A stretch of 62,014 nucleotides of DNA from Thauera sp. 28 (GTDB taxonomy: Bacteria; Pseudomonadota; Gammaproteobacteria; Burkholderiales; Rhodocyclaceae): positions 1-62,014 of the forward strand of contig NZ_AMXA01000023.1 in the NCBI RefSeq assembly GCF_000310145.2. The letters are read 5' to 3'. Below the pieces are notes generated by a model. It ran no database searches, was not told the DNA's origin, and saw nothing but the letters and a program-made list of their open reading frames with translations. Made by a program: the position numbers and the translations under genes. Within the stretch, counting starts at the first letter, position 1, and each line of letters begins with the position of its first letter. Positions 1 through 62,014 of this stretch are shown here, piece by piece.

Positions 1-104
1 GAGCGGCGCAAGCCGCGAGCTTTTCATCGCACCCACCCGACGCTCGTCGCCTTCAACCCCTCGCGGCTGGCGCCGCTCCTACGGCGGGAACGGACACCGC
101 GGCG
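1..104. repeat. REP-like repeat, one copy, cut by window start
   Basis: This stretch carries two facing GC-rich arms (GAGCGGCGCAAGCCGCGAGC and GCGGCTGGCGCCGCTCCTAC) separated by about 40 bases. It is close to the reverse complement of one unit in the cluster at 4313-4617. It lies downstream of the yigZ stop. It is non-coding; a role as a REP/BIME-like element is inferred from arm symmetry and recurrence. Confidence 0.6.
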
Positions 105-119
105 CCCCGTCGTGGAGTC

Positions 120-716
120 TCATCCACCGGCCTCATCCAGCCAGGCCAGACGCCCCTGACCCGCCTCGGCCAGGCGCGCCTGCAGCGCGGCGGCGGCCTC
201 TTCGGGCAGGCTGAAGTGCAGCTCCACGGCCTGCCCATGCGCCACCCTCAGCAGGTTCGCGCCAGCGGCATCGAGTTCGCGCCGCAGCAGGCCTTCGAGC
301 GCATAGGGCACGACGCAAGCCAGGGTCTGCAAGCACACGATCGGCACCTTCTCGGCCTGCAGCAGGGCCTGGGCCACGGCGTCGGTGTAGGCGCGCACCA
401 GGCCGCCGGCGCCGAGCTTGACGCCACCGAAGTAGCGCACCACGGTAGCGAGCACACCTTCCAGGTCCTGGTGGCGCAACACGTCGAGCATCGGACGGCC
501 GGCGGTGCCGCTGGGCTCGCCGTCATCGACCGCCGCCGACTGGCCGCCGGCGAGCAAGGCCCAGCACACGTGGCGCGCGCCCGGATGCCGGGCCCACAGC
601 TCGGCCACCACCCTCTGCGCGCCGGCACGATCGGCCATCGGCTGCACGCAGCCGATGAAGCGACTCTTCTTGATGATCAGCTCGCTATGGACGGGGGCGG
701 CGAGGATGAGCGGCAT
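120..716 (-). CDS. yigZ: YigZ/IMPACT family protein
   Basis: The 198-residue product matches the YigZ/IMPACT family in length and pattern. The N-terminal half carries the family-typical blocks KKSRFIG, DDGEPSGTAG and VVRYFGGVKLGAGGLVRAY (about residues 16-110). The C-terminal part looks like the smaller YigZ accessory domain. The biochemical role is poorly defined; eukaryotic IMPACT links to translational control through GCN2, which bacteria lack. The gene begins 20 bases after the recC stop on the same strand, so the two may be co-transcribed. It is cytosolic, with no signal or membrane segment. Confidence 0.85.
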   Translation of the reverse strand: MPLILAAPVHSELIIKKSRFIGCVQPMADRAGAQRVVAELWARHPGARHVCWALLAGGQSAAVDDGEPSGTAGRPMLDVLRHQDLEGVLATVVRYFGGVKLGAGGLVRAYTDAVAQALLQAEKVPIVCLQTLACVVPYALEGLLRRELDAAGANLLRVAHGQAVELHFSLPEEAAAALQARLAEAGQGRLAWLDEAGG

Positions 717-736
717 CGGGCAGCGATCCTGGTCGT

Positions 737-3700
737 TCAGGCGGGCGGCGCCGCGCCCTCGGTGCCGGCCTCCTGCAGGTGCTCAAGCACAGGGCCGAAG
801 ACCCGTTGCGCGAGCGTGAAGAAGCGCGCGTCCAGCGGCTGCTCGACGCCGCGCAGCGCCAGGCGGTAGGCTGGGTCGCGGCCTTCGCCGAACTGCGGGC
901 GCTGGCCGCCCGTCCATTTGTCGTGCGCTTTGCGCGGATTACCGTCGTTGGAAACACAGGCCCAGGCCGACTTGGGGAAGAAGTGGAGCGGCTGCGTGAG
1001 GCCCTCGCGGTAGAGCGCCAGCAGTTCGGCAAGCAAGTCATGCGCCTGGGCGCGCGACAGCGCTGCGAAAGTGAAGTCGGCGTCGCGCAGCATCACCCGG
1101 GTACGGCGCTCGACGCCGGCCGGGCTGGCGGCGCACAGCATCAGGTGGGCGATCCAGGCCTCGAGGTAGTGGCTGGCGCCGGCGTCGGCATAGCGCCAGC
1201 GCAGCATGCCCTCGGGACGCAGTTCGCCGAGCACGGCACCCAGCGTCCACGCCTCGCCGTCGAGCTCGAACGCGATCTGGCAGCTTGCGGCCTCAAGCGC
1301 CGGGACGTGCCGGGCCGCGGCCAGGCGGGCTGCAAATTCGCGCATCGCGGCCAGCTCGGCGGCCAGTGCCGCCTCGCCCATGGCACCGCGCGGGAACTCG
1401 CCACCGGCGCGCGCCAGCTGCGCAAGCACCGCGTCATCGCGCCCAGCGCCCTCGCCGGCGCCCCTCAGTGCCGAGTCGCACTCATCAGCCTGAGCGTCAA
1501 GCAGCACCGGCATCAGACGCTCGGCCAACGCCCAGCGCGCAGGCAGGTCGGGCACGAAGCGCTCGGTGTCCTCCAGCTCGGCATCGGCTTCGGGCAGGTC
1601 GAGTCCGAGGCGCTCTCGCAGCAGGGCGCGGCAGGGGTTGCGGAAGAAGCGCACAAGGCGCTCGAGCGTGGGCGTGCGCCACTCCGGCCCGGGCGGTGGC
1701 AGCGGGTGATCGAAGAAGGGCGCGGCGTCTACGGCAAGCGGACCGTCATCCGCACCCTCCACCGCCTCCATCGCATCTTCCGCCGCCTCGACGGCCGCGC
1801 CGCTTGCGCCCACGTACCCGGTTCGCTCATCGGCAGCAGCCCCGAGGCGGGCGGCGAGGGCCTCGGCGTAGTCTTCGTTGAAGCTTGTCAGGCGCGCATC
1901 GCCGCGCTCGGCGGCCAGAAAGTACTCGGGGGCGAAAGCCTGCAACGGATGCGCCACGCACAGGCGCTGACGTGCCGCGGCAAGCGCCTCGGGGTCGGTG
2001 GCGCTGCTCGCGGTGGCCTCGGCGAGCACGTCGAGCAACTCATCGACCAGCACCGAGGGGCGCAATTCGCTGCCGTCGCGCACGCTGCGCCCGACGTAGG
2101 ACAGGTGCAGTGCCTCGCGCGCGGACAGCAGCACATCGAGGAAGAGGTTGCGCTCGTCCAGCCTGCGCTGGCGGTCGCCGGCCTGGGGGCGGGCCGCCAT
2201 GAGGTCGAACTCGGCGGCACGATCGCTGCCGGGGAAGAGGCCGTGATCGAGCCCGATCACGCACACCACGCGGTAGGGCAGCCCGCGCAGCGAGGACAGC
2301 GCGGAGAAGGTGAGCGTGCCGCCGGGCACGCCACCGCGCGCCGGGTCATCGAGCAGGGCCGCGAGCGCGGGGCGGATCACCGCCAGCCCCTGCGCGTCCG
2401 TGCAACCGCCTGCCGCCATGTTGTCGGCGAGCTGGGCGATGGCGGCGCGCAACTCGCGCAGTTCGTCCGCCCACGCGGCGGCGTCGCCGACCAGGCGGTC
2501 GAGCACCTCGTTGAGCAGCGCGCGCCAGCCCTCGGCGTCATGCGCTTGGAGCAGGCGCGCGCGCAGGCTGCGCAGGCTCTCGGCGTAACGCCAGAAGCGT
2601 CCAAGCGCGAGCGCCGCCTGGCCCTCGGGCGCGGCGGCGCCGATGCGCCCGGCAAAGGACGCGTGCTGCGCGGCCTCGCCCGCAGCCCAGGCGAGGAACA
2701 GGCGGTGCAGGCCCTCCTCCAGCGTATGTGGCAGGCCGGCCGGCTCGCCCTCCGCCTGCCCCAGCGCCGCGTGCACCGCGCCCGCATCCAGGCCCCAGCG
2801 CACGCCAGCGGCACGCAGCCAGTCGTGAAGGGTCTCGAGCGCCGTGTCGTCCAGGCCATGGAGGGCGGCGACCGGGGCCTGCTGCAGCAGATCGAACACC
2901 TGGGTGGCGGGAAAACGGCTGGCGGCCAGGCCAAGCATGCGGTCGAGCACCTGGGCCACCGGGTTGTCGCGAGTGCCGCCCAGGCCGGTGATGCGCCAAG
3001 GGATGCGACGCGCTGGCGGGGCGGTGCCGAACACCGCCTCGATGATCGGTGCGCTCGCCTCCAGGTCGGGAGTGAGCACCACCACATCGGCCGGGGTGAG
3101 CGCGTCCGGCGTGCCCTCGTGCGCCTTGAACAGGCCGAGCAGGCGGTCGTGCAGCACCTCGAGCTCGCGCGTGCGCGAGTGGCAGACATGCACCTCGATG
3201 CTGCGGTCGGCGGCGGCCAGCCTGACCCCGGCGGGCGGCAGCTCCTGCAGGTCGAGGATGGCGTTATGCACGCGGGCGAGCAGGTGGCGGCCGGGGTGCG
3301 GCGCGAACAAGGCTTCCTCCTCGAGCACATGCTCGCCCTCGAACAGCAGGCCGATGTGGGCGCGGGTCTGCTTGCCCCAGGCAGCGAGCAGGCGGTTGCC
3401 GGTCTCGAAGAACAGGTCCTGCTGGCGGGTGGCGAGCCAGGACAGGCGGCGTGCATCGACGATGTCGAACCAGAACTCGCGGCAGGGGTTGAGCACGTAC
3501 AGACGCACATCGACCACCCGCGCCAGTTCGCGCAGCATGTCGAGGTAGAGCGGTGGCAGCGCCGGCAGGCCGAACACATGCACGCTGCGCGGCAGGCCGG
3601 TGGCGGTGAGCGCATCATGATCCATCGCCGTCACCGCGCGCAGGAAGGCGGTCGCCGGGTGCTCGCTGCGCAGCCCCATGGCCTCGCGAATGCGGCGCCA

Positions 3701-4231
3701 CAGCGCGGCCTGCCAGGCTTCGTCGGCACGCGCGGCAGCGCTCGCGTCCGCCTCCAGCACGCTGCCCCGGCCCTCGCTCCAGCGCGCCAGCCACTGCGGC
3801 CGATAGGTGAGGTAGTGGTCGAACACGCGCGCGATGCGCTCGGCGAGCTCGAAGCGCATGCGCGCGTCAGCCCCGGCGAGGTAGTGCGCCAGGCGCGGAT
3901 GCTCGCCCAGCCAGGCGCCTTCGGCCGCGCCTGCATCGAGCAGGCCGTGGATGCGCCAGGCCAGTAGCGCAGGCGAGAAGGGCGAGCGCGCCGGCACCTC
4001 GGGCACGACGCGGCCGATCTGCTGCCACAGCCACTGGGCAAGAAAGTCGCAGCGCAGGTTGGCGCTCACGCCCTCGCGATCGGCCACCGCCAGCTCGAGC
4101 CGACGGCGCAGCGCGGCGCTCGGCACGACCACCTCGCGCTCGCCGAAGGGGCCGGGCTGCTCGTCGGCGAGACGTTCGAGGAGATCGTCGAGGAGGATCT
4201 CGAAGCGGTTGGAAAAGCTCAGGGACAGCAT
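737..4231 (-). CDS. recC: Exodeoxyribonuclease V gamma subunit RecC
   Basis: At 1164 residues this fits RecC, the Chi-recognising subunit of the RecBCD helicase-nuclease that processes double-strand breaks for RecA loading. The N-terminus (SNRFEILLDDLLERL), internal blocks such as VHVFGLPALPPLYLDML and VCVIGLDHGLFPGSDR, and a C-terminal region with WACVSNDGNPRKAHDKW are RecC-like. Family knowledge says RecC keeps helicase and nuclease folds without intact catalytic motifs. In most proteobacteria recC is followed by recB and recD. Here yigZ follows within 20 bases, and any recB/recD must lie left of the window or elsewhere. The upstream flank is a REP-like cluster. Confidence 0.92.
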   Translation of the reverse strand: MLSLSFSNRFEILLDDLLERLADEQPGPFGEREVVVPSAALRRRLELAVADREGVSANLRCDFLAQWLWQQIGRVVPEVPARSPFSPALLAWRIHGLLDAGAAEGAWLGEHPRLAHYLAGADARMRFELAERIARVFDHYLTYRPQWLARWSEGRGSVLEADASAAARADEAWQAALWRRIREAMGLRSEHPATAFLRAVTAMDHDALTATGLPRSVHVFGLPALPPLYLDMLRELARVVDVRLYVLNPCREFWFDIVDARRLSWLATRQQDLFFETGNRLLAAWGKQTRAHIGLLFEGEHVLEEEALFAPHPGRHLLARVHNAILDLQELPPAGVRLAAADRSIEVHVCHSRTRELEVLHDRLLGLFKAHEGTPDALTPADVVVLTPDLEASAPIIEAVFGTAPPARRIPWRITGLGGTRDNPVAQVLDRMLGLAASRFPATQVFDLLQQAPVAALHGLDDTALETLHDWLRAAGVRWGLDAGAVHAALGQAEGEPAGLPHTLEEGLHRLFLAWAAGEAAQHASFAGRIGAAAPEGQAALALGRFWRYAESLRSLRARLLQAHDAEGWRALLNEVLDRLVGDAAAWADELRELRAAIAQLADNMAAGGCTDAQGLAVIRPALAALLDDPARGGVPGGTLTFSALSSLRGLPYRVVCVIGLDHGLFPGSDRAAEFDLMAARPQAGDRQRRLDERNLFLDVLLSAREALHLSYVGRSVRDGSELRPSVLVDELLDVLAEATASSATDPEALAAARQRLCVAHPLQAFAPEYFLAAERGDARLTSFNEDYAEALAARLGAAADERTGYVGASGAAVEAAEDAMEAVEGADDGPLAVDAAPFFDHPLPPPGPEWRTPTLERLVRFFRNPCRALLRERLGLDLPEADAELEDTERFVPDLPARWALAERLMPVLLDAQADECDSALRGAGEGAGRDDAVLAQLARAGGEFPRGAMGEAALAAELAAMREFAARLAAARHVPALEAASCQIAFELDGEAWTLGAVLGELRPEGMLRWRYADAGASHYLEAWIAHLMLCAASPAGVERRTRVMLRDADFTFAALSRAQAHDLLAELLALYREGLTQPLHFFPKSAWACVSNDGNPRKAHDKWTGGQRPQFGEGRDPAYRLALRGVEQPLDARFFTLAQRVFGPVLEHLQEAGTEGAAPPA

Positions 4232-4312
4232 GCAGGAGTTCCGCAGGGGCGCCGGCAGGGCGACACGACAAGCACAGCAGGATAACGCATCACGTCACAG
4301 CCCGCGGCGGCG

Positions 4313-4617
4313 CAGGGGATTGCCGTAGGCGCGGCGCCAGCCGCGAGGGGTCGAAGGCGACATGCCCCCGGGCTGGACCCAAAAAGCTCGCGGCTCGCGC
4401 CGCTCCCACTGCGAACGGCGGCGCATGGGATTGCCGTAGGAGCGGCGCCAGCCGCGAGGGGTCAAAGGCGACGGGCGTCGGGTGGGTGCGATGAAAAGCT
4501 CGCGGCTTGCGCCGCTCCTACCGGGGGGCGTCGCGGTGTCTGTTCCCGCCGTAGGCGCGGTGCCAGCCGCGAGGGGTCGAAGGTGACATGCCCCGGGCCG
4601 GCCCCAAAAGCTCGCGC
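4313..4617. repeat. REP-like cluster, about three units
   Basis: About three imperfect units are arranged in tandem. Each pairs an arm like TAGGAGCGGCGCCAGCCGCG with a facing arm like CGCGGCTTGCGCCGCTCCTA, about 50 bases apart. The facing arms could fold into a long cruciform or hairpin. The cluster fills the gap between the divergent genes recC and the nuclease-domain/helicase gene, so it may also sit in their promoter region. Related units occur at 1-104 and 20281-20590. Confidence 0.7.
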
Positions 4618-4678
4618 ACAGGCACTCGCCTGCGAATGTGTAAACTGGCCGCTGTTCATCGTCCACCTGCCCACCGCC

Positions 4679-6367
4679 ATGGCCAAGACCCACCCCGAAG
4701 GCTGGCGCCTGCTGCCCGCCAGCGGCGCCCGCGCCCGCGAGCTGCAGACGCTCGCGCTGCTGGCGGGCGCGCTGCCAGCCGACACTACGATCTACCACGG
4801 CCTGCACTGGACGCGGGCCGAGGGCAGCGCGGCGGTGTTCGGCGACATCGGCTTCGTCGTCCTCGGCCCGGGCGGGCGCATCCTGCTCATCGAACAGCAG
4901 GCCGGCTTCCTCGACGAGGCCGAGCACGGCCTGCTGCGCCCGGGGCGGCGACGCGAACGCAACATCAGCGTGGATCTCGCACGCCAGGCCGATGCCCTGC
5001 GCGCGCGCCTGCGCCCGGCGCTGGGCGGCGCCGAGCCAATGCTCGACGTGCTGCTCTACTGCCCCGACTACACCGTGCGCCAGCCCGGCACCGCCGGCCT
5101 CGACCCGGCGCGCATCGTAGACGCGCCGCGGCGCGAGCAGCTGGTCGCCACCATCCGCGCCCTCACCGGCGACACCGACGGCGCGGCGCCCGCCGACCCT
5201 GCCCGCCAGCAGGCCCTGCACCGCTTCTTCGCCGACCTGCTTGAGCTGGTGCCCGACGTGCAGTCGCACATCGGCCAGGTGGATGAGCTGAGCACGCGGC
5301 TGTCGGGCGGGCTCACCGAATGGGCGCGCCGCATCGACATGAGCCCGCACCGCCTGCGCGTGACCGCCACCGCCGGTAGCGGCAAGACCCAGCTTGCGCT
5401 CGCCGCCTACACCGATGCGCTCGCCGCCGGCCGGCGCCCGCTCTACGTCTGCTACAACCGCCCGCTGGCCGACCACTTCGCCCGCATCGCCCCCGCCGGC
5501 GGCGAGATTGCCACCTACCACCAGCTCTGCGACCGCCGCCTGCGCGACGCCGGCCGCCCGCCGCGCTTCGGCGCTCCCGGCGCCTTCCGCCGCATGGAGG
5601 CGGACTTCGCCGCCCTGGTGGCCGCCCCGGCCAGCGGACAGCCCGACCCCCGGTGGCAGTTCGACGAGCTCATCATCGACGAGGGCCAGGACTTCATGGA
5701 GGCCTGGCGCGACACCCTGCTCGCGCTGCTCAAGCCGGGCGGGCGGGCGTGGTGGCTGGAAGACCCGCTGCAGAACCTCTACGACCGCCCGGCCGTGACC
5801 CTGCCGGGCTGGGTCGGGCTGAGCGCCGACACCAACTACCGCACCCCGGCCGACGTGCTCGCCTTGCTCAACGCCCGCCTGCCCCTGCCCGCCCCCATCC
5901 GCGCCGGCAGCCCGGTGGCCGACAGCGAGCCCGAACTGCTCGCCTGGCACGACGAGGCCGGCATGCTGGAGGCCACCAAGCGCGCAATCACGCGCGCGCT
6001 CGGACTCGGCTTTCGGCGCGACATGATCGTGCTGCTCACCTTCCGCGGCCGCGAGCACTCGCGCTTCACGCCGCTGGAGCACCTCGGCCCCCACCGCCTG
6101 CGCGCCTTCACCGGCCGCTACGACCTGCTCGGCGAGCCGGAGCACTCGCAGGGCGAGCTGCTGATCGACTCTGTGTACCGCTTCAAGGGCCAGTCCGCGC
6201 CCTGCATCATCTTCACCGAGATCGACTTCGAGCCGCGCGCGGACGGGATGGACGAGCTCACCATGCGCAAGCTCTTCGTGGGTGCGACGCGAGCGACGAT
6301 GAAGCTGATCCTGGTGGCATCGGCGCGCGCCGCTGGGCTGCTGGCGGACCCCGAGCACAAGCACTGA
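4679..6367 (+). CDS. NERD-like domain plus superfamily 1 helicase
   Basis: The first third resembles the nuclease-related domain (GDIGFVVLGPGGRILLIEQQAG, about residues 56-77). The rest is a UvrD/Rep-type ATPase: Walker A ATAGSGKTQ (about residue 229), Walker B LIIDEGQDF, and late motifs VYRFKGQSAPCIIFTEIDF and LFVGATRATMKLILVAS. It probably unwinds or remodels DNA in an ATP-dependent way. The NERD acidic residue is visible, but the usual ExK signature reads E-Q-Q, so nuclease activity is doubtful. I chose the ATG at 4679 (562 residues) because the longer reading frame would translate through the REP-like repeat. The gene stands alone between recC and the sigma-54 island. Confidence 0.75.
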   Translation: MAKTHPEGWRLLPASGARARELQTLALLAGALPADTTIYHGLHWTRAEGSAAVFGDIGFVVLGPGGRILLIEQQAGFLDEAEHGLLRPGRRRERNISVDLARQADALRARLRPALGGAEPMLDVLLYCPDYTVRQPGTAGLDPARIVDAPRREQLVATIRALTGDTDGAAPADPARQQALHRFFADLLELVPDVQSHIGQVDELSTRLSGGLTEWARRIDMSPHRLRVTATAGSGKTQLALAAYTDALAAGRRPLYVCYNRPLADHFARIAPAGGEIATYHQLCDRRLRDAGRPPRFGAPGAFRRMEADFAALVAAPASGQPDPRWQFDELIIDEGQDFMEAWRDTLLALLKPGGRAWWLEDPLQNLYDRPAVTLPGWVGLSADTNYRTPADVLALLNARLPLPAPIRAGSPVADSEPELLAWHDEAGMLEATKRAITRALGLGFRRDMIVLLTFRGREHSRFTPLEHLGPHRLRAFTGRYDLLGEPEHSQGELLIDSVYRFKGQSAPCIIFTEIDFEPRADGMDELTMRKLFVGATRATMKLILVASARAAGLLADPEHKH

Positions 6368-6426
6368 CAAGGCGCACACGCGCCGACTTCACGCAGGGCC
6401 CGCCAAGACCCGGGCGCTGAGACGCC

Positions 6427-6458
6427 TGTCGCAGCTGTCGCAGGCGCCACGCGACAGC
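6427..6458 (+). promoter_or_regulatory. Candidate activator-binding site (UAS) for the PQQ dehydrogenase operon
   Basis: TGTCGC at 6427 is followed by an inverted repeat, GCTGTCGC (6434-6441), nine bases, GCGACAGC (6451-6458). The same half-sites occur in the divergent control region at 10304-10346. The site lies about 72 bases upstream of a sigma-54 promoter, the usual position for an enhancer-binding protein. Binding by the AcoR-like regulator at 17563 is inferred. Confidence 0.65.
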
Positions 6459-6529
6459 TGTCTCGGCCGCCACCCCCACTCGGGCTGCGCACGGCCAATT
6501 TTTCCACACAAAACAATCACTTCAATTAG

Positions 6530-6545
6530 TGGCACCGTCCTTGCT
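6530..6545 (+). promoter_or_regulatory. Sigma-54 promoter of the PQQ dehydrogenase operon
   Basis: TGGCACCGTCCTTGCT matches the -24/-12 consensus TGGCAC-N5-TTGCW, with GG and GC exactly 12 bases apart. It lies 100 bases upstream of the PQQ dehydrogenase start and downstream of the candidate activator site. Confidence 0.85.
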
Positions 6546-6644
6546 GTCCTTTCTGCGGCAGGCCGGCCTCCGGCTGCTGCACGTCCACTACGCAACGCGC
6601 GCTCAGTCCATGCGCGCCATACGAACCAGAAAGGAGACAAGGAC

Positions 6645-8633
6645 ATGAAACCGTCGACAACCAAGCGCGGCAGGCCGCAGGCCACCCGCAGCGCACTGTG
6701 CGTCACCGCACTGCTCGCGGCGATGAGCACGGCGTTTGCCGCCGACGATGGCAACTGGACCGAGTACACCGGCGACAAGGCCGGCTCGCGCTATCTGCCC
6801 AGCAAGAGCGTCACCACCGAGAGCGTGAAGTCGATGAAGGTCGCGTGGCGCTGGGCCATGCCCGACAACGCGATCGCCGCCGACAACGCCGAGCTGCGCA
6901 CCTGGGTCAACGAGTCCACGCCGCTGGCGATCGACGGCATCCTGTATTCCACCTCGCCGATGAGCACGGTGTCGGCAATCGACGGCGAAACCGGCAAGAC
7001 GCTGTGGTCCTACGACCCCGAGGCCTACAAGGATGGCACCCCGCCCAACCTCGGTTTCATCAACCGTGGTCTGACCTACTGGGCCGACGGCGACGACAAG
7101 CGCATCATCGTCGGCACCGGCGACGGCTACCTGATCGCCCTCAACGCCACGACCGGCAAGCCGATCGAGTCCTGGGGCGAACAAGGGCGTGTCGACCTGA
7201 CCAAAGGCATGCGCCGTCGGGTCGACCGCTCCCTCATCGCGGTCACCTCGCCCCCCATCGTGTGCGGCGACACCGTGGTGCCCAGCATCGCGGTGCTCGA
7301 CTCCTTCGCCATCGGCCGCCAGCCGATGAAGTACCACCCGCCCGGCGACGTGCAGGCCTTCGACGTACGCACCGGAAAGCGCGTGTGGATCTTCGAGCAG
7401 CCGCCGCAGAAGGGGCAGCCAGGCAACGAGACCTGGGAAGACGAGTCGTGGAAGACCACGGGCTCGGGCAACATGTGGGCACGCCCCGGCTGCGACGAAG
7501 AGCTCGGCCTGGTCTACCTGCCGTTCTCGACCCCGACCAACGACTTCTACGGCGGCCACCGCAAGGGCGACGGCCTGTTCGGAGAGTCGCTGGTGGCGGT
7601 CGACGCCAAGTCGGGCAAGCTCGCCTGGTACTACCAGATGGTGCGCCACGGGTTGTGGGACTACGACCTGCCGACCGCCCCCAACCTGATGGATCTCACC
7701 GTCAACGGCAAGAAGATCAAGGCCGTGGCCCAGGTCACCAAGCAGGGCTTCGTGTTCACCTTCGACCGCGCCACCGGCAAGCCCGTGTGGCCGATCGAGG
7801 ACCGCGCAGTACCGCAGTCCACCGTACCCGGGGAACGCTCGGCCGCGACTCAACCGCACCCGACCGTGCCGGCGCCCTTCGTCCAGCAGGGGGTGACCGA
7901 GGACGACCTGATCGACCTCACGCCCCAGCTCAAGGAAGAGGCCAGGAAGATCCTGGCGCGCTACAACTATGGGCCCTTGTACACCCCGCCCACGCTCGAC
8001 AAGGCCGGCACCCTGCAGGTACCGGGCGTACTCGGCGGCGCAAGCTGGGCGGGCGCTGCGCACAATCCGAACACCAACGTGCTGTACGTGCCCTCGTTCA
8101 CGATCCCGTTCGGCATCAAGATCAAGAAGGAGAACGCCAGCGTCTACGACTACACCGGCACCTGGGCCGGGGTCGGCGGCCCGCAGGGCCTGCCGCTGTT
8201 CAAGCCGCCGTTCTCGACCGTGACCGCGATCGACATGAACACCGGCAAGCACCTGTGGCGCATTCCCGCAGGCAAGGGCCCGGTCGACCACCCGGCGATC
8301 AAGGACCTCAACCTCGGCCGTGTCGGCGTCCCGCGCGAGAGCTTCATCGCGCTCACCGACGAGGTGCTGTTCCTCGCCCCGGAAGGGACTCATGGCGTGA
8401 TCGGCCTGTCCTCGCGCGGCAACGCCCTGATCACCCAAGCCAATGCCGACGAGAAGGAGCCCTACCTGTATGCACACGACGCGCGCTCGGGTGAGCTGAT
8501 CTCGGAGCTGCGCCTGCCGGGCGCCGCGTTCGGTGCGCTGATGACCTATCGCGCCGGCGACAAGCAGTACGTCGTCGTGCCGATCGGCGGGGCCGGGCTG
8601 CCCGCCGAGCTGGTCGCAGTCCAGGTCAACTGA
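6645..8633 (+). CDS. Soluble periplasmic PQQ-dependent dehydrogenase
   Basis: This 662-residue quinoprotein has a Sec signal peptide (hydrophobic run ending STAFA-ADD, about residue 35) and repeated propeller blades with the W/DAxTGK pattern (SAIDGETGKTLWSYD, FDVRTGKRVWIF, TFDRATGKPVWPI, AIDMNTGKHLWRI). It belongs with the glucose/quinate-type PQQ dehydrogenases. It has neither the five membrane helices of Gcd nor a fused heme domain (no CXXCH) nor the vicinal CysCys of methanol/ethanol dehydrogenases. It should oxidise an alcohol or polyol in the periplasm and pass electrons to the small cytochrome c encoded next. The start is set by the AAAGGAGA Shine-Dalgarno. The substrate cannot be read from sequence. 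Confidence 0.88.
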   Translation: MKPSTTKRGRPQATRSALCVTALLAAMSTAFAADDGNWTEYTGDKAGSRYLPSKSVTTESVKSMKVAWRWAMPDNAIAADNAELRTWVNESTPLAIDGILYSTSPMSTVSAIDGETGKTLWSYDPEAYKDGTPPNLGFINRGLTYWADGDDKRIIVGTGDGYLIALNATTGKPIESWGEQGRVDLTKGMRRRVDRSLIAVTSPPIVCGDTVVPSIAVLDSFAIGRQPMKYHPPGDVQAFDVRTGKRVWIFEQPPQKGQPGNETWEDESWKTTGSGNMWARPGCDEELGLVYLPFSTPTNDFYGGHRKGDGLFGESLVAVDAKSGKLAWYYQMVRHGLWDYDLPTAPNLMDLTVNGKKIKAVAQVTKQGFVFTFDRATGKPVWPIEDRAVPQSTVPGERSAATQPHPTVPAPFVQQGVTEDDLIDLTPQLKEEARKILARYNYGPLYTPPTLDKAGTLQVPGVLGGASWAGAAHNPNTNVLYVPSFTIPFGIKIKKENASVYDYTGTWAGVGGPQGLPLFKPPFSTVTAIDMNTGKHLWRIPAGKGPVDHPAIKDLNLGRVGVPRESFIALTDEVLFLAPEGTHGVIGLSSRGNALITQANADEKEPYLYAHDARSGELISELRLPGAAFGALMTYRAGDKQYVVVPIGGAGLPAELVAVQVN

Positions 8634-8638
8634 CCGTA

Positions 8639-8679
8639 CGCCTCCGGGGCCGCGGCATTGCCGCGCCGCCCCGGAGGCG
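8639..8679 (+). other. Strong intergenic hairpin without U-tract
   Basis: Directly after the dehydrogenase stop, CGCCTCCGGGGC pairs with GCCCCGGAGGCG (12 bp), enclosing a second stem CGCGGC-ATT-GCCGCG. No T-run follows, so it is more likely a processing or stabilising hairpin that sets the dehydrogenase:cytochrome ratio than a complete terminator. Confidence 0.65.
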
Positions 8680-8731
8680 GTCCTGTCAAGCGGACGCTGC
8701 CGTTCGCATACAGCAACGAGACTCCAAGATC

Positions 8732-9109
8732 ATGAAGACATACCACCTGACCCCCATTGCCCTGGCGCTGATCACCACGTCGGTGCTCGCCTTCAATGCC
8801 GTATTGCCGGAAGCGCCTGCTGCCGAGGAAGTGGTCGTCGAGGCCGCGGGCGGCCCGCCCTTCAAGCTCGATGACAGCGCACGGATCGCCGCCGGCAAGG
8901 CCCGCTACCAGTCCGGCTGCGCCGATTTCTGTCATGGCCACGAGCCCGCCCTGTTCATCGACCGCCAGGGCCTGGACCCCGAGTACGTCTACAACACAAT
9001 CAGGGACGGCGGTCGTGGCGCCACCCCGATGCCGCCCTGGGGCGATGTGTTCTCGCCCGAGGAAATCTGGGAACTGGTGGCCTACCTTAAGTCGCTCGGC
9101 AAGTGGTGA
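8732..9109 (+). CDS. Small c-type cytochrome with CX3CH heme site
   Basis: The 125-residue exported protein has an N-terminal hydrophobic segment (residues 7-22) followed by an Ala/Glu-rich linker and a single class I cytochrome domain. The heme-binding motif reads C63-A-D-F-C67-H68, so three residues, not two, separate the cysteines. A likely distal ligand is Met100 in ATPMPPWG. The C-terminal helix (EEIWELVAYLKSLG) is typical of class I cytochromes. It follows the PQQ dehydrogenase and is the obvious electron acceptor for it. The codon readings around the motif are unambiguous, so the extra residue is not a frame artefact. The N-terminus may be an anchor rather than a cleaved signal. Confidence 0.85.
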   Translation: MKTYHLTPIALALITTSVLAFNAVLPEAPAAEEVVVEAAGGPPFKLDDSARIAAGKARYQSGCADFCHGHEPALFIDRQGLDPEYVYNTIRDGGRGATPMPPWGDVFSPEEIWELVAYLKSLGKW

Positions 9110-9148
9110 GCCCTTGCGCACACCGCCTGCCCTGCGTGTAGGGCACAA

Positions 9149-9187
9149 GAAGAACGCCGCCGGTCGCAGGGCCCGGCGGCGTTCTTC
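9149..9187. terminator. Bidirectional terminator between convergent genes
   Basis: GAAGAACGCCGCCGG (9149-9163) pairs perfectly with CCGGCGGCGTTCTTC (9173-9187) around a nine-base loop. The A-rich left base and T-rich right base suit termination in both directions, for the cytochrome gene and for the convergent outer-membrane gene. Confidence 0.8.
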
Positions 9188-9225
9188 ATTGCAGCGGGTC
9201 ACCGCAGCTGCGGTGACCGCCCGAC

Positions 9226-10113
9226 TCACCAGGCGTAGGCGTACTTGAGGTTGAAGCTGTCGGTCAGGCCGTGCGATTCACCGCTGACACCGCGCGAGTA
9301 GCGCACGGTGATCGACTGGTTGCCGTAGTAGCTGAACATCACACCGATACCGGCGGTCGTCTCGTGGCTGGCGGCCACCTCCGCCCCGGTGGCGCGGTTG
9401 GTCCAGCGCCCCTGGCGCTCGTAGTCGAGCGCGATGAAAGGCTGGACCGCGTCGCTGAGCTTGTATCCCAGCCGGTGGTTGGTATGGAACAGGGTGGCCG
9501 GACGAGCATCTGCAGCCGTCGACTTGCCGAAGAACACGAAACCGGCATCGGCGGTGTAACTGACGCGCTCGAACTGCACGTCCCAGAACAGGCTCGACAG
9601 GTTCTTCCATCCGTCACCGCCGCCAACATCCTGGTTGCCCACCGGCACCTGGAAGAAGGTCTGGAACCCGAGCGTCGAATTCGGCGTCGGCTTGTACCAG
9701 ATCGCCGGACCGGTCAGCGGATCGCCGATGCCGCTTGCGGAGCTGTTGGTCGCGTCATTGCGTACACCGACCTCGGGCAGGATCACCTCGTAGGCCAGGC
9801 CGATATTCGGGTTCGACTCGGGCGACCAGAAGCGCACGTACTTGGACAGGCCGACGATGGTCCTCGTCTTCGCTGCCGCGCGGCGGTCGTCGCCGCTGCC
9901 ATCCCACACCCGCGCACCGTTCTGGAAGGTGGCGTACTGCACGAACACGTTGAACGGCTCGAAGCCGACCGGCAGGTCGTACTCGTGCGGACCGATCACG
10001 TCCAGCGTGACCTGGGCCTGCGCCGTCACGGGTGCAGCAAGCGCTGCACAGACGGTGAGCAGCGGTAGCGCGCACTTGGATGCGCCTTGTCGCGAGCGAT
10101 GGTTCCTGAGCAT
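9226..10113 (-). CDS. Outer-membrane channel of the phenol-degradation MetA-like family
   Basis: The 295-residue protein has a clear signal peptide ending AAPVTAQA-QVTL. The mature part alternates polar and aromatic residues in strand-sized blocks and ends in an aromatic C-terminus (FNLKYAYAW), as in beta-barrel outer-membrane proteins. It resembles the DUF/PF13557 family encoded in aromatic and alcohol degradation clusters, thought to pass hydrophobic substrates. The ATG at 10113 is preceded by AGGAGA. A sigma-54 promoter lies 97 bases upstream on the same strand, so it is probably co-induced with the divergent acoA-like operon and the PQQ dehydrogenase, and brings substrate to the periplasm. 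Confidence 0.8.
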   Translation of the reverse strand: MLRNHRSRQGASKCALPLLTVCAALAAPVTAQAQVTLDVIGPHEYDLPVGFEPFNVFVQYATFQNGARVWDGSGDDRRAAAKTRTIVGLSKYVRFWSPESNPNIGLAYEVILPEVGVRNDATNSSASGIGDPLTGPAIWYKPTPNSTLGFQTFFQVPVGNQDVGGGDGWKNLSSLFWDVQFERVSYTADAGFVFFGKSTAADARPATLFHTNHRLGYKLSDAVQPFIALDYERQGRWTNRATGAEVAASHETTAGIGVMFSYYGNQSITVRYSRGVSGESHGLTDSFNLKYAYAW

Positions 10114-10209
10114 GGGTGTCTCCTTTTCTTCTCGTTCAAATGGATGAAATCGGGGTCGCAGGGCCTGCCCAGGACACCGCCTGGACGCCCCGCCCCGAGC
10201 CCATGCCAT

Positions 10210-10225
10210 TGCACGTTCGGTGCCA
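10210..10225 (-). promoter_or_regulatory. Sigma-54 promoter of the outer-membrane channel gene
   Basis: Read on the minus strand: TGGCACCGAACGTGCA, with correct GG-GC spacing and one deviation (GTGCA for TTGCA). It lies 97 bases upstream of the channel start, with the shared activator sites about 80-120 bases further upstream. Confidence 0.7.
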
Positions 10226-10303
10226 TGCCAGCCACCCCATATTAATCAACACCTTAGCCATCCCGAGCAGTCGCAGCGCAGTCGCATCTGTTGCATCCGG
10301 CGT

Positions 10304-10346
10304 GCGACATGTGTCGCCTCCGCTGCGACAGCCAGCCCCTTGTCGC
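10304..10346. promoter_or_regulatory. Shared activator-binding region between divergent sigma-54 promoters
   Basis: Two inverted repeats of the same half-site occur here: GCGACA-TG-TGTCGC (10304-10317) and GCGACA-N10-TGTCGC (10325-10346). They lie about 80 bases from the left promoter and about 95 from the right one, so one bound activator could serve both. The half-sites match those at 6427-6458. The rest of the 457-base gap between the genes holds no other gene. Confidence 0.7.
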
Positions 10347-10441
10347 GGCCCCTCTGGCGCCCCTGAAAGTCGCTTCGAAAAACAACCAAGCCTCTGTTTC
10401 AAATACGTTTTTATACCTTTCGATGCAACTCGGCACGGTGG

Positions 10442-10457
10442 TGGCACCGAAGTTGCA
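10442..10457 (+). promoter_or_regulatory. Sigma-54 promoter of the acoA-like operon
   Basis: TGGCACCGAAGTTGCA is a full match to the -24/-12 consensus with correct spacing, 114 bases upstream of the E1-alpha start. Confidence 0.87.
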
Positions 10458-10570
10458 AAGCAAGCCCCAGACGCGATGGCAATGCGAAGCGAGCACGGAC
10501 AGCACGACCGCAACCGCTTCCCGACCAGCGCGCGACCAGACGACCCAATCGACGAGGAGGCTTTGCAGCG

Positions 10571-11581
10571 ATGGATGCGACAAGCGAACAACTGCTGTGG
10601 ATGTACGAAAAAATGATCGAGATCCGGGAGTACGAGGAGACCATGGTCAAGGTCTATCTCGAAGGCAAGCTCCCGCCCAAGATCCAGAAGGGCCTGGCCT
10701 TCGACATCGGCGCCGGCCCTGTGCCGGGCGAGATGCACCTTGCCGCCGGCCAGGAACCCGTGGCCGTGGGCGTGTGCGCCCACCTGCGCCGCGACGACAC
10801 CGTGGTCGGGGCACACCGCCCGCACCACTTTGCGATCGCCAAGGACGTCGATCTGAACGCGATGACCGCCGAGATGTTCGGCAAGGTCACCGGCCTGGGT
10901 CGCGGCAAGGGCGGCCACATGCACCTGTTCGACCCCGCGGTGAAGTTCTCCTGCAGCGGCATCGTCGGTGCCGGCGCCCCGCAGGCCTGCGGTGCCGCAC
11001 TGGCGGCGAAGAAGCTCGGCACCGACGCGGTGGCGATCGCCTTCTTCGGCGAGGGCGCAGCCAACCAGGGCGCCTTCCACGAGGCGCTGAACCTGGCCGC
11101 ACTGTGGAAGCTGCCGGTGGTGTTCGTGGTCGAGGACAACAAGTACGGCATCTCGGTGGAGAAGTCCGCCTCCACCGCCATCGCCTCCAATGCCGATCGC
11201 GCCGCCGCCTACGGCATGCCGGGCGTGCTGGTGGAAAGAAACGACGCACTGGCGGTGTTCGAAGCCGCCGGCGCAGCGGTGGCGCGTGCCCGGCGCGGCG
11301 AGGGCCCCACCCTGATCGAGGTCAACACCGACCGCTACTTCGGCCACTTCCAGGGCGACCCGGAGACCTACCGTCCCAAGGACGAAGCGAAGACCCTGCG
11401 CCAGCACGACCCCATCCCCGCGCTCGCCACCCTGCTGCGCCAGCGCGACCTGCTCGACGACGAGGCCGATGCCGCACTGCGCACGCGCATCTCGGCGCGC
11501 GTCCAGGCGGCCTACGACTTCGGCCGCAACAGCCCCTACCCCGCGCCCGAAGACGCGCTGCTGCACGTGTTCGCCGACTGA
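10571..11581 (+). CDS. acoA: Thiamine-dependent dehydrogenase E1 alpha, AcoA-like
   Basis: This 336-residue protein belongs to the E1-alpha family of acetoin/2-oxoacid dehydrogenases. The thiamine diphosphate/Mg motif is GEGAANQGAFHEALN...VVEDNKYG (about residues 160-195), and the substrate-side block PGEMHLAAGQEP is AcoA-like. With the beta subunit encoded next it should cleave an alpha-hydroxyketone or decarboxylate an oxoacid, passing the acyl unit to lipoate. It is first in a tight operon: E1 alpha, E1 beta, lipoyl protein, E2, lipoate ligase. Acetoin is the default substrate by homology, but no acoX or E3 is present, so the true substrate may differ. Confidence 0.85.
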   Translation: MDATSEQLLWMYEKMIEIREYEETMVKVYLEGKLPPKIQKGLAFDIGAGPVPGEMHLAAGQEPVAVGVCAHLRRDDTVVGAHRPHHFAIAKDVDLNAMTAEMFGKVTGLGRGKGGHMHLFDPAVKFSCSGIVGAGAPQACGAALAAKKLGTDAVAIAFFGEGAANQGAFHEALNLAALWKLPVVFVVEDNKYGISVEKSASTAIASNADRAAAYGMPGVLVERNDALAVFEAAGAAVARARRGEGPTLIEVNTDRYFGHFQGDPETYRPKDEAKTLRQHDPIPALATLLRQRDLLDDEADAALRTRISARVQAAYDFGRNSPYPAPEDALLHVFAD

Positions 11582-11597
11582 GAACGAGGAGACCAAG

Positions 11598-12632
11598 ATG
11601 AGCACGACCACCACCACCCGCCGCCTGACCATGGCGCAGGCGATCGCCGAGGCCACTGCGCAGGAGATGGCGCGCGACGACCGCGTCTTCGTCATGGGCG
11701 AGGACGTCGGCAAGTACGGCGGCATCTTCAGCGCCACCACCGGGTTGCTCGACCAGTTCGGCCCCGAGCGCGTGATGGACACGCCGATCTCGGAGACCGG
11801 CTTCATGGGCGCCGCCCTGGGTGCCGCGGCCGAAGGCCTGCGCCCGATCTCGGAGCTGATGTTCGTCGATTTCTTCGGCGTCTGCTTCGACCAGATCTAC
11901 AACCACATCGCCAAGAACCACTACATGTCGGGCGGCGCCTGCAAGTACCCGCTGGTGATCACCACCGGCATCGGCGGCGGCTACAACGACGCCGCCCAGC
12001 ACTCGCAGTGCCTGTACTCGATCTTCGCCCACGTACCCGGCCTGAAGGTCGTCGTGCCGTCAAACGCCTATGACGCCAAGGGCCTGATGACGACCGCGAT
12101 CCGCGACGACAACCCGGTGGTCTTCCTCTATCACAAGGGCATCATGGGCTTGAGCTGGATGTCCTATTTCGAGGGCAGCACCAACGAAGTCCCCGAAGCG
12201 CAATACACCATCCCCTTCGGCCAGGCACGCATCGTCCGCGAGGGCAGCGACGTCACCATCGTGACGCTGTCGCAGATGGTGCAGAAATCGGTGCTGGCTG
12301 CCGATCAGCTCGCCGCCGAAGGCATCTCCGCCGAAGTGCTCGACCTGCGCACCCTGGTGCCGCTGGACCGCGCCGCCGTACTCGCCTCGGTGGCGAAAAC
12401 GGGCCGCCTGCTGGTCGCCGACGAGGACTACCTCAGCTACGGGCTGTCGGGCGAAATCGCCGCGCTGGTGGCGGAGAACCTGGACACCTTGCGCCTCAAG
12501 GCGCCGGTACGCCGCCTGGCCGTACCCGACGTACCCATCCCCTTCAGCCGTCCGCTCGAGCAGTTCGCCATTCCGCAAGTGGACAACATCGTCGCCAGCG
12601 TGCGCGGCCTGATGCGCTTCACGCTCGCTTGA
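11598..12632 (+). CDS. acoB: Thiamine-dependent dehydrogenase E1 beta, AcoB-like
   Basis: The 344-residue product has the two transketolase-like domains of E1 beta: a pyrimidine-binding domain (LTMAQAIAEATAQEMARDDRVFVMGEDVGKYGG, residues 9-41 region) and a C-terminal domain with EVLDLRTLVPLD and LLVADEDYLSYG. It pairs with the upstream alpha subunit as an alpha2beta2 enzyme. The start at 11598 follows an AACGAGGAG Shine-Dalgarno 16 bases after the acoA-like stop; a longer reading frame overlapping acoA is unlikely. Confidence 0.86.
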   Translation: MSTTTTTRRLTMAQAIAEATAQEMARDDRVFVMGEDVGKYGGIFSATTGLLDQFGPERVMDTPISETGFMGAALGAAAEGLRPISELMFVDFFGVCFDQIYNHIAKNHYMSGGACKYPLVITTGIGGGYNDAAQHSQCLYSIFAHVPGLKVVVPSNAYDAKGLMTTAIRDDNPVVFLYHKGIMGLSWMSYFEGSTNEVPEAQYTIPFGQARIVREGSDVTIVTLSQMVQKSVLAADQLAAEGISAEVLDLRTLVPLDRAAVLASVAKTGRLLVADEDYLSYGLSGEIAALVAENLDTLRLKAPVRRLAVPDVPIPFSRPLEQFAIPQVDNIVASVRGLMRFTLA

Positions 12633-12650
12633 TCATTCAGGAGACAAGAC

Positions 12651-12896
12651 ATGACCGACATCATCCTCGACGACGCGGTATGGGCCGACGTCGATGAAGG
12701 CACCGAAGCCCTGCTGCAGGAATGGCAGGTCAAGGAAGGCGACAGCGTGGAGGCCGGCCAGGTGCTTGGCGTGGCTGAGCTGGTCAAGACCAGCCACGAG
12801 ATCTTCGCACCGTCAGCGGGCCGCATTGTCAGGCTCAACGTCGCCGAGCAGGACACCTTCGCCCGCGGCACGGTGCTCGCGCAACTGGAGGCCTGA
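12651..12896 (+). CDS. Stand-alone lipoyl-domain protein (split E2, part 1)
   Basis: The whole 81-residue protein is one lipoyl/biotinyl domain. The modified lysine should be K46 in ELVKTSHEI, flanked by the paired half-domain hairpins (VKEGDSVEAGQVLG and the APSAGRIVRLNV turn). The motif lacks the MKM of biotin carriers and is nearer to lipoyl and GcvH-type sites. It would carry the acyl group between the E1 and the separate E2 catalytic domain. Nothing else is fused: no linker, no subunit-binding domain. It lies 18 bases after the E1 beta stop and 3 bases before the E2 start. Confidence 0.82.
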   Translation: MTDIILDDAVWADVDEGTEALLQEWQVKEGDSVEAGQVLGVAELVKTSHEIFAPSAGRIVRLNVAEQDTFARGTVLAQLEA

Positions 12897-12899
12897 GCC

Positions 12900-13616
12900 A
12901 TGACCACGAGCGTGGCGGCGAGCGCCGCCCCCTCAAGCAGCGCGGTCGCCGAGCGCCGTACGGTCGCGCTCAGCGGCCTGCGCGGCGCGATCGCACGCAA
13001 CATGGCGCAGGGCTGGCAGGCACCACGGGTGGCGCACTCGGTGGACGTCGACCTGAGCCGCGTCGAAACCCTGCGCGCCGAGCGCGCGGCGGCCGGCGAG
13101 AAGCTCAGCCTGAACACCCTGGTGATCCACGCGGTGTCGCGAGCGCTGCGCAGCCATCCGCGGCTGAACGCGCTCATGCGCGAAAAGGAAATCGAGCTCG
13201 TCGACGACATCAACATCGGCATCGCCGTCGCCCTCGACGATGGCCTGATGGTGCCGGTCGTGCGTCAGGCCGACACCAAGCCGCTGGCCGCACTGGCGGC
13301 AGAGGCCCGCCAGCTCGCCGAAGGCGCGCGCACCGGCGCGCTCACGGGCGGGGCCTACCAGCGCGGCACCTTCACCGTGACCAACCTTGGCGGCACCTGC
13401 GTCGACCGCTTCAGCCCGGTCATCAATCCGCCCCAGGTCGCCATCCTCGGCGTCGGCCGCACGCGCCAGCAAGCGGTGGTGAAGGACGGCAGCGTGGTCG
13501 CCGCGGCGGTCGCCAACCTGACCCTGGTGTTCGACCACCGCGCGGTCGATGGCTACCCGGCCGCGCTCTTCCTCGGCGAGGTCGCGCGCCGGCTGGAACA
13601 GGCGGAGTTCGACTGA
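12900..13616 (+). CDS. E2 acyltransferase catalytic domain (split E2, part 2)
   Basis: At 238 residues this is only the catalytic domain of a 2-oxoacid dehydrogenase E2, which normally follows lipoyl and E3-binding domains in one chain. The catalytic signature is DHRAVDG at 212-218, with His213. Other family blocks are RGAIARNMAQGW and GTFTVTNLGG. It should transfer the acyl group from lipoyl-lysine to CoA. No peripheral subunit-binding domain is visible, so recruitment of E1 and E3 must differ from the textbook complex. It follows the lipoyl protein by 3 bases and its TGA overlaps the next ATG by one base. Confidence 0.85.
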   Translation: MTTSVAASAAPSSSAVAERRTVALSGLRGAIARNMAQGWQAPRVAHSVDVDLSRVETLRAERAAAGEKLSLNTLVIHAVSRALRSHPRLNALMREKEIELVDDINIGIAVALDDGLMVPVVRQADTKPLAALAAEARQLAEGARTGALTGGAYQRGTFTVTNLGGTCVDRFSPVINPPQVAILGVGRTRQQAVVKDGSVVAAAVANLTLVFDHRAVDGYPAALFLGEVARRLEQAEFD

Positions 13617-14386
13617 TGCCCGTCGCCGCCCTCGCCTCCTCCAGCACCCGCCGCCGGCCGGGCGCGGCCGGCACTGCCCTGACCCTGGTACGCGCCACGG
13701 CCGAGCAGGACTGGAACACCCGCCAGCTCGCCACGCCGGTGACGGCGCCACGGGTGCGCGTGTGGGCCTACCCGGCACCCGGCGTGGTGTTCGGCTGCGC
13801 TCAGGCGGCGCTGCATGGCGAAGCGCTGCGGGCGGCGCGTACCCAGTGTGAGCTGGTGCAGCGCCGTGCCGGCGGCGGCGCCGTACTCACCGGTCCGTGG
13901 ATGCTGTCATCGTCGATCGTGCTGCCACCGCAGCACCGCCTGCTGGCCGGCGGCACCGTCACCAGCTATCGCTGGCTCGGCATCCTCCACGCCGGCCTGC
14001 TGCGCGACTTCGGCATCGCGGCGCATGCGCTGGCGCCGGACGAGCTCGCCCGTCGTCCGTCCGACCCCGCCCTGGCCTGGGCCTGCTTCGGCGGGCTGTC
14101 GCCCTGGGAGGTGATCGCCGGCGGCCGCAAGCTTGTCGGCCTGGCCCAGCTGCGCCGCCAGCAGGGCGTGCTGCTCACCACGGGCACGCTGCTGCAGCGT
14201 CCGGACTGGTCGCTGCTGTGTCGTGCACTCGGGCGCCCCGACGACGATGTCGCCCGCCTCGATGCCGCCACCACCTCATGCGCAGACCAGCTCGGCACCT
14301 CGATCCACATCGAAACCCTGGCCGACAGCCTGCAGCAGATGCTGACCGACGTGCTCGGCGATTGCGAGCCGGAGAACGGCAGCTGA
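13616..14386 (+). CDS. Lipoate-protein ligase A family protein
   Basis: The 256-residue product is a member of the lipoate/biotin ligase fold. RRAGGGAV at 83-90 is the characteristic RRxxGGG block, and GGRKLVGLAQ (about residues 170-179) contains the lysine that contacts lipoyl-AMP. TTGTLL follows as in LplA. It is translationally coupled to the E2 gene (TGATG overlap), which suggests dedicated lipoylation of the small lipoyl protein in the same operon. An octanoyl- or lipoyl-transferase role is the alternative, since several LplA relatives are transferases. It lacks the separate C-terminal accessory domain of E. coli LplA. Confidence 0.78.
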   Translation: MPVAALASSSTRRRPGAAGTALTLVRATAEQDWNTRQLATPVTAPRVRVWAYPAPGVVFGCAQAALHGEALRAARTQCELVQRRAGGGAVLTGPWMLSSSIVLPPQHRLLAGGTVTSYRWLGILHAGLLRDFGIAAHALAPDELARRPSDPALAWACFGGLSPWEVIAGGRKLVGLAQLRRQQGVLLTTGTLLQRPDWSLLCRALGRPDDDVARLDAATTSCADQLGTSIHIETLADSLQQMLTDVLGDCEPENGS

Positions 14387-14453
14387 CACACCCGCAGCCC
14401 CCGATTCCGCAGAGAACCGGCCGCAAGGCCTCGATAACAGCAAGGAGACAACC

Positions 14454-15035
14454 ATGAGCAACACAACATCACGCCCACCGATGCGCGTCGTCGAAAAGCG
14501 CATCACCTTCTCCCGTCGCGGCTTCCTCAAGGGTGGCGGCATGGCCGCCCTCGGCGTCGGGGCGCTGAGCACCGCCACGCTGATGCTGCCGGCCAGCGAG
14601 GCGCTGGCCGCCAACTTCAAGGTCCTCGGCGCCAGCACCGGCAAGACCCTGCTGCAGCTGGCGCGCGACATCTTCCCCCACGACCGCATCTCGGACCGCT
14701 ACTACCTGCAGGCGCTCGAGCCCCTGGAGGCGCAGGCCGGGCAGGACGAAAAGCTCAAGACCCTGCTGACCGAGGGCGTGGCCGCACTCGACCGGCTGGC
14801 GAAGCTGCGCTTCAAGAAGGCCTACACCGACCTGCCCAAGGAAAGCGACCGCCTGACGCTGCTCTACGTCATCGAGCACGGCGCCTTCTTCCAGAAGGTG
14901 AAGGGCCACCTGGTCACCGGCTTCTACGACAACAAGGCGGTGTGGCAGCTGTTCGGCTACGAAGGCTCGTCCTGGGAAAAGGGCGGCTACATCAACCGTG
15001 GCTTCGACGACATCGACTGGCTGGACGAAGCCTGA
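14454..15035 (+). CDS. Tat-exported small subunit of a GMC dehydrogenase (gluconate 2-dehydrogenase subunit 3 type)
   Basis: This 193-residue protein starts with a twin-arginine signal (SRRGFLKGG at about 21-29, then a hydrophobic stretch ending ASEALA-ANF). The mature part resembles the gluconate 2-dehydrogenase subunit 3 family, which accompanies a signal-less GMC flavoprotein and carries it across the membrane by hitch-hiking. That flavoprotein is encoded 41 bases downstream. The gene sits 67 bases after the lipoate ligase stop with no promoter that I can recognise between them, so it may belong to the same transcript. An AAGGAGA site supports the start. Confidence 0.82.
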   Translation: MSNTTSRPPMRVVEKRITFSRRGFLKGGGMAALGVGALSTATLMLPASEALAANFKVLGASTGKTLLQLARDIFPHDRISDRYYLQALEPLEAQAGQDEKLKTLLTEGVAALDRLAKLRFKKAYTDLPKESDRLTLLYVIEHGAFFQKVKGHLVTGFYDNKAVWQLFGYEGSSWEKGGYINRGFDDIDWLDEA

Positions 15036-15076
15036 CCCGCCGACCCTGACACACAACAACACCAAGGAGACACATC

Positions 15077-16651
15077 ATGAGCGCGAAATTCTCGCTGGAC
15101 GACGACAGCGTGGTGGTCATCGTCGGCTCGGGCGCTGGCGGCGGCACACTGGCCGACGAACTGACCAAACGCGGGGTGAATGTCGTCATCCTCGAAGCGG
15201 GCAAGCACTACACCCAGAACGACTTCGAGAACGACGAGTGGGCGATGTTCCACAAGATCTCGTGGCTGGACAAGCGCATTTCGGCCGGCGGCTGGCATCA
15301 CACCGACACCTATCCCAACCTGCCGGCCTGGATCGTCAAGGGCGTGGGCGGCTCGACCATGCACTTCTCGGGGCTGGCGCTGCGCTTCCTGCCGCACGAT
15401 TTCCGCATCAAGAGCACCTATGGCACGGTCGATGGCGCCAACGTGCTCGACTGGCCGATCAGCTACGAGGAGCTCGCGCCCTACTACGATATCGCCGAAC
15501 GCAAGATGGGCGTGGCCGGCACCAAGGCCAGCGGTCTGCCCGAGATGCCGCCGAACAACCACTACAAGGTGATCGCGGCTGGCGCGAAGAAGGTCGGCTA
15601 CAAGGACATCAGCCGGCCGGTCGCCTCCAACACCCGAGCCAACGACGGCCGCCCGGCCTGTCAGCAGATCGGCTTCTGCATGCAGGGCTGCAAGATCGGC
15701 GCCAAGTGGTCGACGCTGTACTCGGAAATCCCGCGCGCCATCGAAACCGGCCATGCCGAGCTGCGCCCGCAGAGCATGGTGCTCAGGATCGAGCACGACA
15801 AGAGCGGCAAGGCCAGCGGCGTGCTCTACGCCGACAAGGACGGCCGCCAGCACCTGCAGAAGGCGCGCGTGGTGTGCGTGGCCGGCAACTCGATCGAATC
15901 GCCGCGGCTGCTGCTGAACTCCGCCTCCAGCCTGTTCCCGAACGGGCTGGCAAACTCCTCGGGCCAGGTCGGCAAGAACTACATGAACCACACCACGGCG
16001 GCCGCGATCGCGATCCACAAGGGGCCGGTGTACATGTACCGCGGCTTCGACATCGCCGCGGTGATCTCTGACGAGGCCCAGCTCAACCCCGACCGCGGCT
16101 TCCTCGGCGGCTACCACCTCGAGGGCCTGGCGCTGCACCTGCCCTTCACCGCCGCGTTCATGAAGCCGGGCGGCTGGGGACGCGAGGTCACCTCGGCGCT
16201 GGAGCAGTACGACCACATGAGCTGCGTGTGGGTGTGCGGCGAGGACATGCCGCAGGAAGAGAACAGCATCACCCTGCACCCGACCGAGAAGGACCAGTAC
16301 GGCCTGCCCATCCCGATCGTGACCAAGACCGACCACACCAACGACGCCGCGATGCGCCGCCACGGCCTGGCCGCGTGGCGCAAGGTGTCGGAGGCGGTGG
16401 GGGCGACCCGCGTCATCGACATGCCGCCCTATCCGGCGAGCCACAACATGGGCACCAACCGCATGAGCGCCAACGCCCGCGACGGCGTGGTGAACAAGTG
16501 GGGCCAGACCCACGACATCAAGAACCTGTTCATCTCCGACGGCAGCCAGTTCACCTCCAGCTCGGCGGCCAACCCGACCCTGACCATCGTCGCGCTGGCG
16601 GTGCGCCAGGCCGAACACATCGCCAACGCCATGCAGCGCCGCGAACTCTGA
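15077..16651 (+). CDS. GMC-family FAD-dependent dehydrogenase
   Basis: The 524-residue protein has the FAD-binding start VVIVGSGAGGGTLADEL and the GMC C-terminal active-site region, with His456 in ASHNMGTNRM and Asn499 in SSSAANPTLTI. It has no signal of its own; export is probably with the Tat subunit encoded upstream. Cys195, Cys201 and Cys205 (spacing CX5CX3C) match the cysteines that hold a 3Fe-4S cluster in the bacterial FAD glucose dehydrogenases, which suggests direct electron output. The usual multiheme cytochrome subunit is not encoded here. It probably oxidises an alcohol or sugar-like hydroxyl in the periplasm, either the same substrate as the PQQ enzyme or its product. Confidence 0.88.
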   Translation: MSAKFSLDDDSVVVIVGSGAGGGTLADELTKRGVNVVILEAGKHYTQNDFENDEWAMFHKISWLDKRISAGGWHHTDTYPNLPAWIVKGVGGSTMHFSGLALRFLPHDFRIKSTYGTVDGANVLDWPISYEELAPYYDIAERKMGVAGTKASGLPEMPPNNHYKVIAAGAKKVGYKDISRPVASNTRANDGRPACQQIGFCMQGCKIGAKWSTLYSEIPRAIETGHAELRPQSMVLRIEHDKSGKASGVLYADKDGRQHLQKARVVCVAGNSIESPRLLLNSASSLFPNGLANSSGQVGKNYMNHTTAAAIAIHKGPVYMYRGFDIAAVISDEAQLNPDRGFLGGYHLEGLALHLPFTAAFMKPGGWGREVTSALEQYDHMSCVWVCGEDMPQEENSITLHPTEKDQYGLPIPIVTKTDHTNDAAMRRHGLAAWRKVSEAVGATRVIDMPPYPASHNMGTNRMSANARDGVVNKWGQTHDIKNLFISDGSQFTSSSAANPTLTIVALAVRQAEHIANAMQRREL

Positions 16652-16718
16652 GCCTCAGCGTGCAGCCTCGGGCACACCGCCGGGGCCACATCCTCAACCA
16701 CAAGAAACGGAGACATCC

Positions 16719-17333
16719 ATGAGCCAGACAAACAGCTTTCGCCGCATCCTGTCGGCGGCCATGATCAGCGCCGGCCTGGCCGCCGCCAGCCTGCCCGCGC
16801 AGGCCGAACCGATCCCGGGCATGCGCGGCATGCAGCACATCGGCATCACGGTGCCGAACATGAACGAGGCCGTCGCCTTCTTCCGCGACATCCTCGGCTG
16901 CGAACCCTCATTCACCTTCGGCACCTTCAAGTTCGACGACGACTGGATGGCGCGCCATCTCGACGTGCATCCGCGCGCCACGATCAGCGACTTCCAGATG
17001 GTCCGCTGCGGCAACGGCACCAACCTCGAGGTCTTCGAGTACACCGCCCCCGACCAGAACCGTCGCGGCCCCCGCAACAGCGACATCGGCGGCCACCACC
17101 TCGCCTTCTACGTCGATGACATGGATGCGGCCGTCAGCTACCTCAAGGCCAAGGGCGTGCGCGTGCTCGACTCGCCGAGCACCTTCACCGAAGGCCCTGC
17201 GGCCGGGCTAACCTGGGTCTATTTCCTCGCGCCCTGGGGGCTGCAGCTCGAACTCGTGAGTGCCCCGAACGGCATGGCCCACGAGAAGACACTGCAGCGC
17301 AAGCTCTGGGACCCGCGCTTCCCCGCCAGCTGA
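16719..17333 (+). CDS. Exported VOC-superfamily (glyoxalase-like) protein
   Basis: The 204-residue protein has a Sec signal peptide (ILSAAMISAGLAAASLPAQA-EP) followed by a vicinal-oxygen-chelate fold with paired beta-alpha-beta-beta-beta modules. Candidate metal ligands are the His in MQHIGITV, the His pair in GGHHLAFYV and the Glu in LQLELVS. VOC proteins include glyoxalase I, dioxygenases and epimerases, which are usually cytosolic, so export is notable. It could isomerise or bind the product of the periplasmic dehydrogenases. It is last in the plus-strand run and is followed by a terminator. Confidence 0.8.
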   Translation: MSQTNSFRRILSAAMISAGLAAASLPAQAEPIPGMRGMQHIGITVPNMNEAVAFFRDILGCEPSFTFGTFKFDDDWMARHLDVHPRATISDFQMVRCGNGTNLEVFEYTAPDQNRRGPRNSDIGGHHLAFYVDDMDAAVSYLKAKGVRVLDSPSTFTEGPAAGLTWVYFLAPWGLQLELVSAPNGMAHEKTLQRKLWDPRFPAS

Positions 17334-17421
17334 CTCCCGCCCCAGCCCGCATGCTCCCGGGGCGCCCATGCGCCGCGGGCTCGGCGGTTTCCCATGCCTG
17401 ACTCCCTCCTCCAGGCGTTTT

Positions 17422-17456
17422 GCGGGGCGTGCCGTCAAGGCCGCCCCGCCCTTTTC
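17422..17456 (+). terminator. Intrinsic terminator after the VOC gene
   Basis: GCGGGGCG (17422-17429) pairs with CGCCCCGC (17442-17449) and is followed by CCTTTTCT. It separates the catabolic transcript from the regulator gene. Confidence 0.72.
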
Positions 17457-17562
17457 TGTTGAGCCGCAGGGAAGGGCGGAGTAACTTGTACCGTCACACA
17501 CAGAGACCGAACCATGGTCCGCACCGGGCACCCGCATGACACTGCCCGGAAGAGGAGACGAG

Positions 17563-19491
17563 ATGCTGGCCCAATCACAACGGGAGCACATTGATCACGT
17601 GCTCGCCGTATCACAGACCGGAGCGCCCCCGTCCGACCGCATCGGGAGTTCGTGGGTACGCTGCATCCGCGACTACGGGCTCGACCCCTGTCGCCCGACG
17701 CGCGCCCATATCATCGAGCATGCGCGCCTGCGCGAACACCAGGACCATATCGAAGAGTTCCTCGGTGTCGCCCGCACCGGCATGGAGCAGCTCTACAAGC
17801 GCATGGCCGGCATCGGCTACGTGCTGCTGCTGACCGACGCCCACGGCATCGCGGTGGACTTCATCGGCAACGACGCCTGGGCGCGCGAACTCAAGCAGTC
17901 CGGCCTCTACCTTGGCGCCGACTGGAGCGAGGCGCGCGCCGGCACCTGTGCAGTGGGAACCTGCATCGTCGAGAAAACGCCGATCACGGTCCATCACGCC
18001 GACCACTTCGACGCCACCCACATCTCGCTGACCTGCAACGCCGCCCCCTTGTTCGACCCCACCGGGGATTTCCTCGGCGTGCTCGACGTCTCCGCACTGA
18101 CCTCGCCTTCGCCCCGCGACAGCCAGCACCTGGCGCTGCAGATGACCACCATGTTCGCGCAGATGGTCGAGGACGCCAACTTCCTGCGCTACTTCCGCGA
18201 CCGCTGGGTGCTGCGCCTGGGCTCGGCATGGTCGATGGTGGATGTATCGGGCGAGATCATGCTCGCCTTCGATGCCGACGGCGTCATCGTCGGCACCAAC
18301 AGCGGCGCCCGCAAGTCGCTGCGCCCCTTGCGCGGCGGCAATGACGGCGCGCTGGTCGGCCGCACGCTCGGCGAGATCTTCCGCGAGGGCATGGACTCGA
18401 TCTGGCGCATTGCCCGGGCCGGCTTCACCGCGGACCGCACCGCGCTGTCGACGGGCAGCGGCGAGGTCTACTACGGCACCGTCGTACAGCCCCGCATCGC
18501 CCCGCGTGCGGCACGGTCGACCGAAACCGAAGCGGCTGCGCGCGCGCCGGCGCTCGAACGCCTGGCGGGCGACGATCCGCAGATGCAGCGCCTGATCGCG
18601 CAAGCCTCCAGGCTGGTCAACCGCCCGGTCAACATCCTGGTCCACGGCGAAACCGGCACGGGCAAGGAGGTCCTCGCCAAGGCGCTGCACGAGTCCAGCG
18701 AACGCGCTGCAAAGCCCTTCGTGGCGGTCAATTGCGCGGCCATTCCCGAGTCGCTGATCGAGAGCGAATTGTTCGGCTATACCGCCGGCACCTTCACCGG
18801 TGGGCGCAGCAAGGGCATGCGCGGCCTCATCCAGCAGGCCGACGGCGGCACCCTCCTGCTCGACGAGATCGGCGACATGCCGCTGCACTTGCAGACCCGA
18901 CTGCTGCGGGTCCTGGCCGAGCGCGAGATACTGCCGCTCGGCGCCGAAAAGCCGATACCCGTCAACCTGACCGTGGTCGCCGCCTCGCACCGCGACCTGC
19001 GCAAACTGATCGCCGAGGGCAGCTTCCGCGAAGATCTCTACTACCGCCTGTGCGGGGCCATCCTGTACCTCCCGCCGCTGCGCGAACGCCGCGACCTCGA
19101 CTACCTGATCGAGCGCCTGCTGGCGGCCGAGGGCAGCGAACTCGGCACCAACGCCACCCTCGACTTACGCGCTCGCCATGCCTTGCTCGACTACAGCTGG
19201 CCCGGCAACGTGCGCCAGTTGCGCAACGTGCTGCGCTTCGCGCTGGCGGTCTGCGATGGCGGAACGATCACCACCGATGACCTGCCCGCCGAGCTCATGT
19301 CCGCCGACCACCGCGCCCCCGCAGCAACCGAGGGCCCGGAGGCAACACGCGGCGAGGCGGCCGAACTCGAGGCCGCGCTGCGCCGCCAGCGCTGGAACGT
19401 CACTGCCGCCGCAGTAGAGCTCGGCATTGCGCGCGCCACCGTGTATCGGCAGATGAAGCGCTTCGGCATCGTGCCGCCGAACCAGCTGTGA
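17563..19491 (+). CDS. AcoR-like sigma-54-dependent transcriptional activator
   Basis: This 642-residue enhancer-binding protein has an N-terminal sensory part with a GAF-like region (about 60-200, EARAGTCAVGTCIVEKTPI...HISLTCNAAPLFD, as in AcoR). A central AAA+ domain follows (Walker A GETGTGKE at about 362, Walker B GGTLLLDEIGD), and then a Fis-type helix-turn-helix (NVTAAAVELGIARATVYRQMK). The sigma-54 contact loop reads GTFTGG (409-414) in place of GAFTGA. Three sigma-54 promoters with shared upstream inverted repeats lie in the island it borders, so it is the likely inducer-responsive activator. I chose the ATG at 17563, with AGGAG seven bases upstream, over the in-frame ATG at 17536. 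Confidence 0.87.
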   Translation: MLAQSQREHIDHVLAVSQTGAPPSDRIGSSWVRCIRDYGLDPCRPTRAHIIEHARLREHQDHIEEFLGVARTGMEQLYKRMAGIGYVLLLTDAHGIAVDFIGNDAWARELKQSGLYLGADWSEARAGTCAVGTCIVEKTPITVHHADHFDATHISLTCNAAPLFDPTGDFLGVLDVSALTSPSPRDSQHLALQMTTMFAQMVEDANFLRYFRDRWVLRLGSAWSMVDVSGEIMLAFDADGVIVGTNSGARKSLRPLRGGNDGALVGRTLGEIFREGMDSIWRIARAGFTADRTALSTGSGEVYYGTVVQPRIAPRAARSTETEAAARAPALERLAGDDPQMQRLIAQASRLVNRPVNILVHGETGTGKEVLAKALHESSERAAKPFVAVNCAAIPESLIESELFGYTAGTFTGGRSKGMRGLIQQADGGTLLLDEIGDMPLHLQTRLLRVLAEREILPLGAEKPIPVNLTVVAASHRDLRKLIAEGSFREDLYYRLCGAILYLPPLRERRDLDYLIERLLAAEGSELGTNATLDLRARHALLDYSWPGNVRQLRNVLRFALAVCDGGTITTDDLPAELMSADHRAPAATEGPEATRGEAAELEAALRRQRWNVTAAAVELGIARATVYRQMKRFGIVPPNQL

Positions 19492-19545
19492 ACGCGCGCC
19501 TGGCACGGGCACACGCATGCGGCGTGCCCACGCGGGCTCAGCACA

Positions 19546-20154
19546 TCACGCAGCCTGCACCCGGAATACCGCCTGGTCGCTCCAGTGCTCGACCAGGATG
19601 CGCGCCACGCGTTGCTGCCAGAGCTCACCGAAGCGCCGGCGCGCATCCGCATCGGCCTCGCCACGCAGGCAGGCGCCGAGCAGCACCGATGTATCGGGGT
19701 GGGCCGGCACGCGTGAAAGGTCCGCGGCGGCATCCACCGCCGCACCGCTGTCGATGCGTGTGAAGCGCAGCGACAATGGCAGCGCCACCTCGAACTGCTG
19801 CAGCTCGCGGCGCACGAAAGCGCCACCGATGCCCTTGAAGCCGCCCTGCTGGGCCGCGCCCGTGAGCAGCGTGAGCACGCTGGCGATGACGCCGGTGACG
19901 CCGGCATCCAGCCGCTCCGCGAAGTCAATACGCACACCGCCACGTTCCGGCAGCTCGCCGGGGTAGAGCGCGGCCAACGCCTGACAACCGAGCGCATAGG
20001 CCGAGGCCACGGTCGGACACGAGTGACCGGCGAGCCTGACCGCGTCCTCGTAGCCATACTCGAGCACCCCTGCGTCGGCGGCGCCGAGGAAGTCGGCAAG
20101 TGGATCGCGCACACGCAGGCGCGGAACATGGCGGTAGAAATCGGGCAGACTCAA
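19546..20154 (-). CDS. FmdE-like domain protein
   Basis: The 202-residue product contains AGHSCPTVASAYALGCQAL (residues 43-61), resembling the GHxCPxxxxGYR start of FmdE, a domain encoded with molybdenum formylmethanofuran dehydrogenase and found singly in many bacteria. Cys46 and nearby His44 could bind a metal. The remainder is soluble and unremarkable, without signal or membrane segments. It converges on the AcoR-like gene. The function is unknown, and the family match is from the motif alone. Confidence 0.55.
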   Translation of the reverse strand: MSLPDFYRHVPRLRVRDPLADFLGAADAGVLEYGYEDAVRLAGHSCPTVASAYALGCQALAALYPGELPERGGVRIDFAERLDAGVTGVIASVLTLLTGAAQQGGFKGIGGAFVRRELQQFEVALPLSLRFTRIDSGAAVDAAADLSRVPAHPDTSVLLGACLRGEADADARRRFGELWQQRVARILVEHWSDQAVFRVQAA

Positions 20155-20280
20155 GAGGGCTCCTCGCGGTCAGGACTGGACGCAACGCAACAGTGCAAGT
20201 CGCGGATTGTCCTCGGCGCCGCATGGCTGTGCCTTGATCCACCTCAGGGCCCCAGGGCAATCGCACCAACCGCATAGGCC

Positions 20281-20590
20281 CCGGAAAGCGCGGCGCGCAT
20301 CGCCCGCCGTGGGAGCAACGCCAGTCGCGAGGGGTTGAAGACGAAGACGATGGGGGGTCGCCCAAAGAGCTCGCGGCTTGCGCCGCGCCTACCGGAAGGC
20401 GCGGCGCGCATCGCCCGCCGTGGGAGCGACGCCAGTCGCGAGGGGTTGAAGGCGAAGACGATGGGGGGTCGCCCAAAGAGCTCGCGGCTTGCGCCGCGCC
20501 TACCGGAAGGCGCCACGCGCATCGCCCGCCGTGGGAGCGACGCCAGTCGCGAGGGGTTGAAGGCGAAGACGATGGGGGGCGCGCGAAAGA
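20281..20590. repeat. 111-bp tandem repeat, about 2.8 units, REP-like
   Basis: Units begin at 20281, 20392 and 20503, so the period is exactly 111 bases, with few differences between units. Each contains GGGAGCGACGCCAGTCGCGA and a facing CTCGCGGCTTGCGCCGCGCC. It is related to the clusters at 1-104 and 4313-4617. Together with 20155-20280, where I see no gene, it fills the gap between two minus-strand genes. Confidence 0.88.
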
Positions 20591-20607
20591 CTCGCTGCTC
20601 GTCCTGC

Positions 20608-21651
20608 TCAGACGCGCAGGTCGACCTGGCTCACGGTGCCGACACGGCCGTCCTCGCGCAGATAGATGCTGCTCGCACGCATCAGGCCCTGGATGTCGTT
20701 GGCAGCGTCCTTGAGGCTGAACGGCGTATCGACCCTACCGAGATAGAAAGCGCCGACGCCGGCTTCGTTCAAGGTCTGCAGCCTGCCCTTGCCCTCGGCA
20801 TCGGGCGACCACAGCCTCAGCTGCGACCATGCCGCATCCGCCTCGTCGATCCAGCCGTTGCCGTCGTCGTCGAGGCGGGCAAGCTCTGCGAAGCCGTCGC
20901 CGCTGGCCGGACCGAAGAGCTCGCGGCCGTCATCGATACGCCCGTTTCCATTGCGGTCGAAGGCCAGGAAGCCACTGCCATTGAGCAGCGGCAACTGCTC
21001 CTTGCGGCCGTCGCCATCAAGATCGAAGTCGAAGCGCACATCCGACAGGGCTGCCGCCGGGCCGCCGAAGTCGAGCACCAGGGGGTCCTTCAGGCGCTGG
21101 TCGCCAGCACGCAGGCTGAACGACACCGACTCGGTGTAGCTGCGCGACATCGCGAAGCCGAGCTCGAAGCGGATTTCGGCGCCATCGGCGGTGCGCACCA
21201 CGCCGGCAGCACTGAAGGCCAGCTGCTCGGACTCGGCGTAGGTCGCACTGAAGTCGTACTCCACGCCGAAGCCGGCGCGGGCCGCAGCGACCTGCCCCGC
21301 GCCGATGCCAGTCGCCATGTCAGGGCTCGACGCGCCCCCTGATGCGCCTGCCCCCAGCTCGCGCAGGTCGAGGCGGCGCACCGGCTCGCCGGTGAGGAAC
21401 TCGATCATGCGCACGAGCACGGCCAGACGGGGGTCGCGGTCGATCACGTCCTCCATCGCCTGCTCCACCGTTGCAGCGTCCGCAGTCAGCGCAGCCTGGC
21501 CTGCGGCGGAAATCTGCACCGCGCCACGCCCGGACTGAGCACCCGTCGCTTCCGGCGCGTCGCGCCACACCGCCAGGCGCTCGCGCACCTCGGTCGACTG
21601 GGAGAAGCGGTGCGCAGACTGGAGTTCGATGTCAAAAGCGGCGATCTTCAT
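20608..21651 (-). CDS. Protein with EF-hand-like calcium-binding loops
   Basis: The 347-residue protein has no signal peptide. Residues about 210-275 hold three Asp-rich loops: DFDLDGDGRKE, DRNGNGRIDDGRE and DDDGNGWIDEAD, of the EF-hand/dockerin type. Before them lies a strand-rich region with YTESVSFSLRAGDQRLKDPLVLDFGG. Such proteins are common in proteobacteria and remain uncharacterised. I infer calcium binding only. The C-terminus (YLREDGRVGTVSQVDLRV) resembles the end of many related hypotheticals. It stands alone, preceded by the nifJ leader on the other strand. Confidence 0.7.
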   Translation of the reverse strand: MKIAAFDIELQSAHRFSQSTEVRERLAVWRDAPEATGAQSGRGAVQISAAGQAALTADAATVEQAMEDVIDRDPRLAVLVRMIEFLTGEPVRRLDLRELGAGASGGASSPDMATGIGAGQVAAARAGFGVEYDFSATYAESEQLAFSAAGVVRTADGAEIRFELGFAMSRSYTESVSFSLRAGDQRLKDPLVLDFGGPAAALSDVRFDFDLDGDGRKEQLPLLNGSGFLAFDRNGNGRIDDGRELFGPASGDGFAELARLDDDGNGWIDEADAAWSQLRLWSPDAEGKGRLQTLNEAGVGAFYLGRVDTPFSLKDAANDIQGLMRASSIYLREDGRVGTVSQVDLRV

Positions 21652-21698
21652 GGGCGGACTCCCGGCTTGCGTGGCGATGGATGATTAACGGCATCCGG

Positions 21699-21822
21699 AT
21701 CAAGGACTTGAGCCCACCTTGATACCCTGGCGACAGCACTCGGCATGGCCGCCGCCGCCGTGCCTCGCTTCACGCACGACGCAATTGATTCCGCTCATGG
21801 AATCATTCCATGACAAATGTCA
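21699..21822 (+). promoter_or_regulatory. Palindromes in the nifJ upstream region
   Basis: Three inverted repeats precede nifJ: ATCAAGG-N11-CCTTGAT (21699-21723), GATTCC-N6-GGAATC (21787-21804) and TGACA-AA-TGTCA (21811-21822). They are candidate operators for oxygen- or metabolite-responsive control. None is a clean FNR site. Confidence 0.4.
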
Positions 21823-21880
21823 AATGTTGCACCGCAATGTCTTCGTATCGTGGTTCATCGTCGGCATCGAGGAGTGTTCC

Positions 21881-25508
<3,628 letters not shown>

Positions 25509-25516
<8 letters not shown>

Positions 25517-26534
25517 GCTCGACACCCCCGACCTGCGCACCACCTACCTCGGCCTGGCGCTGAAGAACCCGCTCGTGCCGTCCTCCACGCCGCTCAGCCG
25601 CAGCCTCGACCCGGTGCTCCATCTGGAGGACGCTGGAGCGGCGGCAATCGTCATGCACTCGCTGTTCGAGGAGGACGTGATCAACGACGAGCGCATGATG
25701 GACCGCTTCCTGATCCATCCCGACACCTTCGGCGAAGCTGCCGGCCACCTGCCTGCCGACGCCGGCTACCAAAGCAAGCTCGACACCTACCTCGAGCAGA
25801 TCGAGTGCCTGAAGGCGCGCTTGTCCATCCCGGTAATCGCCAGCCTCAACGGCAGTTCGCTGTCGGGCTGGGTCGAGCTCGGCCGCGAGATGGAAGCAGC
25901 CGGCGCCGACGCGCTCGAACTCAACGCCTGGTACATGGCGAGCGACCCGGCGCTCACCGGCACCGCGTTGGAAGAGCGCTACCTCGCCCTGCTGCGCGAG
26001 CTGACTGCGGTGGTCAAAATCCCGGTGACGATGAAGCTGTCGCCCTTCTTCTCCGCGCTGCCCAACTTCGTTGCCCGCATCGAAGCGGCCGGCGGCGCCG
26101 GCGTGTCCCTCTTCAACCGCTTCTTCCAGCCCGACATCGACCTCGACACCTTGTCCGTGGTCGACCGCGTGCAGTTGTCCTCGCCGGCCGACGGCCTGCT
26201 CACGATGCGCTGGATCGCGCTGCTGCACGGCCACACCAGCCTGAGCCTGGCCGCGACCGGCGGCGTGCATGGGGCAGAGGACGCGCTCAAGATGCTGCTC
26301 GCCGGTGCCGACGTCGTGCACATGGCGAGCGCATTGCTGAAGAACGGCCCGCAAGCCCTCACCGAAACGCTGGCGGGCATGACGCGCTGGATGCACGAGC
26401 GTGAATACGAATCGGTGGCGCAGCTAAAGGGCTCGATGAGCCAGCGCAGGCTGGCCGACCCGAGTGCCTTCGCGCGTGCGGCCTATCTCAACGCGATCGA
26501 CTCGTTCAGCCCGCCGCCCGGGGTGCGTTACTGA
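25509..26534 (+). CDS. Dihydroorotate dehydrogenase-like protein
   Basis: The 341-residue TIM-barrel flavoprotein resembles PyrD (LGLALKNPLVPSSTPLS, PVIASLNGSS, ADALELNAWY, PVTMKLSPFFS, GVHGAEDALKMLLAGADVV). It overlaps nifJ by 8 bases, so translation is coupled. Genes of this type often follow nifJ in proteobacteria, which argues for a role tied to that enzyme rather than pyrimidine synthesis; that role is not established. FMN binding is expected from the family. Confidence 0.82.
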
Positions 26535-26545
26535 GAACGGCAGGC

Positions 26546-27970
26546 TCAGGCGAGGGCAGCCAGCAGTTCGGCGATCGCCTCGTCCTTGTCCGCATCGGCC
26601 GCCTCGCCTGCCCACTCGGGGTGGGCACGGGCACGGCCGAGCGCCGCTGGCAGCGCCCCGCTGCGCCACTGGCGGACGACCGGGTCGACCGCTGACTCGA
26701 CTGCCGGCGCGACCGCCGCCGTTGCGGCTGCGCGACCGAGCTCGATCGGCTGCATCGCAGCGTGACCGCGGCCTTCCAGCGCTGCAAGCAGTTCGCGCTG
26801 GCGCAGTGCGACGATACGCAGGATGGCATCGTCGACCGTCAGTTCGCGGTGGCCGCGCAACTTGGCGGCGATGCGCTCGCCATAGTGGCCGAAGGTCTGC
26901 CACAGGCCACCGGCGAGGGCACCGAGCGCCGCCGCGGCACCCAGCGTGATGCCGCCCACCATCAGGTCCACACCGACGCCGGCGGCCGCCCCCGCTGCGG
27001 CGCCGGTGCCCAGGCGAACGCCCATCTGGCGCAGAGTCTCGGGGTTGAAGAGGTCATCCTCCCAGCGTCCGTCGGCGAGCGGCAGTTCGTCGAGCCGGGC
27101 ATCATCGGGGCGGAAGCGGTACAGGCGCAGCAAGGCATCGACACAGGCTTGTTCGCGCGCGCGCACCACGGCGTGCAGGCGCTCGACCGCGGCCTTCAGC
27201 GCGGCCTCGCTGGCCTCGCCGGCGGGCTCGTCGATACGGTCGCGACGGGCGGCGAGCTCCACCAGCAGCTCGGCAACGAGGCGTTGTGCGGCCTCGCCGC
27301 GAGCATCGGCTTCGCGCGCACGCGCATCGATGAGCGCCTGCAGCCGGGGGCGATGGGCGTGGATCAGGGTAGCGAGTGTGTCGAACAGCTCGCGCTCACC
27401 GTCGAGCGGTGGCGCCACGGTGTCGAAGCTCACCACCGCATGCAGGCCGAGGCGCGCGAGCGCGGCGCGCCAGTCGGCCACCCGCGCATTCGGCGCGGCG
27501 ACAAAGTTGAGCACCGGTAGCACGGGACGAGCGCAGGCGGCGAGCAGTTCGAGTTCGTCGCGGTGCTTGGGCAGTACCGGGTCGCGCGCATCGATCACGT
27601 ACAGCGCGGCATCGCTCGCCAGCATCTGCCGCAACACCTTGGCCTCCTGCTCGAAGCGGCCACGCGCCGCCTCGCTGGCGAGAAAGCGTGCGACACGCTC
27701 CGGCCCGTCCACACGCTCGCCTGCTGCGACCAGGCCATCGCTGAACTCCAGCAACGCGATCGCATCCTCCATGCCGGGCGTATCGAAGAGCTCGGCCGCT
27801 GGCAAGCCGTCGGCCATCAGGCGCAGGCCCTCGACATGGCGCGTGGTGCCAGCGCAGTCCGACACCTCGCCAAAACCCACGTCCCGCGCCAGGGTGCGCA
27901 GCAGCGAGGTCTTGCCGGTGTTGGTGTGGCCGACCACGGCCAGGCGCAAGGTGTCATTCATCGCGTGCAT
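26546..27970 (-). CDS. GTPase with DUF3482-like C-terminus
   Basis: The 474-residue protein begins with a small G domain: G1 GHTNTGKTS, G3 DTPG, and N-terminal switch around GTTRHVEG. The C-terminal half has glycine/alanine-rich amphipathic hairpins ([34 protein letters not shown]) that suggest membrane insertion, as in DUF3482 GTPases. The start at 27970 has AAGGA seven bases upstream and lies 4 bases after the stop of the DUF2868 gene, so both are in one operon. The pair is widespread in beta- and gammaproteobacteria. Its role is unknown, perhaps envelope or channel related. Confidence 0.8.
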   Translation of the reverse strand: MHAMNDTLRLAVVGHTNTGKTSLLRTLARDVGFGEVSDCAGTTRHVEGLRLMADGLPAAELFDTPGMEDAIALLEFSDGLVAAGERVDGPERVARFLASEAARGRFEQEAKVLRQMLASDAALYVIDARDPVLPKHRDELELLAACARPVLPVLNFVAAPNARVADWRAALARLGLHAVVSFDTVAPPLDGERELFDTLATLIHAHRPRLQALIDARAREADARGEAAQRLVAELLVELAARRDRIDEPAGEASEAALKAAVERLHAVVRAREQACVDALLRLYRFRPDDARLDELPLADGRWEDDLFNPETLRQMGVRLGTGAAAGAAAGVGVDLMVGGITLGAAAALGALAGGLWQTFGHYGERIAAKLRGHRELTVDDAILRIVALRQRELLAALEGRGHAAMQPIELGRAAATAAVAPAVESAVDPVVRQWRSGALPAALGRARAHPEWAGEAADADKDEAIAELLAALA

Positions 27971-27974
27971 GCAT

Positions 27975-29426
27975 TCATCCTTCGCCGCCCGCCTGTTCCA
28001 GCCAGGCGAGCGCTGCGGCCTCATCCTCGACCAGGGCGCCATCGAGCCCGAGGCGGGCAAGACCATCGCGCCACTGCGGCAGGCGCGCGGCAGGCCGGCC
28101 GGCAGTGCGCGCCCAGACCTTGATTGCGGCACTGCGGTCAGCCAGGTCGGCGACGAGCCCGAGACTGCCGCGATCCGGTGTCTGGCGCGCATCCACCGCG
28201 ACCAGCAGGCGCGCGGGCGGGCGGGCCGCAAGCCGCTCCAGGAGGGTACGGCGCTGCTCACGCGAGTCGATGCGTCCGCCGTCCTGCCAGGGCATCCCGG
28301 ACCGCTGCGGCGGCCAATCGAGGTCTTCTCCAAGTTCGAGCGCCACGGCGATCACGTCGTCCGCAGCAGACGCCGCTGCCGCGTGGCGTTGCGGTCGCGG
28401 CATGCGGGCGGGCTCGGGATCGCTGACGCCGATGCGCAGGCTGTCGGGCATCAACAGCGGGCGCAGGCGGGCATACCCCGGCAGCGACACGTCCAGGCCG
28501 ATGCGGCCCAGGCCACGCTGCCATAAGCCCGCACACAGCAGTGCCAGCGCCAGGCGCGGCAGCACGCCATAGACCACCACCGCACCGAGCAACCAGCCCG
28601 CCCATGCGCGACGACCAGCCTCCTCCAGCATCGGCGCGTCGCCGCTGGCCGCGACCAGCGCAGCGTCGGGCACCGGGAAGCCGATTGCCGCCGGCAGCGC
28701 GCCAAGCGCCGCGCTGAGACTGATGAAGGTGTGCGCGGGCAAAATGGTGGTCTCCCACACGAAGCCGTAGCGCCGGGTCGCCAGCAGCACCAGCACCCCC
28801 AGCGCCGCGCCCAGCAGTGCCGCCAGCCACAGCGCGTGGCTCACCGCGCCGATGCCCCACGCGGCAAGGCGTCCGCGCGCCAGCAGACTGCCGAGCGCGG
28901 CGGGCAGATCGGCAGCCGCCTGGCTGCGGTCGAGGACGCCCACCAGCCTGAGCCACGCGCGCCCAAGCAGGCCACCGCGGCCAGGGCCGCCCCCCATGCG
29001 CCCCTGCAGCCCAAGGCCGAACAGCCACAGCAGCAGACTCAGCACATGCACCCCGAGCAGACCACCGACGGCCCACACCACGTTGATCGGTCGCCCGCCA
29101 TCGCCGAGCACACCTGCAGCGGCCGCAAAGCCGGCAAGCAGCGCGAGCAGGAGCGCAAGCGCGAGCAGCATGCGCGCACGCCCATGCCAGCGTACGACCG
29201 CATCGCACCAGCCCATGCGCGCACCAAGCAGCGCGGCACGCTGCAGCACGCGCGCGCCGAAGTCAGGGCCGGCCTTGCGCGCCTGGGCATTGGCTTCGTC
29301 GTCGTCGAGAGGCCCGTGCCGCGTCTCATGGCGACGCACCAGCTCGGCCAGCCAGTGCACTTCGAGCCGGCCCAAGCGGTGGCTGCTTGCCTCAGAGGCG
29401 CTCAAGGGTGTTTGTCCGCGATCCAT
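27975..29426 (-). CDS. DUF2868 membrane protein
   Basis: The 483-residue protein has several membrane segments: a pair near residues 85-145 (MLLALALLLALLAGFAAAA and VVWAVGGLLGVHVLSLLLW), a third near 200-225, and another near 285-310. They are separated by soluble parts, with a soluble C-terminal domain of about 150 residues. It precedes the DUF3482 GTPase gene, its usual partner. The start is placed at MDRGQTPLS; the frame is open further upstream but without a convincing start. The function is unknown. Confidence 0.75.
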   Translation of the reverse strand: MDRGQTPLSASEASSHRLGRLEVHWLAELVRRHETRHGPLDDDEANAQARKAGPDFGARVLQRAALLGARMGWCDAVVRWHGRARMLLALALLLALLAGFAAAAGVLGDGGRPINVVWAVGGLLGVHVLSLLLWLFGLGLQGRMGGGPGRGGLLGRAWLRLVGVLDRSQAAADLPAALGSLLARGRLAAWGIGAVSHALWLAALLGAALGVLVLLATRRYGFVWETTILPAHTFISLSAALGALPAAIGFPVPDAALVAASGDAPMLEEAGRRAWAGWLLGAVVVYGVLPRLALALLCAGLWQRGLGRIGLDVSLPGYARLRPLLMPDSLRIGVSDPEPARMPRPQRHAAAASAADDVIAVALELGEDLDWPPQRSGMPWQDGGRIDSREQRRTLLERLAARPPARLLVAVDARQTPDRGSLGLVADLADRSAAIKVWARTAGRPAARLPQWRDGLARLGLDGALVEDEAAALAWLEQAGGEG

Positions 29427-29565
29427 GGCCTGCAAGGATAGCAATAGCGGCCGCCACAAAGCAGCGCACTTGCATTGCAAAGAAGATGCCCATCGTTGAC
29501 CACAGTCAATCACCTTGCCAGGAAAAGGGTTAGCCTTCGGGTTTCGACCTCAGCCATGTAAAACC

Positions 29566-30042
29566 ATGACGACCGACCTCTTCCACTGGTCCGATGAGTT
29601 CAGCGTCGGGCTGCAGGAGATCGACGAACAGCACAAGGAACTCGTCGACCTGCTCAACCAACTGCATGAGGCAATCCGGGAGCATCACGGCTCCGCGACC
29701 TCGCGCCAGATACTGGACAAGCTCGCCGACTACACACGCACGCACTTCGCCGTAGAAGAAAGCCTGATGCGGGTGTCGAACTACCCCGAGTTCGCTGCAC
29801 ACAAGCAGAACCACGAAGATCTGATCGGCCAGGTGCGCGCACTGCAGGAAAAGCTCGATACCGGGCAGGCCACCATCACCTTCGAACTGCTGCACTTCCT
29901 CAAGGTGTGGCTGACTCGCCATATCAACGAGGCCGACAAGCGCTTCGGAGCCTACTTCATCGAATCCGGCGGCGAGACCAAGTGGTCCGATCACGTCGAG
30001 CAGGCGATGAAGAAGCGCAAATGGTGGTGGAAGTTCTGGTAA
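29566..30042 (+). CDS. Bacteriohemerythrin
   Basis: The 158-residue protein is a single hemerythrin domain. The di-iron ligand pattern is visible: His7 in FHWSDEF, His23 in DEQHKE, then THFAVEESLM, AHKQNHEDL and TRHINEADKRF, supplying the remaining His, Glu and Asp ligands. It binds oxygen reversibly and may deliver or sense oxygen in microaerobic growth. The basic tail KKRKWWWKFW is unusual and could touch membrane or nucleic acid. The ATG at 29566 matches the normal family N-terminus, so I rejected the longer frame. Confidence 0.9.
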   Translation: MTTDLFHWSDEFSVGLQEIDEQHKELVDLLNQLHEAIREHHGSATSRQILDKLADYTRTHFAVEESLMRVSNYPEFAAHKQNHEDLIGQVRALQEKLDTGQATITFELLHFLKVWLTRHINEADKRFGAYFIESGGETKWSDHVEQAMKKRKWWWKFW

Positions 30043-30098
30043 GCCGCCGCCAACAATCGCCAATCGATCAACCGCAAACTCGACCCCACGAGGACACG

Positions 30099-30584
30099 AT
30101 GCACAGACGCACCCCGCCGTTCAAGGCCTTGATTGGACTCTGCCTGGCCGCCGGCCTGCTCTCCGGCCCGGCACAGGCCGACAACCACGCCTGCCCCGAC
30201 CTCAAGACCGCCGTACAGGTCGCCGCCTGCCCGACCGAGGCCGAGCTCAAGTACACCTACATGGGCTTCTGTGGCGACAACGCGCGCCTGTACGGCCGTG
30301 ACGTGCTGACCTGCTCGACCTTCGAGAACTACAAGGAAGCGAAGAACATCGCCATGTGGGAGTCTGCCGACGGCAAGTTCAGCGGCTACCTGTCGTGCAA
30401 TGTGCCGGCCGAACAGATCCACGCCTCGAAGCCGCTGCGCATGAGCAGCGACAGCAAGAACGGTCTCACCCGACTGGTGTGCGACTACGAGAACGACCAC
30501 CGCATGGTCTATCGCAGCAAGCAGGCCTGCAAGGTCGCCGTGGCCGATTGCAGCACCGGCGACTGCACTGCCGAATGTGAGTAA
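30099..30584 (+). CDS. Secreted cysteine-rich protein of unknown function
   Basis: This 161-residue product has a signal peptide (ALIGLCLAAGLLSGPAQA-DN). The mature part holds about ten cysteines, four of them in the last 25 residues (SKQACKVAVADCSTGDCTAECE), so disulfides are likely. I do not recognise the family. The start has GAGGA upstream, 56 bases after the hemerythrin stop, so the two could be co-transcribed. Confidence 0.65.
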   Translation: MHRRTPPFKALIGLCLAAGLLSGPAQADNHACPDLKTAVQVAACPTEAELKYTYMGFCGDNARLYGRDVLTCSTFENYKEAKNIAMWESADGKFSGYLSCNVPAEQIHASKPLRMSSDSKNGLTRLVCDYENDHRMVYRSKQACKVAVADCSTGDCTAECE

Positions 30585-30624
30585 GGCTGCAGGTGGGCGC
30601 CCCGGCTGACGGGGCCCCACCGCC

Positions 30625-32049
30625 TCACCGCCAGCCGCCGCCCAAGGCCTTGTACAAGGCGACGCGGTTCACCGCATCGCTCAGGCGCGTGCCGATCAGC
30701 TCGAGCTGCGCCCCGTACAGGCTGCGTTGCGCATCGAGCAGGTTGAGATAGCTGTCCACCCCACCCTTGTAGCGCGCTTCGGACAGCTCGAAGCTGCGCT
30801 GCGTCGCCTGCACCAGTGCCTGGCGCGCCGCGAGCTGCTCGGAAAGCGTGGCACGCTCGGCGAGCGCGTCGGCCACCTCGCGGAAGGCCGATTGAATCGC
30901 CTTCTCGTACTGCGCGACATTGATGTCGCGCTGGATCTCGGCCACGTCCAGGCTCGCCTGCAGACGGCCGGCCTCGAAGATCGGGATGCGGATCTGCGGC
31001 ACGAAGCTCCACGCCCCCGAACCCGCGTCGAACAAGCCGTCGAGCGTGCTGCTCGCCGTCCCCGCGCTGGCGGTGAGCGTGATGCGCGGGAAGAAGGCTG
31101 CGCGCGCCGCGCCGATGCTCGCATTGGCCGCCATCAACGCGCGCTCGGCCTGCGCCACATCGGGCCGGCGCACCAGCACCTCCGAGGACAGATCTGCCGG
31201 CAGCACCGGCACGGCGGCCACGCTGTCGTCCAGCGCCGGGGGCTGCAAGCCGGCCGGGACAGCGGCACCGACGAGCAGCGCGAGCGCATTCTCATCCTGC
31301 GCCACCAGCGCGGCATAACGTGCGGCGTCGGCACGTGCCGTCTGCAGCAGGGTCTCGGCCTGGTTGAGGTCGAGCGCCGACACCGCGCCCAGTTCCAGGC
31401 TGCGGCGCACCAGCGTCACCGACTGTTGGCGCGTCTCCAGCGTGCTGCGCGCCAGCGCCAGGCGCTCGCGGTCGGCAGCCAGGCGCAACCAGGCGTTGGC
31501 GACCTCGGCCACCAGGCTGACCTGCGCGCTGCGGCGCGCCTCTTCGGTGCCGAGGTAGACCTGCAGGGCCTGCTCCTCGAGACTGCGCACGCGGCCGAAA
31601 AAGTCCAGTTCATAGGATGCGAAACCGAGGTTGGCCGAATACTGGCGGCTGATGGCGGGCTCGCCGCTCATGTTGAGGTCGCCCGGCACGCGCTGCGCAC
31701 TCTGCCCGCCGCTGACCGCGATCGACGGCAACAGATCTGCACGCTGGATGCCGTATTGCGCCCGCGCACGCTCGATGTTGAGCGCTGCGATGCGCAGGTC
31801 ACGGTTGTTGTCGAGGGCGAGCGCGATCACCCCGCGCAGGCGCTCGTCGGCAAAGTAGTCGGCCCAGGCAGCGCTGTCGACCGCCTGCGCGCTGACCGGC
31901 CCGGCGCTCTGCTGGGTCTGCGGCAAGCTCGCCGGCACCGGCGCCACCGGACGCTCGTAGGCCGGCATCATCGAGCACGCACCCAGGGCGCTGGCCGCCA
32001 GCGCCACCATCAAGGCGCGCAGCGGCGGGCGGCGGCGGCTCGCCCGCAC
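30625..32049 (-). CDS. Outer-membrane efflux lipoprotein, OprM/NodT family
   Basis: The 474-residue protein has a lipoprotein signal (ALAASALGAC-SMM) and two repeated outer-membrane-efflux domains with long helices (EVANAWLRLAADRERLALA..., EVADALAERATLSEQLAARQ). The sequence EARYKGGVDSYLNLLDAQRSLYGAQ is diagnostic of OprM/AdeK factors. It should complete the tripartite pump whose inner-membrane and adaptor genes lie at 35311-39667 on the same strand. The mobile element at 32084-35264, inserted 34 bases upstream of its start, now separates it from them, so its transcription must come from the element or a new promoter. Confidence 0.9.
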   Translation of the reverse strand: MRASRRRPPLRALMVALAASALGACSMMPAYERPVAPVPASLPQTQQSAGPVSAQAVDSAAWADYFADERLRGVIALALDNNRDLRIAALNIERARAQYGIQRADLLPSIAVSGGQSAQRVPGDLNMSGEPAISRQYSANLGFASYELDFFGRVRSLEEQALQVYLGTEEARRSAQVSLVAEVANAWLRLAADRERLALARSTLETRQQSVTLVRRSLELGAVSALDLNQAETLLQTARADAARYAALVAQDENALALLVGAAVPAGLQPPALDDSVAAVPVLPADLSSEVLVRRPDVAQAERALMAANASIGAARAAFFPRITLTASAGTASSTLDGLFDAGSGAWSFVPQIRIPIFEAGRLQASLDVAEIQRDINVAQYEKAIQSAFREVADALAERATLSEQLAARQALVQATQRSFELSEARYKGGVDSYLNLLDAQRSLYGAQLELIGTRLSDAVNRVALYKALGGGWR

Positions 32050-32083
32050 CGGCTGCGACGCAGCACCTGCGGCCGCAATGTTG

Positions 32084-32109
32084 GATTATGTAGATGCCTC
32101 GATTATGTT
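32084..32109. repeat. Left terminal inverted repeat, RIT copy 1
   Basis: This 26-bp sequence is the exact reverse complement of 35239-35264. It contains two GATTATGT motifs 17 bases apart. Confidence 0.9.
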
Positions 32110-32179
32110 GAGCCAGCATGGGCGTCGTGCGCCAACCGCCCGGCTGGGGCTGCAGGCGCCGTTTTTGATCTCCACATAA

Positions 32180-33196
32180 TCAGAGCGTTCGCAGGAAGTC
32201 GATCAGCGAGTCGGGTGCCCGATAGCGCCTGAGTTTGGCCTCTGGCTCGTGAAGCCGGGCCAGCGCCCGCTCCTTCATCGCCAGATCAGCTTCGACGTAC
32301 TGGTGCGTCGTTGCCGGGCTCTCATGGCCGAGCCAAAGCGCAATGACGCTGATGTCGACGCCGGCCTGCAGCAGGTGCATTGCCGTCGTGTGGCGAATCA
32401 TGTGAGGCGAGATGTGACGTGTCGCCAAGTCGGGGCACGATTTCGCGGCCACCTGGACGGCGCGCTCCAGTCGCTGCATCACGTTCCATCGCGACATCGC
32501 TTGGCCTTCGCGATTGGGTAGCAACGGCGAGTTCGAATCGAACTGCGGATTGCGCCGAAGCCAAGCCCTGATCGCCCTGATGGTTGAGCGCCACAGCGGC
32601 ACGCTGCGCTGCTTGCGCCCCTTGCCATGTAGATGAACACAAGCGGCAGCATCGTCGAGTACGACATCGCCGACCTTCACGGCGACGATCTCTGAAACCC
32701 GCGCACCGGTGTTGTAGAGCATCAGTAGCAACACATGATCCCGTTGGCTGAACCACGTCCCATCTGGCGCTCCGATCACCGCCAGCATCTCTTCCCGGGA
32801 CAGATAGCCGAGCATCGGGCGTTCGAAGCGTTTTGCCGGAACACCGAGCGCATGTTCAATCACCTGCAGCGATGACACGTCGCGGTGCGCCGCAAACTTC
32901 AGGAACGAACGCAGCGCCGCGAGGCGGGCATTGCGGCTACGCACGCTGTTGTGCCGATCGCGTTCCAGATGGTCGAGAAAGGCCATTATCAGATCCGGCG
33001 TGATGTCGGGCAGTGTGAGTAGCGCAGGCGACCGGCCGAGGCGCGCCTCGGCAAACCCCAGGAAGAGCATGAAGGCATCCCGGTAAGCGGCCACGGTGCG
33101 CGGACTGAGGGCGCGTTGTTGTGTCAGGTGTTCGACGAAGAAGGCTTGTACGAGCGCGGGAAACGATGGCGGTGGTTTGGCTTGCCTACGCATCAT
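32180..33196 (-). CDS. ritC: Tyrosine recombinase, third gene of the RIT trio
   Basis: This 338-residue integrase-family protein has an N-terminal SAM-like DNA-binding domain (about 10-110) and a catalytic domain with Arg166 (NTGARVSE), His265-x-x-Arg268-His269 (HMIRH), His291 (WLGHES) and nucleophile Tyr300 (THQYVE). All catalytic residues are present. Its start overlaps the second recombinase gene by 11 bases. With its two partners it presumably binds the repeated end motifs and catalyses transposition; the division of labour in RIT trios is not known to me. Confidence 0.9.
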   Translation of the reverse strand: MMRRQAKPPPSFPALVQAFFVEHLTQQRALSPRTVAAYRDAFMLFLGFAEARLGRSPALLTLPDITPDLIMAFLDHLERDRHNSVRSRNARLAALRSFLKFAAHRDVSSLQVIEHALGVPAKRFERPMLGYLSREEMLAVIGAPDGTWFSQRDHVLLLMLYNTGARVSEIVAVKVGDVVLDDAAACVHLHGKGRKQRSVPLWRSTIRAIRAWLRRNPQFDSNSPLLPNREGQAMSRWNVMQRLERAVQVAAKSCPDLATRHISPHMIRHTTAMHLLQAGVDISVIALWLGHESPATTHQYVEADLAMKERALARLHEPEAKLRRYRAPDSLIDFLRTL

Positions 33197-34160
33197 CGTC
33201 TCCCGCGAGGTCGGCGAACTGCTCGAACCGCCTGGCTGTGATGGCCATCAACTCCGGAACGCCGGTGAGGTACCAGTACGTGTAGAAGATCTCGGCATGG
33301 CCCATGTAGGTCGCCAGGGCCAGCATCTTCTGGTCGATCTCGGCACCGTCGGCGTACCAGCGCATCAACCGCCGGACAGCAAAGGTGTGGCGCAAGTCGT
33401 GCAAGCGGGGCGCCTCGTGTCCGCCGCGATTGATCCATCCGAGGCGCTCGCGCAGGCCGGTAAAGACGCGGTGTACCTGTCGATCGCTGAGCGGCAGCCC
33501 CAGTCGGCGGCCACGACTGCTGATCAGAAACGGCATGCCCGCTGTCGTCGGAAGATGCCTCTCGCGCTGCCTTCGGTAGCAGCCCAGTGCCTTGACCGTG
33601 CTCGGATGGATCGGCAGTTGCCGAGACTTGGCGAACTTGGTCTGCCGGATCGTCAGCATCCCGCGCTTGAGGTCGACATCCGCATCGCGCAGGTGAATGG
33701 CTTCGGAAACGCGCAGTCCGGTCGAAGCCATCAGACCGAACAGGGTTTCGTAGGTGAAGGGCCGAATGCTGCCAGTGGGGCCGAGTGTGCGTGCTGCCGC
33801 GAGCAACTCGACGATCTCGTCGTCATGGTAGATGTGGGGTGCAACGCGGCCGGGTTCCGGGCCGAAGAGCGATGCCTCGGGCAACTCGGTATCCGGCTCG
33901 AACTGCTGCAGGTAACAGATGAAGTGCCGCAGTCGTCCCCAACTGCGCGCCCAGGTGCCTGCATCGCCATTGCCATCCTTGGCGGTACGCACCCATTCGG
34001 CCATGAGCTCGGCCGTCAGCGGACCACGATGGCGTTTGGCCGCCACGAAGCGGGCAAACCTGGAGAGGAAGGCGTCACCGGAGCGCAGACGGAAACCCTG
34101 ACGACGGCGCTCGGCCAGATAGTCGTCGATTCTGGCCTGCAGGCTTCGGCGTCGGCTCAT
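33186..34160 (-). CDS. ritB: Tyrosine recombinase, second gene of the RIT trio
   Basis: The 324-residue protein has the integrase tetrad: Arg150 (STGLRVSE), His254-x-x-Arg257-His258 (HDLRH), His288 (YMGHAE) and Tyr295 or Tyr297 (YTYWYLT). The N-terminal ~110 residues form the DNA-binding part. Its start overlaps the stop of the first recombinase (ATGA, 4 bases) and is preceded by GGGGAG. The motif YTYWYL resembles that of the TnpB-like recombinases of Tn554 relatives. Confidence 0.9.
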   Translation of the reverse strand: MSRRRSLQARIDDYLAERRRQGFRLRSGDAFLSRFARFVAAKRHRGPLTAELMAEWVRTAKDGNGDAGTWARSWGRLRHFICYLQQFEPDTELPEASLFGPEPGRVAPHIYHDDEIVELLAAARTLGPTGSIRPFTYETLFGLMASTGLRVSEAIHLRDADVDLKRGMLTIRQTKFAKSRQLPIHPSTVKALGCYRRQRERHLPTTAGMPFLISSRGRRLGLPLSDRQVHRVFTGLRERLGWINRGGHEAPRLHDLRHTFAVRRLMRWYADGAEIDQKMLALATYMGHAEIFYTYWYLTGVPELMAITARRFEQFADLAGDDDA

Positions 34161-35113
34161 GATTCACTCCCCGGCCAGGGCAGCGCAACGTCGGCGAGAT
34201 TTGGCGTGTCGAGCTTCGCGTAGATCCGGGAGGTTTCCAGAGACCGGTGCCGCAAGACATCAGCAACTTCCTTGAGTGAGCCGCCGTTCTCGACGAGGCG
34301 ACACGCCAGCGTATGCCGCAGGACGTGCGATCCTGTACCAGGCAAGCCGGCCCGTTGGCACGCCCGGCGGATCACGTTCTGAATCGCATAGGTTGTGACT
34401 GGAACGTCACGCGAGTCGCGGCGGCAAAGGAAGATTGCCCGGCTTGGGGCTGCCGGGCGCTCATGCTGCAAATAGTCCGCCAAGGCTTGCCCGGTGGTCA
34501 TCGGCAGCGGCAGGACGTCCCGCCGTCGCGACTTCGTCCCCTTCAGCGTGACCGTGCCTTCTCGCCAGTCGATGTCGTCGATCGACAGGTTCGCGATCTC
34601 GCCCGCGCGCAGCCCCATGTCCAGTGCGCAGCGGACGATGGCATAACCTCGCCTGGGCTTGCGTCCATAAGGGAGTGCGGCGAGCAGCCGTTGAACTTCG
34701 TCCGGCTTGAGGGCGCGGGGCAGCACTGCAAGGTTCCACTGCACCGGTGAGGAGATGACTGCGCTCAGACCGGCAACCGAGTCGCCGCAGATCGTCCGGT
34801 AGCGGAGGTAACTTCGCAAGGCGGTTGCGACTTGCGAAGCGGCAGAATGCGAGGGGCCGTCCCCCAGTTGCCCGGCGATGAAGCGCCGAACATCGGCTGC
34901 ATGCAGCCTGGCCATGTCGATGACGCCGCCGGCAAACTTCTTCTGCAACAACAGACCGACGATGCGGCAATGGTTGCGACGTGTGCATGCCGCAAGGCCA
35001 CGGACGTCATGCAGGTGGTCGTCGTACCGCCGCAGTTCGTCGGCGATGGCGTCGGAGGGGGCTGCGCTTGGGCGCGTAGGTTGCGCGCGCCGGGATTGGG
35101 CGGATGGGTTCAT
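34157..35113 (-). CDS. ritA: Tyrosine recombinase, first gene of the RIT trio
   Basis: I start this protein at the ATG at 35113 (318 residues), preceded by GGAGACGCTC; an in-frame ATG at 35140 is possible. Catalytic residues are Arg169 (MGLRAGEI), His263-x-x-Arg266-His267 (HVLRH), His289 (RHRSLE) and Tyr298 (SRIYAKL), so it looks active. Upstream, TGGAGT-GGAA-ACTCCA can form a hairpin over the leader, which may restrain translation of the trio. The end motif at 35157-35171 lies within the probable promoter, so recombinase binding could repress transcription. Confidence 0.88.
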   Translation of the reverse strand: MNPSAQSRRAQPTRPSAAPSDAIADELRRYDDHLHDVRGLAACTRRNHCRIVGLLLQKKFAGGVIDMARLHAADVRRFIAGQLGDGPSHSAASQVATALRSYLRYRTICGDSVAGLSAVISSPVQWNLAVLPRALKPDEVQRLLAALPYGRKPRRGYAIVRCALDMGLRAGEIANLSIDDIDWREGTVTLKGTKSRRRDVLPLPMTTGQALADYLQHERPAAPSRAIFLCRRDSRDVPVTTYAIQNVIRRACQRAGLPGTGSHVLRHTLACRLVENGGSLKEVADVLRHRSLETSRIYAKLDTPNLADVALPWPGSES

Positions 35114-35238
35114 GAGCGTCTCCTGGAGTGGAAACTCCACTTCAGGAGAGCGCTGGAATTATGTCGAGCTCAGACTCCTACCCCGGCAAGCAAAAGCTCG
35201 AGCACACTGGGATCTACGGCCTGCTATCCCGGACGCTT

Positions 35239-35264
35239 AACATAATCGAGGCATCTACATAATC
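35239..35264. repeat. Right terminal inverted repeat, RIT copy 1
   Basis: This is the perfect reverse complement of the left end. It abuts the 28-bp palindrome directly. Confidence 0.9.
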
Positions 35265-35292
35265 GGCCTTATGTGGAGCTCCACATAAGGCC
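35265..35292. repeat. 28-bp perfect palindrome right of RIT copy 1
   Basis: GGCCTTATGTGGAG followed by its exact reverse complement. Each half contains TTATGTGGAG, the motif also found in the element ends (best match at 32167-32181). The same palindrome lies immediately left of copy 2 at 49487-49514. It has no loop or T-run, so a terminator role is unlikely; recombination-site debris is the better reading. Confidence 0.85.
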
Positions 35293-35310
35293 GAAACATG
35301 GTCAATCATT

Positions 35311-38300
35311 TCAACGTCCCTCCTGGGCAGCGGGCGCAGTCGCCGCAGCGCCGGACTTGTCCGGGAAAATGCGCTTGATCACGACATAGAACAGCGGCAC
35401 GAAGAAGATGCCGAGCAGGGTCGCGGAGATCGTGCCGCCGAGCACACCGGTGCCGATCGCGTTCTGGCTGCCGGCACCGGCGCCGGTGGCGATCGCCAGC
35501 GGCAGCACGCCAAACCCGAAGGCCAGCGAGGTCATCAGGATCGGCCGCAAGCGCATGCGCACCGCGGCGAGCGTGGCCGACACCAGGTCCTTGCCCTGCT
35601 CCTCCATCTGCGCCTTGGCGAACTCCACGATCAGGATCGCGTTCTTGGACGACAGGCCGATGGTGGCGAGCAGGCCGACCTGGAAATACACGTCGTTGGA
35701 CAGCCCGCGTCCGGTCGCCGCCATCAGCGCGCCGAGCACGCCGAGCGGGACCACCAGCATCACCGCAAAAGGCACCGACCAGCTCTCGTACAGCGCCGCC
35801 AGGCACAGGAACACCACCAGCAGCGACAAGGCATACAGTGCCGGTGCCTGCGACCCGCTGCGACGCTCCTCGTAAGACGTGCCCGACCAGTCGTAGCCGA
35901 TGCCCGGCGGCAGCTTGGCCATGATCTCCTCGACCGCCTGCATCGCCTCGCCGGACGAAAGCCCGGGGGCAGCCTGGCCGAGGAGCTCCATCGACGGCTG
36001 GCCGTTGAAGCGCTCGAGACGCGGCGAACCATAGGTCCAGTGCGAACTGGCAAAGGCCGAGAACGGCACCATGTCGCCCGCCTTGTTGCGCACGAACCAC
36101 TGGTCGAGGTCTTCCGGCGTCATGCGCGCGGCGGCATCGCCCTGCAGATACACCTTCTTGATGCGGCCGCGATCGAGGAAGTCGTTCACGTAGCTGCCGC
36201 CCCAGGCGGTGGCAAGCGTGTCGTTGATGTCGGCGATGGACAGGCCGAGTGCACCCGCCCTGGCATGATCGACGTCGAGCTTGAGCTCGGGCATGTCTTC
36301 CTGGCCGTTCGGGCGCACGCCCACCAGACGCGGATCCTGCGCCGCCATGCCGAGGAACTGGTTGCGCGCGGCGAGCAGGGCGTCATGGCCGAGACCCGAG
36401 CGGTCCTGCATCTGCACCGTGAAGCCACCCGAGGTGCCGAGCTCGATCACCGCCGGCGGCACGAAGGCGAACACCATGGCCTCGCGGATCTGCGAGAAAG
36501 CGCCCATCGCTCGGCCGGCGACCGATTTCACATCCATGCCCGGTGCCTTGCGTTCGTCCCAGTGCTTGAGATTGACGAAGCCGATGCCCATGTGCTGGCC
36601 GCTGCCACCGAAGGAGAAGCCGGCGACGGTGAAGATCGCACGCACGGTGTCCTTCTCGTTCTCGAGGAAATGGTCCTCGACCTTCTTCAGCACCTCCAGC
36701 GTGCGCTCCTGGGTCGCCCCGGCGGGGAGCACGACCTGATTGAACATCACGCCCTGGTCTTCCTCCGGCAGAAAGGAGGTCGGCATGCGCATGAACAACA
36801 GGCCGAGCACCGCAACGATGGCAAGGTAGATCGCCAGGAAGCGCACGCTGCGCTTGAGGATGCCGCCAACGGCGGACTCGTAGCGCCGCGTGCTGCGGTC
36901 GAAACTGCGGTTGAACCAGGTGAAGAAGCCGCCCAGCAGGCCACCTTCGCCATGACCATGACCTTGCTGCACCGGTTTGAGCATGGTTGCGCACAACGCC
37001 GGGGTGAACACGATCGCCACCAGCACTGACAGCGCCATCGCGGACACGATGGTGATCGAGAACTGGCGGTAGATCACGCCGGTCGAGCCGCCGAAGAAGG
37101 CCATCGGCACGAACACGGCCGACAGCACCAGGCCGATGCCGATCAGCGCGCTGGTGATCTGGTCCATCGAGCGCTTGGTGGCCTCCTTGGGCGGCAGGCC
37201 CTCCTCGGTCATGACGCGCTCGACGTTCTCCACCACGACGATGGCGTCATCGACCAGCAGACCGATCGCCAGCACCATGCCGAACATGGTCAGCGTATTG
37301 ATCGAGAAGCCAAACGCCGCCATCAGGCCGAAGGTGCCGAGCAGCACCACCGGAATTGCCATGGTCGGGATCAGGGTCGCGCGCAGGTTCTGCAGGAACA
37401 GGTACATGACCAGGAAGACCAGCACCACCGCCTCGATCAGGGTCATCACCACCGACTGGATGGAGATCTTGACGAAGGGCGTCGTGTCGTAGGGCACGAC
37501 GTACTGCACCCCGGCAGGGAAGTAGCGCTGCATGTCATCGAGTCGGGCGCGCACCGCGGTCGCGGTGTCGAGCGCGTTGGCCCCCGAAGCCAGGCGGATG
37601 CCGACGCCCGCGGCGGGCTGGCCGTTGAAGCGGGCGACAGTGCCGTAGTTCTCGGCACCGATCTCGACGCGCGCCACGTCGCGCAGCCGCACCTCGCCGC
37701 CCTGCGCGCTGCTGCGCAGCAGGATGTCCTCGAACTGTTCCGCGGTCTGCAGCCGGCTCTGCGCCGTGATGGTGGCGGTGAAGCCCTGACCGGGCACGGC
37801 GGGCGTACCGCCGAGCTGGCCAGCGGACACCTCGGCGTTCTGCGCCTGCAAGGCCTGGCGCACGTCGCCCGGCGTGAGGCGGAAATTGGTCAGCTTCGCG
37901 GGGTCGAGCCAGACCCGCATCGCGTACTGGGAGCCGAACACCTGAACCTCGCCGACCCCCTCGACCCGCGACAGCGGATCCTGCACCGAGGACACGAGGA
38001 AATCCGACAGGTCGGTGCCCGACTGCGTGCCATCTTCCGACACGAAGCCGACCACCATCAGGAAGTTGGCCGCCGACTTGGCGACGGTCACCCCCTGCTG
38101 CTGCACCGGCTGCGGCAGCAGCGGCAGCGCCGTCTGCATCTTGTTCTGCACCTGCACCTGGGCAATATCGGGGTCGGTGTCGGCCGAGAAGGTCAGCGTC
38201 ACCGCGGCATTGCCGTAGGAGTCACTGGTCGACTTCATGTACAACAGGCCATCGAGCCCGGTCATCTTCTGCTCGATGATCTGCGTCACCGAGTCCTCGA

Positions 38301-38469
38301 CCGCCTTGGCCGAAGCGCCGGGATAGCGCGCGTTGATGACGATGGCCGGCGGTGCGATGGAGGGATACTGCGACACCGGCAGCTGCTGGATGGACAGCGC
38401 GCCGGCAAGCATGATGACGATGGCGATGACCCACGCGAAGATGGGTCGGTCGATGAAAAAGCGGGCCAT
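35311..38469 (-). CDS. RND efflux pump inner-membrane transporter, AcrB/MexB type
   Basis: The 1052-residue HAE1-family permease exports hydrophobic or amphiphilic drugs using the proton gradient. Features include the N-terminus [17 protein letters not shown], the substrate-domain blocks [14 protein letters not shown], the proton-relay Asp pair in [18 protein letters not shown] (near residue 407), and the C-terminal [26 protein letters not shown]. It follows the adaptor gene by 10 bases. Its outer-membrane partner gene is now 3.2 kb away beyond the RIT element. The operon would be repressed by the divergent TetR protein. Confidence 0.94.
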
Positions 38470-38479
38470 GGTGGCTACC

Positions 38480-39667
38480 TCACTGCTGGGCCGCAGCGGC
38501 CGGCGCCACGCCGGCCTGGTCGGGCTGCACGGTCACGCCGGGGCGAACGCGCTGCAGGCCCTCGGTGATGACGCGCTCGCCCGCCTGCAGGCCACCGCCC
38601 AGCACCCACTTGTCGCCGAACGCCTGCACGACCTCTACCGGACGCGCCTGAACCACGTTCTGCTCATCGACCACCATCACCAGCGCACTGCCGCGCGCGT
38701 CGCGCACCACAGCCGCATGCGGCACCAGCACCGCCTCGGCGCGCACGCCTTGCGGCAGGCGCGCACGGACGTACATGCCCGGCAGCAGGTCACCCGTGGG
38801 GTTGGGGAACTCGGCGCGCAGCGTCACGCTGCCCGTGCCTTCGTCCACCGTCACCTCGGACAGGGCCAGGCGGCCCGCCGCTGCGTACTCGCTGCCGTCT
38901 TCGAGCAGCAGCCGGACTTCCACAGCGCCGCCGGCACCACGCTGCACGCGGCCCGACTCGACCTCGCGACGCAGGCGCAGCATGTCGGCGCTGGACTGCG
39001 TGAGGTCGACATAGATGGGGTCGAGGCGCTGCACGGTGGCGAGCGCCTGTGCCTGGTTGGCGGTGACCAAGGCCCCCGGCGTCACCGCCGAGCGGCCGAT
39101 CCGGCCCGCGATCGGCGCCTTGAGCTGGGTGTAGTCGAGGTCGATCTTCGCCTTGTCGACCGCGGCCTTCGCAGCGGCAACCTCGGCACGCGCCTGCTTG
39201 AGCGCGGCCTGCGCATCGTCGTTGGCCTGCTTGCTGACCGCCTCGATCGCCACCAGCCCGGCATGGCGTTCCGCACGCAGCCGCGCCGCATCGGCATTGG
39301 CCTCGGCGCGCGCCAGGCTGGCACGGGCACTGTCGTAGGCGGCCTGATAGGGTGCCGCATCGATGCGGTACAGGACCTGGCCTGCCTTGACCTCGCTGCC
39401 CTCATTGAAGGCGCGCTGGGTCAGGATGCCGGTGACCTGCGGGCGCAGTTCGGCAATCAGTGACGGCGTGGTGCGCCCGGGCAGCTCCACCACCATGGGC
39501 ACGGATTCGGGCTGGACAGTGATGACGGTGACGGCCGGCGCCTGCGGCGCGCCGGCCGCGGCCGCGGCACCGCCATTGCCCTGGCCGCAGCCGGCGAGGA
39601 AGACAGCGCCCAGGACCAGCGACAGCGCCGCGGCTGCGCGTGACAGGGGAATGCGGGAGAAGTGCAT
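38480..39667 (-). CDS. RND efflux periplasmic adaptor (AcrA/MexA type)
   Basis: The 395-residue membrane-fusion lipoprotein has a lipobox signal ([12 protein letters not shown]), a split lipoyl/barrel-sandwich domain ([19 protein letters not shown]..., [22 protein letters not shown]), a central alpha-helical hairpin ([22 protein letters not shown]...) and beta-barrel/MP domains. It links the permease to the outer-membrane factor. It is first in the operon, opposite the TetR gene, with the operator region between. Confidence 0.93.
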
Positions 39668-39742
39668 GGGTCAGGCCTCTCTTGAGCAAGCAAGCCCTTG
39701 CTCCACCCCAGCTCCTGGCCAGCGCGAACAAGACCTGCTCTT

Positions 39743-39777
39743 TAGAATGGTTATTCTAGATTGAACGCTCATTCTAT
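39743..39777. promoter_or_regulatory. Candidate TetR-family operator
   Basis: TAGAAT-GGTT-ATTCTA (39743-39758) is directly followed by a second, looser copy, TTGAACGCTCATTCTA. It is AT-rich in a GC-rich context and lies in the divergent promoter region between adaptor and tetR, where such repressors bind. Confidence 0.65.
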
Positions 39778-39843
39778 GTTAGTCTCTGCTGCAGTGCAAG
39801 ATCGAAAAGACGATCCACGCCCAGGATCGCAGGAGACCATTAC

Positions 39844-40455
39844 ATGCCCACATCATCCAGCACGACCGACCACACCCGCGCCGAGGCACGCCGCCAGCAG
39901 ATTCTGTGCGCCGCCGCGCAGTGCTTTCGCGAGCACGGCTTCCATGGCGCCAGCATAGCGCAGATCTCGAAGAGCGCCGGCATGAGTGCCGGCCACATCT
40001 ATCACTACTTCGACAACAAGGAGGCGATCATCGCCGCCATCGTGGCGCAGGATCTTGAGGGTCTGTTGAAGCTGAGTGCCGAACTGAGGGCAGCGGGCGA
40101 TATCGGACAGGCCCTTATCGAGCGCGCGGCCGAAGGCGTCGCAGACCAACTGGACCCCGCCACCGCCGGGCTAAAGCTCGAGATCGCAGCAGAAGCCGCG
40201 CGCAACCCTCGCGTCGCAGAGATCGTGCGCGAGGCCGACCTCGCCTGCAGGCGCAGCCTGGCCGCAACCCTGCGCGCCATCCGCAGCGCCGCAGGCCACG
40301 ACGACGACGACGCGAAGATAGAAGGCATGGTCGAGGTCCTCGCCACGCTGTTCGAGGGCCTGCTGCTACGCAGCATCCGAAACCCGGAGCTTGACCGCGG
40401 ACGCCTCGTCAGCGGCATCCAGGGCGCCATCAGAAGCCTGATCGAACAAGCCTGA
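39844..40455 (+). CDS. TetR/AcrR-family repressor of the efflux operon
   Basis: The 203-residue regulator has an N-terminal helix-turn-helix (ARRQQILCAAAQCFREHGF...SIAQISKSAGMSAGHIYHYFDNKEAIIAAIV, residues 14-65) and an all-helical ligand-binding C-terminus. It is divergent from the adaptor gene, with palindromic operator candidates between them, so it probably represses the pump genes and itself until a pump substrate binds. Confidence 0.88.
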   Translation: MPTSSSTTDHTRAEARRQQILCAAAQCFREHGFHGASIAQISKSAGMSAGHIYHYFDNKEAIIAAIVAQDLEGLLKLSAELRAAGDIGQALIERAAEGVADQLDPATAGLKLEIAAEAARNPRVAEIVREADLACRRSLAATLRAIRSAAGHDDDDAKIEGMVEVLATLFEGLLLRSIRNPELDRGRLVSGIQGAIRSLIEQA

Positions 40456-40486
40456 CCCGCACACGCGCACTGCTGCGCGTCATGCG

Positions 40487-41389
40487 TCATCCTTCGCCCG
40501 CGGCGCCCCCTAAGCCCTCCCGCAGGAAGGCCACCAGCCGCCCCATGTTGTGCTCCAGGTCGGCAAAGGACTCGTGATCGCCGGCCAGCGTCAGCAGTTC
40601 GACCGGGGTGTCGCCGCGCGCCGCGAAGATCTGCCGCGCCTCGGCAATCGGCACCACCTCGTCATCCTCGCCATGGACCAGCAGCACCGGGCGGCGGATG
40701 CGACCGATGGTCGCGACCGGCGCGATGTCGTCGAAGCGGTGGCCGATGGTCTTCTGTACGTAATCGAGGATGTAGCGCCCCACTGGCTTTTCCGGAATAC
40801 GCTTGACGGCGAGCCAGCGCCGCATCATCGCCGCCGGATGCGAGAACGCGGCGACGCTGACCACGGCGGCCACCTGTGGCGTGCGCGCGGCCGCCAGCAA
40901 CACTGCGCCCGCCCCCACCGAATGCCCGAACAGCGCGATACGGCGCGGATCGACCCCGGCCCGTGTGGCCAGCCAGGCGAAGGCATGCTCGGCGTCCTCG
41001 GCGAAGCGCGGCAGTGAGGCGAAGCTGTCGTCGTCGCTCGCGCCATGGCAGCGCGCATCGACGAACAGGGTGGCGAAGCCGGCCTCGTGCAGCGGGCGCG
41101 CCAGCGGCAGCATCAGCGCGGCATTGCCGCCCCAGCCGTGCATCACCACCAGTGCCGGCGCGGCAGCGGACGCCCCCGGCGCGGGGATGAACCAGGCGTG
41201 CAGCGTACGGCCGTTGGCGGTGGCGATGCGTAGCGCGTCGAAGTCGAGCCCGAGCGCCGCCGGGTCGGTGTGGTGCGCCACCCGCGGCGCCGCCAGCCCC
41301 TTGCGGATACCCCAATGCACCAGCGCGCGGCCGCCGGCCAGCGCCGCCGCACCTGCGGTGAAGGCCGTGAGCAGCCCCGGCGCGCCCAT
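40487..41389 (-). CDS. Alpha/beta hydrolase
   Basis: The 300-residue protein has the alpha/beta-hydrolase fold: oxyanion block VVMHGWGGN, nucleophile Ser in GHSVGAG, acid Asp in LVHGEDDEVVP, and catalytic His in LAGDHESF. A hydrophobic N-terminus (LLTAFTAGAAALAGGRALV) may anchor it in the membrane. The substrate is unknown. A GTG three bases earlier (41392) is an alternative start. It lies about 10 bases after the thiol-oxidoreductase gene on the same strand, so the two are probably co-transcribed. Confidence 0.83.
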   Translation of the reverse strand: MGAPGLLTAFTAGAAALAGGRALVHWGIRKGLAAPRVAHHTDPAALGLDFDALRIATANGRTLHAWFIPAPGASAAAPALVVMHGWGGNAALMLPLARPLHEAGFATLFVDARCHGASDDDSFASLPRFAEDAEHAFAWLATRAGVDPRRIALFGHSVGAGAVLLAAARTPQVAAVVSVAAFSHPAAMMRRWLAVKRIPEKPVGRYILDYVQKTIGHRFDDIAPVATIGRIRRPVLLVHGEDDEVVPIAEARQIFAARGDTPVELLTLAGDHESFADLEHNMGRLVAFLREGLGGAAGEG

Positions 41390-41399
41390 CACGTCGCCC

Positions 41400-41966
41400 T
41401 CACGAACTCAGCCCCGCCCACCACAGGCGGGCGCGCAGCCCCCAGCCCGTGCTGTAGCCGAGCGATACGGAGCGGATCGCCCCCGCCGCATCCACCACAA
41501 CGAAGGCCGGCACGCCACGCAGGCCATAGGCCTGGGCGATGCGGCCATCGGCGTCGATCGCGGTCGGCCAGTCGAGCCCGCGCCCGGCCAGCACCGCGGC
41601 CACGGCCGCCGCGTCGCCCGACTGCATCGCCACCGACAGCACCGGATGGTCAGCCTGAACGGCATCGATCGTACCCTCCTGCGCGGTGCAGATCGGACAC
41701 CAGTCGGCCCAGAAGTAGACCCCGACCGCCCTGCCCGGATGCGCGGCGCGCCACTCGGCCAGGCTCAGCGGCTGGCCATCGGCGGCCAAGGCGGCAAAGT
41801 CGGGCGCCGGGCCGGCGGGCACGTCGCGTGCCATCCAGGCCTGGATGGCCAGGAAGAGGCCGATGAAGATCGCGATCTCGAGCGCCCAGCGCCGCCAGCG
41901 CGGCCGCTTGCGGACCGGCACGGCGCCTGCCCCGTCGCGTGAAGGGTCTGGATTCATGCCCGTCAT
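41400..41966 (-). CDS. Membrane-anchored thioredoxin-like protein (TlpA/ScsD type)
   Basis: The 188-residue protein has one N-terminal membrane helix (WALEIAIFIGLFLAIQAWMA, about 27-46) and a periplasmic thioredoxin fold. The redox site is Cys-Pro-Ile-Cys in FWADWCPICTAQ, and the cis-Pro loop is GLRGVPAFVVV. It probably forms or reduces disulfides in exported proteins. It overlaps the membrane hydrolase gene by 4 bases (ATGA). Confidence 0.85.
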   Translation of the reverse strand: MTGMNPDPSRDGAGAVPVRKRPRWRRWALEIAIFIGLFLAIQAWMARDVPAGPAPDFAALAADGQPLSLAEWRAAHPGRAVGVYFWADWCPICTAQEGTIDAVQADHPVLSVAMQSGDAAAVAAVLAGRGLDWPTAIDADGRIAQAYGLRGVPAFVVVDAAGAIRSVSLGYSTGWGLRARLWWAGLSS

Positions 41967-43060
41967 CGTACGTCGATCCAGCGCCGCACGTCGCCCTCAC
42001 GCTCGAACAGGCGCCATTCGCCGCCACGGCCGCACAGGCCAAACACGAAAGGTTCGCGGCCGCGCCCCGGGGTCACGAAGCGCAGGTCGCGGAAGGCAGC
42101 GCACACCTGCCCGTCGGCATCGCGCTCGGCATGGTCGAGCACCGGGAACATCGCGAACCAGCGATAGAAGGCGAAATCCTCGGCCCGCCACACCTTCTCG
42201 GCCAGCTCGCGGCCGTCACCGTTGCCGAAGCGCTCGGCCACCTGCCACTGCGCCATCGCCACCGGCATGTAGGGTGCGGAGAAGCGGCGGATGAAGTTGT
42301 CGGCTTCCGTCACCACCAACGGCGTACTGCGACGCGTGTTGATGTGGGCGTAGTGATAGCGCTCGCCGTCGAACACGATCGCCGTCCAGTTGAACGGCGA
42401 CGCCGGGCGCGGCGCCGCATCCACCTCGACCACGGCAATGCCCTTGGCCGAAGCGTAGGCGCGCGCAGCGTCGATCGCCTCGGCGCGCCCCGTCGCCTGC
42501 ACGCCCACCCAGGCGGCGAGCAGGACCAGCGCCGCCGTCGCCGGCACCCGGCTGCTGCGCCACAGCGCACCGGCGAGCAGGCCGGCCACGATGATGCCGG
42601 TGAAGGGTAGGTCGATGATGAAGGTGGTGCCCCAGCCGAAGCGATGATCGGAGAACGGCGCCAGGATCATGGTGCCGAACTGGGTGATGAGATCGCCCAG
42701 GATGTGCACGAAGATCGCCGCGCACACCACCGGGTAGAAGCCCTGCCAGCCCGCCCCCGGGCGGCCGCCGCGCGACCAGAAGCGTGCCAGCAACCACGCG
42801 ATCAGCAGCCCCCACAAGGGCAGCAGGATGAGCGAGTGGGTGACGCCGCGGTGCCCGCGCAGGTAGGTGAGCTCGGAGATCCAGCCGAGCACGAAGTCGA
42901 GATCGGGGAAGGTCGCCGCGATCGTGCCGGCGACCACCATCTGCCACACCGGCGGCTGCGCAGCGCGGGAAGTGCCCGAATGGGTGCCGGCAGGTATGCG
43001 CCGACCCGCGAGCACACGGCCGATGAGGGCCCCCGAAAGGGCGTGGGTCAAGGTATCCAT
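41963..43060 (-). CDS. YdjM-like membrane metal-dependent hydrolase
   Basis: The 365-residue protein begins MDTLTHALSGALIGR and has the His/Asp pattern of the YdjM (LexA-regulated membrane hydrolase-like) family: THALSG, FPDLDFVLGW, RGHRGVTHSLI, and HILGDLITQFGT. Several membrane segments fill the first 200 residues, and a soluble C-terminal domain follows. The metal-ligand histidines suggest hydrolase activity, never shown in the family as far as I know. The start at 43060 has AGGA upstream; the longer frame is unsupported. It heads a three-gene minus-strand operon. Confidence 0.8.
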   Translation of the reverse strand: MDTLTHALSGALIGRVLAGRRIPAGTHSGTSRAAQPPVWQMVVAGTIAATFPDLDFVLGWISELTYLRGHRGVTHSLILLPLWGLLIAWLLARFWSRGGRPGAGWQGFYPVVCAAIFVHILGDLITQFGTMILAPFSDHRFGWGTTFIIDLPFTGIIVAGLLAGALWRSSRVPATAALVLLAAWVGVQATGRAEAIDAARAYASAKGIAVVEVDAAPRPASPFNWTAIVFDGERYHYAHINTRRSTPLVVTEADNFIRRFSAPYMPVAMAQWQVAERFGNGDGRELAEKVWRAEDFAFYRWFAMFPVLDHAERDADGQVCAAFRDLRFVTPGRGREPFVFGLCGRGGEWRLFEREGDVRRWIDVR

Positions 43061-43404
43061 CGAATCCTGAGATCTTCCGTCAAATCGCTCCGCGACGCGC
43101 AGCGACACGCACGCTGACGCCGTGCCAGGGTCCGCGTCATTGTGGCTTGAAGCGTCTGTCGATCGGCACGACATCAGCAAGTTCCCCGGTTTCGAACCGT
43201 TCGCCGACGCGAAGTTGCGTCTCCGGCAAAGCATGGCCGGTCACAGCCGAGGCCCTGGCGGCGTCGACGGCGCGCCCCCCAAGGGCGGGCGCGCTCGACA
43301 TTAACGGAAGGTGAACACCCCCTTCAGCATCGATTCAGCCCATGGCGCGCACCATGGCATCACGGTCGAAACGAGACCGCCAACCCAAGCAAGGAGATGC
43401 AATC
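43061..43404. other. Divergent intergenic region with one hairpin
   Basis: No gene is evident in these 344 bases. It should hold the promoters for the leftward membrane-hydrolase operon and the rightward PepSY gene. One hairpin, GCGCGCCC-N9-GGGCGCGC (43270-43294), lies about 110 bases before the PepSY start. No recognised operator. Confidence 0.4.
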
Positions 43405-43707
43405 ATGCGTGCCACCACCCTCATCGCCACCCTCGCCCTCAGCGGCGGACTCATCGGCGCGGGCGCCGCCATCGCCCCGGCGTTCGCCCAGAGCTCGGCC
43501 CCAGCCGCTGCCCAGCCCAACTGGCTCAGCGTGCAGGATGTACTGAGCAAGCTCGAAGCCGCCGGCTACAGCGACTTCCGCGAGGTCGAGCGCGAGAAGA
43601 ACAAGTACGAGGTCAAGGCCACCGACCCCCAGGGCCAGCGCGTCGAACTGGATGTCGATCCGGTGACCGGCGAAATCCTCAAGACCGAGGTCAAGCGCAA
43701 CAAGTAA
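43405..43707 (+). CDS. Exported PepSY-domain protein
   Basis: The 100-residue protein has a signal peptide (LIATLALSGGLIGAGAAIAPAFA-QSS) and one PepSY domain (LSVQDVLSKLEAAGYSDFREVEREKNKYEVKA...LDVDPVTGEILKTE). PepSY proteins often act with peptidases, sensor kinases or flavoreductases. The ATG follows AAGGAGA. It lies 71 bases before the ferric-reductase-like gene, so a shared redox function is plausible. Confidence 0.85.
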   Translation: MRATTLIATLALSGGLIGAGAAIAPAFAQSSAPAAAQPNWLSVQDVLSKLEAAGYSDFREVEREKNKYEVKATDPQGQRVELDVDPVTGEILKTEVKRNK

Positions 43708-43778
43708 GCGCTTACCCGAGGGGGTGACGGCGCGGCCAACGCCCCTTTCCCGGTTCCCGCCACCTGGAAGGCCCCGCC

Positions 43779-45098
43779 ATGATCCCCGTCCTATCCGCCT
43801 TCATTGGCATCCTCGCCCTCGCATGGGGCCTCAACGTCGCCGCCCTCGACGGCGGCACCGCCTCCCTGCATTGGCTCGTCCGCGAACAAGGCCTCTACCT
43901 CAGCGGCCTGCTCGCCATCGGCCTGATGTCACTGGCGATGGTGCTCGCCACCCGCCCGGCCATGCTCGAACGCCCGCTCGGCGGCATGGACCGCATCTTC
44001 CGCCTGCACAAATGGGCCGGCATCCTCGCCGCGGTGTTCGCCGCGCTGCACTGGTTGGTCGAAATGTCGGACGACGTCATCAAGTCGATCTACGGCCGCA
44101 CCGGGCGGCCGGCGCACGACGAGTTCGGCGGCCTCTACGAGCTGCTTCGTGACGCCGGCGAGGAAGCCGGCGAATTCGCCATCTACCTGGTGCTGGCGAT
44201 GGTCGTGCTCAGCCTGTGGAAGCGCTTCCCCTACAAGTTCTGGCGCCACCTGCACCGTGCGATGCCGGTGTTCTACCTGCTGCTCGCCTTCCATGCCGCA
44301 GTGCTGGCCCCACCCTCCTACTGGACGCAGCCGGTTGGCGTACTGCTCGCGCTCCTGCTGGCCGGCGGAACGGTGGCCTCGCTGATCGCGCTGACGGGTC
44401 GGATCGGCCGCCATCGCAAGGTGCAGGGCGTGGTCACTGCGGTGTCCTCGCCCGCCCCCGACGTCACCGAGATCGTCTGTCGGCTGGACGATGCCTGGCC
44501 AGGACACCAGGCCGGGCAGTTCGCCTTCATCGGCTTCGAACGCTTCGAAGGGGCACATCCTTTCACCATCGCCAGCGCCGACCACGGCAACCGCAGCCTC
44601 ACTTTCCAGATCAAGGCCCTGGGCGACTACACCCGCCAGCTCGCCAGCCGCGTAGCTGTCGGCCAGGCAGTCACGGTGGAAGGCCCCTATGGCCGCTTCG
44701 TGCTCGGCCGCCAGGACCACACTGCGCGCCAGATCTGGATCGCGGGCGGCATCGGCGTCACCCCCTTCCTGGCCTGGCTCGATGCGTTGCGCGCCGCCCC
44801 CGCCGCTGCCCCGCCGGTGGAGCTGCACTACAGCACCCGCAGTGCCGCGCAAGACCCCTTCGTGGAACGCCTGCGCAGCCTGTGCGCCGAGTTGCCGAGC
44901 GTGCGCCTGCACATCCACGACCGCGCCGCCGGCGACGACCTGACGCCCGAACGCCTCGCCGCTACGGCCACCACCGGCCAGCGCGCGGAAGTCTGGTTCT
45001 GCGGTCCGCGCGGCTTCGGCGACCAGCTCAAGGCCGGGCTCGCACGGCTGTGGGGACGACGGCTGCGCTTCCGCCGCGAGGCGTTCGAGATGCGGTAA
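43779..45098 (+). CDS. Ferric-reductase-like membrane flavohemoprotein
   Basis: The 439-residue protein combines about six N-terminal membrane helices containing histidine pairs suited to b-heme (FRLHKWAG, ALHWLVEM, FWRHLHRAMP, LLAFHAAVL) with a cytosolic FAD/NAD(P)H module. The FAD site is HPFTIAS, and the nucleotide sites are IWIAGGIGVTPFL and EVWFCGPRGFG. It should move electrons from NAD(P)H across the membrane to ferric iron or another acceptor. It follows the PepSY gene and may form a unit with it. Confidence 0.86.
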   Translation: MIPVLSAFIGILALAWGLNVAALDGGTASLHWLVREQGLYLSGLLAIGLMSLAMVLATRPAMLERPLGGMDRIFRLHKWAGILAAVFAALHWLVEMSDDVIKSIYGRTGRPAHDEFGGLYELLRDAGEEAGEFAIYLVLAMVVLSLWKRFPYKFWRHLHRAMPVFYLLLAFHAAVLAPPSYWTQPVGVLLALLLAGGTVASLIALTGRIGRHRKVQGVVTAVSSPAPDVTEIVCRLDDAWPGHQAGQFAFIGFERFEGAHPFTIASADHGNRSLTFQIKALGDYTRQLASRVAVGQAVTVEGPYGRFVLGRQDHTARQIWIAGGIGVTPFLAWLDALRAAPAAAPPVELHYSTRSAAQDPFVERLRSLCAELPSVRLHIHDRAAGDDLTPERLAATATTGQRAEVWFCGPRGFGDQLKAGLARLWGRRLRFRREAFEMR

Positions 45099-45230
45099 AG
45101 GCAGCCAGGCGCGGCAAAGTGCACGCCTTCATCTCCTGACCTGATATCCGGGTTTACACATCGGGTAAGCTTGCGCCACACCTCCCCGGACCACGGACAA
45201 TGTGGCGTGCTTCATGTCAGGACTGATCCC

Positions 45231-48200
45231 ATGCCGCTCGGCAAGCTTTTTCAGCTCTCGCTGAAAAGCCGCATTTCGTTGCTGACGCTGGCGGTCTTCC
45301 TGGTCGGCGTGTGGTCGATCGCCTTTTACGCCACGCAACGCCTGCAGCGCGACATGCTTGAGCTGCTCGGCACGCAGCAGTTCTCGGCCGTCTCCACGGT
45401 CGCCGGCCAGCTCGACAATGAGCTCAGGACACGCCTGCAGGCGCTGGACCGCTTCGCGGGCGAGGTCCCGGTGGCGCTCATGAGCGATGCGGCCGGGCTG
45501 CAGAAATACATCGCCACGCGCACCGACCTGCTCGCCCTGTTCAACGGCGGGATACGCGTCAACGATGCGGCGGCCGATACGGTCGCCAGCATGCCTTACT
45601 CACCCGAGCGCATCGGCGCCAACTACGCCGACCGCGACTACATGGTCACCGCCTTGCGCGACGGCAGGACCAGCATCGGGCGCCCCATCCTCGGCAGAGT
45701 ATTGAACGCGCCGGTCCTGGGGCTGGCAGCCCCGATTCGGGACGGTACGGGCGCAATCGTCGGCGCCGTGGTCGGCGCCATCAACCTCGGCGAGCCGAGC
45801 TTCTTCGACAGCATGACCAACAGCCGCCTCGGCCAGAGCGGCGGCTACCTGCTCATCGCGCCCCAGCACGGCCTGATCGTCACCGGCACCGACAAGTCGC
45901 GGACCATGTCGCCGATGCCGCCACTTGGTGTCAATCGGAACCACGACCGCTTCGTTGCCGGCTATGAGGGCTATGGCGTTGCAGTCAGCTCGCGTGGCGT
46001 GGAGGAGATCGCGGCAGCCAAGCGGATCCCTGCTGCCGACTGGTTTCTCGTCGGCACCCTGCCCACTGCCGAAGCCCTCGCGCCCATCCACGCCACGCAG
46101 CGGCGCGTGATGGGTGTTGCCGCGCTGTTCAGCGTGCTCGCCGGCCTCGTGGCGTGGCTGCTCGTGCGCCACATGTTGCGGCGCCAGTTCGCACCCATGG
46201 TGTCGGCAACGCAGGCCTTGTCCGGCATGGCCCAGCCCCAGGGCGCAGCGCTGCAGCCCTTGGCCGTGCTCCACGACGACGAGGTCGGCCAGCTCATCGT
46301 CAGCTTCAACCGCCTGATCGAGTCGGTCAGGCGCAATGAAGAGGCGCTCAAGCAGGACATCGTCGAACGCATGCGGGTGGAGGCTGCGCTGCGGGCAAGC
46401 GAAGAGAAGCACCGCGTGCTGTTCGAGACCTCGCGCGACGCCATCATGACGCTGGCGCCCCCGTCATGGCGGTTCGCCACCTGCAATCGCGCGGCAATCA
46501 CGCTGTTCGGCGCCGATGACGAGGCGGACTTCATCTCGCGGACACCCTGGGACTACTCGCCCGCACTGCAGCCGGACGGCAGCCCGTCAGCCGCCAAGGC
46601 CAGGGAGATGATGGAGACCGCCCTGGCCGAGGGCTCGCTCCTGTTCGAGTGGGAGCACCGGCGCCTGAACGGAGAAACCTTCCTCACCTCGGTGCTGCTG
46701 TCGCACTTCGAGCTGGGCGGCCATACGATGCTGCAAGCCCATGTGCGCGACATCACCGAACGCCGCAAGGCCGAGGAATCGATGCGCCTCGCGGCCAACG
46801 TCTTCACGCACGCCCGCGAAGGCATCGTGATCACCGACCGCGATGCCAACATCCTCGAGGTCAACCCCGCCTTTACCGACATCACCGGCTACCAGCGCGA
46901 GGACGTGCTCGGCCAGAACCCGCGCATCCTCAGCTCGGGCAAGCAGGACCAGGCCTTCTACGCCGCCATGTGGCAGGAGCTGAACACCAAGGGCTGCTGG
47001 TCGGGCGAGGTCTGGAACCGGCGCAAGGATGGCCGGGTGTATGCCGAGATGCTGACCATCAGTGCCGTGCGCGACGAGCGTGGCGAGATCAAGCACTTCA
47101 TCTCGCTGCTGTCCGACATCACCGCACTCAAGGAATACCAGAACGAGCTCGAGCACATCGCACACTACGACGGGCTCACCGGCCTGCCCAACCGGCTGTT
47201 GCTGGCCGACCGCCTGAGGCAGGCCATGAACCAGGCCCCGCGGCGCAATAAGCGCGTGGCCGTCGCCTATCTGGACTTGGACGGGTTCAAGTCGATCAAC
47301 GACAACCATGGCCATGAAGTCGGCGACCACCTGCTCGCAACCCTGGCAAAGCGCCTGGCACAGGTGCTGCGCAACGGCGACACGCTGTCGCGCATCGGCG
47401 GCGACGAGTTCGTCGCCGTCTTCGTCGACCTGCCCGACCACGAGGCCAGCGTGCCGATGCTCACCCGGCTGCTCGACGCCGCCGCCCAGCCGGTGGCCCA
47501 CGGCGACACCATGCTGCACGTCTCCGCCAGCCTGGGCGTGACCTTCTTCCCGCAAAGCGAGGAGATCGACGCCGACCAGCTGCTGCGCCAGGCCGACCAG
47601 GCGATGTACCAGGCCAAGCAGGCGGGCAAGAACCGCTACCACATCTTCGACGCCGAACAGGACCGCAACGTACGGGGCCTGCACGAGAGCCTGGAGCACA
47701 TCCGCCAAGCGCTGGCGCAGCGGCAGTTCGTCCTCCACTACCAGCCCAAGGTCAACATGCGCACGGGCGCGCTGGTCGGGGCCGAAGCCCTGATCCGCTG
47801 GCAGCACCCGCAGCGCGGCCTGCTGCCACCGGCCGCGTTCCTGCCCGTCATCGAGGGCCATCCGCTTGCCATCGACGTGGGCGAATGGGTGATCGACACC
47901 GCGTTGCAGCAGATCGAAGCCTGGCGCACGGACGGGCTGTCCGTCCCGGTCAGCGTCAATGTCGGCGCCCTGCAGCTGCAGCAAGCCGACTTCGTCTCTC
48001 GCCTGCACGCGCTGATGGCCCGCCACCCCGGCGTGCAGCCCGGCGAGCTGGAACTGGAGATCCTGGAAGCCAGCGCGCTGGAAGACATCGCCGTGGTATC
48101 GCAGGTGATGGAGGCCTGCCAGCAGATGGGCATCGGCTTCGCCCTGGACGACTTCGGCACCGGCTACTCGTCGCTGAGCTACCTGAAGCAACTGCCCGCC

Positions 48201-48812
48201 GGCCTGCTCAAGATCGACCGGAGCTTCGTGCGCGACATGCTCAACGACCCGGAAGACCTGGCCATTCTCGAAGGCGTGCTCGGCCTGGCGAGGGCGTTCC
48301 GCCGCCAGACCATCGCCGAAGGCGTGGAGACGCTGCCACACGGCGAAATGCTGCTGCGCATGGGCTGCGAATGGGGCCAGGGCTACGCGATCGCCCGTCC
48401 GATGCCTGCGCAGGACCTCAAGCGCTGGGTGGGCTCCTGGAAAACCCCGCCCAGCTGGCAAGCCGCCGCCCCCATCAGCCAGGATCGCCTGCCGGTACTC
48501 TTCGCCGCCGTGGAGCAGCGCGCATGGATGGCCGCGCTCGTCGATTACCTGTCGGGCGACGGCGACCGCCCCGCACCGCCAGACACCCAGCAGTACCGCT
48601 TCGGCCACCTGCCCGACAAGGCCACCGCGGCCACGCCGGGTACGAAAGATGCCAGCCAGGCGGTGGATGCCCTGCAACGCGACATCCACCGCCTGGCTGC
48701 AGCACTGGTCGCCTTGAAGCGCGAGGGCCGCACCGACGAGGTGCGCGCACGCATCGGCGAGTTGAACGCCTTGCACGACCGTCTGGTTGAGCAACTGAAC
48801 CTGTTGGGCTGA
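45231..48812 (+). CDS. Membrane sensor with Cache, HAMP, PAS, GGDEF and EAL domains
   Basis: The 1193-residue protein starts with a membrane helix (about 14-32), a periplasmic double-Cache sensor (about 40-285), a second helix (VMGVAALFSVLAGLVAWLLV, about 295-315) and HAMP. Two PAS domains follow (about 395-520 and 535-650). The GGDEF site RIGGDEFVAVF is near residue 723 and the EAL site GAEALIRW near 852. DDFGTGYSS and LKIDRSF are also intact, so both cyclase and phosphodiesterase activities for cyclic-di-GMP are possible. A final 100 residues match no domain I know. I start at 45231 after a weak Shine-Dalgarno; the longer frame reads through leader. Confidence 0.9.
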   Translation: MPLGKLFQLSLKSRISLLTLAVFLVGVWSIAFYATQRLQRDMLELLGTQQFSAVSTVAGQLDNELRTRLQALDRFAGEVPVALMSDAAGLQKYIATRTDLLALFNGGIRVNDAAADTVASMPYSPERIGANYADRDYMVTALRDGRTSIGRPILGRVLNAPVLGLAAPIRDGTGAIVGAVVGAINLGEPSFFDSMTNSRLGQSGGYLLIAPQHGLIVTGTDKSRTMSPMPPLGVNRNHDRFVAGYEGYGVAVSSRGVEEIAAAKRIPAADWFLVGTLPTAEALAPIHATQRRVMGVAALFSVLAGLVAWLLVRHMLRRQFAPMVSATQALSGMAQPQGAALQPLAVLHDDEVGQLIVSFNRLIESVRRNEEALKQDIVERMRVEAALRASEEKHRVLFETSRDAIMTLAPPSWRFATCNRAAITLFGADDEADFISRTPWDYSPALQPDGSPSAAKAREMMETALAEGSLLFEWEHRRLNGETFLTSVLLSHFELGGHTMLQAHVRDITERRKAEESMRLAANVFTHAREGIVITDRDANILEVNPAFTDITGYQREDVLGQNPRILSSGKQDQAFYAAMWQELNTKGCWSGEVWNRRKDGRVYAEMLTISAVRDERGEIKHFISLLSDITALKEYQNELEHIAHYDGLTGLPNRLLLADRLRQAMNQAPRRNKRVAVAYLDLDGFKSINDNHGHEVGDHLLATLAKRLAQVLRNGDTLSRIGGDEFVAVFVDLPDHEASVPMLTRLLDAAAQPVAHGDTMLHVSASLGVTFFPQSEEIDADQLLRQADQAMYQAKQAGKNRYHIFDAEQDRNVRGLHESLEHIRQALAQRQFVLHYQPKVNMRTGALVGAEALIRWQHPQRGLLPPAAFLPVIEGHPLAIDVGEWVIDTALQQIEAWRTDGLSVPVSVNVGALQLQQADFVSRLHALMARHPGVQPGELELEILEASALEDIAVVSQVMEACQQMGIGFALDDFGTGYSSLSYLKQLPAGLLKIDRSFVRDMLNDPEDLAILEGVLGLARAFRRQTIAEGVETLPHGEMLLRMGCEWGQGYAIARPMPAQDLKRWVGSWKTPPSWQAAAPISQDRLPVLFAAVEQRAWMAALVDYLSGDGDRPAPPDTQQYRFGHLPDKATAATPGTKDASQAVDALQRDIHRLAAALVALKREGRTDEVRARIGELNALHDRLVEQLNLLG

Positions 48813-48889
48813 GCTGCGAGCGCGACATAGTTCTCGGACGTCATCGCATCAGCCATGCCGCATGGGTTCGGTGGACGCATAATCGGCCC

Positions 48890-49400
48890 ATGTCCCGCCG
48901 TTACCGCAGATCCCGCCGCGATCCGGGCCTGTTCGAGATCGCTACCACGTCCGACTGCCGACGGCGGCGTGGATATCCGTCTGTTCCAGGACGACACCGC
49001 CCCTGAGCGCTGCACAGCCGTCGTGCAGTACAAGGCCTGGAACCAGGCAGTGGGCGTAAAACCAGTGCGCGAACTGCGCGGGGTCATGGCCCACGAGCGC
49101 GTCGACAAGGCCTTCTTCATGGCCCCGAACGGCTTCACCGACGAGGCCCGCGCCTTCGCCGCCGAAAACCGGATCACCCTGCTCGACGGCAAGCTCTTCC
49201 TCGCCATGCTCGAGCGCCTGCCCGAACCCCTGCGCCAGCAGCTTCTCGACTTTGCGACCGAGGGCGACTGGACAACACCCACCTGCCCTTCCTGCGGCGT
49301 GAAGATGGCGGCGCGCGACAGCAAGCGCGGGCGCTTCTGGGGCTGCACCCACTTCCCACGCTGCCGAGCAACGCTGCAGATGCGCAGCGCCACACCCTGA
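48890..49400 (+). pseudogene. Remnant of an Mrr-like nuclease with C4 zinc finger
   Basis: From about 48960 the frame encodes ADGGVDIRLF...VVQYKAWNQAVGVKPVRELRGVM, the catalytic core of membrane-linked Mrr-like endonucleases (Asp and QxK), then a topoisomerase-type zinc finger CPSCGVKM...GCTHFPRC. The expected N-terminal part is missing. A short stretch at 48890-48940 in another frame reads MSRRYRRSRRDPGLFEIA, which resembles the start of such proteins. The gene therefore seems to have lost about 150 codons with a frame change. A 181-residue open frame from 48855 runs through the junction but is probably not a functional product. Confidence 0.55.
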
Positions 49401-49486
49401 CCGCCGGACGCCACACGGGCACCAGCCTTGGCAATGCACGGAGAAGGGCCGTGCCGGTACGGCTGGACGGGGTACGGCGGGATGTC

Positions 49487-49514
49487 GGCCTTATGTGGAG
49501 CTCCACATAAGGCC
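49487..49514. repeat. 28-bp perfect palindrome left of RIT copy 2
   Basis: It is identical to 35265-35292 but on the opposite side of its element. It abuts the left terminal repeat directly. Confidence 0.85.
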
Positions 49515-49540
49515 GATTATGTAGATGCCTCGATTATGTT
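49515..49540. repeat. Left terminal inverted repeat, RIT copy 2
   Basis: Same 26 bases as 32084-32109; reverse complement at 52670-52695. Confidence 0.9.
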
Positions 49541-49610
49541 GAGCCAGCATGGGCGTCGTGCGCCAACCGCCCGGCTGGGGCTGCAGGCGCCGTTTTTGAT
49601 CTCCACATAA

Positions 49611-50627
49611 TCAGAGCGTTCGCAGGAAGTCGATCAGCGAGTCGGGTGCCCGATAGCGCCTGAGTTTGGCCTCTGGCTCGTGAAGCCGGGCCAGCGCCCG
49701 CTCCTTCATCGCCAGATCAGCTTCGACGTACTGGTGCGTCGTTGCCGGGCTCTCATGGCCGAGCCAAAGCGCAATGACGCTGATGTCGACGCCGGCCTGC
49801 AGCAGGTGCATTGCCGTCGTGTGGCGAATCATGTGAGGCGAGATGTGACGTGTCGCCAAGTCGGGGCACGATTTCGCGGCCACCTGGACGGCGCGCTCCA
49901 GTCGCTGCATCACGTTCCATCGCGACATCGCTTGGCCTTCGCGATTGGGTAGCAACGGCGAGTTCGAATCGAACTGCGGATTGCGCCGAAGCCAAGCCCT
50001 GATCGCCCTGATGGTTGAGCGCCACAGCGGCACGCTGCGCTGCTTGCGCCCCTTGCCATGTAGATGAACACAAGCGGCAGCATCGTCGAGTACGACATCG
50101 CCGACCTTCACGGCGACGATCTCTGAAACCCGCGCACCGGTGTTGTAGAGCATCAGTAGCAACACATGATCCCGTTGGCTGAACCACGTCCCATCTGGCG
50201 CTCCGATCACCGCCAGCATCTCTTCCCGGGACAGATAGCCGAGCATCGGGCGTTCGAAGCGTTTTGCCGGAACACCGAGCGCATGTTCAATCACCTGCAG
50301 CGATGACACGTCGCGGTGCGCCGCAAACTTCAGGAACGAACGCAGCGCCGCGAGGCGGGCATTGCGGCTACGCACGCTGTTGTGCCGATCGCGTTCCAGA
50401 TGGTCGAGAAAGGCCATTATCAGATCCGGCGTGATGTCGGGCAGTGTGAGTAGCGCAGGCGACCGGCCGAGGCGCGCCTCGGCAAACCCCAGGAAGAGCA
50501 TGAAGGCATCCCGGTAAGCGGCCACGGTGCGCGGACTGAGGGCGCGTTGTTGTGTCAGGTGTTCGACGAAGAAGGCTTGTACGAGCGCGGGAAACGATGG
50601 CGGTGGTTTGGCTTGCCTACGCATCAT
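49611..50627 (-). CDS. ritC: Tyrosine recombinase, third gene of RIT copy 2
   Basis: Its translation is identical to the 338-residue protein of copy 1, with the full Arg-His-Arg-His-Tyr catalytic set (R166, H265, R268, H291, Y300). It overlaps the second recombinase gene by 11 bases. Confidence 0.9.
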   Translation of the reverse strand: MMRRQAKPPPSFPALVQAFFVEHLTQQRALSPRTVAAYRDAFMLFLGFAEARLGRSPALLTLPDITPDLIMAFLDHLERDRHNSVRSRNARLAALRSFLKFAAHRDVSSLQVIEHALGVPAKRFERPMLGYLSREEMLAVIGAPDGTWFSQRDHVLLLMLYNTGARVSEIVAVKVGDVVLDDAAACVHLHGKGRKQRSVPLWRSTIRAIRAWLRRNPQFDSNSPLLPNREGQAMSRWNVMQRLERAVQVAAKSCPDLATRHISPHMIRHTTAMHLLQAGVDISVIALWLGHESPATTHQYVEADLAMKERALARLHEPEAKLRRYRAPDSLIDFLRTL

Positions 50628-51591
50628 CGTCTCCCGCGAGGTCGGCGAACTGCTCGAACCGCCTGGCTGTGATGGCCATCAACTCCGGAACGCCGGTGAG
50701 GTACCAGTACGTGTAGAAGATCTCGGCATGGCCCATGTAGGTCGCCAGGGCCAGCATCTTCTGGTCGATCTCGGCACCGTCGGCGTACCAGCGCATCAAC
50801 CGCCGGACAGCAAAGGTGTGGCGCAAGTCGTGCAAGCGGGGCGCCTCGTGTCCGCCGCGATTGATCCATCCGAGGCGCTCGCGCAGGCCGGTAAAGACGC
50901 GGTGTACCTGTCGATCGCTGAGCGGCAGCCCCAGTCGGCGGCCACGACTGCTGATCAGAAACGGCATGCCCGCTGTCGTCGGAAGATGCCTCTCGCGCTG
51001 CCTTCGGTAGCAGCCCAGTGCCTTGACCGTGCTCGGATGGATCGGCAGTTGCCGAGACTTGGCGAACTTGGTCTGCCGGATCGTCAGCATCCCGCGCTTG
51101 AGGTCGACATCCGCATCGCGCAGGTGAATGGCTTCGGAAACGCGCAGTCCGGTCGAAGCCATCAGACCGAACAGGGTTTCGTAGGTGAAGGGCCGAATGC
51201 TGCCAGTGGGGCCGAGTGTGCGTGCTGCCGCGAGCAACTCGACGATCTCGTCGTCATGGTAGATGTGGGGTGCAACGCGGCCGGGTTCCGGGCCGAAGAG
51301 CGATGCCTCGGGCAACTCGGTATCCGGCTCGAACTGCTGCAGGTAACAGATGAAGTGCCGCAGTCGTCCCCAACTGCGCGCCCAGGTGCCTGCATCGCCA
51401 TTGCCATCCTTGGCGGTACGCACCCATTCGGCCATGAGCTCGGCCGTCAGCGGACCACGATGGCGTTTGGCCGCCACGAAGCGGGCAAACCTGGAGAGGA
51501 AGGCGTCACCGGAGCGCAGACGGAAACCCTGACGACGGCGCTCGGCCAGATAGTCGTCGATTCTGGCCTGCAGGCTTCGGCGTCGGCTCAT
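50617..51591 (-). CDS. ritB: Tyrosine recombinase, second gene of RIT copy 2
   Basis: Its translation is identical to the 324-residue protein of copy 1 (R150, H254, R257, H288, Y295/297). It overlaps the first gene by 4 bases. Confidence 0.9.
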   Translation of the reverse strand: MSRRRSLQARIDDYLAERRRQGFRLRSGDAFLSRFARFVAAKRHRGPLTAELMAEWVRTAKDGNGDAGTWARSWGRLRHFICYLQQFEPDTELPEASLFGPEPGRVAPHIYHDDEIVELLAAARTLGPTGSIRPFTYETLFGLMASTGLRVSEAIHLRDADVDLKRGMLTIRQTKFAKSRQLPIHPSTVKALGCYRRQRERHLPTTAGMPFLISSRGRRLGLPLSDRQVHRVFTGLRERLGWINRGGHEAPRLHDLRHTFAVRRLMRWYADGAEIDQKMLALATYMGHAEIFYTYWYLTGVPELMAITARRFEQFADLAGDDDA

Positions 51592-52544
51592 GATTCACTC
51601 CCCGGCCAGGGCAGCGCAACGTCGGCGAGATTTGGCGTGTCGAGCTTCGCGTAGATCCGGGAGGTTTCCAGAGACCGGTGCCGCAAGACATCAGCAACTT
51701 CCTTGAGTGAGCCGCCGTTCTCGACGAGGCGACACGCCAGCGTATGCCGCAGGACGTGCGATCCTGTACCAGGCAAGCCGGCCCGTTGGCACGCCCGGCG
51801 GATCACGTTCTGAATCGCATAGGTTGTGACTGGAACGTCACGCGAGTCGCGGCGGCAAAGGAAGATTGCCCGGCTTGGGGCTGCCGGGCGCTCATGCTGC
51901 AAATAGTCCGCCAAGGCTTGCCCGGTGGTCATCGGCAGCGGCAGGACGTCCCGCCGTCGCGACTTCGTCCCCTTCAGCGTGACCGTGCCTTCTCGCCAGT
52001 CGATGTCGTCGATCGACAGGTTCGCGATCTCGCCCGCGCGCAGCCCCATGTCCAGTGCGCAGCGGACGATGGCATAACCTCGCCTGGGCTTGCGTCCATA
52101 AGGGAGTGCGGCGAGCAGCCGTTGAACTTCGTCCGGCTTGAGGGCGCGGGGCAGCACTGCAAGGTTCCACTGCACCGGTGAGGAGATGACTGCGCTCAGA
52201 CCGGCAACCGAGTCGCCGCAGATCGTCCGGTAGCGGAGGTAACTTCGCAAGGCGGTTGCGACTTGCGAAGCGGCAGAATGCGAGGGGCCGTCCCCCAGTT
52301 GCCCGGCGATGAAGCGCCGAACATCGGCTGCATGCAGCCTGGCCATGTCGATGACGCCGCCGGCAAACTTCTTCTGCAACAACAGACCGACGATGCGGCA
52401 ATGGTTGCGACGTGTGCATGCCGCAAGGCCACGGACGTCATGCAGGTGGTCGTCGTACCGCCGCAGTTCGTCGGCGATGGCGTCGGAGGGGGCTGCGCTT
52501 GGGCGCGTAGGTTGCGCGCGCCGGGATTGGGCGGATGGGTTCAT
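51588..52544 (-). CDS. ritA: Tyrosine recombinase, first gene of RIT copy 2
   Basis: Its translation is identical to the 318-residue protein of copy 1 (R169, H263, R266, H289, Y298). The start at 52544 has the same GGAGACGCTC leader and upstream hairpin. Confidence 0.88.
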   Translation of the reverse strand: MNPSAQSRRAQPTRPSAAPSDAIADELRRYDDHLHDVRGLAACTRRNHCRIVGLLLQKKFAGGVIDMARLHAADVRRFIAGQLGDGPSHSAASQVATALRSYLRYRTICGDSVAGLSAVISSPVQWNLAVLPRALKPDEVQRLLAALPYGRKPRRGYAIVRCALDMGLRAGEIANLSIDDIDWREGTVTLKGTKSRRRDVLPLPMTTGQALADYLQHERPAAPSRAIFLCRRDSRDVPVTTYAIQNVIRRACQRAGLPGTGSHVLRHTLACRLVENGGSLKEVADVLRHRSLETSRIYAKLDTPNLADVALPWPGSES

Positions 52545-52669
52545 GAGCGTCTCCTGGAGTGGAAACTCCACTTCAGGAGAGCGCTGGAATTATGTCGAGC
52601 TCAGACTCCTACCCCGGCAAGCAAAAGCTCGAGCACACTGGGATCTACGGCCTGCTATCCCGGACGCTT

Positions 52670-52695
52670 AACATAATCGAGGCATCTACATAATC
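52670..52695. repeat. Right terminal inverted repeat, RIT copy 2
   Basis: Perfect reverse complement of 49515-49540. The next 218 bases, up to the antitoxin stop, hold no gene that I can support. Confidence 0.9.
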
Positions 52696-52913
52696 GGCCT
52701 CAGCTGCCGGTGGCTTGATGGCACAGTCAGGCAGCAATGGGTTGGTCACCTGCCGTTCGCGCGTCGGGCGACGGTGAACGGCGGCTTCTCCGTCCGGCGA
52801 ACTGGAAGTATCGACCCTGAGCCGCCTGATGACGTTATCAAGCTAAACGGCAACATGCCGGTCACCAAGCTGCCGTCCGTGCGGCTCTTTGAAAATACCC
52901 GATGTGAATTTAT

Positions 52914-53195
52914 TTACATACGTAACTCTTGCAAGACTTCAGGGTGAGAAACGGCAACACGGAGCAACGTCTTGGCCGCACCCGTAGGCGAGCGACGCCC
53001 CTGCTCCCACTCCTGCAGCGTTCTGGCTGACACTCCGAGCAGATCCGCAAAAGCTTGCTGAGACAAGCCCATCTTTGCACGAGCCTCAGCTGCTTCGGAC
53101 AACTCGACACGCGTGGTGCGTACGGCCTCGCCACGCCTCATTTGCTTGACGGACTCAAGCAAATCCTGCTGGAACTTTTCGATTTCAGAGGGCAT
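52914..53195 (-). CDS. HigA-type antitoxin (helix-turn-helix)
   Basis: The 93-residue protein has an XRE helix-turn-helix at about 42-75 (KMGLSQQAFADLLGVSARTLQEWEQGRRSP) after a helical N-terminus, as in the HigA/NadS antitoxins. It should neutralise the toxin encoded just upstream and repress the pair by binding the palindrome at 53501-53533. The toxin gene comes first and overlaps it by 11 bases, the HigBA order. Confidence 0.85.
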   Translation of the reverse strand: MPSEIEKFQQDLLESVKQMRRGEAVRTTRVELSEAAEARAKMGLSQQAFADLLGVSARTLQEWEQGRRSPTGAAKTLLRVAVSHPEVLQELRM

Positions 53196-53499
53196 CTTCG
53201 ACTCCTTGCTTTAACTCCGCCAAGAAGGACGTGGGGAGATTGTCGAACTTGGCTTTCTTGTAGGCGATCAAGAGCCAAATGGTTTCGGTGTTCGCGTTGA
53301 AGTAAATGACCCTGGCGCCACCGCGTTTTCCTTGTCCCGCAGATGTCCAACGGACCTTGCGGCAGCCGCCACTTCCCCGGATGACGTCACCGGCTTCTGG
53401 ATTGGCTGCAATCCAGTTGATGAACTCAGCGCGCTCGGCCTCCGACCAGATTTCACTGGCATAGCGCTGGAAGATAGCGGTTTCAGCAACTGTTCTCAT
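53185..53499 (-). CDS. RelE/HigB-type toxin
   Basis: The 104-residue protein fits the RelE/ParE superfamily HigB branch: GGCRKVRWTSAGQGKRGGARVIYFNANTETIWLLIAYKKAKFDNL, with the basic/aromatic residues of ribosome-dependent mRNA interferases. I start at 53499 because the family N-terminus fits there and the operator palindrome lies immediately before it; the longer frame would run through the operator. Confidence 0.84.
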   Translation of the reverse strand: MRTVAETAIFQRYASEIWSEAERAEFINWIAANPEAGDVIRGSGGCRKVRWTSAGQGKRGGARVIYFNANTETIWLLIAYKKAKFDNLPTSFLAELKQGVEDAL

Positions 53500-53500
53500 A

Positions 53501-53533
53501 TGCGAACTATACGTCATTGACGTATAGTTCGCA
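53501..53533. promoter_or_regulatory. Toxin-antitoxin operator, near-perfect 33-bp palindrome
   Basis: Two 16-base arms (TGCGAACTATACGTCA and its exact complement) flank a single T at 53517. It ends two bases before the toxin start codon, so repressor binding would block transcription and initiation. Confidence 0.85.
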
Positions 53534-53904
53534 AGCAGCGGCGCAGACACAGTTTTTGACCGAGGCCGATAACAAGCAGACGGCAAGTCCCTGATCGGCT
53601 ATCCGTCGTTCGCGTTGGCGGAAATTTCCCAGTCGCTACGTCTCGTGATGGCCGCATGCCGCTATTGGGAAACGCGTTCCGATAGCGGCCGTTGATCGTC
53701 GATCGAGAGAGACGGTGGGTGTCGGGTCGGGCCGAGCACGAGGCTGTCAGTCGGAAAGGAAGCGGCTGGCAGCTTGACGATCGGTGAGTAGACCGCGACT
53801 TTGCAGACGTCATCTGGCACGCCAAGGTCGAAGCCGTAAGCCCACCTCGCAGATCGGCAAAGAAAAAGCGGACCATGCCGCGATGGACACGATCCGCTCG
53901 GACG
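53534..53904. other. Gap without recognisable gene
   Basis: These 371 bases between the toxin operator and the DUF932 gene have lower GC than the core genome and only weak open frames, none with a convincing start or family. They may be remnant DNA of the conjugative element. No clear terminator or repeat was found. Confidence 0.35.
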
Positions 53905-54732
53905 TCAGGCTTTCAGCTTGCGCAGACCCTCCGCAAGCAGCCAGAGTGCCCGGTTGAGCCGGACATTCTGGTCAATGCCCTGGACAGGCCGTGTGCGCTG
54001 TTGTCGCCCATTGCCGCTGCGGCCGGCCAGGCCTCCTTTGATGAGATTTTCCTGCACCCGGTTGAACGTAGACCAAAGGTCCTTACGGTTGTCGTCGAAA
54101 CGACGGGGGCGCAGGATCTGGCTTTCGGTAATCGGCAGGGTTTTGCCGGGTTCGTCGTACTTGAGAACCAGGGCCGATCTGGCGAAGACTTCGGCCTCGC
54201 CGTCATCGAGCGCGATGGCACGCATGCCGTCACGTGAGTCCTGCACCAGCTCGAAGCCACGTAGCACTTCGTAGGCCCCTTCGATCACGTGATCGATGAC
54301 GTTGCCCTTGTGATGCACGCGCACGTCGGCGAACGTGTCGCCGCACACCAAGCCGTTCTGGCAGACGAAGCGGAACATGCCTGCCAGCATCTGGTAGCTG
54401 CTCGTGCCATCGTGCGAGTTGATCAGGACGACTTCGTTCGCCTCGTCGCCGTTGATCTGGCTCGCATGGCGAAGGCGCAGCATGTGCTTGGTGTAGTCGC
54501 GGCGATCCTCGTTGCGCACGTGGGTCTGGCACACCATGAACGGCTGGAAGCCTTCCTTGCGCAGTTCGGTCAGCACAGTCGCCGTCGGGATGTAGCTGTA
54601 CCGCTCGGAGCGACTTTCGTGCGGGGTGTCCGCGAAGATGGAGGGCGCGACGGCACGAATCTGATCATCCGACAACGGATGATTCGACCGCAGCACCGGG
54701 GAGCGATGAGAAAAGCGGGACGCGAGTTGCAT
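53905..54732 (-). CDS. DUF932 protein of a conjugative element
   Basis: The 275-residue protein matches the DUF932 (phage/plasmid-like) family: LSDDQIRAVAPSIFA near the start, FQPFMVCQTHVRNEDRRDYTKHMLRLRH and SSYQMLAGMFRFVCQNGLVCGD in the centre, QNVRLNRALWLLAEGLRKL at the end. Such genes sit in the accessory operons of integrative conjugative elements and plasmids; function unknown. The start at 54732 follows AAGGAGA. It is last of three minus-strand genes; a CCGGGG-AAGAA-CCCCGG hairpin (54771-54787) precedes it. Confidence 0.82.
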   Translation of the reverse strand: MQLASRFSHRSPVLRSNHPLSDDQIRAVAPSIFADTPHESRSERYSYIPTATVLTELRKEGFQPFMVCQTHVRNEDRRDYTKHMLRLRHASQINGDEANEVVLINSHDGTSSYQMLAGMFRFVCQNGLVCGDTFADVRVHHKGNVIDHVIEGAYEVLRGFELVQDSRDGMRAIALDDGEAEVFARSALVLKYDEPGKTLPITESQILRPRRFDDNRKDLWSTFNRVQENLIKGGLAGRSGNGRQQRTRPVQGIDQNVRLNRALWLLAEGLRKLKA

Positions 54733-54822
54733 GGCGATCTCCTTGGATGAGAGACCGGAGTCCCGCCCCACCGGGGAAGAACCCCGGCGGGTGGTGTAGC
54801 GCCGCTCACGCGACGGTTGGGA

Positions 54823-55434
54823 TCAGGCCTTGGCGAGATGCCAGTCCTGGGACAGCGGAGCGAACTCGTAGCCCAACGCACCGAGACGGTCGCGTTGCTG
54901 ACGCAGGACGCGGCGATCCACGGTGGCATCGAGCTTGACGATCTTGCCCAGCGGCCAGAGCGCACTGAACAGCACCATGTCATCCACCTCGACAGATGCT
55001 TCGGGGGATGCGACGGCCGGTTCGTTGCCGAACGGCGTGGTATCAACCAGAGGATCGCGCGCGCTTCGCTGCTTCGCCTTCGCCTTGGCCGGAGGCGAGG
55101 TCGGCGCGGGCGGCGGCGCTTCCTCGTCGATCGGATCGACTTCCTGCGGACTCAGCTGGCGAGCTTCGTCGCAGCTCAGGGCGTCGATGTTGGACAGCGT
55201 CATCCCGCTCAGGTGGGCGCGGATCTCGATGACCATGCGACCGTTGGCGTTGTACGTTGAGGGGCGAATCTCGACGATGACGAAATCACCGTCGTACTTG
55301 CCCTCGCGGTACTGATCGAGTTCGGCGTTCTTCACGACGAACTCGCCGATCGAAGTCGCCAGGCGGCCGACGTTGAAGTCGCCGTTGCGGCCGTGGATGG
55401 TCTTGATGGCCAGTTGGCCAGGGATGGTGATCAT
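54823..55434 (-). CDS. DUF3275 protein of a conjugative element
   Basis: The 203-residue protein (MITIPGQLAIKTIHGRNGDFNVGRLATSIGEF...) matches the DUF3275 family of integrative conjugative elements. A conserved N-terminal beta-rich part (1-85) is joined by an acidic, Pro/Ala-rich linker (about 95-130) to a C-terminal region with LWPLGKIVKLDATVDRRVLRQQRDRL. A role in element replication or maintenance is suspected only from context. The start follows AGGAGAC. Confidence 0.82.
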   Translation of the reverse strand: MITIPGQLAIKTIHGRNGDFNVGRLATSIGEFVVKNAELDQYREGKYDGDFVIVEIRPSTYNANGRMVIEIRAHLSGMTLSNIDALSCDEARQLSPQEVDPIDEEAPPPAPTSPPAKAKAKQRSARDPLVDTTPFGNEPAVASPEASVEVDDMVLFSALWPLGKIVKLDATVDRRVLRQQRDRLGALGYEFAPLSQDWHLAKA

Positions 55435-55489
55435 GAAGGTCTCCTGCTGACGAAGAGAGGACGAGGCCCCGCGGATGGTGCCTTGCGGA

Positions 55490-56044
55490 TCAGAACGACT
55501 CGGCAACGACCCATGCAGGAGCGTCGGCAGCGTTGCCGTCGGCAGCTTCGGTGACAGGCTCGGATGACGCCGGAGCCGCGCCTTGCTGCGAGGCGGCTAC
55601 GTCGGATGTCAGACTTTCCTCCAGGTCCCGCTCGTCGGTCTCGGTCGGCTTGGGTTCGGCCTTGTAGACGAGCTTGCCGTCGACCTTGATCCAACTGACG
55701 AACAGCAGGCGGGCCTTGAGGCTCACCCCCTGCTCGCCAGCACGCTTGCCCTTGGAGTAGGTGAAGGTATCGGTCCACAGGTCGCCGAGGCGGAACCCGA
55801 TCATCACCTTCTTCTCGGCATCGACTGCCTGGATGCAACGGCGCACCAGGTGCTGCGCTTCCGATCCAGATACACGCGCGTCGAAACGCACATATGAGAC
55901 GTCGTCGCTGGGACCATTGAGCGCTGCAATGTCGCAGGCCAGGAAGGAATCGCCTTTCTTGGGCTTCACTTCGCGGATGCGATTGAGATACCCGAGGCCG
56001 GTGATGTGCAGATCGAAGTAGGACTTTTCGTTGGAAGTGGTCAT
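55490..56044 (-). CDS. STY4534-family ICE replication protein (DUF3577)
   Basis: The 184-residue protein begins MTTSNEKSYFDLHITGLGYLNRIREV and continues with the single-strand-binding-like core GDSFLACDIAALNG...SYVRFDARVSG, as in the STY4534/DUF3577 proteins first noted in the Salmonella SPI-7 conjugative element. The C-terminal ~50 residues are acidic and low-complexity, ending in AWVVAESF, an SSB-like aromatic/acidic tip. It probably binds single-stranded DNA during element replication. The start follows AGGAGA. Confidence 0.8.
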   Translation of the reverse strand: MTTSNEKSYFDLHITGLGYLNRIREVKPKKGDSFLACDIAALNGPSDDVSYVRFDARVSGSEAQHLVRRCIQAVDAEKKVMIGFRLGDLWTDTFTYSKGKRAGEQGVSLKARLLFVSWIKVDGKLVYKAEPKPTETDERDLEESLTSDVAASQQGAAPASSEPVTEAADGNAADAPAWVVAESF

Positions 56045-56141
56045 GGTGAATCTCCTGAGAACAATGAGGCGGAGACACACCGGACCCAGGCGCGGGAGGT
56101 GTGGAACCCCGCGTGGGTTGATGGAACAGCTTGGTGACATC

Positions 56142-56187
56142 GCCATCGACAGGCGATGGCCGTTCGCACATGGATGTCGGTGCGAAC
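56142..56187. repeat. Two adjacent hairpins upstream of the ICE operon
   Basis: GCCATCG-ACAGG-CGATGGC (56142-56160) is followed by GTTCGCAC-N10-GTGCGAAC (56162-56187). They lie about 100-145 bases upstream of the STY4534-like start. They could be an operator, an attenuator or a replication start for the element. Confidence 0.5.
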
Positions 56188-56610
56188 TGGTGTGATCAAC
56201 GCGGCCGGAACCGCGCCTTAGCCTCGGGGATCATGGCTACCTGGGCATGTTGCTGAGGGGAGTCAGCAGAACATGGCATCAACCTGCCATTCCTCGGCGT
56301 GACGGGCGAGAGGAAATCAGCATCGAGGTTTGACCCGATTCGTCCCCCCATCGCTCTTCGGGAAAAGGAAAGGTTGGCGGCGCGCCCGCATCTTGCGGAT
56401 GCAAACACACGGGACGGCTCCGGTCTTGATCGATCGCTACGCCTTCAATCGGATTTGTCGGGGGAGAGGTGAGGCGGCGCCTGTTGCATGGGGGGGGAGC
56501 CCATCGGCGCCGCCTCGTTTTCACCGGCCGGAGGAGGGAGCCGATGAAACTGGGGTGGAGACGTCTTGATGCCGCACCAGCACAGAGCTGACTTGGTGCG
56601 ACGCCTTCAC
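56188..56610. other. Gap at the right edge of the ICE fragment
   Basis: No supportable gene is seen in these 423 bases. A run of eight G at 56490-56500 and several weak open frames are present. The boundary between element and chromosome probably lies here, since lutC is core-like. I cannot identify an attachment site, and no tRNA 3' end is visible. Confidence 0.35.
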
Positions 56611-57273
56611 TTATTCCCTGCTGTCGGGCGTTCCGACGATCACCACGTGCAGGAAACGCGGGCCATGCGCCCCCAGCACGAGGCTGCCCTCGATGTCCGT
56701 GGTGCCGCTGGCCCCCGTGACGATGTTGACGTTGCGCGGCGGGCGCTGGCCGGCGGTGGCCGCGGCGTAGTCGTCGAGGAAGGGGAGGATCGTGTCCGCC
56801 CGTACCATGACGAGGTGATGCAGCGGCAGGAAGTTGGCGAGGATCGGCGTATCGGCGCCCGAGTGAAACACCAGCGAGCCGGTCTCGGCGATCCCCCAGC
56901 GCGCGACGCCGATCGCGATCATCTCGTCTGGCGCCACCTTGTCGTGGAGCTCGAACCCTGACCAGTCCAGGTCCTGCAGCGGCGCCGCGGGCTGCAGTGC
57001 CACCACCGCGGGCAGTCCAAACGCCTCGAGGTAGCGTCCGACCGCCGCCGGCAGCTCGCTCGCGCTGGCGATGCGCTCGGCGGTTGCGGCCACCTTGGGG
57101 CTGGTGACGCGGGCGATGAAGGCGTCCACCAGCCCGTCGGCCAGCAGCGCCGGGCGAATGGACGGCAGATCCTGCAGCAGCGCATCCGCGTCGCGACGTA
57201 CCGCCGCCGGATCGACCGCTGTGTTGCCGAGGCCGCTGCGCACGGCGTTGAGGATGGTTTCGCGTGCGCTCAT
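56611..57273 (-). CDS. lutC: Lactate utilisation protein LutC
   Basis: The 220-residue protein matches LutC/YkgG: WGIAETGSLVFHSGADTPILANFLPLHHLVMV and GASGTTDIEGSLVLGAHGPRFLHVVIV. LutABC together oxidise L-lactate to pyruvate in the iron-sulfur-dependent route. Its ATG overlaps the lutB stop by 4 bases, confirming the operon. It is the last gene of the operon, and the ICE fragment begins beyond its stop. Confidence 0.9.
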   Translation of the reverse strand: MSARETILNAVRSGLGNTAVDPAAVRRDADALLQDLPSIRPALLADGLVDAFIARVTSPKVAATAERIASASELPAAVGRYLEAFGLPAVVALQPAAPLQDLDWSGFELHDKVAPDEMIAIGVARWGIAETGSLVFHSGADTPILANFLPLHHLVMVRADTILPFLDDYAAATAGQRPPRNVNIVTGASGTTDIEGSLVLGAHGPRFLHVVIVGTPDSRE

Positions 57274-58679
57274 TGGCCTTTCTCCTGGTCCTTGTACATC
57301 TCCATGAAGGTGCGCTTCGCCGGCGCGGGGAACTCGCGGTAGGCGGTCCACGCGCCCAGGCCGGGCATTCCCTTCACGAGGCCGCCGCGACTGAACAGGC
57401 GCATCACCCGGATCGCGATCGCCGTGCCGAGCCGGTACAGCCGCGGGCGTGATGCGACGAAGGTGTGGATGCCCAGGCCAAAACGGACCGTGGCCGGCTC
57501 CAGGCCCTCGCGCCAGGAGCGGTCGCGCCAGCCGCGCAGCAGGGTCGGCAGCGGGATGGCCACCGGGCAGACTTCCTGGCACTTGCCGTTCATCGTGCAT
57601 GCGTGCGGGAGGTCGCGCGACGACTCGAGGCCATCGAAAACCGGTGTCAGCACCGCGCCCATCGGGCCGGGGTAGGTGCCGCCATAGACGTGGCCGCCCA
57701 ACTGGCGGAACACCACGCAGTGGTTCATGCAGGCACCGCAGCGGATGCAGCGCAGCATGTCCTTCATGCCCTCGCGCAGCATGCGGGTGCGGCCGTTGTC
57801 GACCAGCACGATGTGGAATTCTTCCGGCCCGTCGCGATCACCGGTCTGCTTCGGTCCGCAGTGGAAGGTGGTGTATTGGGTGACGTCCGCCCCGGTCGCC
57901 GAACGCACCAGTAGGCGCAGCATGGCGATCGCGTGGCCCATGCTGGGGACGAGCTTCTCGATGCCGGCGGTGACGATGTGCACCCTCGGCGGGGTGGTGG
58001 TGAGTTCGGCGTTGCCCTCGTTGGTCACCGTGCACGTGGCGCCGGTGTCGGCGAGGAGGAAGTTCGCGCCCGAGATCGACACGTCGGCGGTCAGGAACTT
58101 GTCGCGCAGCTCGCGGCGCGCGCTGTCAACCATCGCCTCGATGGTCTCTTCCTGGTGCGGTGCGCGGTGCAGGCGCTTGAACATCTCCGACACCTGCTCG
58201 CGCGTACGGTGCATCGACGGCCACACGATGTGCGAGGGGCGGTCGCCGCCGAGCTGCACGATGTGTTCGGCGAGGTCGGTCTCGACGCGCTCGATGCCGG
58301 CTTCGTCGAGCGCATGGGGCAGGCCGATCTCCTCGCCGAGCATCGACTTGACGCGGGTGACGCGTTTGGCGCCGGCTTCCTTGCAAAGACGCACGACGAT
58401 CTGCGAGGCCTCTTCGGCCGTCCTCGCCCAGTGCACCTTGGCCCCCGAGGCGATCGCGTTGCGCTCGAACTCGAGCAGATAATGGTCGAGGTTCGCGATG
58501 ACGTGGTCCTTGATGCGCTTGCCGCGCTCGCGGGCCGCTTCAAACTGCGGGAACTGCGTCATCGCCACCGCGCGCTTGCGCTCGGCCGTGCCGGTGGTGC
58601 GATCGATCGCGATCTTCAGCGTCGGGTCGGCCAGTGCTTCCTTGGCGCGCACCTTGAAAGAGAGGGTTGCTTCCTGCAT
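57270..58679 (-). CDS. lutB: Lactate utilisation iron-sulfur protein LutB
   Basis: The 469-residue protein has the LUD domain (SGANFLLADTGATCTVTNEGNAELTTTPP) and two 4Fe-4S sites, CIRCGACMNHC and CTMNGKCQEVCP, in the usual C-terminal ferredoxin region, then a tail of about 100 residues. It is the central subunit of the LutABC lactate-oxidising complex. It starts 3 bases after the lutA stop. Confidence 0.92.
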   Translation of the reverse strand: MQEATLSFKVRAKEALADPTLKIAIDRTTGTAERKRAVAMTQFPQFEAARERGKRIKDHVIANLDHYLLEFERNAIASGAKVHWARTAEEASQIVVRLCKEAGAKRVTRVKSMLGEEIGLPHALDEAGIERVETDLAEHIVQLGGDRPSHIVWPSMHRTREQVSEMFKRLHRAPHQEETIEAMVDSARRELRDKFLTADVSISGANFLLADTGATCTVTNEGNAELTTTPPRVHIVTAGIEKLVPSMGHAIAMLRLLVRSATGADVTQYTTFHCGPKQTGDRDGPEEFHIVLVDNGRTRMLREGMKDMLRCIRCGACMNHCVVFRQLGGHVYGGTYPGPMGAVLTPVFDGLESSRDLPHACTMNGKCQEVCPVAIPLPTLLRGWRDRSWREGLEPATVRFGLGIHTFVASRPRLYRLGTAIAIRVMRLFSRGGLVKGMPGLGAWTAYREFPAPAKRTFMEMYKDQEKGQ

Positions 58680-58682
58680 GGC

Positions 58683-59474
58683 TCAGCGCTCCTCGCCGAT
58701 GGCCGGACCGCCGGCCATGCCGGCCAGCACCTCGGCGGCGTGGAAGCTGCGCACGTTCGAGCCCTTGCGCTTGAGCTTGCCGGCCATGTTCATCAGGCAG
58801 CCGAGGTCGCCACCGAGCAGCAGGCTCGCGCCGCTGCGCTCGATGGCGTCGGCCTTCTCGCCGACGACCGCGTTCGAGATCGCCGGATACTTGACGCAGA
58901 AGGTGCCGCCGAAACCGCAGCACACGTCGTTGCCTTCCAGCGGCTTCAGCGTGAGCCCGGACACCTTGTCGAGCAGGGCGCGCGGCTGGTCGTGCACACC
59001 GAGCTCGCGCAGGCCCGAGCAACTGTCGTGGTAGGTGAAGCTGGTGTCGAGCTTCACATCGGCGGGCGCAAAGTGCATCACGTCCACCAGGAAGCTCATG
59101 AGTTCGTATGTGCGTTCGCCGAGCCGGCGTGCGCGTTCGGCCCAAGCGGGATCGTCCGCCAGGGCCTCGGCGTAGTGCGCCCGCGTCATGCCGACGCAGG
59201 AGCCGGAAGGCGCGACGACGTAGTCGTAGCCCTCGAAGGTCTCGATGAAATGGCGGGCGAGCACTGCCGCGTCGGCGGTGTCGCCGCTGTTGAAAGCCGG
59301 CTGGCCGCAGCAGGTCTGCGCTTCCGGCACCTCGACACGGCATCCGGCATCACGCAGCAGCTTGAGCGCGGCGAAGCCGACGCTGGGGCGCATCGCATCG
59401 ACCAGGCAGGTGACGAAGAGGCCGACACGCGGTGGCGACGAGAAGGCACCTATCTGTTTGAGGGTAGTGGTCAT
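58683..59474 (-). CDS. lutA: Lactate utilisation protein LutA
   Basis: The 263-residue protein carries two cysteine-rich CCG domains: TCLVD...TCCGQPAFNSG and HDSCSGLRELG...VCCGFGGTF. These resemble the heterodisulfide-reductase/GlpC modules that hold iron-sulfur clusters. I start at 59474; an in-frame ATG at 59489 would add MERTT. The permease gene ends 143 bases upstream on the same strand. Confidence 0.9.
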   Translation of the reverse strand: MTTTLKQIGAFSSPPRVGLFVTCLVDAMRPSVGFAALKLLRDAGCRVEVPEAQTCCGQPAFNSGDTADAAVLARHFIETFEGYDYVVAPSGSCVGMTRAHYAEALADDPAWAERARRLGERTYELMSFLVDVMHFAPADVKLDTSFTYHDSCSGLRELGVHDQPRALLDKVSGLTLKPLEGNDVCCGFGGTFCVKYPAISNAVVGEKADAIERSGASLLLGGDLGCLMNMAGKLKRKGSNVRSFHAAEVLAGMAGGPAIGEER

Positions 59475-59503
59475 AGTCGTACGCTCCATACATTCGATCA
59501 GAA

Positions 59504-59537
59504 CCCAGCGCAGTCGTGACGCCCTGCCCGCGCTGGG
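59504..59537. promoter_or_regulatory. Inverted repeat in the lutA leader
   Basis: CCCAGCGC (59504-59511) faces GCGCTGGG (59530-59537) across 18 bases, between permease and lutA. No T-run follows, so it is more likely an operator or RNA-processing site than a terminator. Confidence 0.45.
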
Positions 59538-59617
59538 CTCTTGCCGACAAAGCGCGATCACACAGCTACGGTCAATATTGCCGAGTTCGGGTAATAGTGC
59601 TTACAACGGTCAGTTAC

Positions 59618-61318
59618 TCACGGCAATTTCACGCCCAGCAAGGGGTCGCCCAAGTTCAATACATGCATAGACAGCATCGCCAGTATTCCGGCAAGAGCCA
59701 CGTAGTAGATCGTCGGGATGATGGTGCGCCGCAGGATCTGCCCCTCGCGCCCCATGACCCCCACGGTCGCCGACGCGGCCACCACATTGTGGATCGCGAT
59801 CATGTTGCCCGCCGCCGCTCCGATGGACTGCGCTGCGACCATTGTTGCGCCGCTGACGCCCAGTGCCTGCGCAACGCTGTACTGGTACTGGCTCAGCATC
59901 AGGTTCGACACAGTGTTCGAACCGGCAAGAAAGGCCCCGAGAGCGCCGACCGTCGGGGCGAATATCGGGTAGATGTCCCCGACCGCTGATGCCACCCAGA
60001 GTGCCATCGAGATCGGCATGCTCGCGAACTCGTTCGCGTTCACGCCGGACTGGATCATGATGCGGACCATCGGCACGGTGAACACCAGTACGAAGCCGGC
60101 GCTCAGCAGCGTGGTGGAGGATTCCTTGACCGCCCTCCCGAAGGAAGGGAGGTACATCTTGTGCAAAATGATCGTCACCAAGCACACGGCGACCAGTACG
60201 CCGCCGGGGAGGTACAGGGGCTGGAAATTGCCGCTGATGCCCGGCTCGCCGAGGATGTCGCGTACGCTCCAACTCACCGACAGCAGCGCTTGCTTAAAGG
60301 GTGCCACCGTGCGGCTGAGCACCAGCACCAGGGCAAGCAACAGGTAAGGCAGCCAGGCGACGAAGGTTGGGATTTTCCTCGTGTTCTGGTCGATCTTCAT
60401 TTCGAAGGTGCCCATCCATTCGGCCGGCCACTCCTTCGGCTCGGCGAAGTCCCAACTCTTCTTCGGCACCAGGAACCCGGCCCGCGCCGCGAGGGATACC
60501 ACGGTAAGGCCGAGCAGACCTCCGAGCAAGGACGGGAACTCAGGCCCGAGAAAGCGGCCGGCCAGGGCATACGGGACGGTGAAGGCGAATGCGGAGAAGA
60601 GCGCGAACGGCACGATCGGCAAGGCCTCGGCCCACGACTTGTTGCGACCGAAGAATCGCGTCATGAACATTACCAAGAACACGGGGATCAGCGTGCCGCA
60701 GATGGCATGGCCCAAGGAGACGCGCTCGACGATCAGACTGAAGAAGGCCGTCCAGTCCTGCCCCTGCGCCTGCAGTGCCGCGGTCATCACATCGCGCTGA
60801 AGGCCGCCCTGCACGCCGACGATCAATGGCGTACCGACGGCGCCGAAGGAGACCGGCGTCGACTGGATGATCATCCCGAACATCACCGCCGAGAGCGCCG
60901 GAAAGCCGACCGCCACCATCAGCGGGCCGGCCACGGCGGCCGGTGTTCCGAAGCCGGACGCACCCTCGATGAACGATCCGAACAACCACGCGATGAGGAT
61001 GACCTGCACGCGTCGATCAGGACTGATGCGCGCGAACCCGCTGCGGATGCTGGCGATGCCGCCCGAGTGCTTCAGGGTGTTCAGCAGCAGCAGCGCGCCG
61101 AAGATGATCCACAGCACCTGGACCGTGATGATCAGCCCCTCGAGTGTGGCCGCTGCGATACGGTTGAGGCTGACACCCCAGGCGAACAACGCGATCGCCG
61201 CGGTCACGAAGTAGACCAGGGGCATGGCACGCTTGGCCGACCACCCGAGTCCGATGAGGAGGAGGCCGGAGAGGCCTATCGGTATGAATGCCAACAGTGC
61301 TTGCAGGCCGAGCGTCAT
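59618..61318 (-). CDS. lldP: L-lactate permease
   Basis: The 566-residue, roughly 12-14-helix membrane protein is of the LctP/LldP family: [53 protein letters not shown] and the C-terminal [28 protein letters not shown]. It imports lactate with protons. It precedes lutABC on the same strand and feeds that pathway. The start follows GGGAGA. Confidence 0.93.
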
Positions 61319-61365
61319 GATTTGTCTCCCTTCGCAATTTCTTTGAGTTGTTGTGTATCGGTCGT

Positions 61366-61396
61366 CCGGATCGGCGTGCGCAGGGCGACGATCCGG
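61366..61396. promoter_or_regulatory. Inverted repeat between pntB and lldP
   Basis: CCGGATCG (61366-61373) faces CGATCCGG (61389-61396) across 15 bases, about 50 bases upstream of the permease start. It is a candidate operator for lactate control or a U-less terminator of pntB. Confidence 0.45.
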
Positions 61397-61425
61397 TCGC
61401 TTCCAGCGTCAGTACGGCTCGTCGA

Positions 61426-62014
61426 TCAGGTGCTCAGCGCGCCCAGTACCTCGTCGAGCATCTTCCTGGCGTCACCGAACAGCATGCGGTTGTTCTCCTT
61501 GTAGAAGAGCGGGTTGTCCACCCCGGCGTAGCCCGACGCCATGCTTCGCTTCATCACGATCGAGGTCCTGGCCTTCCAGACTTCGAGCACCGGCATGCCG
61601 GCAATCGGGCTGCCCGGATCTTCCTGGGCAGCCGGGTTCACGATGTCGTTGGCGCCGATCACGATCGCGACGTCGGTGTCCGGGAAGTCCTCGTTGATCT
61701 CGTCCATCTCGAGCACGATGTCGTAGGGCACCTTCGCCTCGGCCAGCAGCACGTTCATGTGGCCCGGCATGCGACCGGCCACCGGGTGGATGGCGAAGCG
61801 CACGTTGATGCCCTGGCCGCGCAGCACATTGACGATCTCGCACACCACGTGCTGGGCCTGCGCCACCGCCATGCCGTAGCCCGGCACGATGACGACGTTC
61901 CTGGCCTCGCGCAGCAGCTCGGCGGTATCCACCGCGCTGATCGGCGTGACCTCGCCTGCCGGCTCGGCGCCGTCGGCCGCCGCCGCAGGGGCGCCGCCGC
62001 CGGCGCCGAAGCCG
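61426..62014 (-). CDS. pntB: NAD(P) transhydrogenase subunit beta, 3' part
   Basis: Only the C-terminal ~195 residues lie in the window; the frame is open at the right edge. The NADP-binding domain III is complete: [16 protein letters not shown] (nucleotide loop), [36 protein letters not shown] and [18 protein letters not shown]. The residues before it (Gly/Ala/Pro-rich linker) fit the join to the membrane domain. The enzyme couples proton flow to NADPH formation. It lies upstream of lldP on the same strand. Confidence 0.93.

Follow-up and report, generated by a model that had tools for sequence, protein, structure and literature searches.

A conserved gene island of Thauera and other Proteobacteria with a possible role in the catabolism of short diols or hydroxyketones

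The island described here occupies positions 6427-19491 of the window, i.e., the 62,014-nt stretch of Thauera sp. 28 that we analyzed (GCF_000310145.2, contig NZ_AMXA01000023.1). As judged from its sequence, it is a real unit, a gene block that is kept across many Proteobacteria and is apparently co-regulated. The core recurs as a block in Betaproteobacteria; other Proteobacteria have it with gaps. It comprises the two subunits of a thiamine-dependent E1 enzyme, an 81-aa lipoyl protein, a separate E2, a one-domain lipoate ligase, a Tat-exported small subunit, a GMC enzyme and an AcoR-like activator. We suggest, with about even confidence, that the island encodes a sigma-54/AcoR-controlled catabolic route for a short vicinal diol or hydroxyketone, in which periplasmic oxidation would be followed by cytosolic cleavage to acetyl-CoA and a one- or two-carbon fragment. 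No description of this gene combination was found in the literature searched, which mostly did not reach subscription papers.

Genes of the island and their distribution

An initial annotation had named most of these genes, and the Pfam and NCBIfam models bear out its identities for the PQQ dehydrogenase, the small cytochrome, the E1 pair, the split E2, the lipoate ligase, the GMC enzyme, the VOC protein and the AcoR-like gene. With the models run, each of the 12 genes has an assignment other than AcoX. On the plus strand, a 662-aa PQQ-dependent dehydrogenase with a signal-peptide-like N terminus (6645..8633; PF01011, 596 bits) precedes a small cytochrome c (8732..9109; PF13442), which also has a signal-peptide-like N terminus and carries a CxxxCH heme motif (CADFCH). 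The nearest NCBIfam model of the PQQ enzyme is of the glucose/quinate type, matched below cut-off (TIGR03074, 383 bits versus 832), and the Thauera genome has pqqC. The expected outer-membrane channel is present as a protein of the Phenol_MetA_deg type (PF13557, 83.9 bits), but it lies on the minus strand (9226 to about 10113, with the start placed by eye in a frame open to 10209), divergent from the E1 operon; its membership of that operon was rejected because of the opposite strand.

The remaining genes are all on the plus strand. E1alpha (10571..11581; PF00676, 259 bits) and E1beta (11598..12632; PF02779/PF02780) are followed by the stand-alone lipoyl protein of 81 aa, with ELVKTSHEI around the lysine (12651..12896; PF00364), by the stand-alone catalytic domain of an E2 acyltransferase (12900..13616; PF00198, 229 bits), whose DHRAVDG agrees with the motif DHRxxDG present in 36/36 rows, and by the lipoate-protein ligase (13616..14386). 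The ligase matches PF21948 only, and has the catalytic fold and lysine of LplA in a single domain, with the accessory domain absent; K172 is invariant in 32 rows, and the predicted structure (pLDDT 90) matches lipoate-protein ligase A 2art (E 2.9e-12, TM 0.64, 17% identity). Next come a GmcB-like small subunit with the Tat signal SRRGFLK (14454..15035; TIGR01409 above cut-off, PF13618 at 23.1 bits just under its cut-off of 23.4) and a GmcA-like GMC large subunit of the fructose-dehydrogenase type (15077..16651; PF05199/PF00732, and placed by the tree), which matches the PDB fructose dehydrogenase large subunit with an E value of 8e-58. What had been called a Tat-exported GMC pair is indeed a pair, but only its small subunit bears the Tat signal, the large subunit having no signal of its own. 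A VOC (glyoxalase-fold) protein with an N terminus that looks by eye like a signal peptide (16719..17333; PF13669/PF00903) and an AcoR-like sigma-54 activator with sensor region, AAA+ domain and Fis-type HTH (17536..19491; PF00158, PF25601, PF02954) complete the island.

To count the block across genomes, we took the 40 loci with E1 genes among the 60 found by a ligase scan. L039, a fragment of 3.4 kb that contains E2, ligase, small-subunit and GMC genes, was left out of the count, as were the other 19 loci, in which the sole ligase is more distant (44-53% identity) and the E1 set is absent; some of these lie on short contigs. In three of these distant-ligase loci (L049, L050, L053) an AcoR-like gene lies about 1.5 kb from the ligase. 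E2, small subunit and GMC are all present in 35/40 E1 loci and the AcoR-like gene in 33/40, while five loci have E1, lipoyl protein and ligase without E2, GMC or AcoR. Such core counts are biased, since the loci were chosen by their ligase; searches starting from E1alpha and from GMC are less so. Among 150 relatives, the E1alpha family (at least 72% identity) is found in 10 and the GMC clade (at least 75%) in 8, all of them within those 10; some genomes are in both sample sets (G016 and L020, G076 and L022). The proposal that the genes form one linked unit holds for the half running from E1 through GMC to AcoR, which the neighborhood search found conserved.

The E1 clade is present in Alpha-, Beta- and probably Gammaproteobacteria, and also on plasmids of Phaeobacter, Paracoccus, Sphingomonas and Rhodococcus. 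A plasmid of Phaeobacter inhibens keeps the gene order with VOC and HupE added, has a "hypothetical protein" in the place of the ligase and carries a distant activator opposite. In the phylum sample, the GMC pair was not found within the stretch taken in three of the five non-own family members (G455, whose contig ends early, G504 and G473). Massilia/Rugamonas-type loci add a lipoyl synthase gene, and one locus (L162) adds ThiS, ThiG and E3; these additions fit with a working thiamine/lipoate complex.

The E1 clade and its lipoate enzymes

The E1 enzyme had been described as AcoAB-like. Its E1alpha has the loop GHFxGD in common with aco-linked rows, but it belongs to a clade of its own (51 rows, support 100/100, 41-48% identity to AcoA-type E1s). 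Nine acoC-linked E1alpha rows fall outside this clade under midpoint rooting, and we reject the grouping of E1alpha with the AcoA of acoC-bearing operons. The tree holds 84 rows from 121 loci with an E1alpha match, leaves out overlapping copies, partial rows (L024 and L031) and others, and carries a long-branch warning. Both subunits have family-specific inserts, which in E1beta measures 9 aa, and the family departs from AcoA at the conserved motifs HRPHHF and GHMHLF. To our knowledge, no enzyme of this clade has been assayed so far.

These differences bear on the possibility that the island is a divergent 2,3-butanediol/acetoin pathway, in which the PQQ enzyme would make acetoin, a diverged acetoin dehydrogenase would cleave it to acetyl-CoA and acetaldehyde, and the GMC pair would oxidize other stereoisomers. 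The island and the acetoin dehydrogenase system (AcoABC, AcoR) are alike in a thiamine E1 of alpha and beta subunits, a lipoyl carrier, acyl transfer to CoA and an AcoR-type sigma-54 activator, here together with sigma-54 promoters. Upstream PQQ alcohol oxidation has a parallel in Pseudomonas putida, where, according to the parts of the source consulted, the PQQ enzymes PedE and PedH oxidize (2S,3S)-2,3-butanediol to acetoin, which acetoin dehydrogenase then cleaves (PMC8427195). The shared GHFxGD loop points the same way, and so does the Rhodococcus opacus version, which has no GMC and lies near a tetramethylpyrazine oxygenase gene, i.e., one for a C4 vicinal substrate. Moreover, among the 150 relatives AcoC exceeds its cut-off in 9 and the island E1 occurs in 10 with zero overlap, although chance would give an overlap of only about 0.6. 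Unlike AcoABC, however, the island has the separate E1 clade with its inserts, an E2 split into the 81-aa lipoyl protein and a catalytic protein, a dedicated ligase, a Tat GMC pair and an exported VOC protein, and it lacks an AcoC-type E2: the lipoyl protein scores 29.7 bits against NF011457, whose cut-off is 307, and no AcoC exceeds the cut-off in genome G000. A plain acoABC operon is rejected on its E1 clade and E2 type, which do not fit, and the precedent for the GMC family is acetol rather than acetoin. We regard the divergent acetoin pathway as conceivable but doubtful.

The lipoate enzymes also invite other comparisons. Pyruvate and branched-chain 2-oxoacid dehydrogenase complexes are alike in the fold families of E1, lipoyl protein and E2; unlike them, the island has a split E2, other E1 motifs and no E3. 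The E1alpha stays below the PDH-type equivalog cut-offs (TIGR03182, 292 versus 393.85; TIGR03181, 217 versus 411), and we reject it as a pyruvate dehydrogenase equivalog. A stand-alone lipoyl protein with a neighboring dedicated one-domain ligase is described, in the parts of the source consulted, for LbpA of Hdr-like sulfur oxidation, which has its own single-domain lipoate ligase (PMC6067878). In contrast to LbpA, the carrier of the island has E1 and E2 beside it and its cargo is presumably an acyl group, and no hdr-like genes are among those identified in the island. The same source, as far as consulted, counts five lipoate-dependent multienzyme complexes characterized as of 2018. A more speculative thought, to which we give slightly less credence than to the acetoin pathway, is that the island encodes a further such complex with its own lipoylation machinery, one that would convert a periplasmically made alpha-dicarbonyl, e.g., methylglyoxal, directly to acetyl-CoA and formate. 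Acetol or 1,2-propanediol would thereby have a route that does not pass through lactate and pyruvate.

Promoter sites and the two halves of the island

Contiguous genes with a common promoter type had been proposed, and this stands for three promoters matching the sigma-54 pattern TGGCAC-N5-TTGCW. Exact matches lie on the plus strand 99 nt before the PQQ gene (TGGCACCGTCCTTGCT, 6530..6545) and 113 nt before E1alpha (TGGCACCGAAGTTGCA, 10442..10457), and a match with 1 mismatch precedes the outer-membrane protein gene on the minus strand (10210..10225). The proposal does not extend to the small-subunit, GMC, VOC and regulator genes, upstream of which none of the five window matches lies. The number of matches with at most 1 mismatch in the window, five versus 2.1 expected, is weak evidence alone, since 7/100 shuffles reach five. 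The comparison across loci gives strong evidence: such a site lies upstream of E1alpha in 27/40 loci versus 2/341 genes outside the named families.

A second element is an activator-like palindrome, GCGACA-NN-TGTCGC. Its exact copy GCGACATGTGTCGC at 10304..10317 (a site with no strand) is the only one in the 4.3-Mb genome, and two copies with 2 and 1 mismatches lie upstream of the PQQ gene (6419..6464, plus strand). It was defined on the window before being tested on the other loci, whose sequences are related; with at most 1 mismatch it occurs upstream of E1alpha in 31/40 of them versus 3/334 genes outside the named families. Palindromes are also found upstream of 4/16 VOC and 3/31 AcoR genes, which we count against the main reading. 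By number the palindrome is not above chance in the window (8 versus 8.7 expected at up to 2 mismatches), and genome-wide there are 28 copies with at most 1 mismatch versus 22 for the control. Only two things therefore give it weight, its placement before E1, porin and PQQ genes and the uniqueness of the exact copy. Six of the 40 loci have neither a sigma-54 site upstream of E1alpha, even at up to 2 mismatches, nor the palindrome: L024, whose E1alpha is in two pieces with a miscalled start, and L044, L061, L067, L070 and L074. The latter five are those that lack E2, GMC and AcoR.

These sites help to judge whether the two halves of the island belong together. A PQQ gene is found in 16/40 E1 loci, of several types, and the other 24 have none in range; we reject the PQQ enzyme as a conserved core part. 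Across the loci compared, the PQQ enzyme and cytochrome are optional parts of the island. Of the expected co-occurrence of PQQ dehydrogenase, split E2 and Tat/GMC pair, the association of the latter two recurs in most E1 loci, and the claim of two periplasmic steps in sequence is not supported. Orthologs of the window PQQ enzyme accompany E1 genes only in Parazoarcus communis DSM 12120, an environmental strain in whose locus L018 the full set of twelve is present, and one genome (G106) has an ortholog at 70% without the island. It could be that two unrelated functions are merely adjacent, with the PQQ enzyme and cytochrome serving general alcohol oxidation and the pathway confined to the E1-GMC half; the scarcity and variety of PQQ genes would fit this. 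However, both the sigma-54 site and the palindrome are common to the two halves in the window and in P. communis, where the exact sigma-54 site lies at the same distance from the PQQ gene and the palindrome copies have 0 and 1 mismatches. In addition, a porin gene precedes the PQQ and cytochrome genes in the same orientation in 13 loci, and porin genes of these families mostly have a sigma-54 site. The sequences thus oppose separate induction of the PQQ and E1 halves, and we consider mere adjacency unlikely. Given that only 16/40 loci have a PQQ enzyme, the PQQ and GMC oxidases may act in parallel.

The GMC pair and the proposed route

The GMC pair resembles, by analogy, acetol-oxidizing GMC enzymes of C3 metabolism. 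Like GmcAB and Msil_1641 (C3: propane, 2-propanol, acetone), it consists of a GMC large subunit adjoining a Tat small subunit and has a glyoxalase-fold neighbor. In the parts of the sources consulted, deletion of Msil_1641 makes Methylocella silvestris accumulate acetol on propane, and the mutant no longer grows on acetone or 2-propanol (PMC7364539); GmcAB genes of Methylacidiphilum are co-induced with glyoxalase I (PMC8630023, PMC12235487), while 1,2-propanediol is not respired by cells of strain SolV (PMC8630023/PMC12235487). The assignment of acetol oxidation to these GMC enzymes comes, as far as these sources were consulted, from the mutant and from induction rather than from a purified enzyme (PMC7364539, PMC8630023, PMC12235487), and we equate Msil_1641 with the sister GMC clade by gene arrangement only. 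Unlike these systems, the window GMC is linked to E1/E2 and not to a monooxygenase, and it belongs to a separate clade: window-type and sister groups (39 and 12 rows) separate at 100/100 under midpoint rooting, in a tree that leaves out L208, L214 and further matches. Membership of the window enzyme in the monooxygenase/glyoxalase-linked clade is rejected. Its substrate may differ from that of the sister clade, because the two are 55-61% identical and form separate clades.

In the sister clade, where Pfam/NCBIfam models were applied to the L177 copies alone, the GMC gene adjoins a glyoxalase-type VOC gene in 7/14 contexts (L177, L179, L180, L181, L182, L212, L214), the ORF lists of the other seven holding no VOC gene. 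In 3/14 (L177, L179, L209), diiron monooxygenase genes and GroEL are found a short distance upstream of the GMC gene, and in L177 and L179 an AcoR-like regulator gene separates it from the monooxygenase genes. In contrast to the GmcAB neighborhood, the window VOC protein is apparently exported and gives no match to the GloA models. Its residues H40, E104, H127 and E178 are in invariant columns, and its weak predicted structure (pLDDT 72.8) supports a glyoxalase/VOC fold only.

These contexts speak to the size of the substrate. One could imagine a larger compound, a terpenoid, aromatic or steroid side-chain hydroxyketone from which E1 would release a longer acyl-CoA, given that the E1 set of Sphingomonas paeninsulae lies among ring-oxygenase, maiA and FAD-protein genes and that the E1 family is unlike AcoA at the two motifs named above. 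Yet the recurring flanking families scanned, in flanks annotated in part, are not ring oxygenases, and the monooxygenase genes near the sister GMC are of a short-chain type in the three contexts that have them, so that a large substrate seems rather improbable to us. The complex could also be a 2-oxoacid dehydrogenase proper, with an oxoacid substrate that arises in the periplasm by a logic like that of gluconate 2-dehydrogenase, but this is very unlikely. In its favor, the small subunit is similar to subunit 3 of gluconate 2-dehydrogenase, with a score just short of the cut-off, E1beta exceeds the cut-off of the PDH-type subfamily (NF006667, 355 versus 321) and the PQQ enzyme is nearest to the glucose/quinate model, but E1alpha is far under its PDH equivalog cut-off, has GHF where human PDH has GHS (in GHSMSD), and the GMC kin, identified by arrangement, act on acetol.

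For the route to a short diol or hydroxyketone, we infer the following course. The substrate would enter through the divergent outer-membrane channel. In the periplasm, the PQQ dehydrogenase with its cytochrome c could oxidize a diol to a hydroxyketone and the Tat-exported GMC pair a hydroxyketone to a dicarbonyl, electrons passing to cytochrome c or quinone, while the exported glyoxalase-fold protein may handle or detoxify reactive carbonyl. In the cytosol, the E1 enzyme would attack the ketone carbon and split the C-C bond, the two-carbon unit would be taken up by the lipoyl protein, to which the ligase of the island would attach lipoate, and would be transferred to CoA by the separate E2. 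Acetyl-CoA would be one product; as the other, a hydroxyketone would yield an aldehyde and a dicarbonyl an acid, e.g., formate or acetate. The hydroxyketone proposed initially fits the AcoA-type loop of E1 and the likeness of the GMC pair to acetol-oxidizing enzymes, although the substrate itself, like the AcoR-like regulation, the E1 chemistry, the direction of flux and the order of the oxidations, is our inference; the likeliest candidates are the C3 series of 1,2-propanediol, acetol and methylglyoxal or the C4 series of 2,3-butanediol, acetoin and diacetyl.

If this is true, an uncharacterized clade of thiamine/lipoate enzymes would gain a testable function, and periplasmic oxidation by a quinoprotein and a flavoprotein would be tied, under one regulator, to a cytosolic cleavage that forms acyl-CoA. 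The pairing of a lipoyl carrier with a ligase dedicated to it, so far described for sulfur oxidation, would also gain a catabolic example, and the island would provide a short path from propanediol- or butanediol-type chemicals to acetyl-CoA.

Gene content and the predicted thiamine enzyme

Pfam and NCBIfam assigned 12 genes to 6645-19491 of the window, which is one entire contig of a 4.31-Mb genome. The left end is a PQQ dehydrogenase, with PF01011 across its full length, next to a small cytochrome c; both have signal-peptide-like N termini, and pqqC was found in the genome. A minus-strand Phenol_MetA_deg-type outer-membrane protein separates the cytochrome from a plus-strand run encoding E1alpha, E1beta, a lipoyl protein of 81 aa, an E2 catalytic domain lacking a lipoyl domain, a lipoate ligase, a small subunit with a Tat signal, a GMC flavoenzyme that carries no signal, a VOC protein whose N terminus resembles a signal peptide, and an AcoR-type sigma-54 activator. 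The haem motif of the cytochrome (8732-9109) is an unusual CxxxCH (CADFCH); among the cytochromes of the window and related loci, 9/16 have CxxxCH and 7/16 the usual CxxCH. Directly 3' of the island, 21824-25516 encodes a 1230-aa pyruvate/indolepyruvate:ferredoxin-oxidoreductase-type protein. Farther along, 32084-35269 and 49515-52700 are exact 3186-bp duplicates with inverted end repeats and three successive minus-strand tyrosine-recombinase (Phage_integrase) genes, which we take to be two copies of a RIT-type (recombinase in trio) element; the first is flanked by an outer-membrane efflux gene and an AcrB-type gene.

In an E1alpha tree of 84 rows, midpoint-rooted and with long-branch warnings, all 51 family rows form one group (support 100/100), and the E1s of acoC-bearing operons fall outside it. 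The GHFxGD loop is common to the displayed family rows and nine aco-linked rows; other displayed rows have GHFEGD in some cases and GHSKSD or AHSMFD in others, and human PDH has GHSMSD. The family differs from the aco rows in having HRPHHF instead of AcoA's THRGHGH, GHMHLF instead of GSMHIA, GEGxxNQG instead of GDG, EDN instead of ENN, and an insert ahead of PGEMH. A 9-residue E1beta insert is likewise present in 9/9 family rows, 0/9 aco rows and 0/5 other rows compared.

The E2 motif DHRxxDG is kept in 36/36 rows, the lipoyl-position lysine in all 39 rows displayed of 41, and ligase K172 in all 32 rows. The predicted ligase structure (pLDDT 90) aligns with the lipoyl-AMP complex of lipoate-protein ligase A (2art; E 2.9e-12, TM 0.64, 17% identity). 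A lipoyl-synthase-family gene lies between GMC and AcoR in six Massilia and Rugamonas loci (L032-L034, L036-L038), that of L032 scoring above the curated cut-off, and on Rhodococcus opacus pR1CP1 (L079) lipA directly follows E2; a catabolic cluster is an unusual location for lipA. At another locus (L162), ThiS, ThiG and dihydrolipoyl dehydrogenase, all above cut-off, stand between E1alpha and porin-PQQ-cytochrome genes. Judged by these conserved catalytic features and the lipA, ThiS, ThiG and E3 neighbours, the island is predicted to encode a complex that depends on thiamine and lipoate and has its own cofactor supply.

Conservation of the block

A ligase-based search of genome contigs yielded 60 loci; hosts include Parazoarcus, Aromatoleum, Denitromonas, Massilia, Rugamonas, Cupriavidus, Bordetella, Comamonas, Hydrogenophaga and Limnohabitans. 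The closest named match was Parazoarcus communis (88%), which probably places the window's genome in the Zoogloeaceae/Rhodocyclaceae group. E1alpha, E1beta and lipoyl genes occur together in 40/60, and 33 of these 40 have an AcoR-like gene. The initial annotation had treated the PQQ dehydrogenase, split E2 and GMC pair as linked; this stands for E2 and the small-subunit/GMC pair, present together in 35/40, but not for PQQ (16/40), which, like the cytochrome (15), is optional; the VOC gene is in 15. Seven loci (L044, L061, L067, L070, L074, L163, L164) hold same-clade E1alpha-E1beta-lipoyl-ligase sets with no E2, GMC or AcoR in range. In three others (L049, L050, L053), an AcoR-like gene lies some 1.5 kb from a related ligase, and no E1 set is in range.

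Among 150 relatives, the family E1alpha (at least 72%) occurs in 10, own genome counted, well separated from the next matches at 48% or less. The GMC clade (at least 75%) is found in eight, each among those 10, on a different contig from E1alpha in G023 and G063 (in G063 across a contig end), and the ligase in all 10 and additionally in G099 (11 genomes). In a Proteobacteria sample (n=398), five genomes besides our own have the E1alpha at 59-66%, with a gap down to 48%; the GMC pair adjoins it in two (G520, G523) and is absent from the stretch fetched around it in three (G455, G504, G473). A Phaeobacter inhibens plasmid has the order E1alpha-E1beta-lipoyl-E2-hypothetical protein-small subunit-GMC-VOC-HupE, the hypothetical protein occupying the ligase position and a regulator lying opposite. 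Locus L176 (genome G106) has a 70% identical PQQ enzyme, arrayed with further PQQ dehydrogenases and with genes that look sorbosone-dehydrogenase-like by eye; the E1 island is absent there.

Promoters and the predicted regulon

A sigma-54 site (TGGCAC-N5-TTGCW) precedes E1alpha in 27/40 loci at up to one mismatch, versus 2/341 genes outside the named families, and in 34/40 versus 37/341 at up to two. Farther upstream lies a palindrome, GCGACA-NN-TGTCGC, found at up to one mismatch in 31/40 E1alpha upstream regions and before three outer-membrane protein families (5/5, 6/6 and 5/9), versus VOC 4/16, AcoR 3/31 and other genes 3/334. Its exact form occurs once in the 4.3-Mb genome, at 10304. Five of the loci without E2, GMC and AcoR (L044, L061, L067, L070, L074) serve as a natural negative control, with neither site upstream of E1alpha. 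We infer that the AcoR-like protein binds the palindrome.

Upstream of the PQQ genes themselves, the sigma-54 site was found in 3/17 and the palindrome, at up to one mismatch, in 2/17 (the window and P. communis). A same-strand porin gene precedes PQQ and cytochrome in 13 loci, and members of these porin families mostly have the sigma-54 site. Because of these shared sites and the porin linkage, the PQQ half appears to belong to the same regulon as the E1 half; the single regulon proposed initially is thus upheld by sequence, although the PQQ enzyme itself varies between loci.

The VOC protein, the GMC pair and the substrate

The VOC protein keeps H40, E104, H127 and E178 in 13 rows, presumably metal-ligand positions, and may need a metal. 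A HupE/UreJ-type protein (nickel/cobalt permease family; assigned by Pfam on the L037 copy alone) adjoins the VOC gene in L022, L024, L025, L027, L029, L032-L034, L036-L038, L042 and L078. The contig also carries, at 57270-61318, a LutB-type lactate utilisation gene and an L-lactate permease; lactate is the expected product of methylglyoxal detoxification.

The closest PDB match of the GMC enzyme is fructose dehydrogenase. A sister group of 12 tree rows (support 100/100; 55-61% identity to the window's enzyme) occurs in other genomic settings, of which we inspected 14 (L177-L183, L208-L214), with Pfam/NCBIfam on the L177 proteins alone and the others judged by similarity or eye. Diiron monooxygenase genes and GroEL lie a short way 5' of the pair in three (L177, L179, L209), with an AcoR-like regulator in between in L177 and L179, and a glyoxalase-type VOC gene adjoins the pair in seven (L177, L179, L180, L181, L182, L212, L214); the ORF lists of the remaining contexts show no monooxygenase and no VOC gene. 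For Methylocella silvestris, the GMC gene Msil_1641 is numbered close to the propane monooxygenase genes Msil_1649-1651; mutants without it grow more slowly on propane, fail to grow on 2-propanol or acetone and build up acetol, and the authors assign acetol oxidation to it from this phenotype (PMC7364539). Studies of Methylacidiphilum describe GmcA/GmcB, proposed to be Tat-exported, and glyoxalase I as strongly induced on 2-propanol and acetone, assign GmcA/GmcB to acetol conversion to methylglyoxal, and report no respiration of 1,2-propanediol by SolV cells (PMC8630023, PMC12235487).

The R. opacus version, which lacks GMC, lies near a gene for an oxygenase of tetramethylpyrazine, a C4 vicinal compound; one reductase of that pathway also reduces diacetyl and acetoin (PMC4647570), and PQQ enzymes are shown to feed acetoin dehydrogenase in P. 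putida (PMC8427195). Since the PQQ enzymes are optional, the two periplasmic oxidations suggested initially need not be sequential. Common to these substrate clues would be a three- or four-carbon vicinal hydroxyketone or dicarbonyl. On the basis of thiamine chemistry, the enzyme would be expected to split such a C3/C4 ketone into a two-carbon unit, ending as acetyl-CoA, and an aldehyde or acid.
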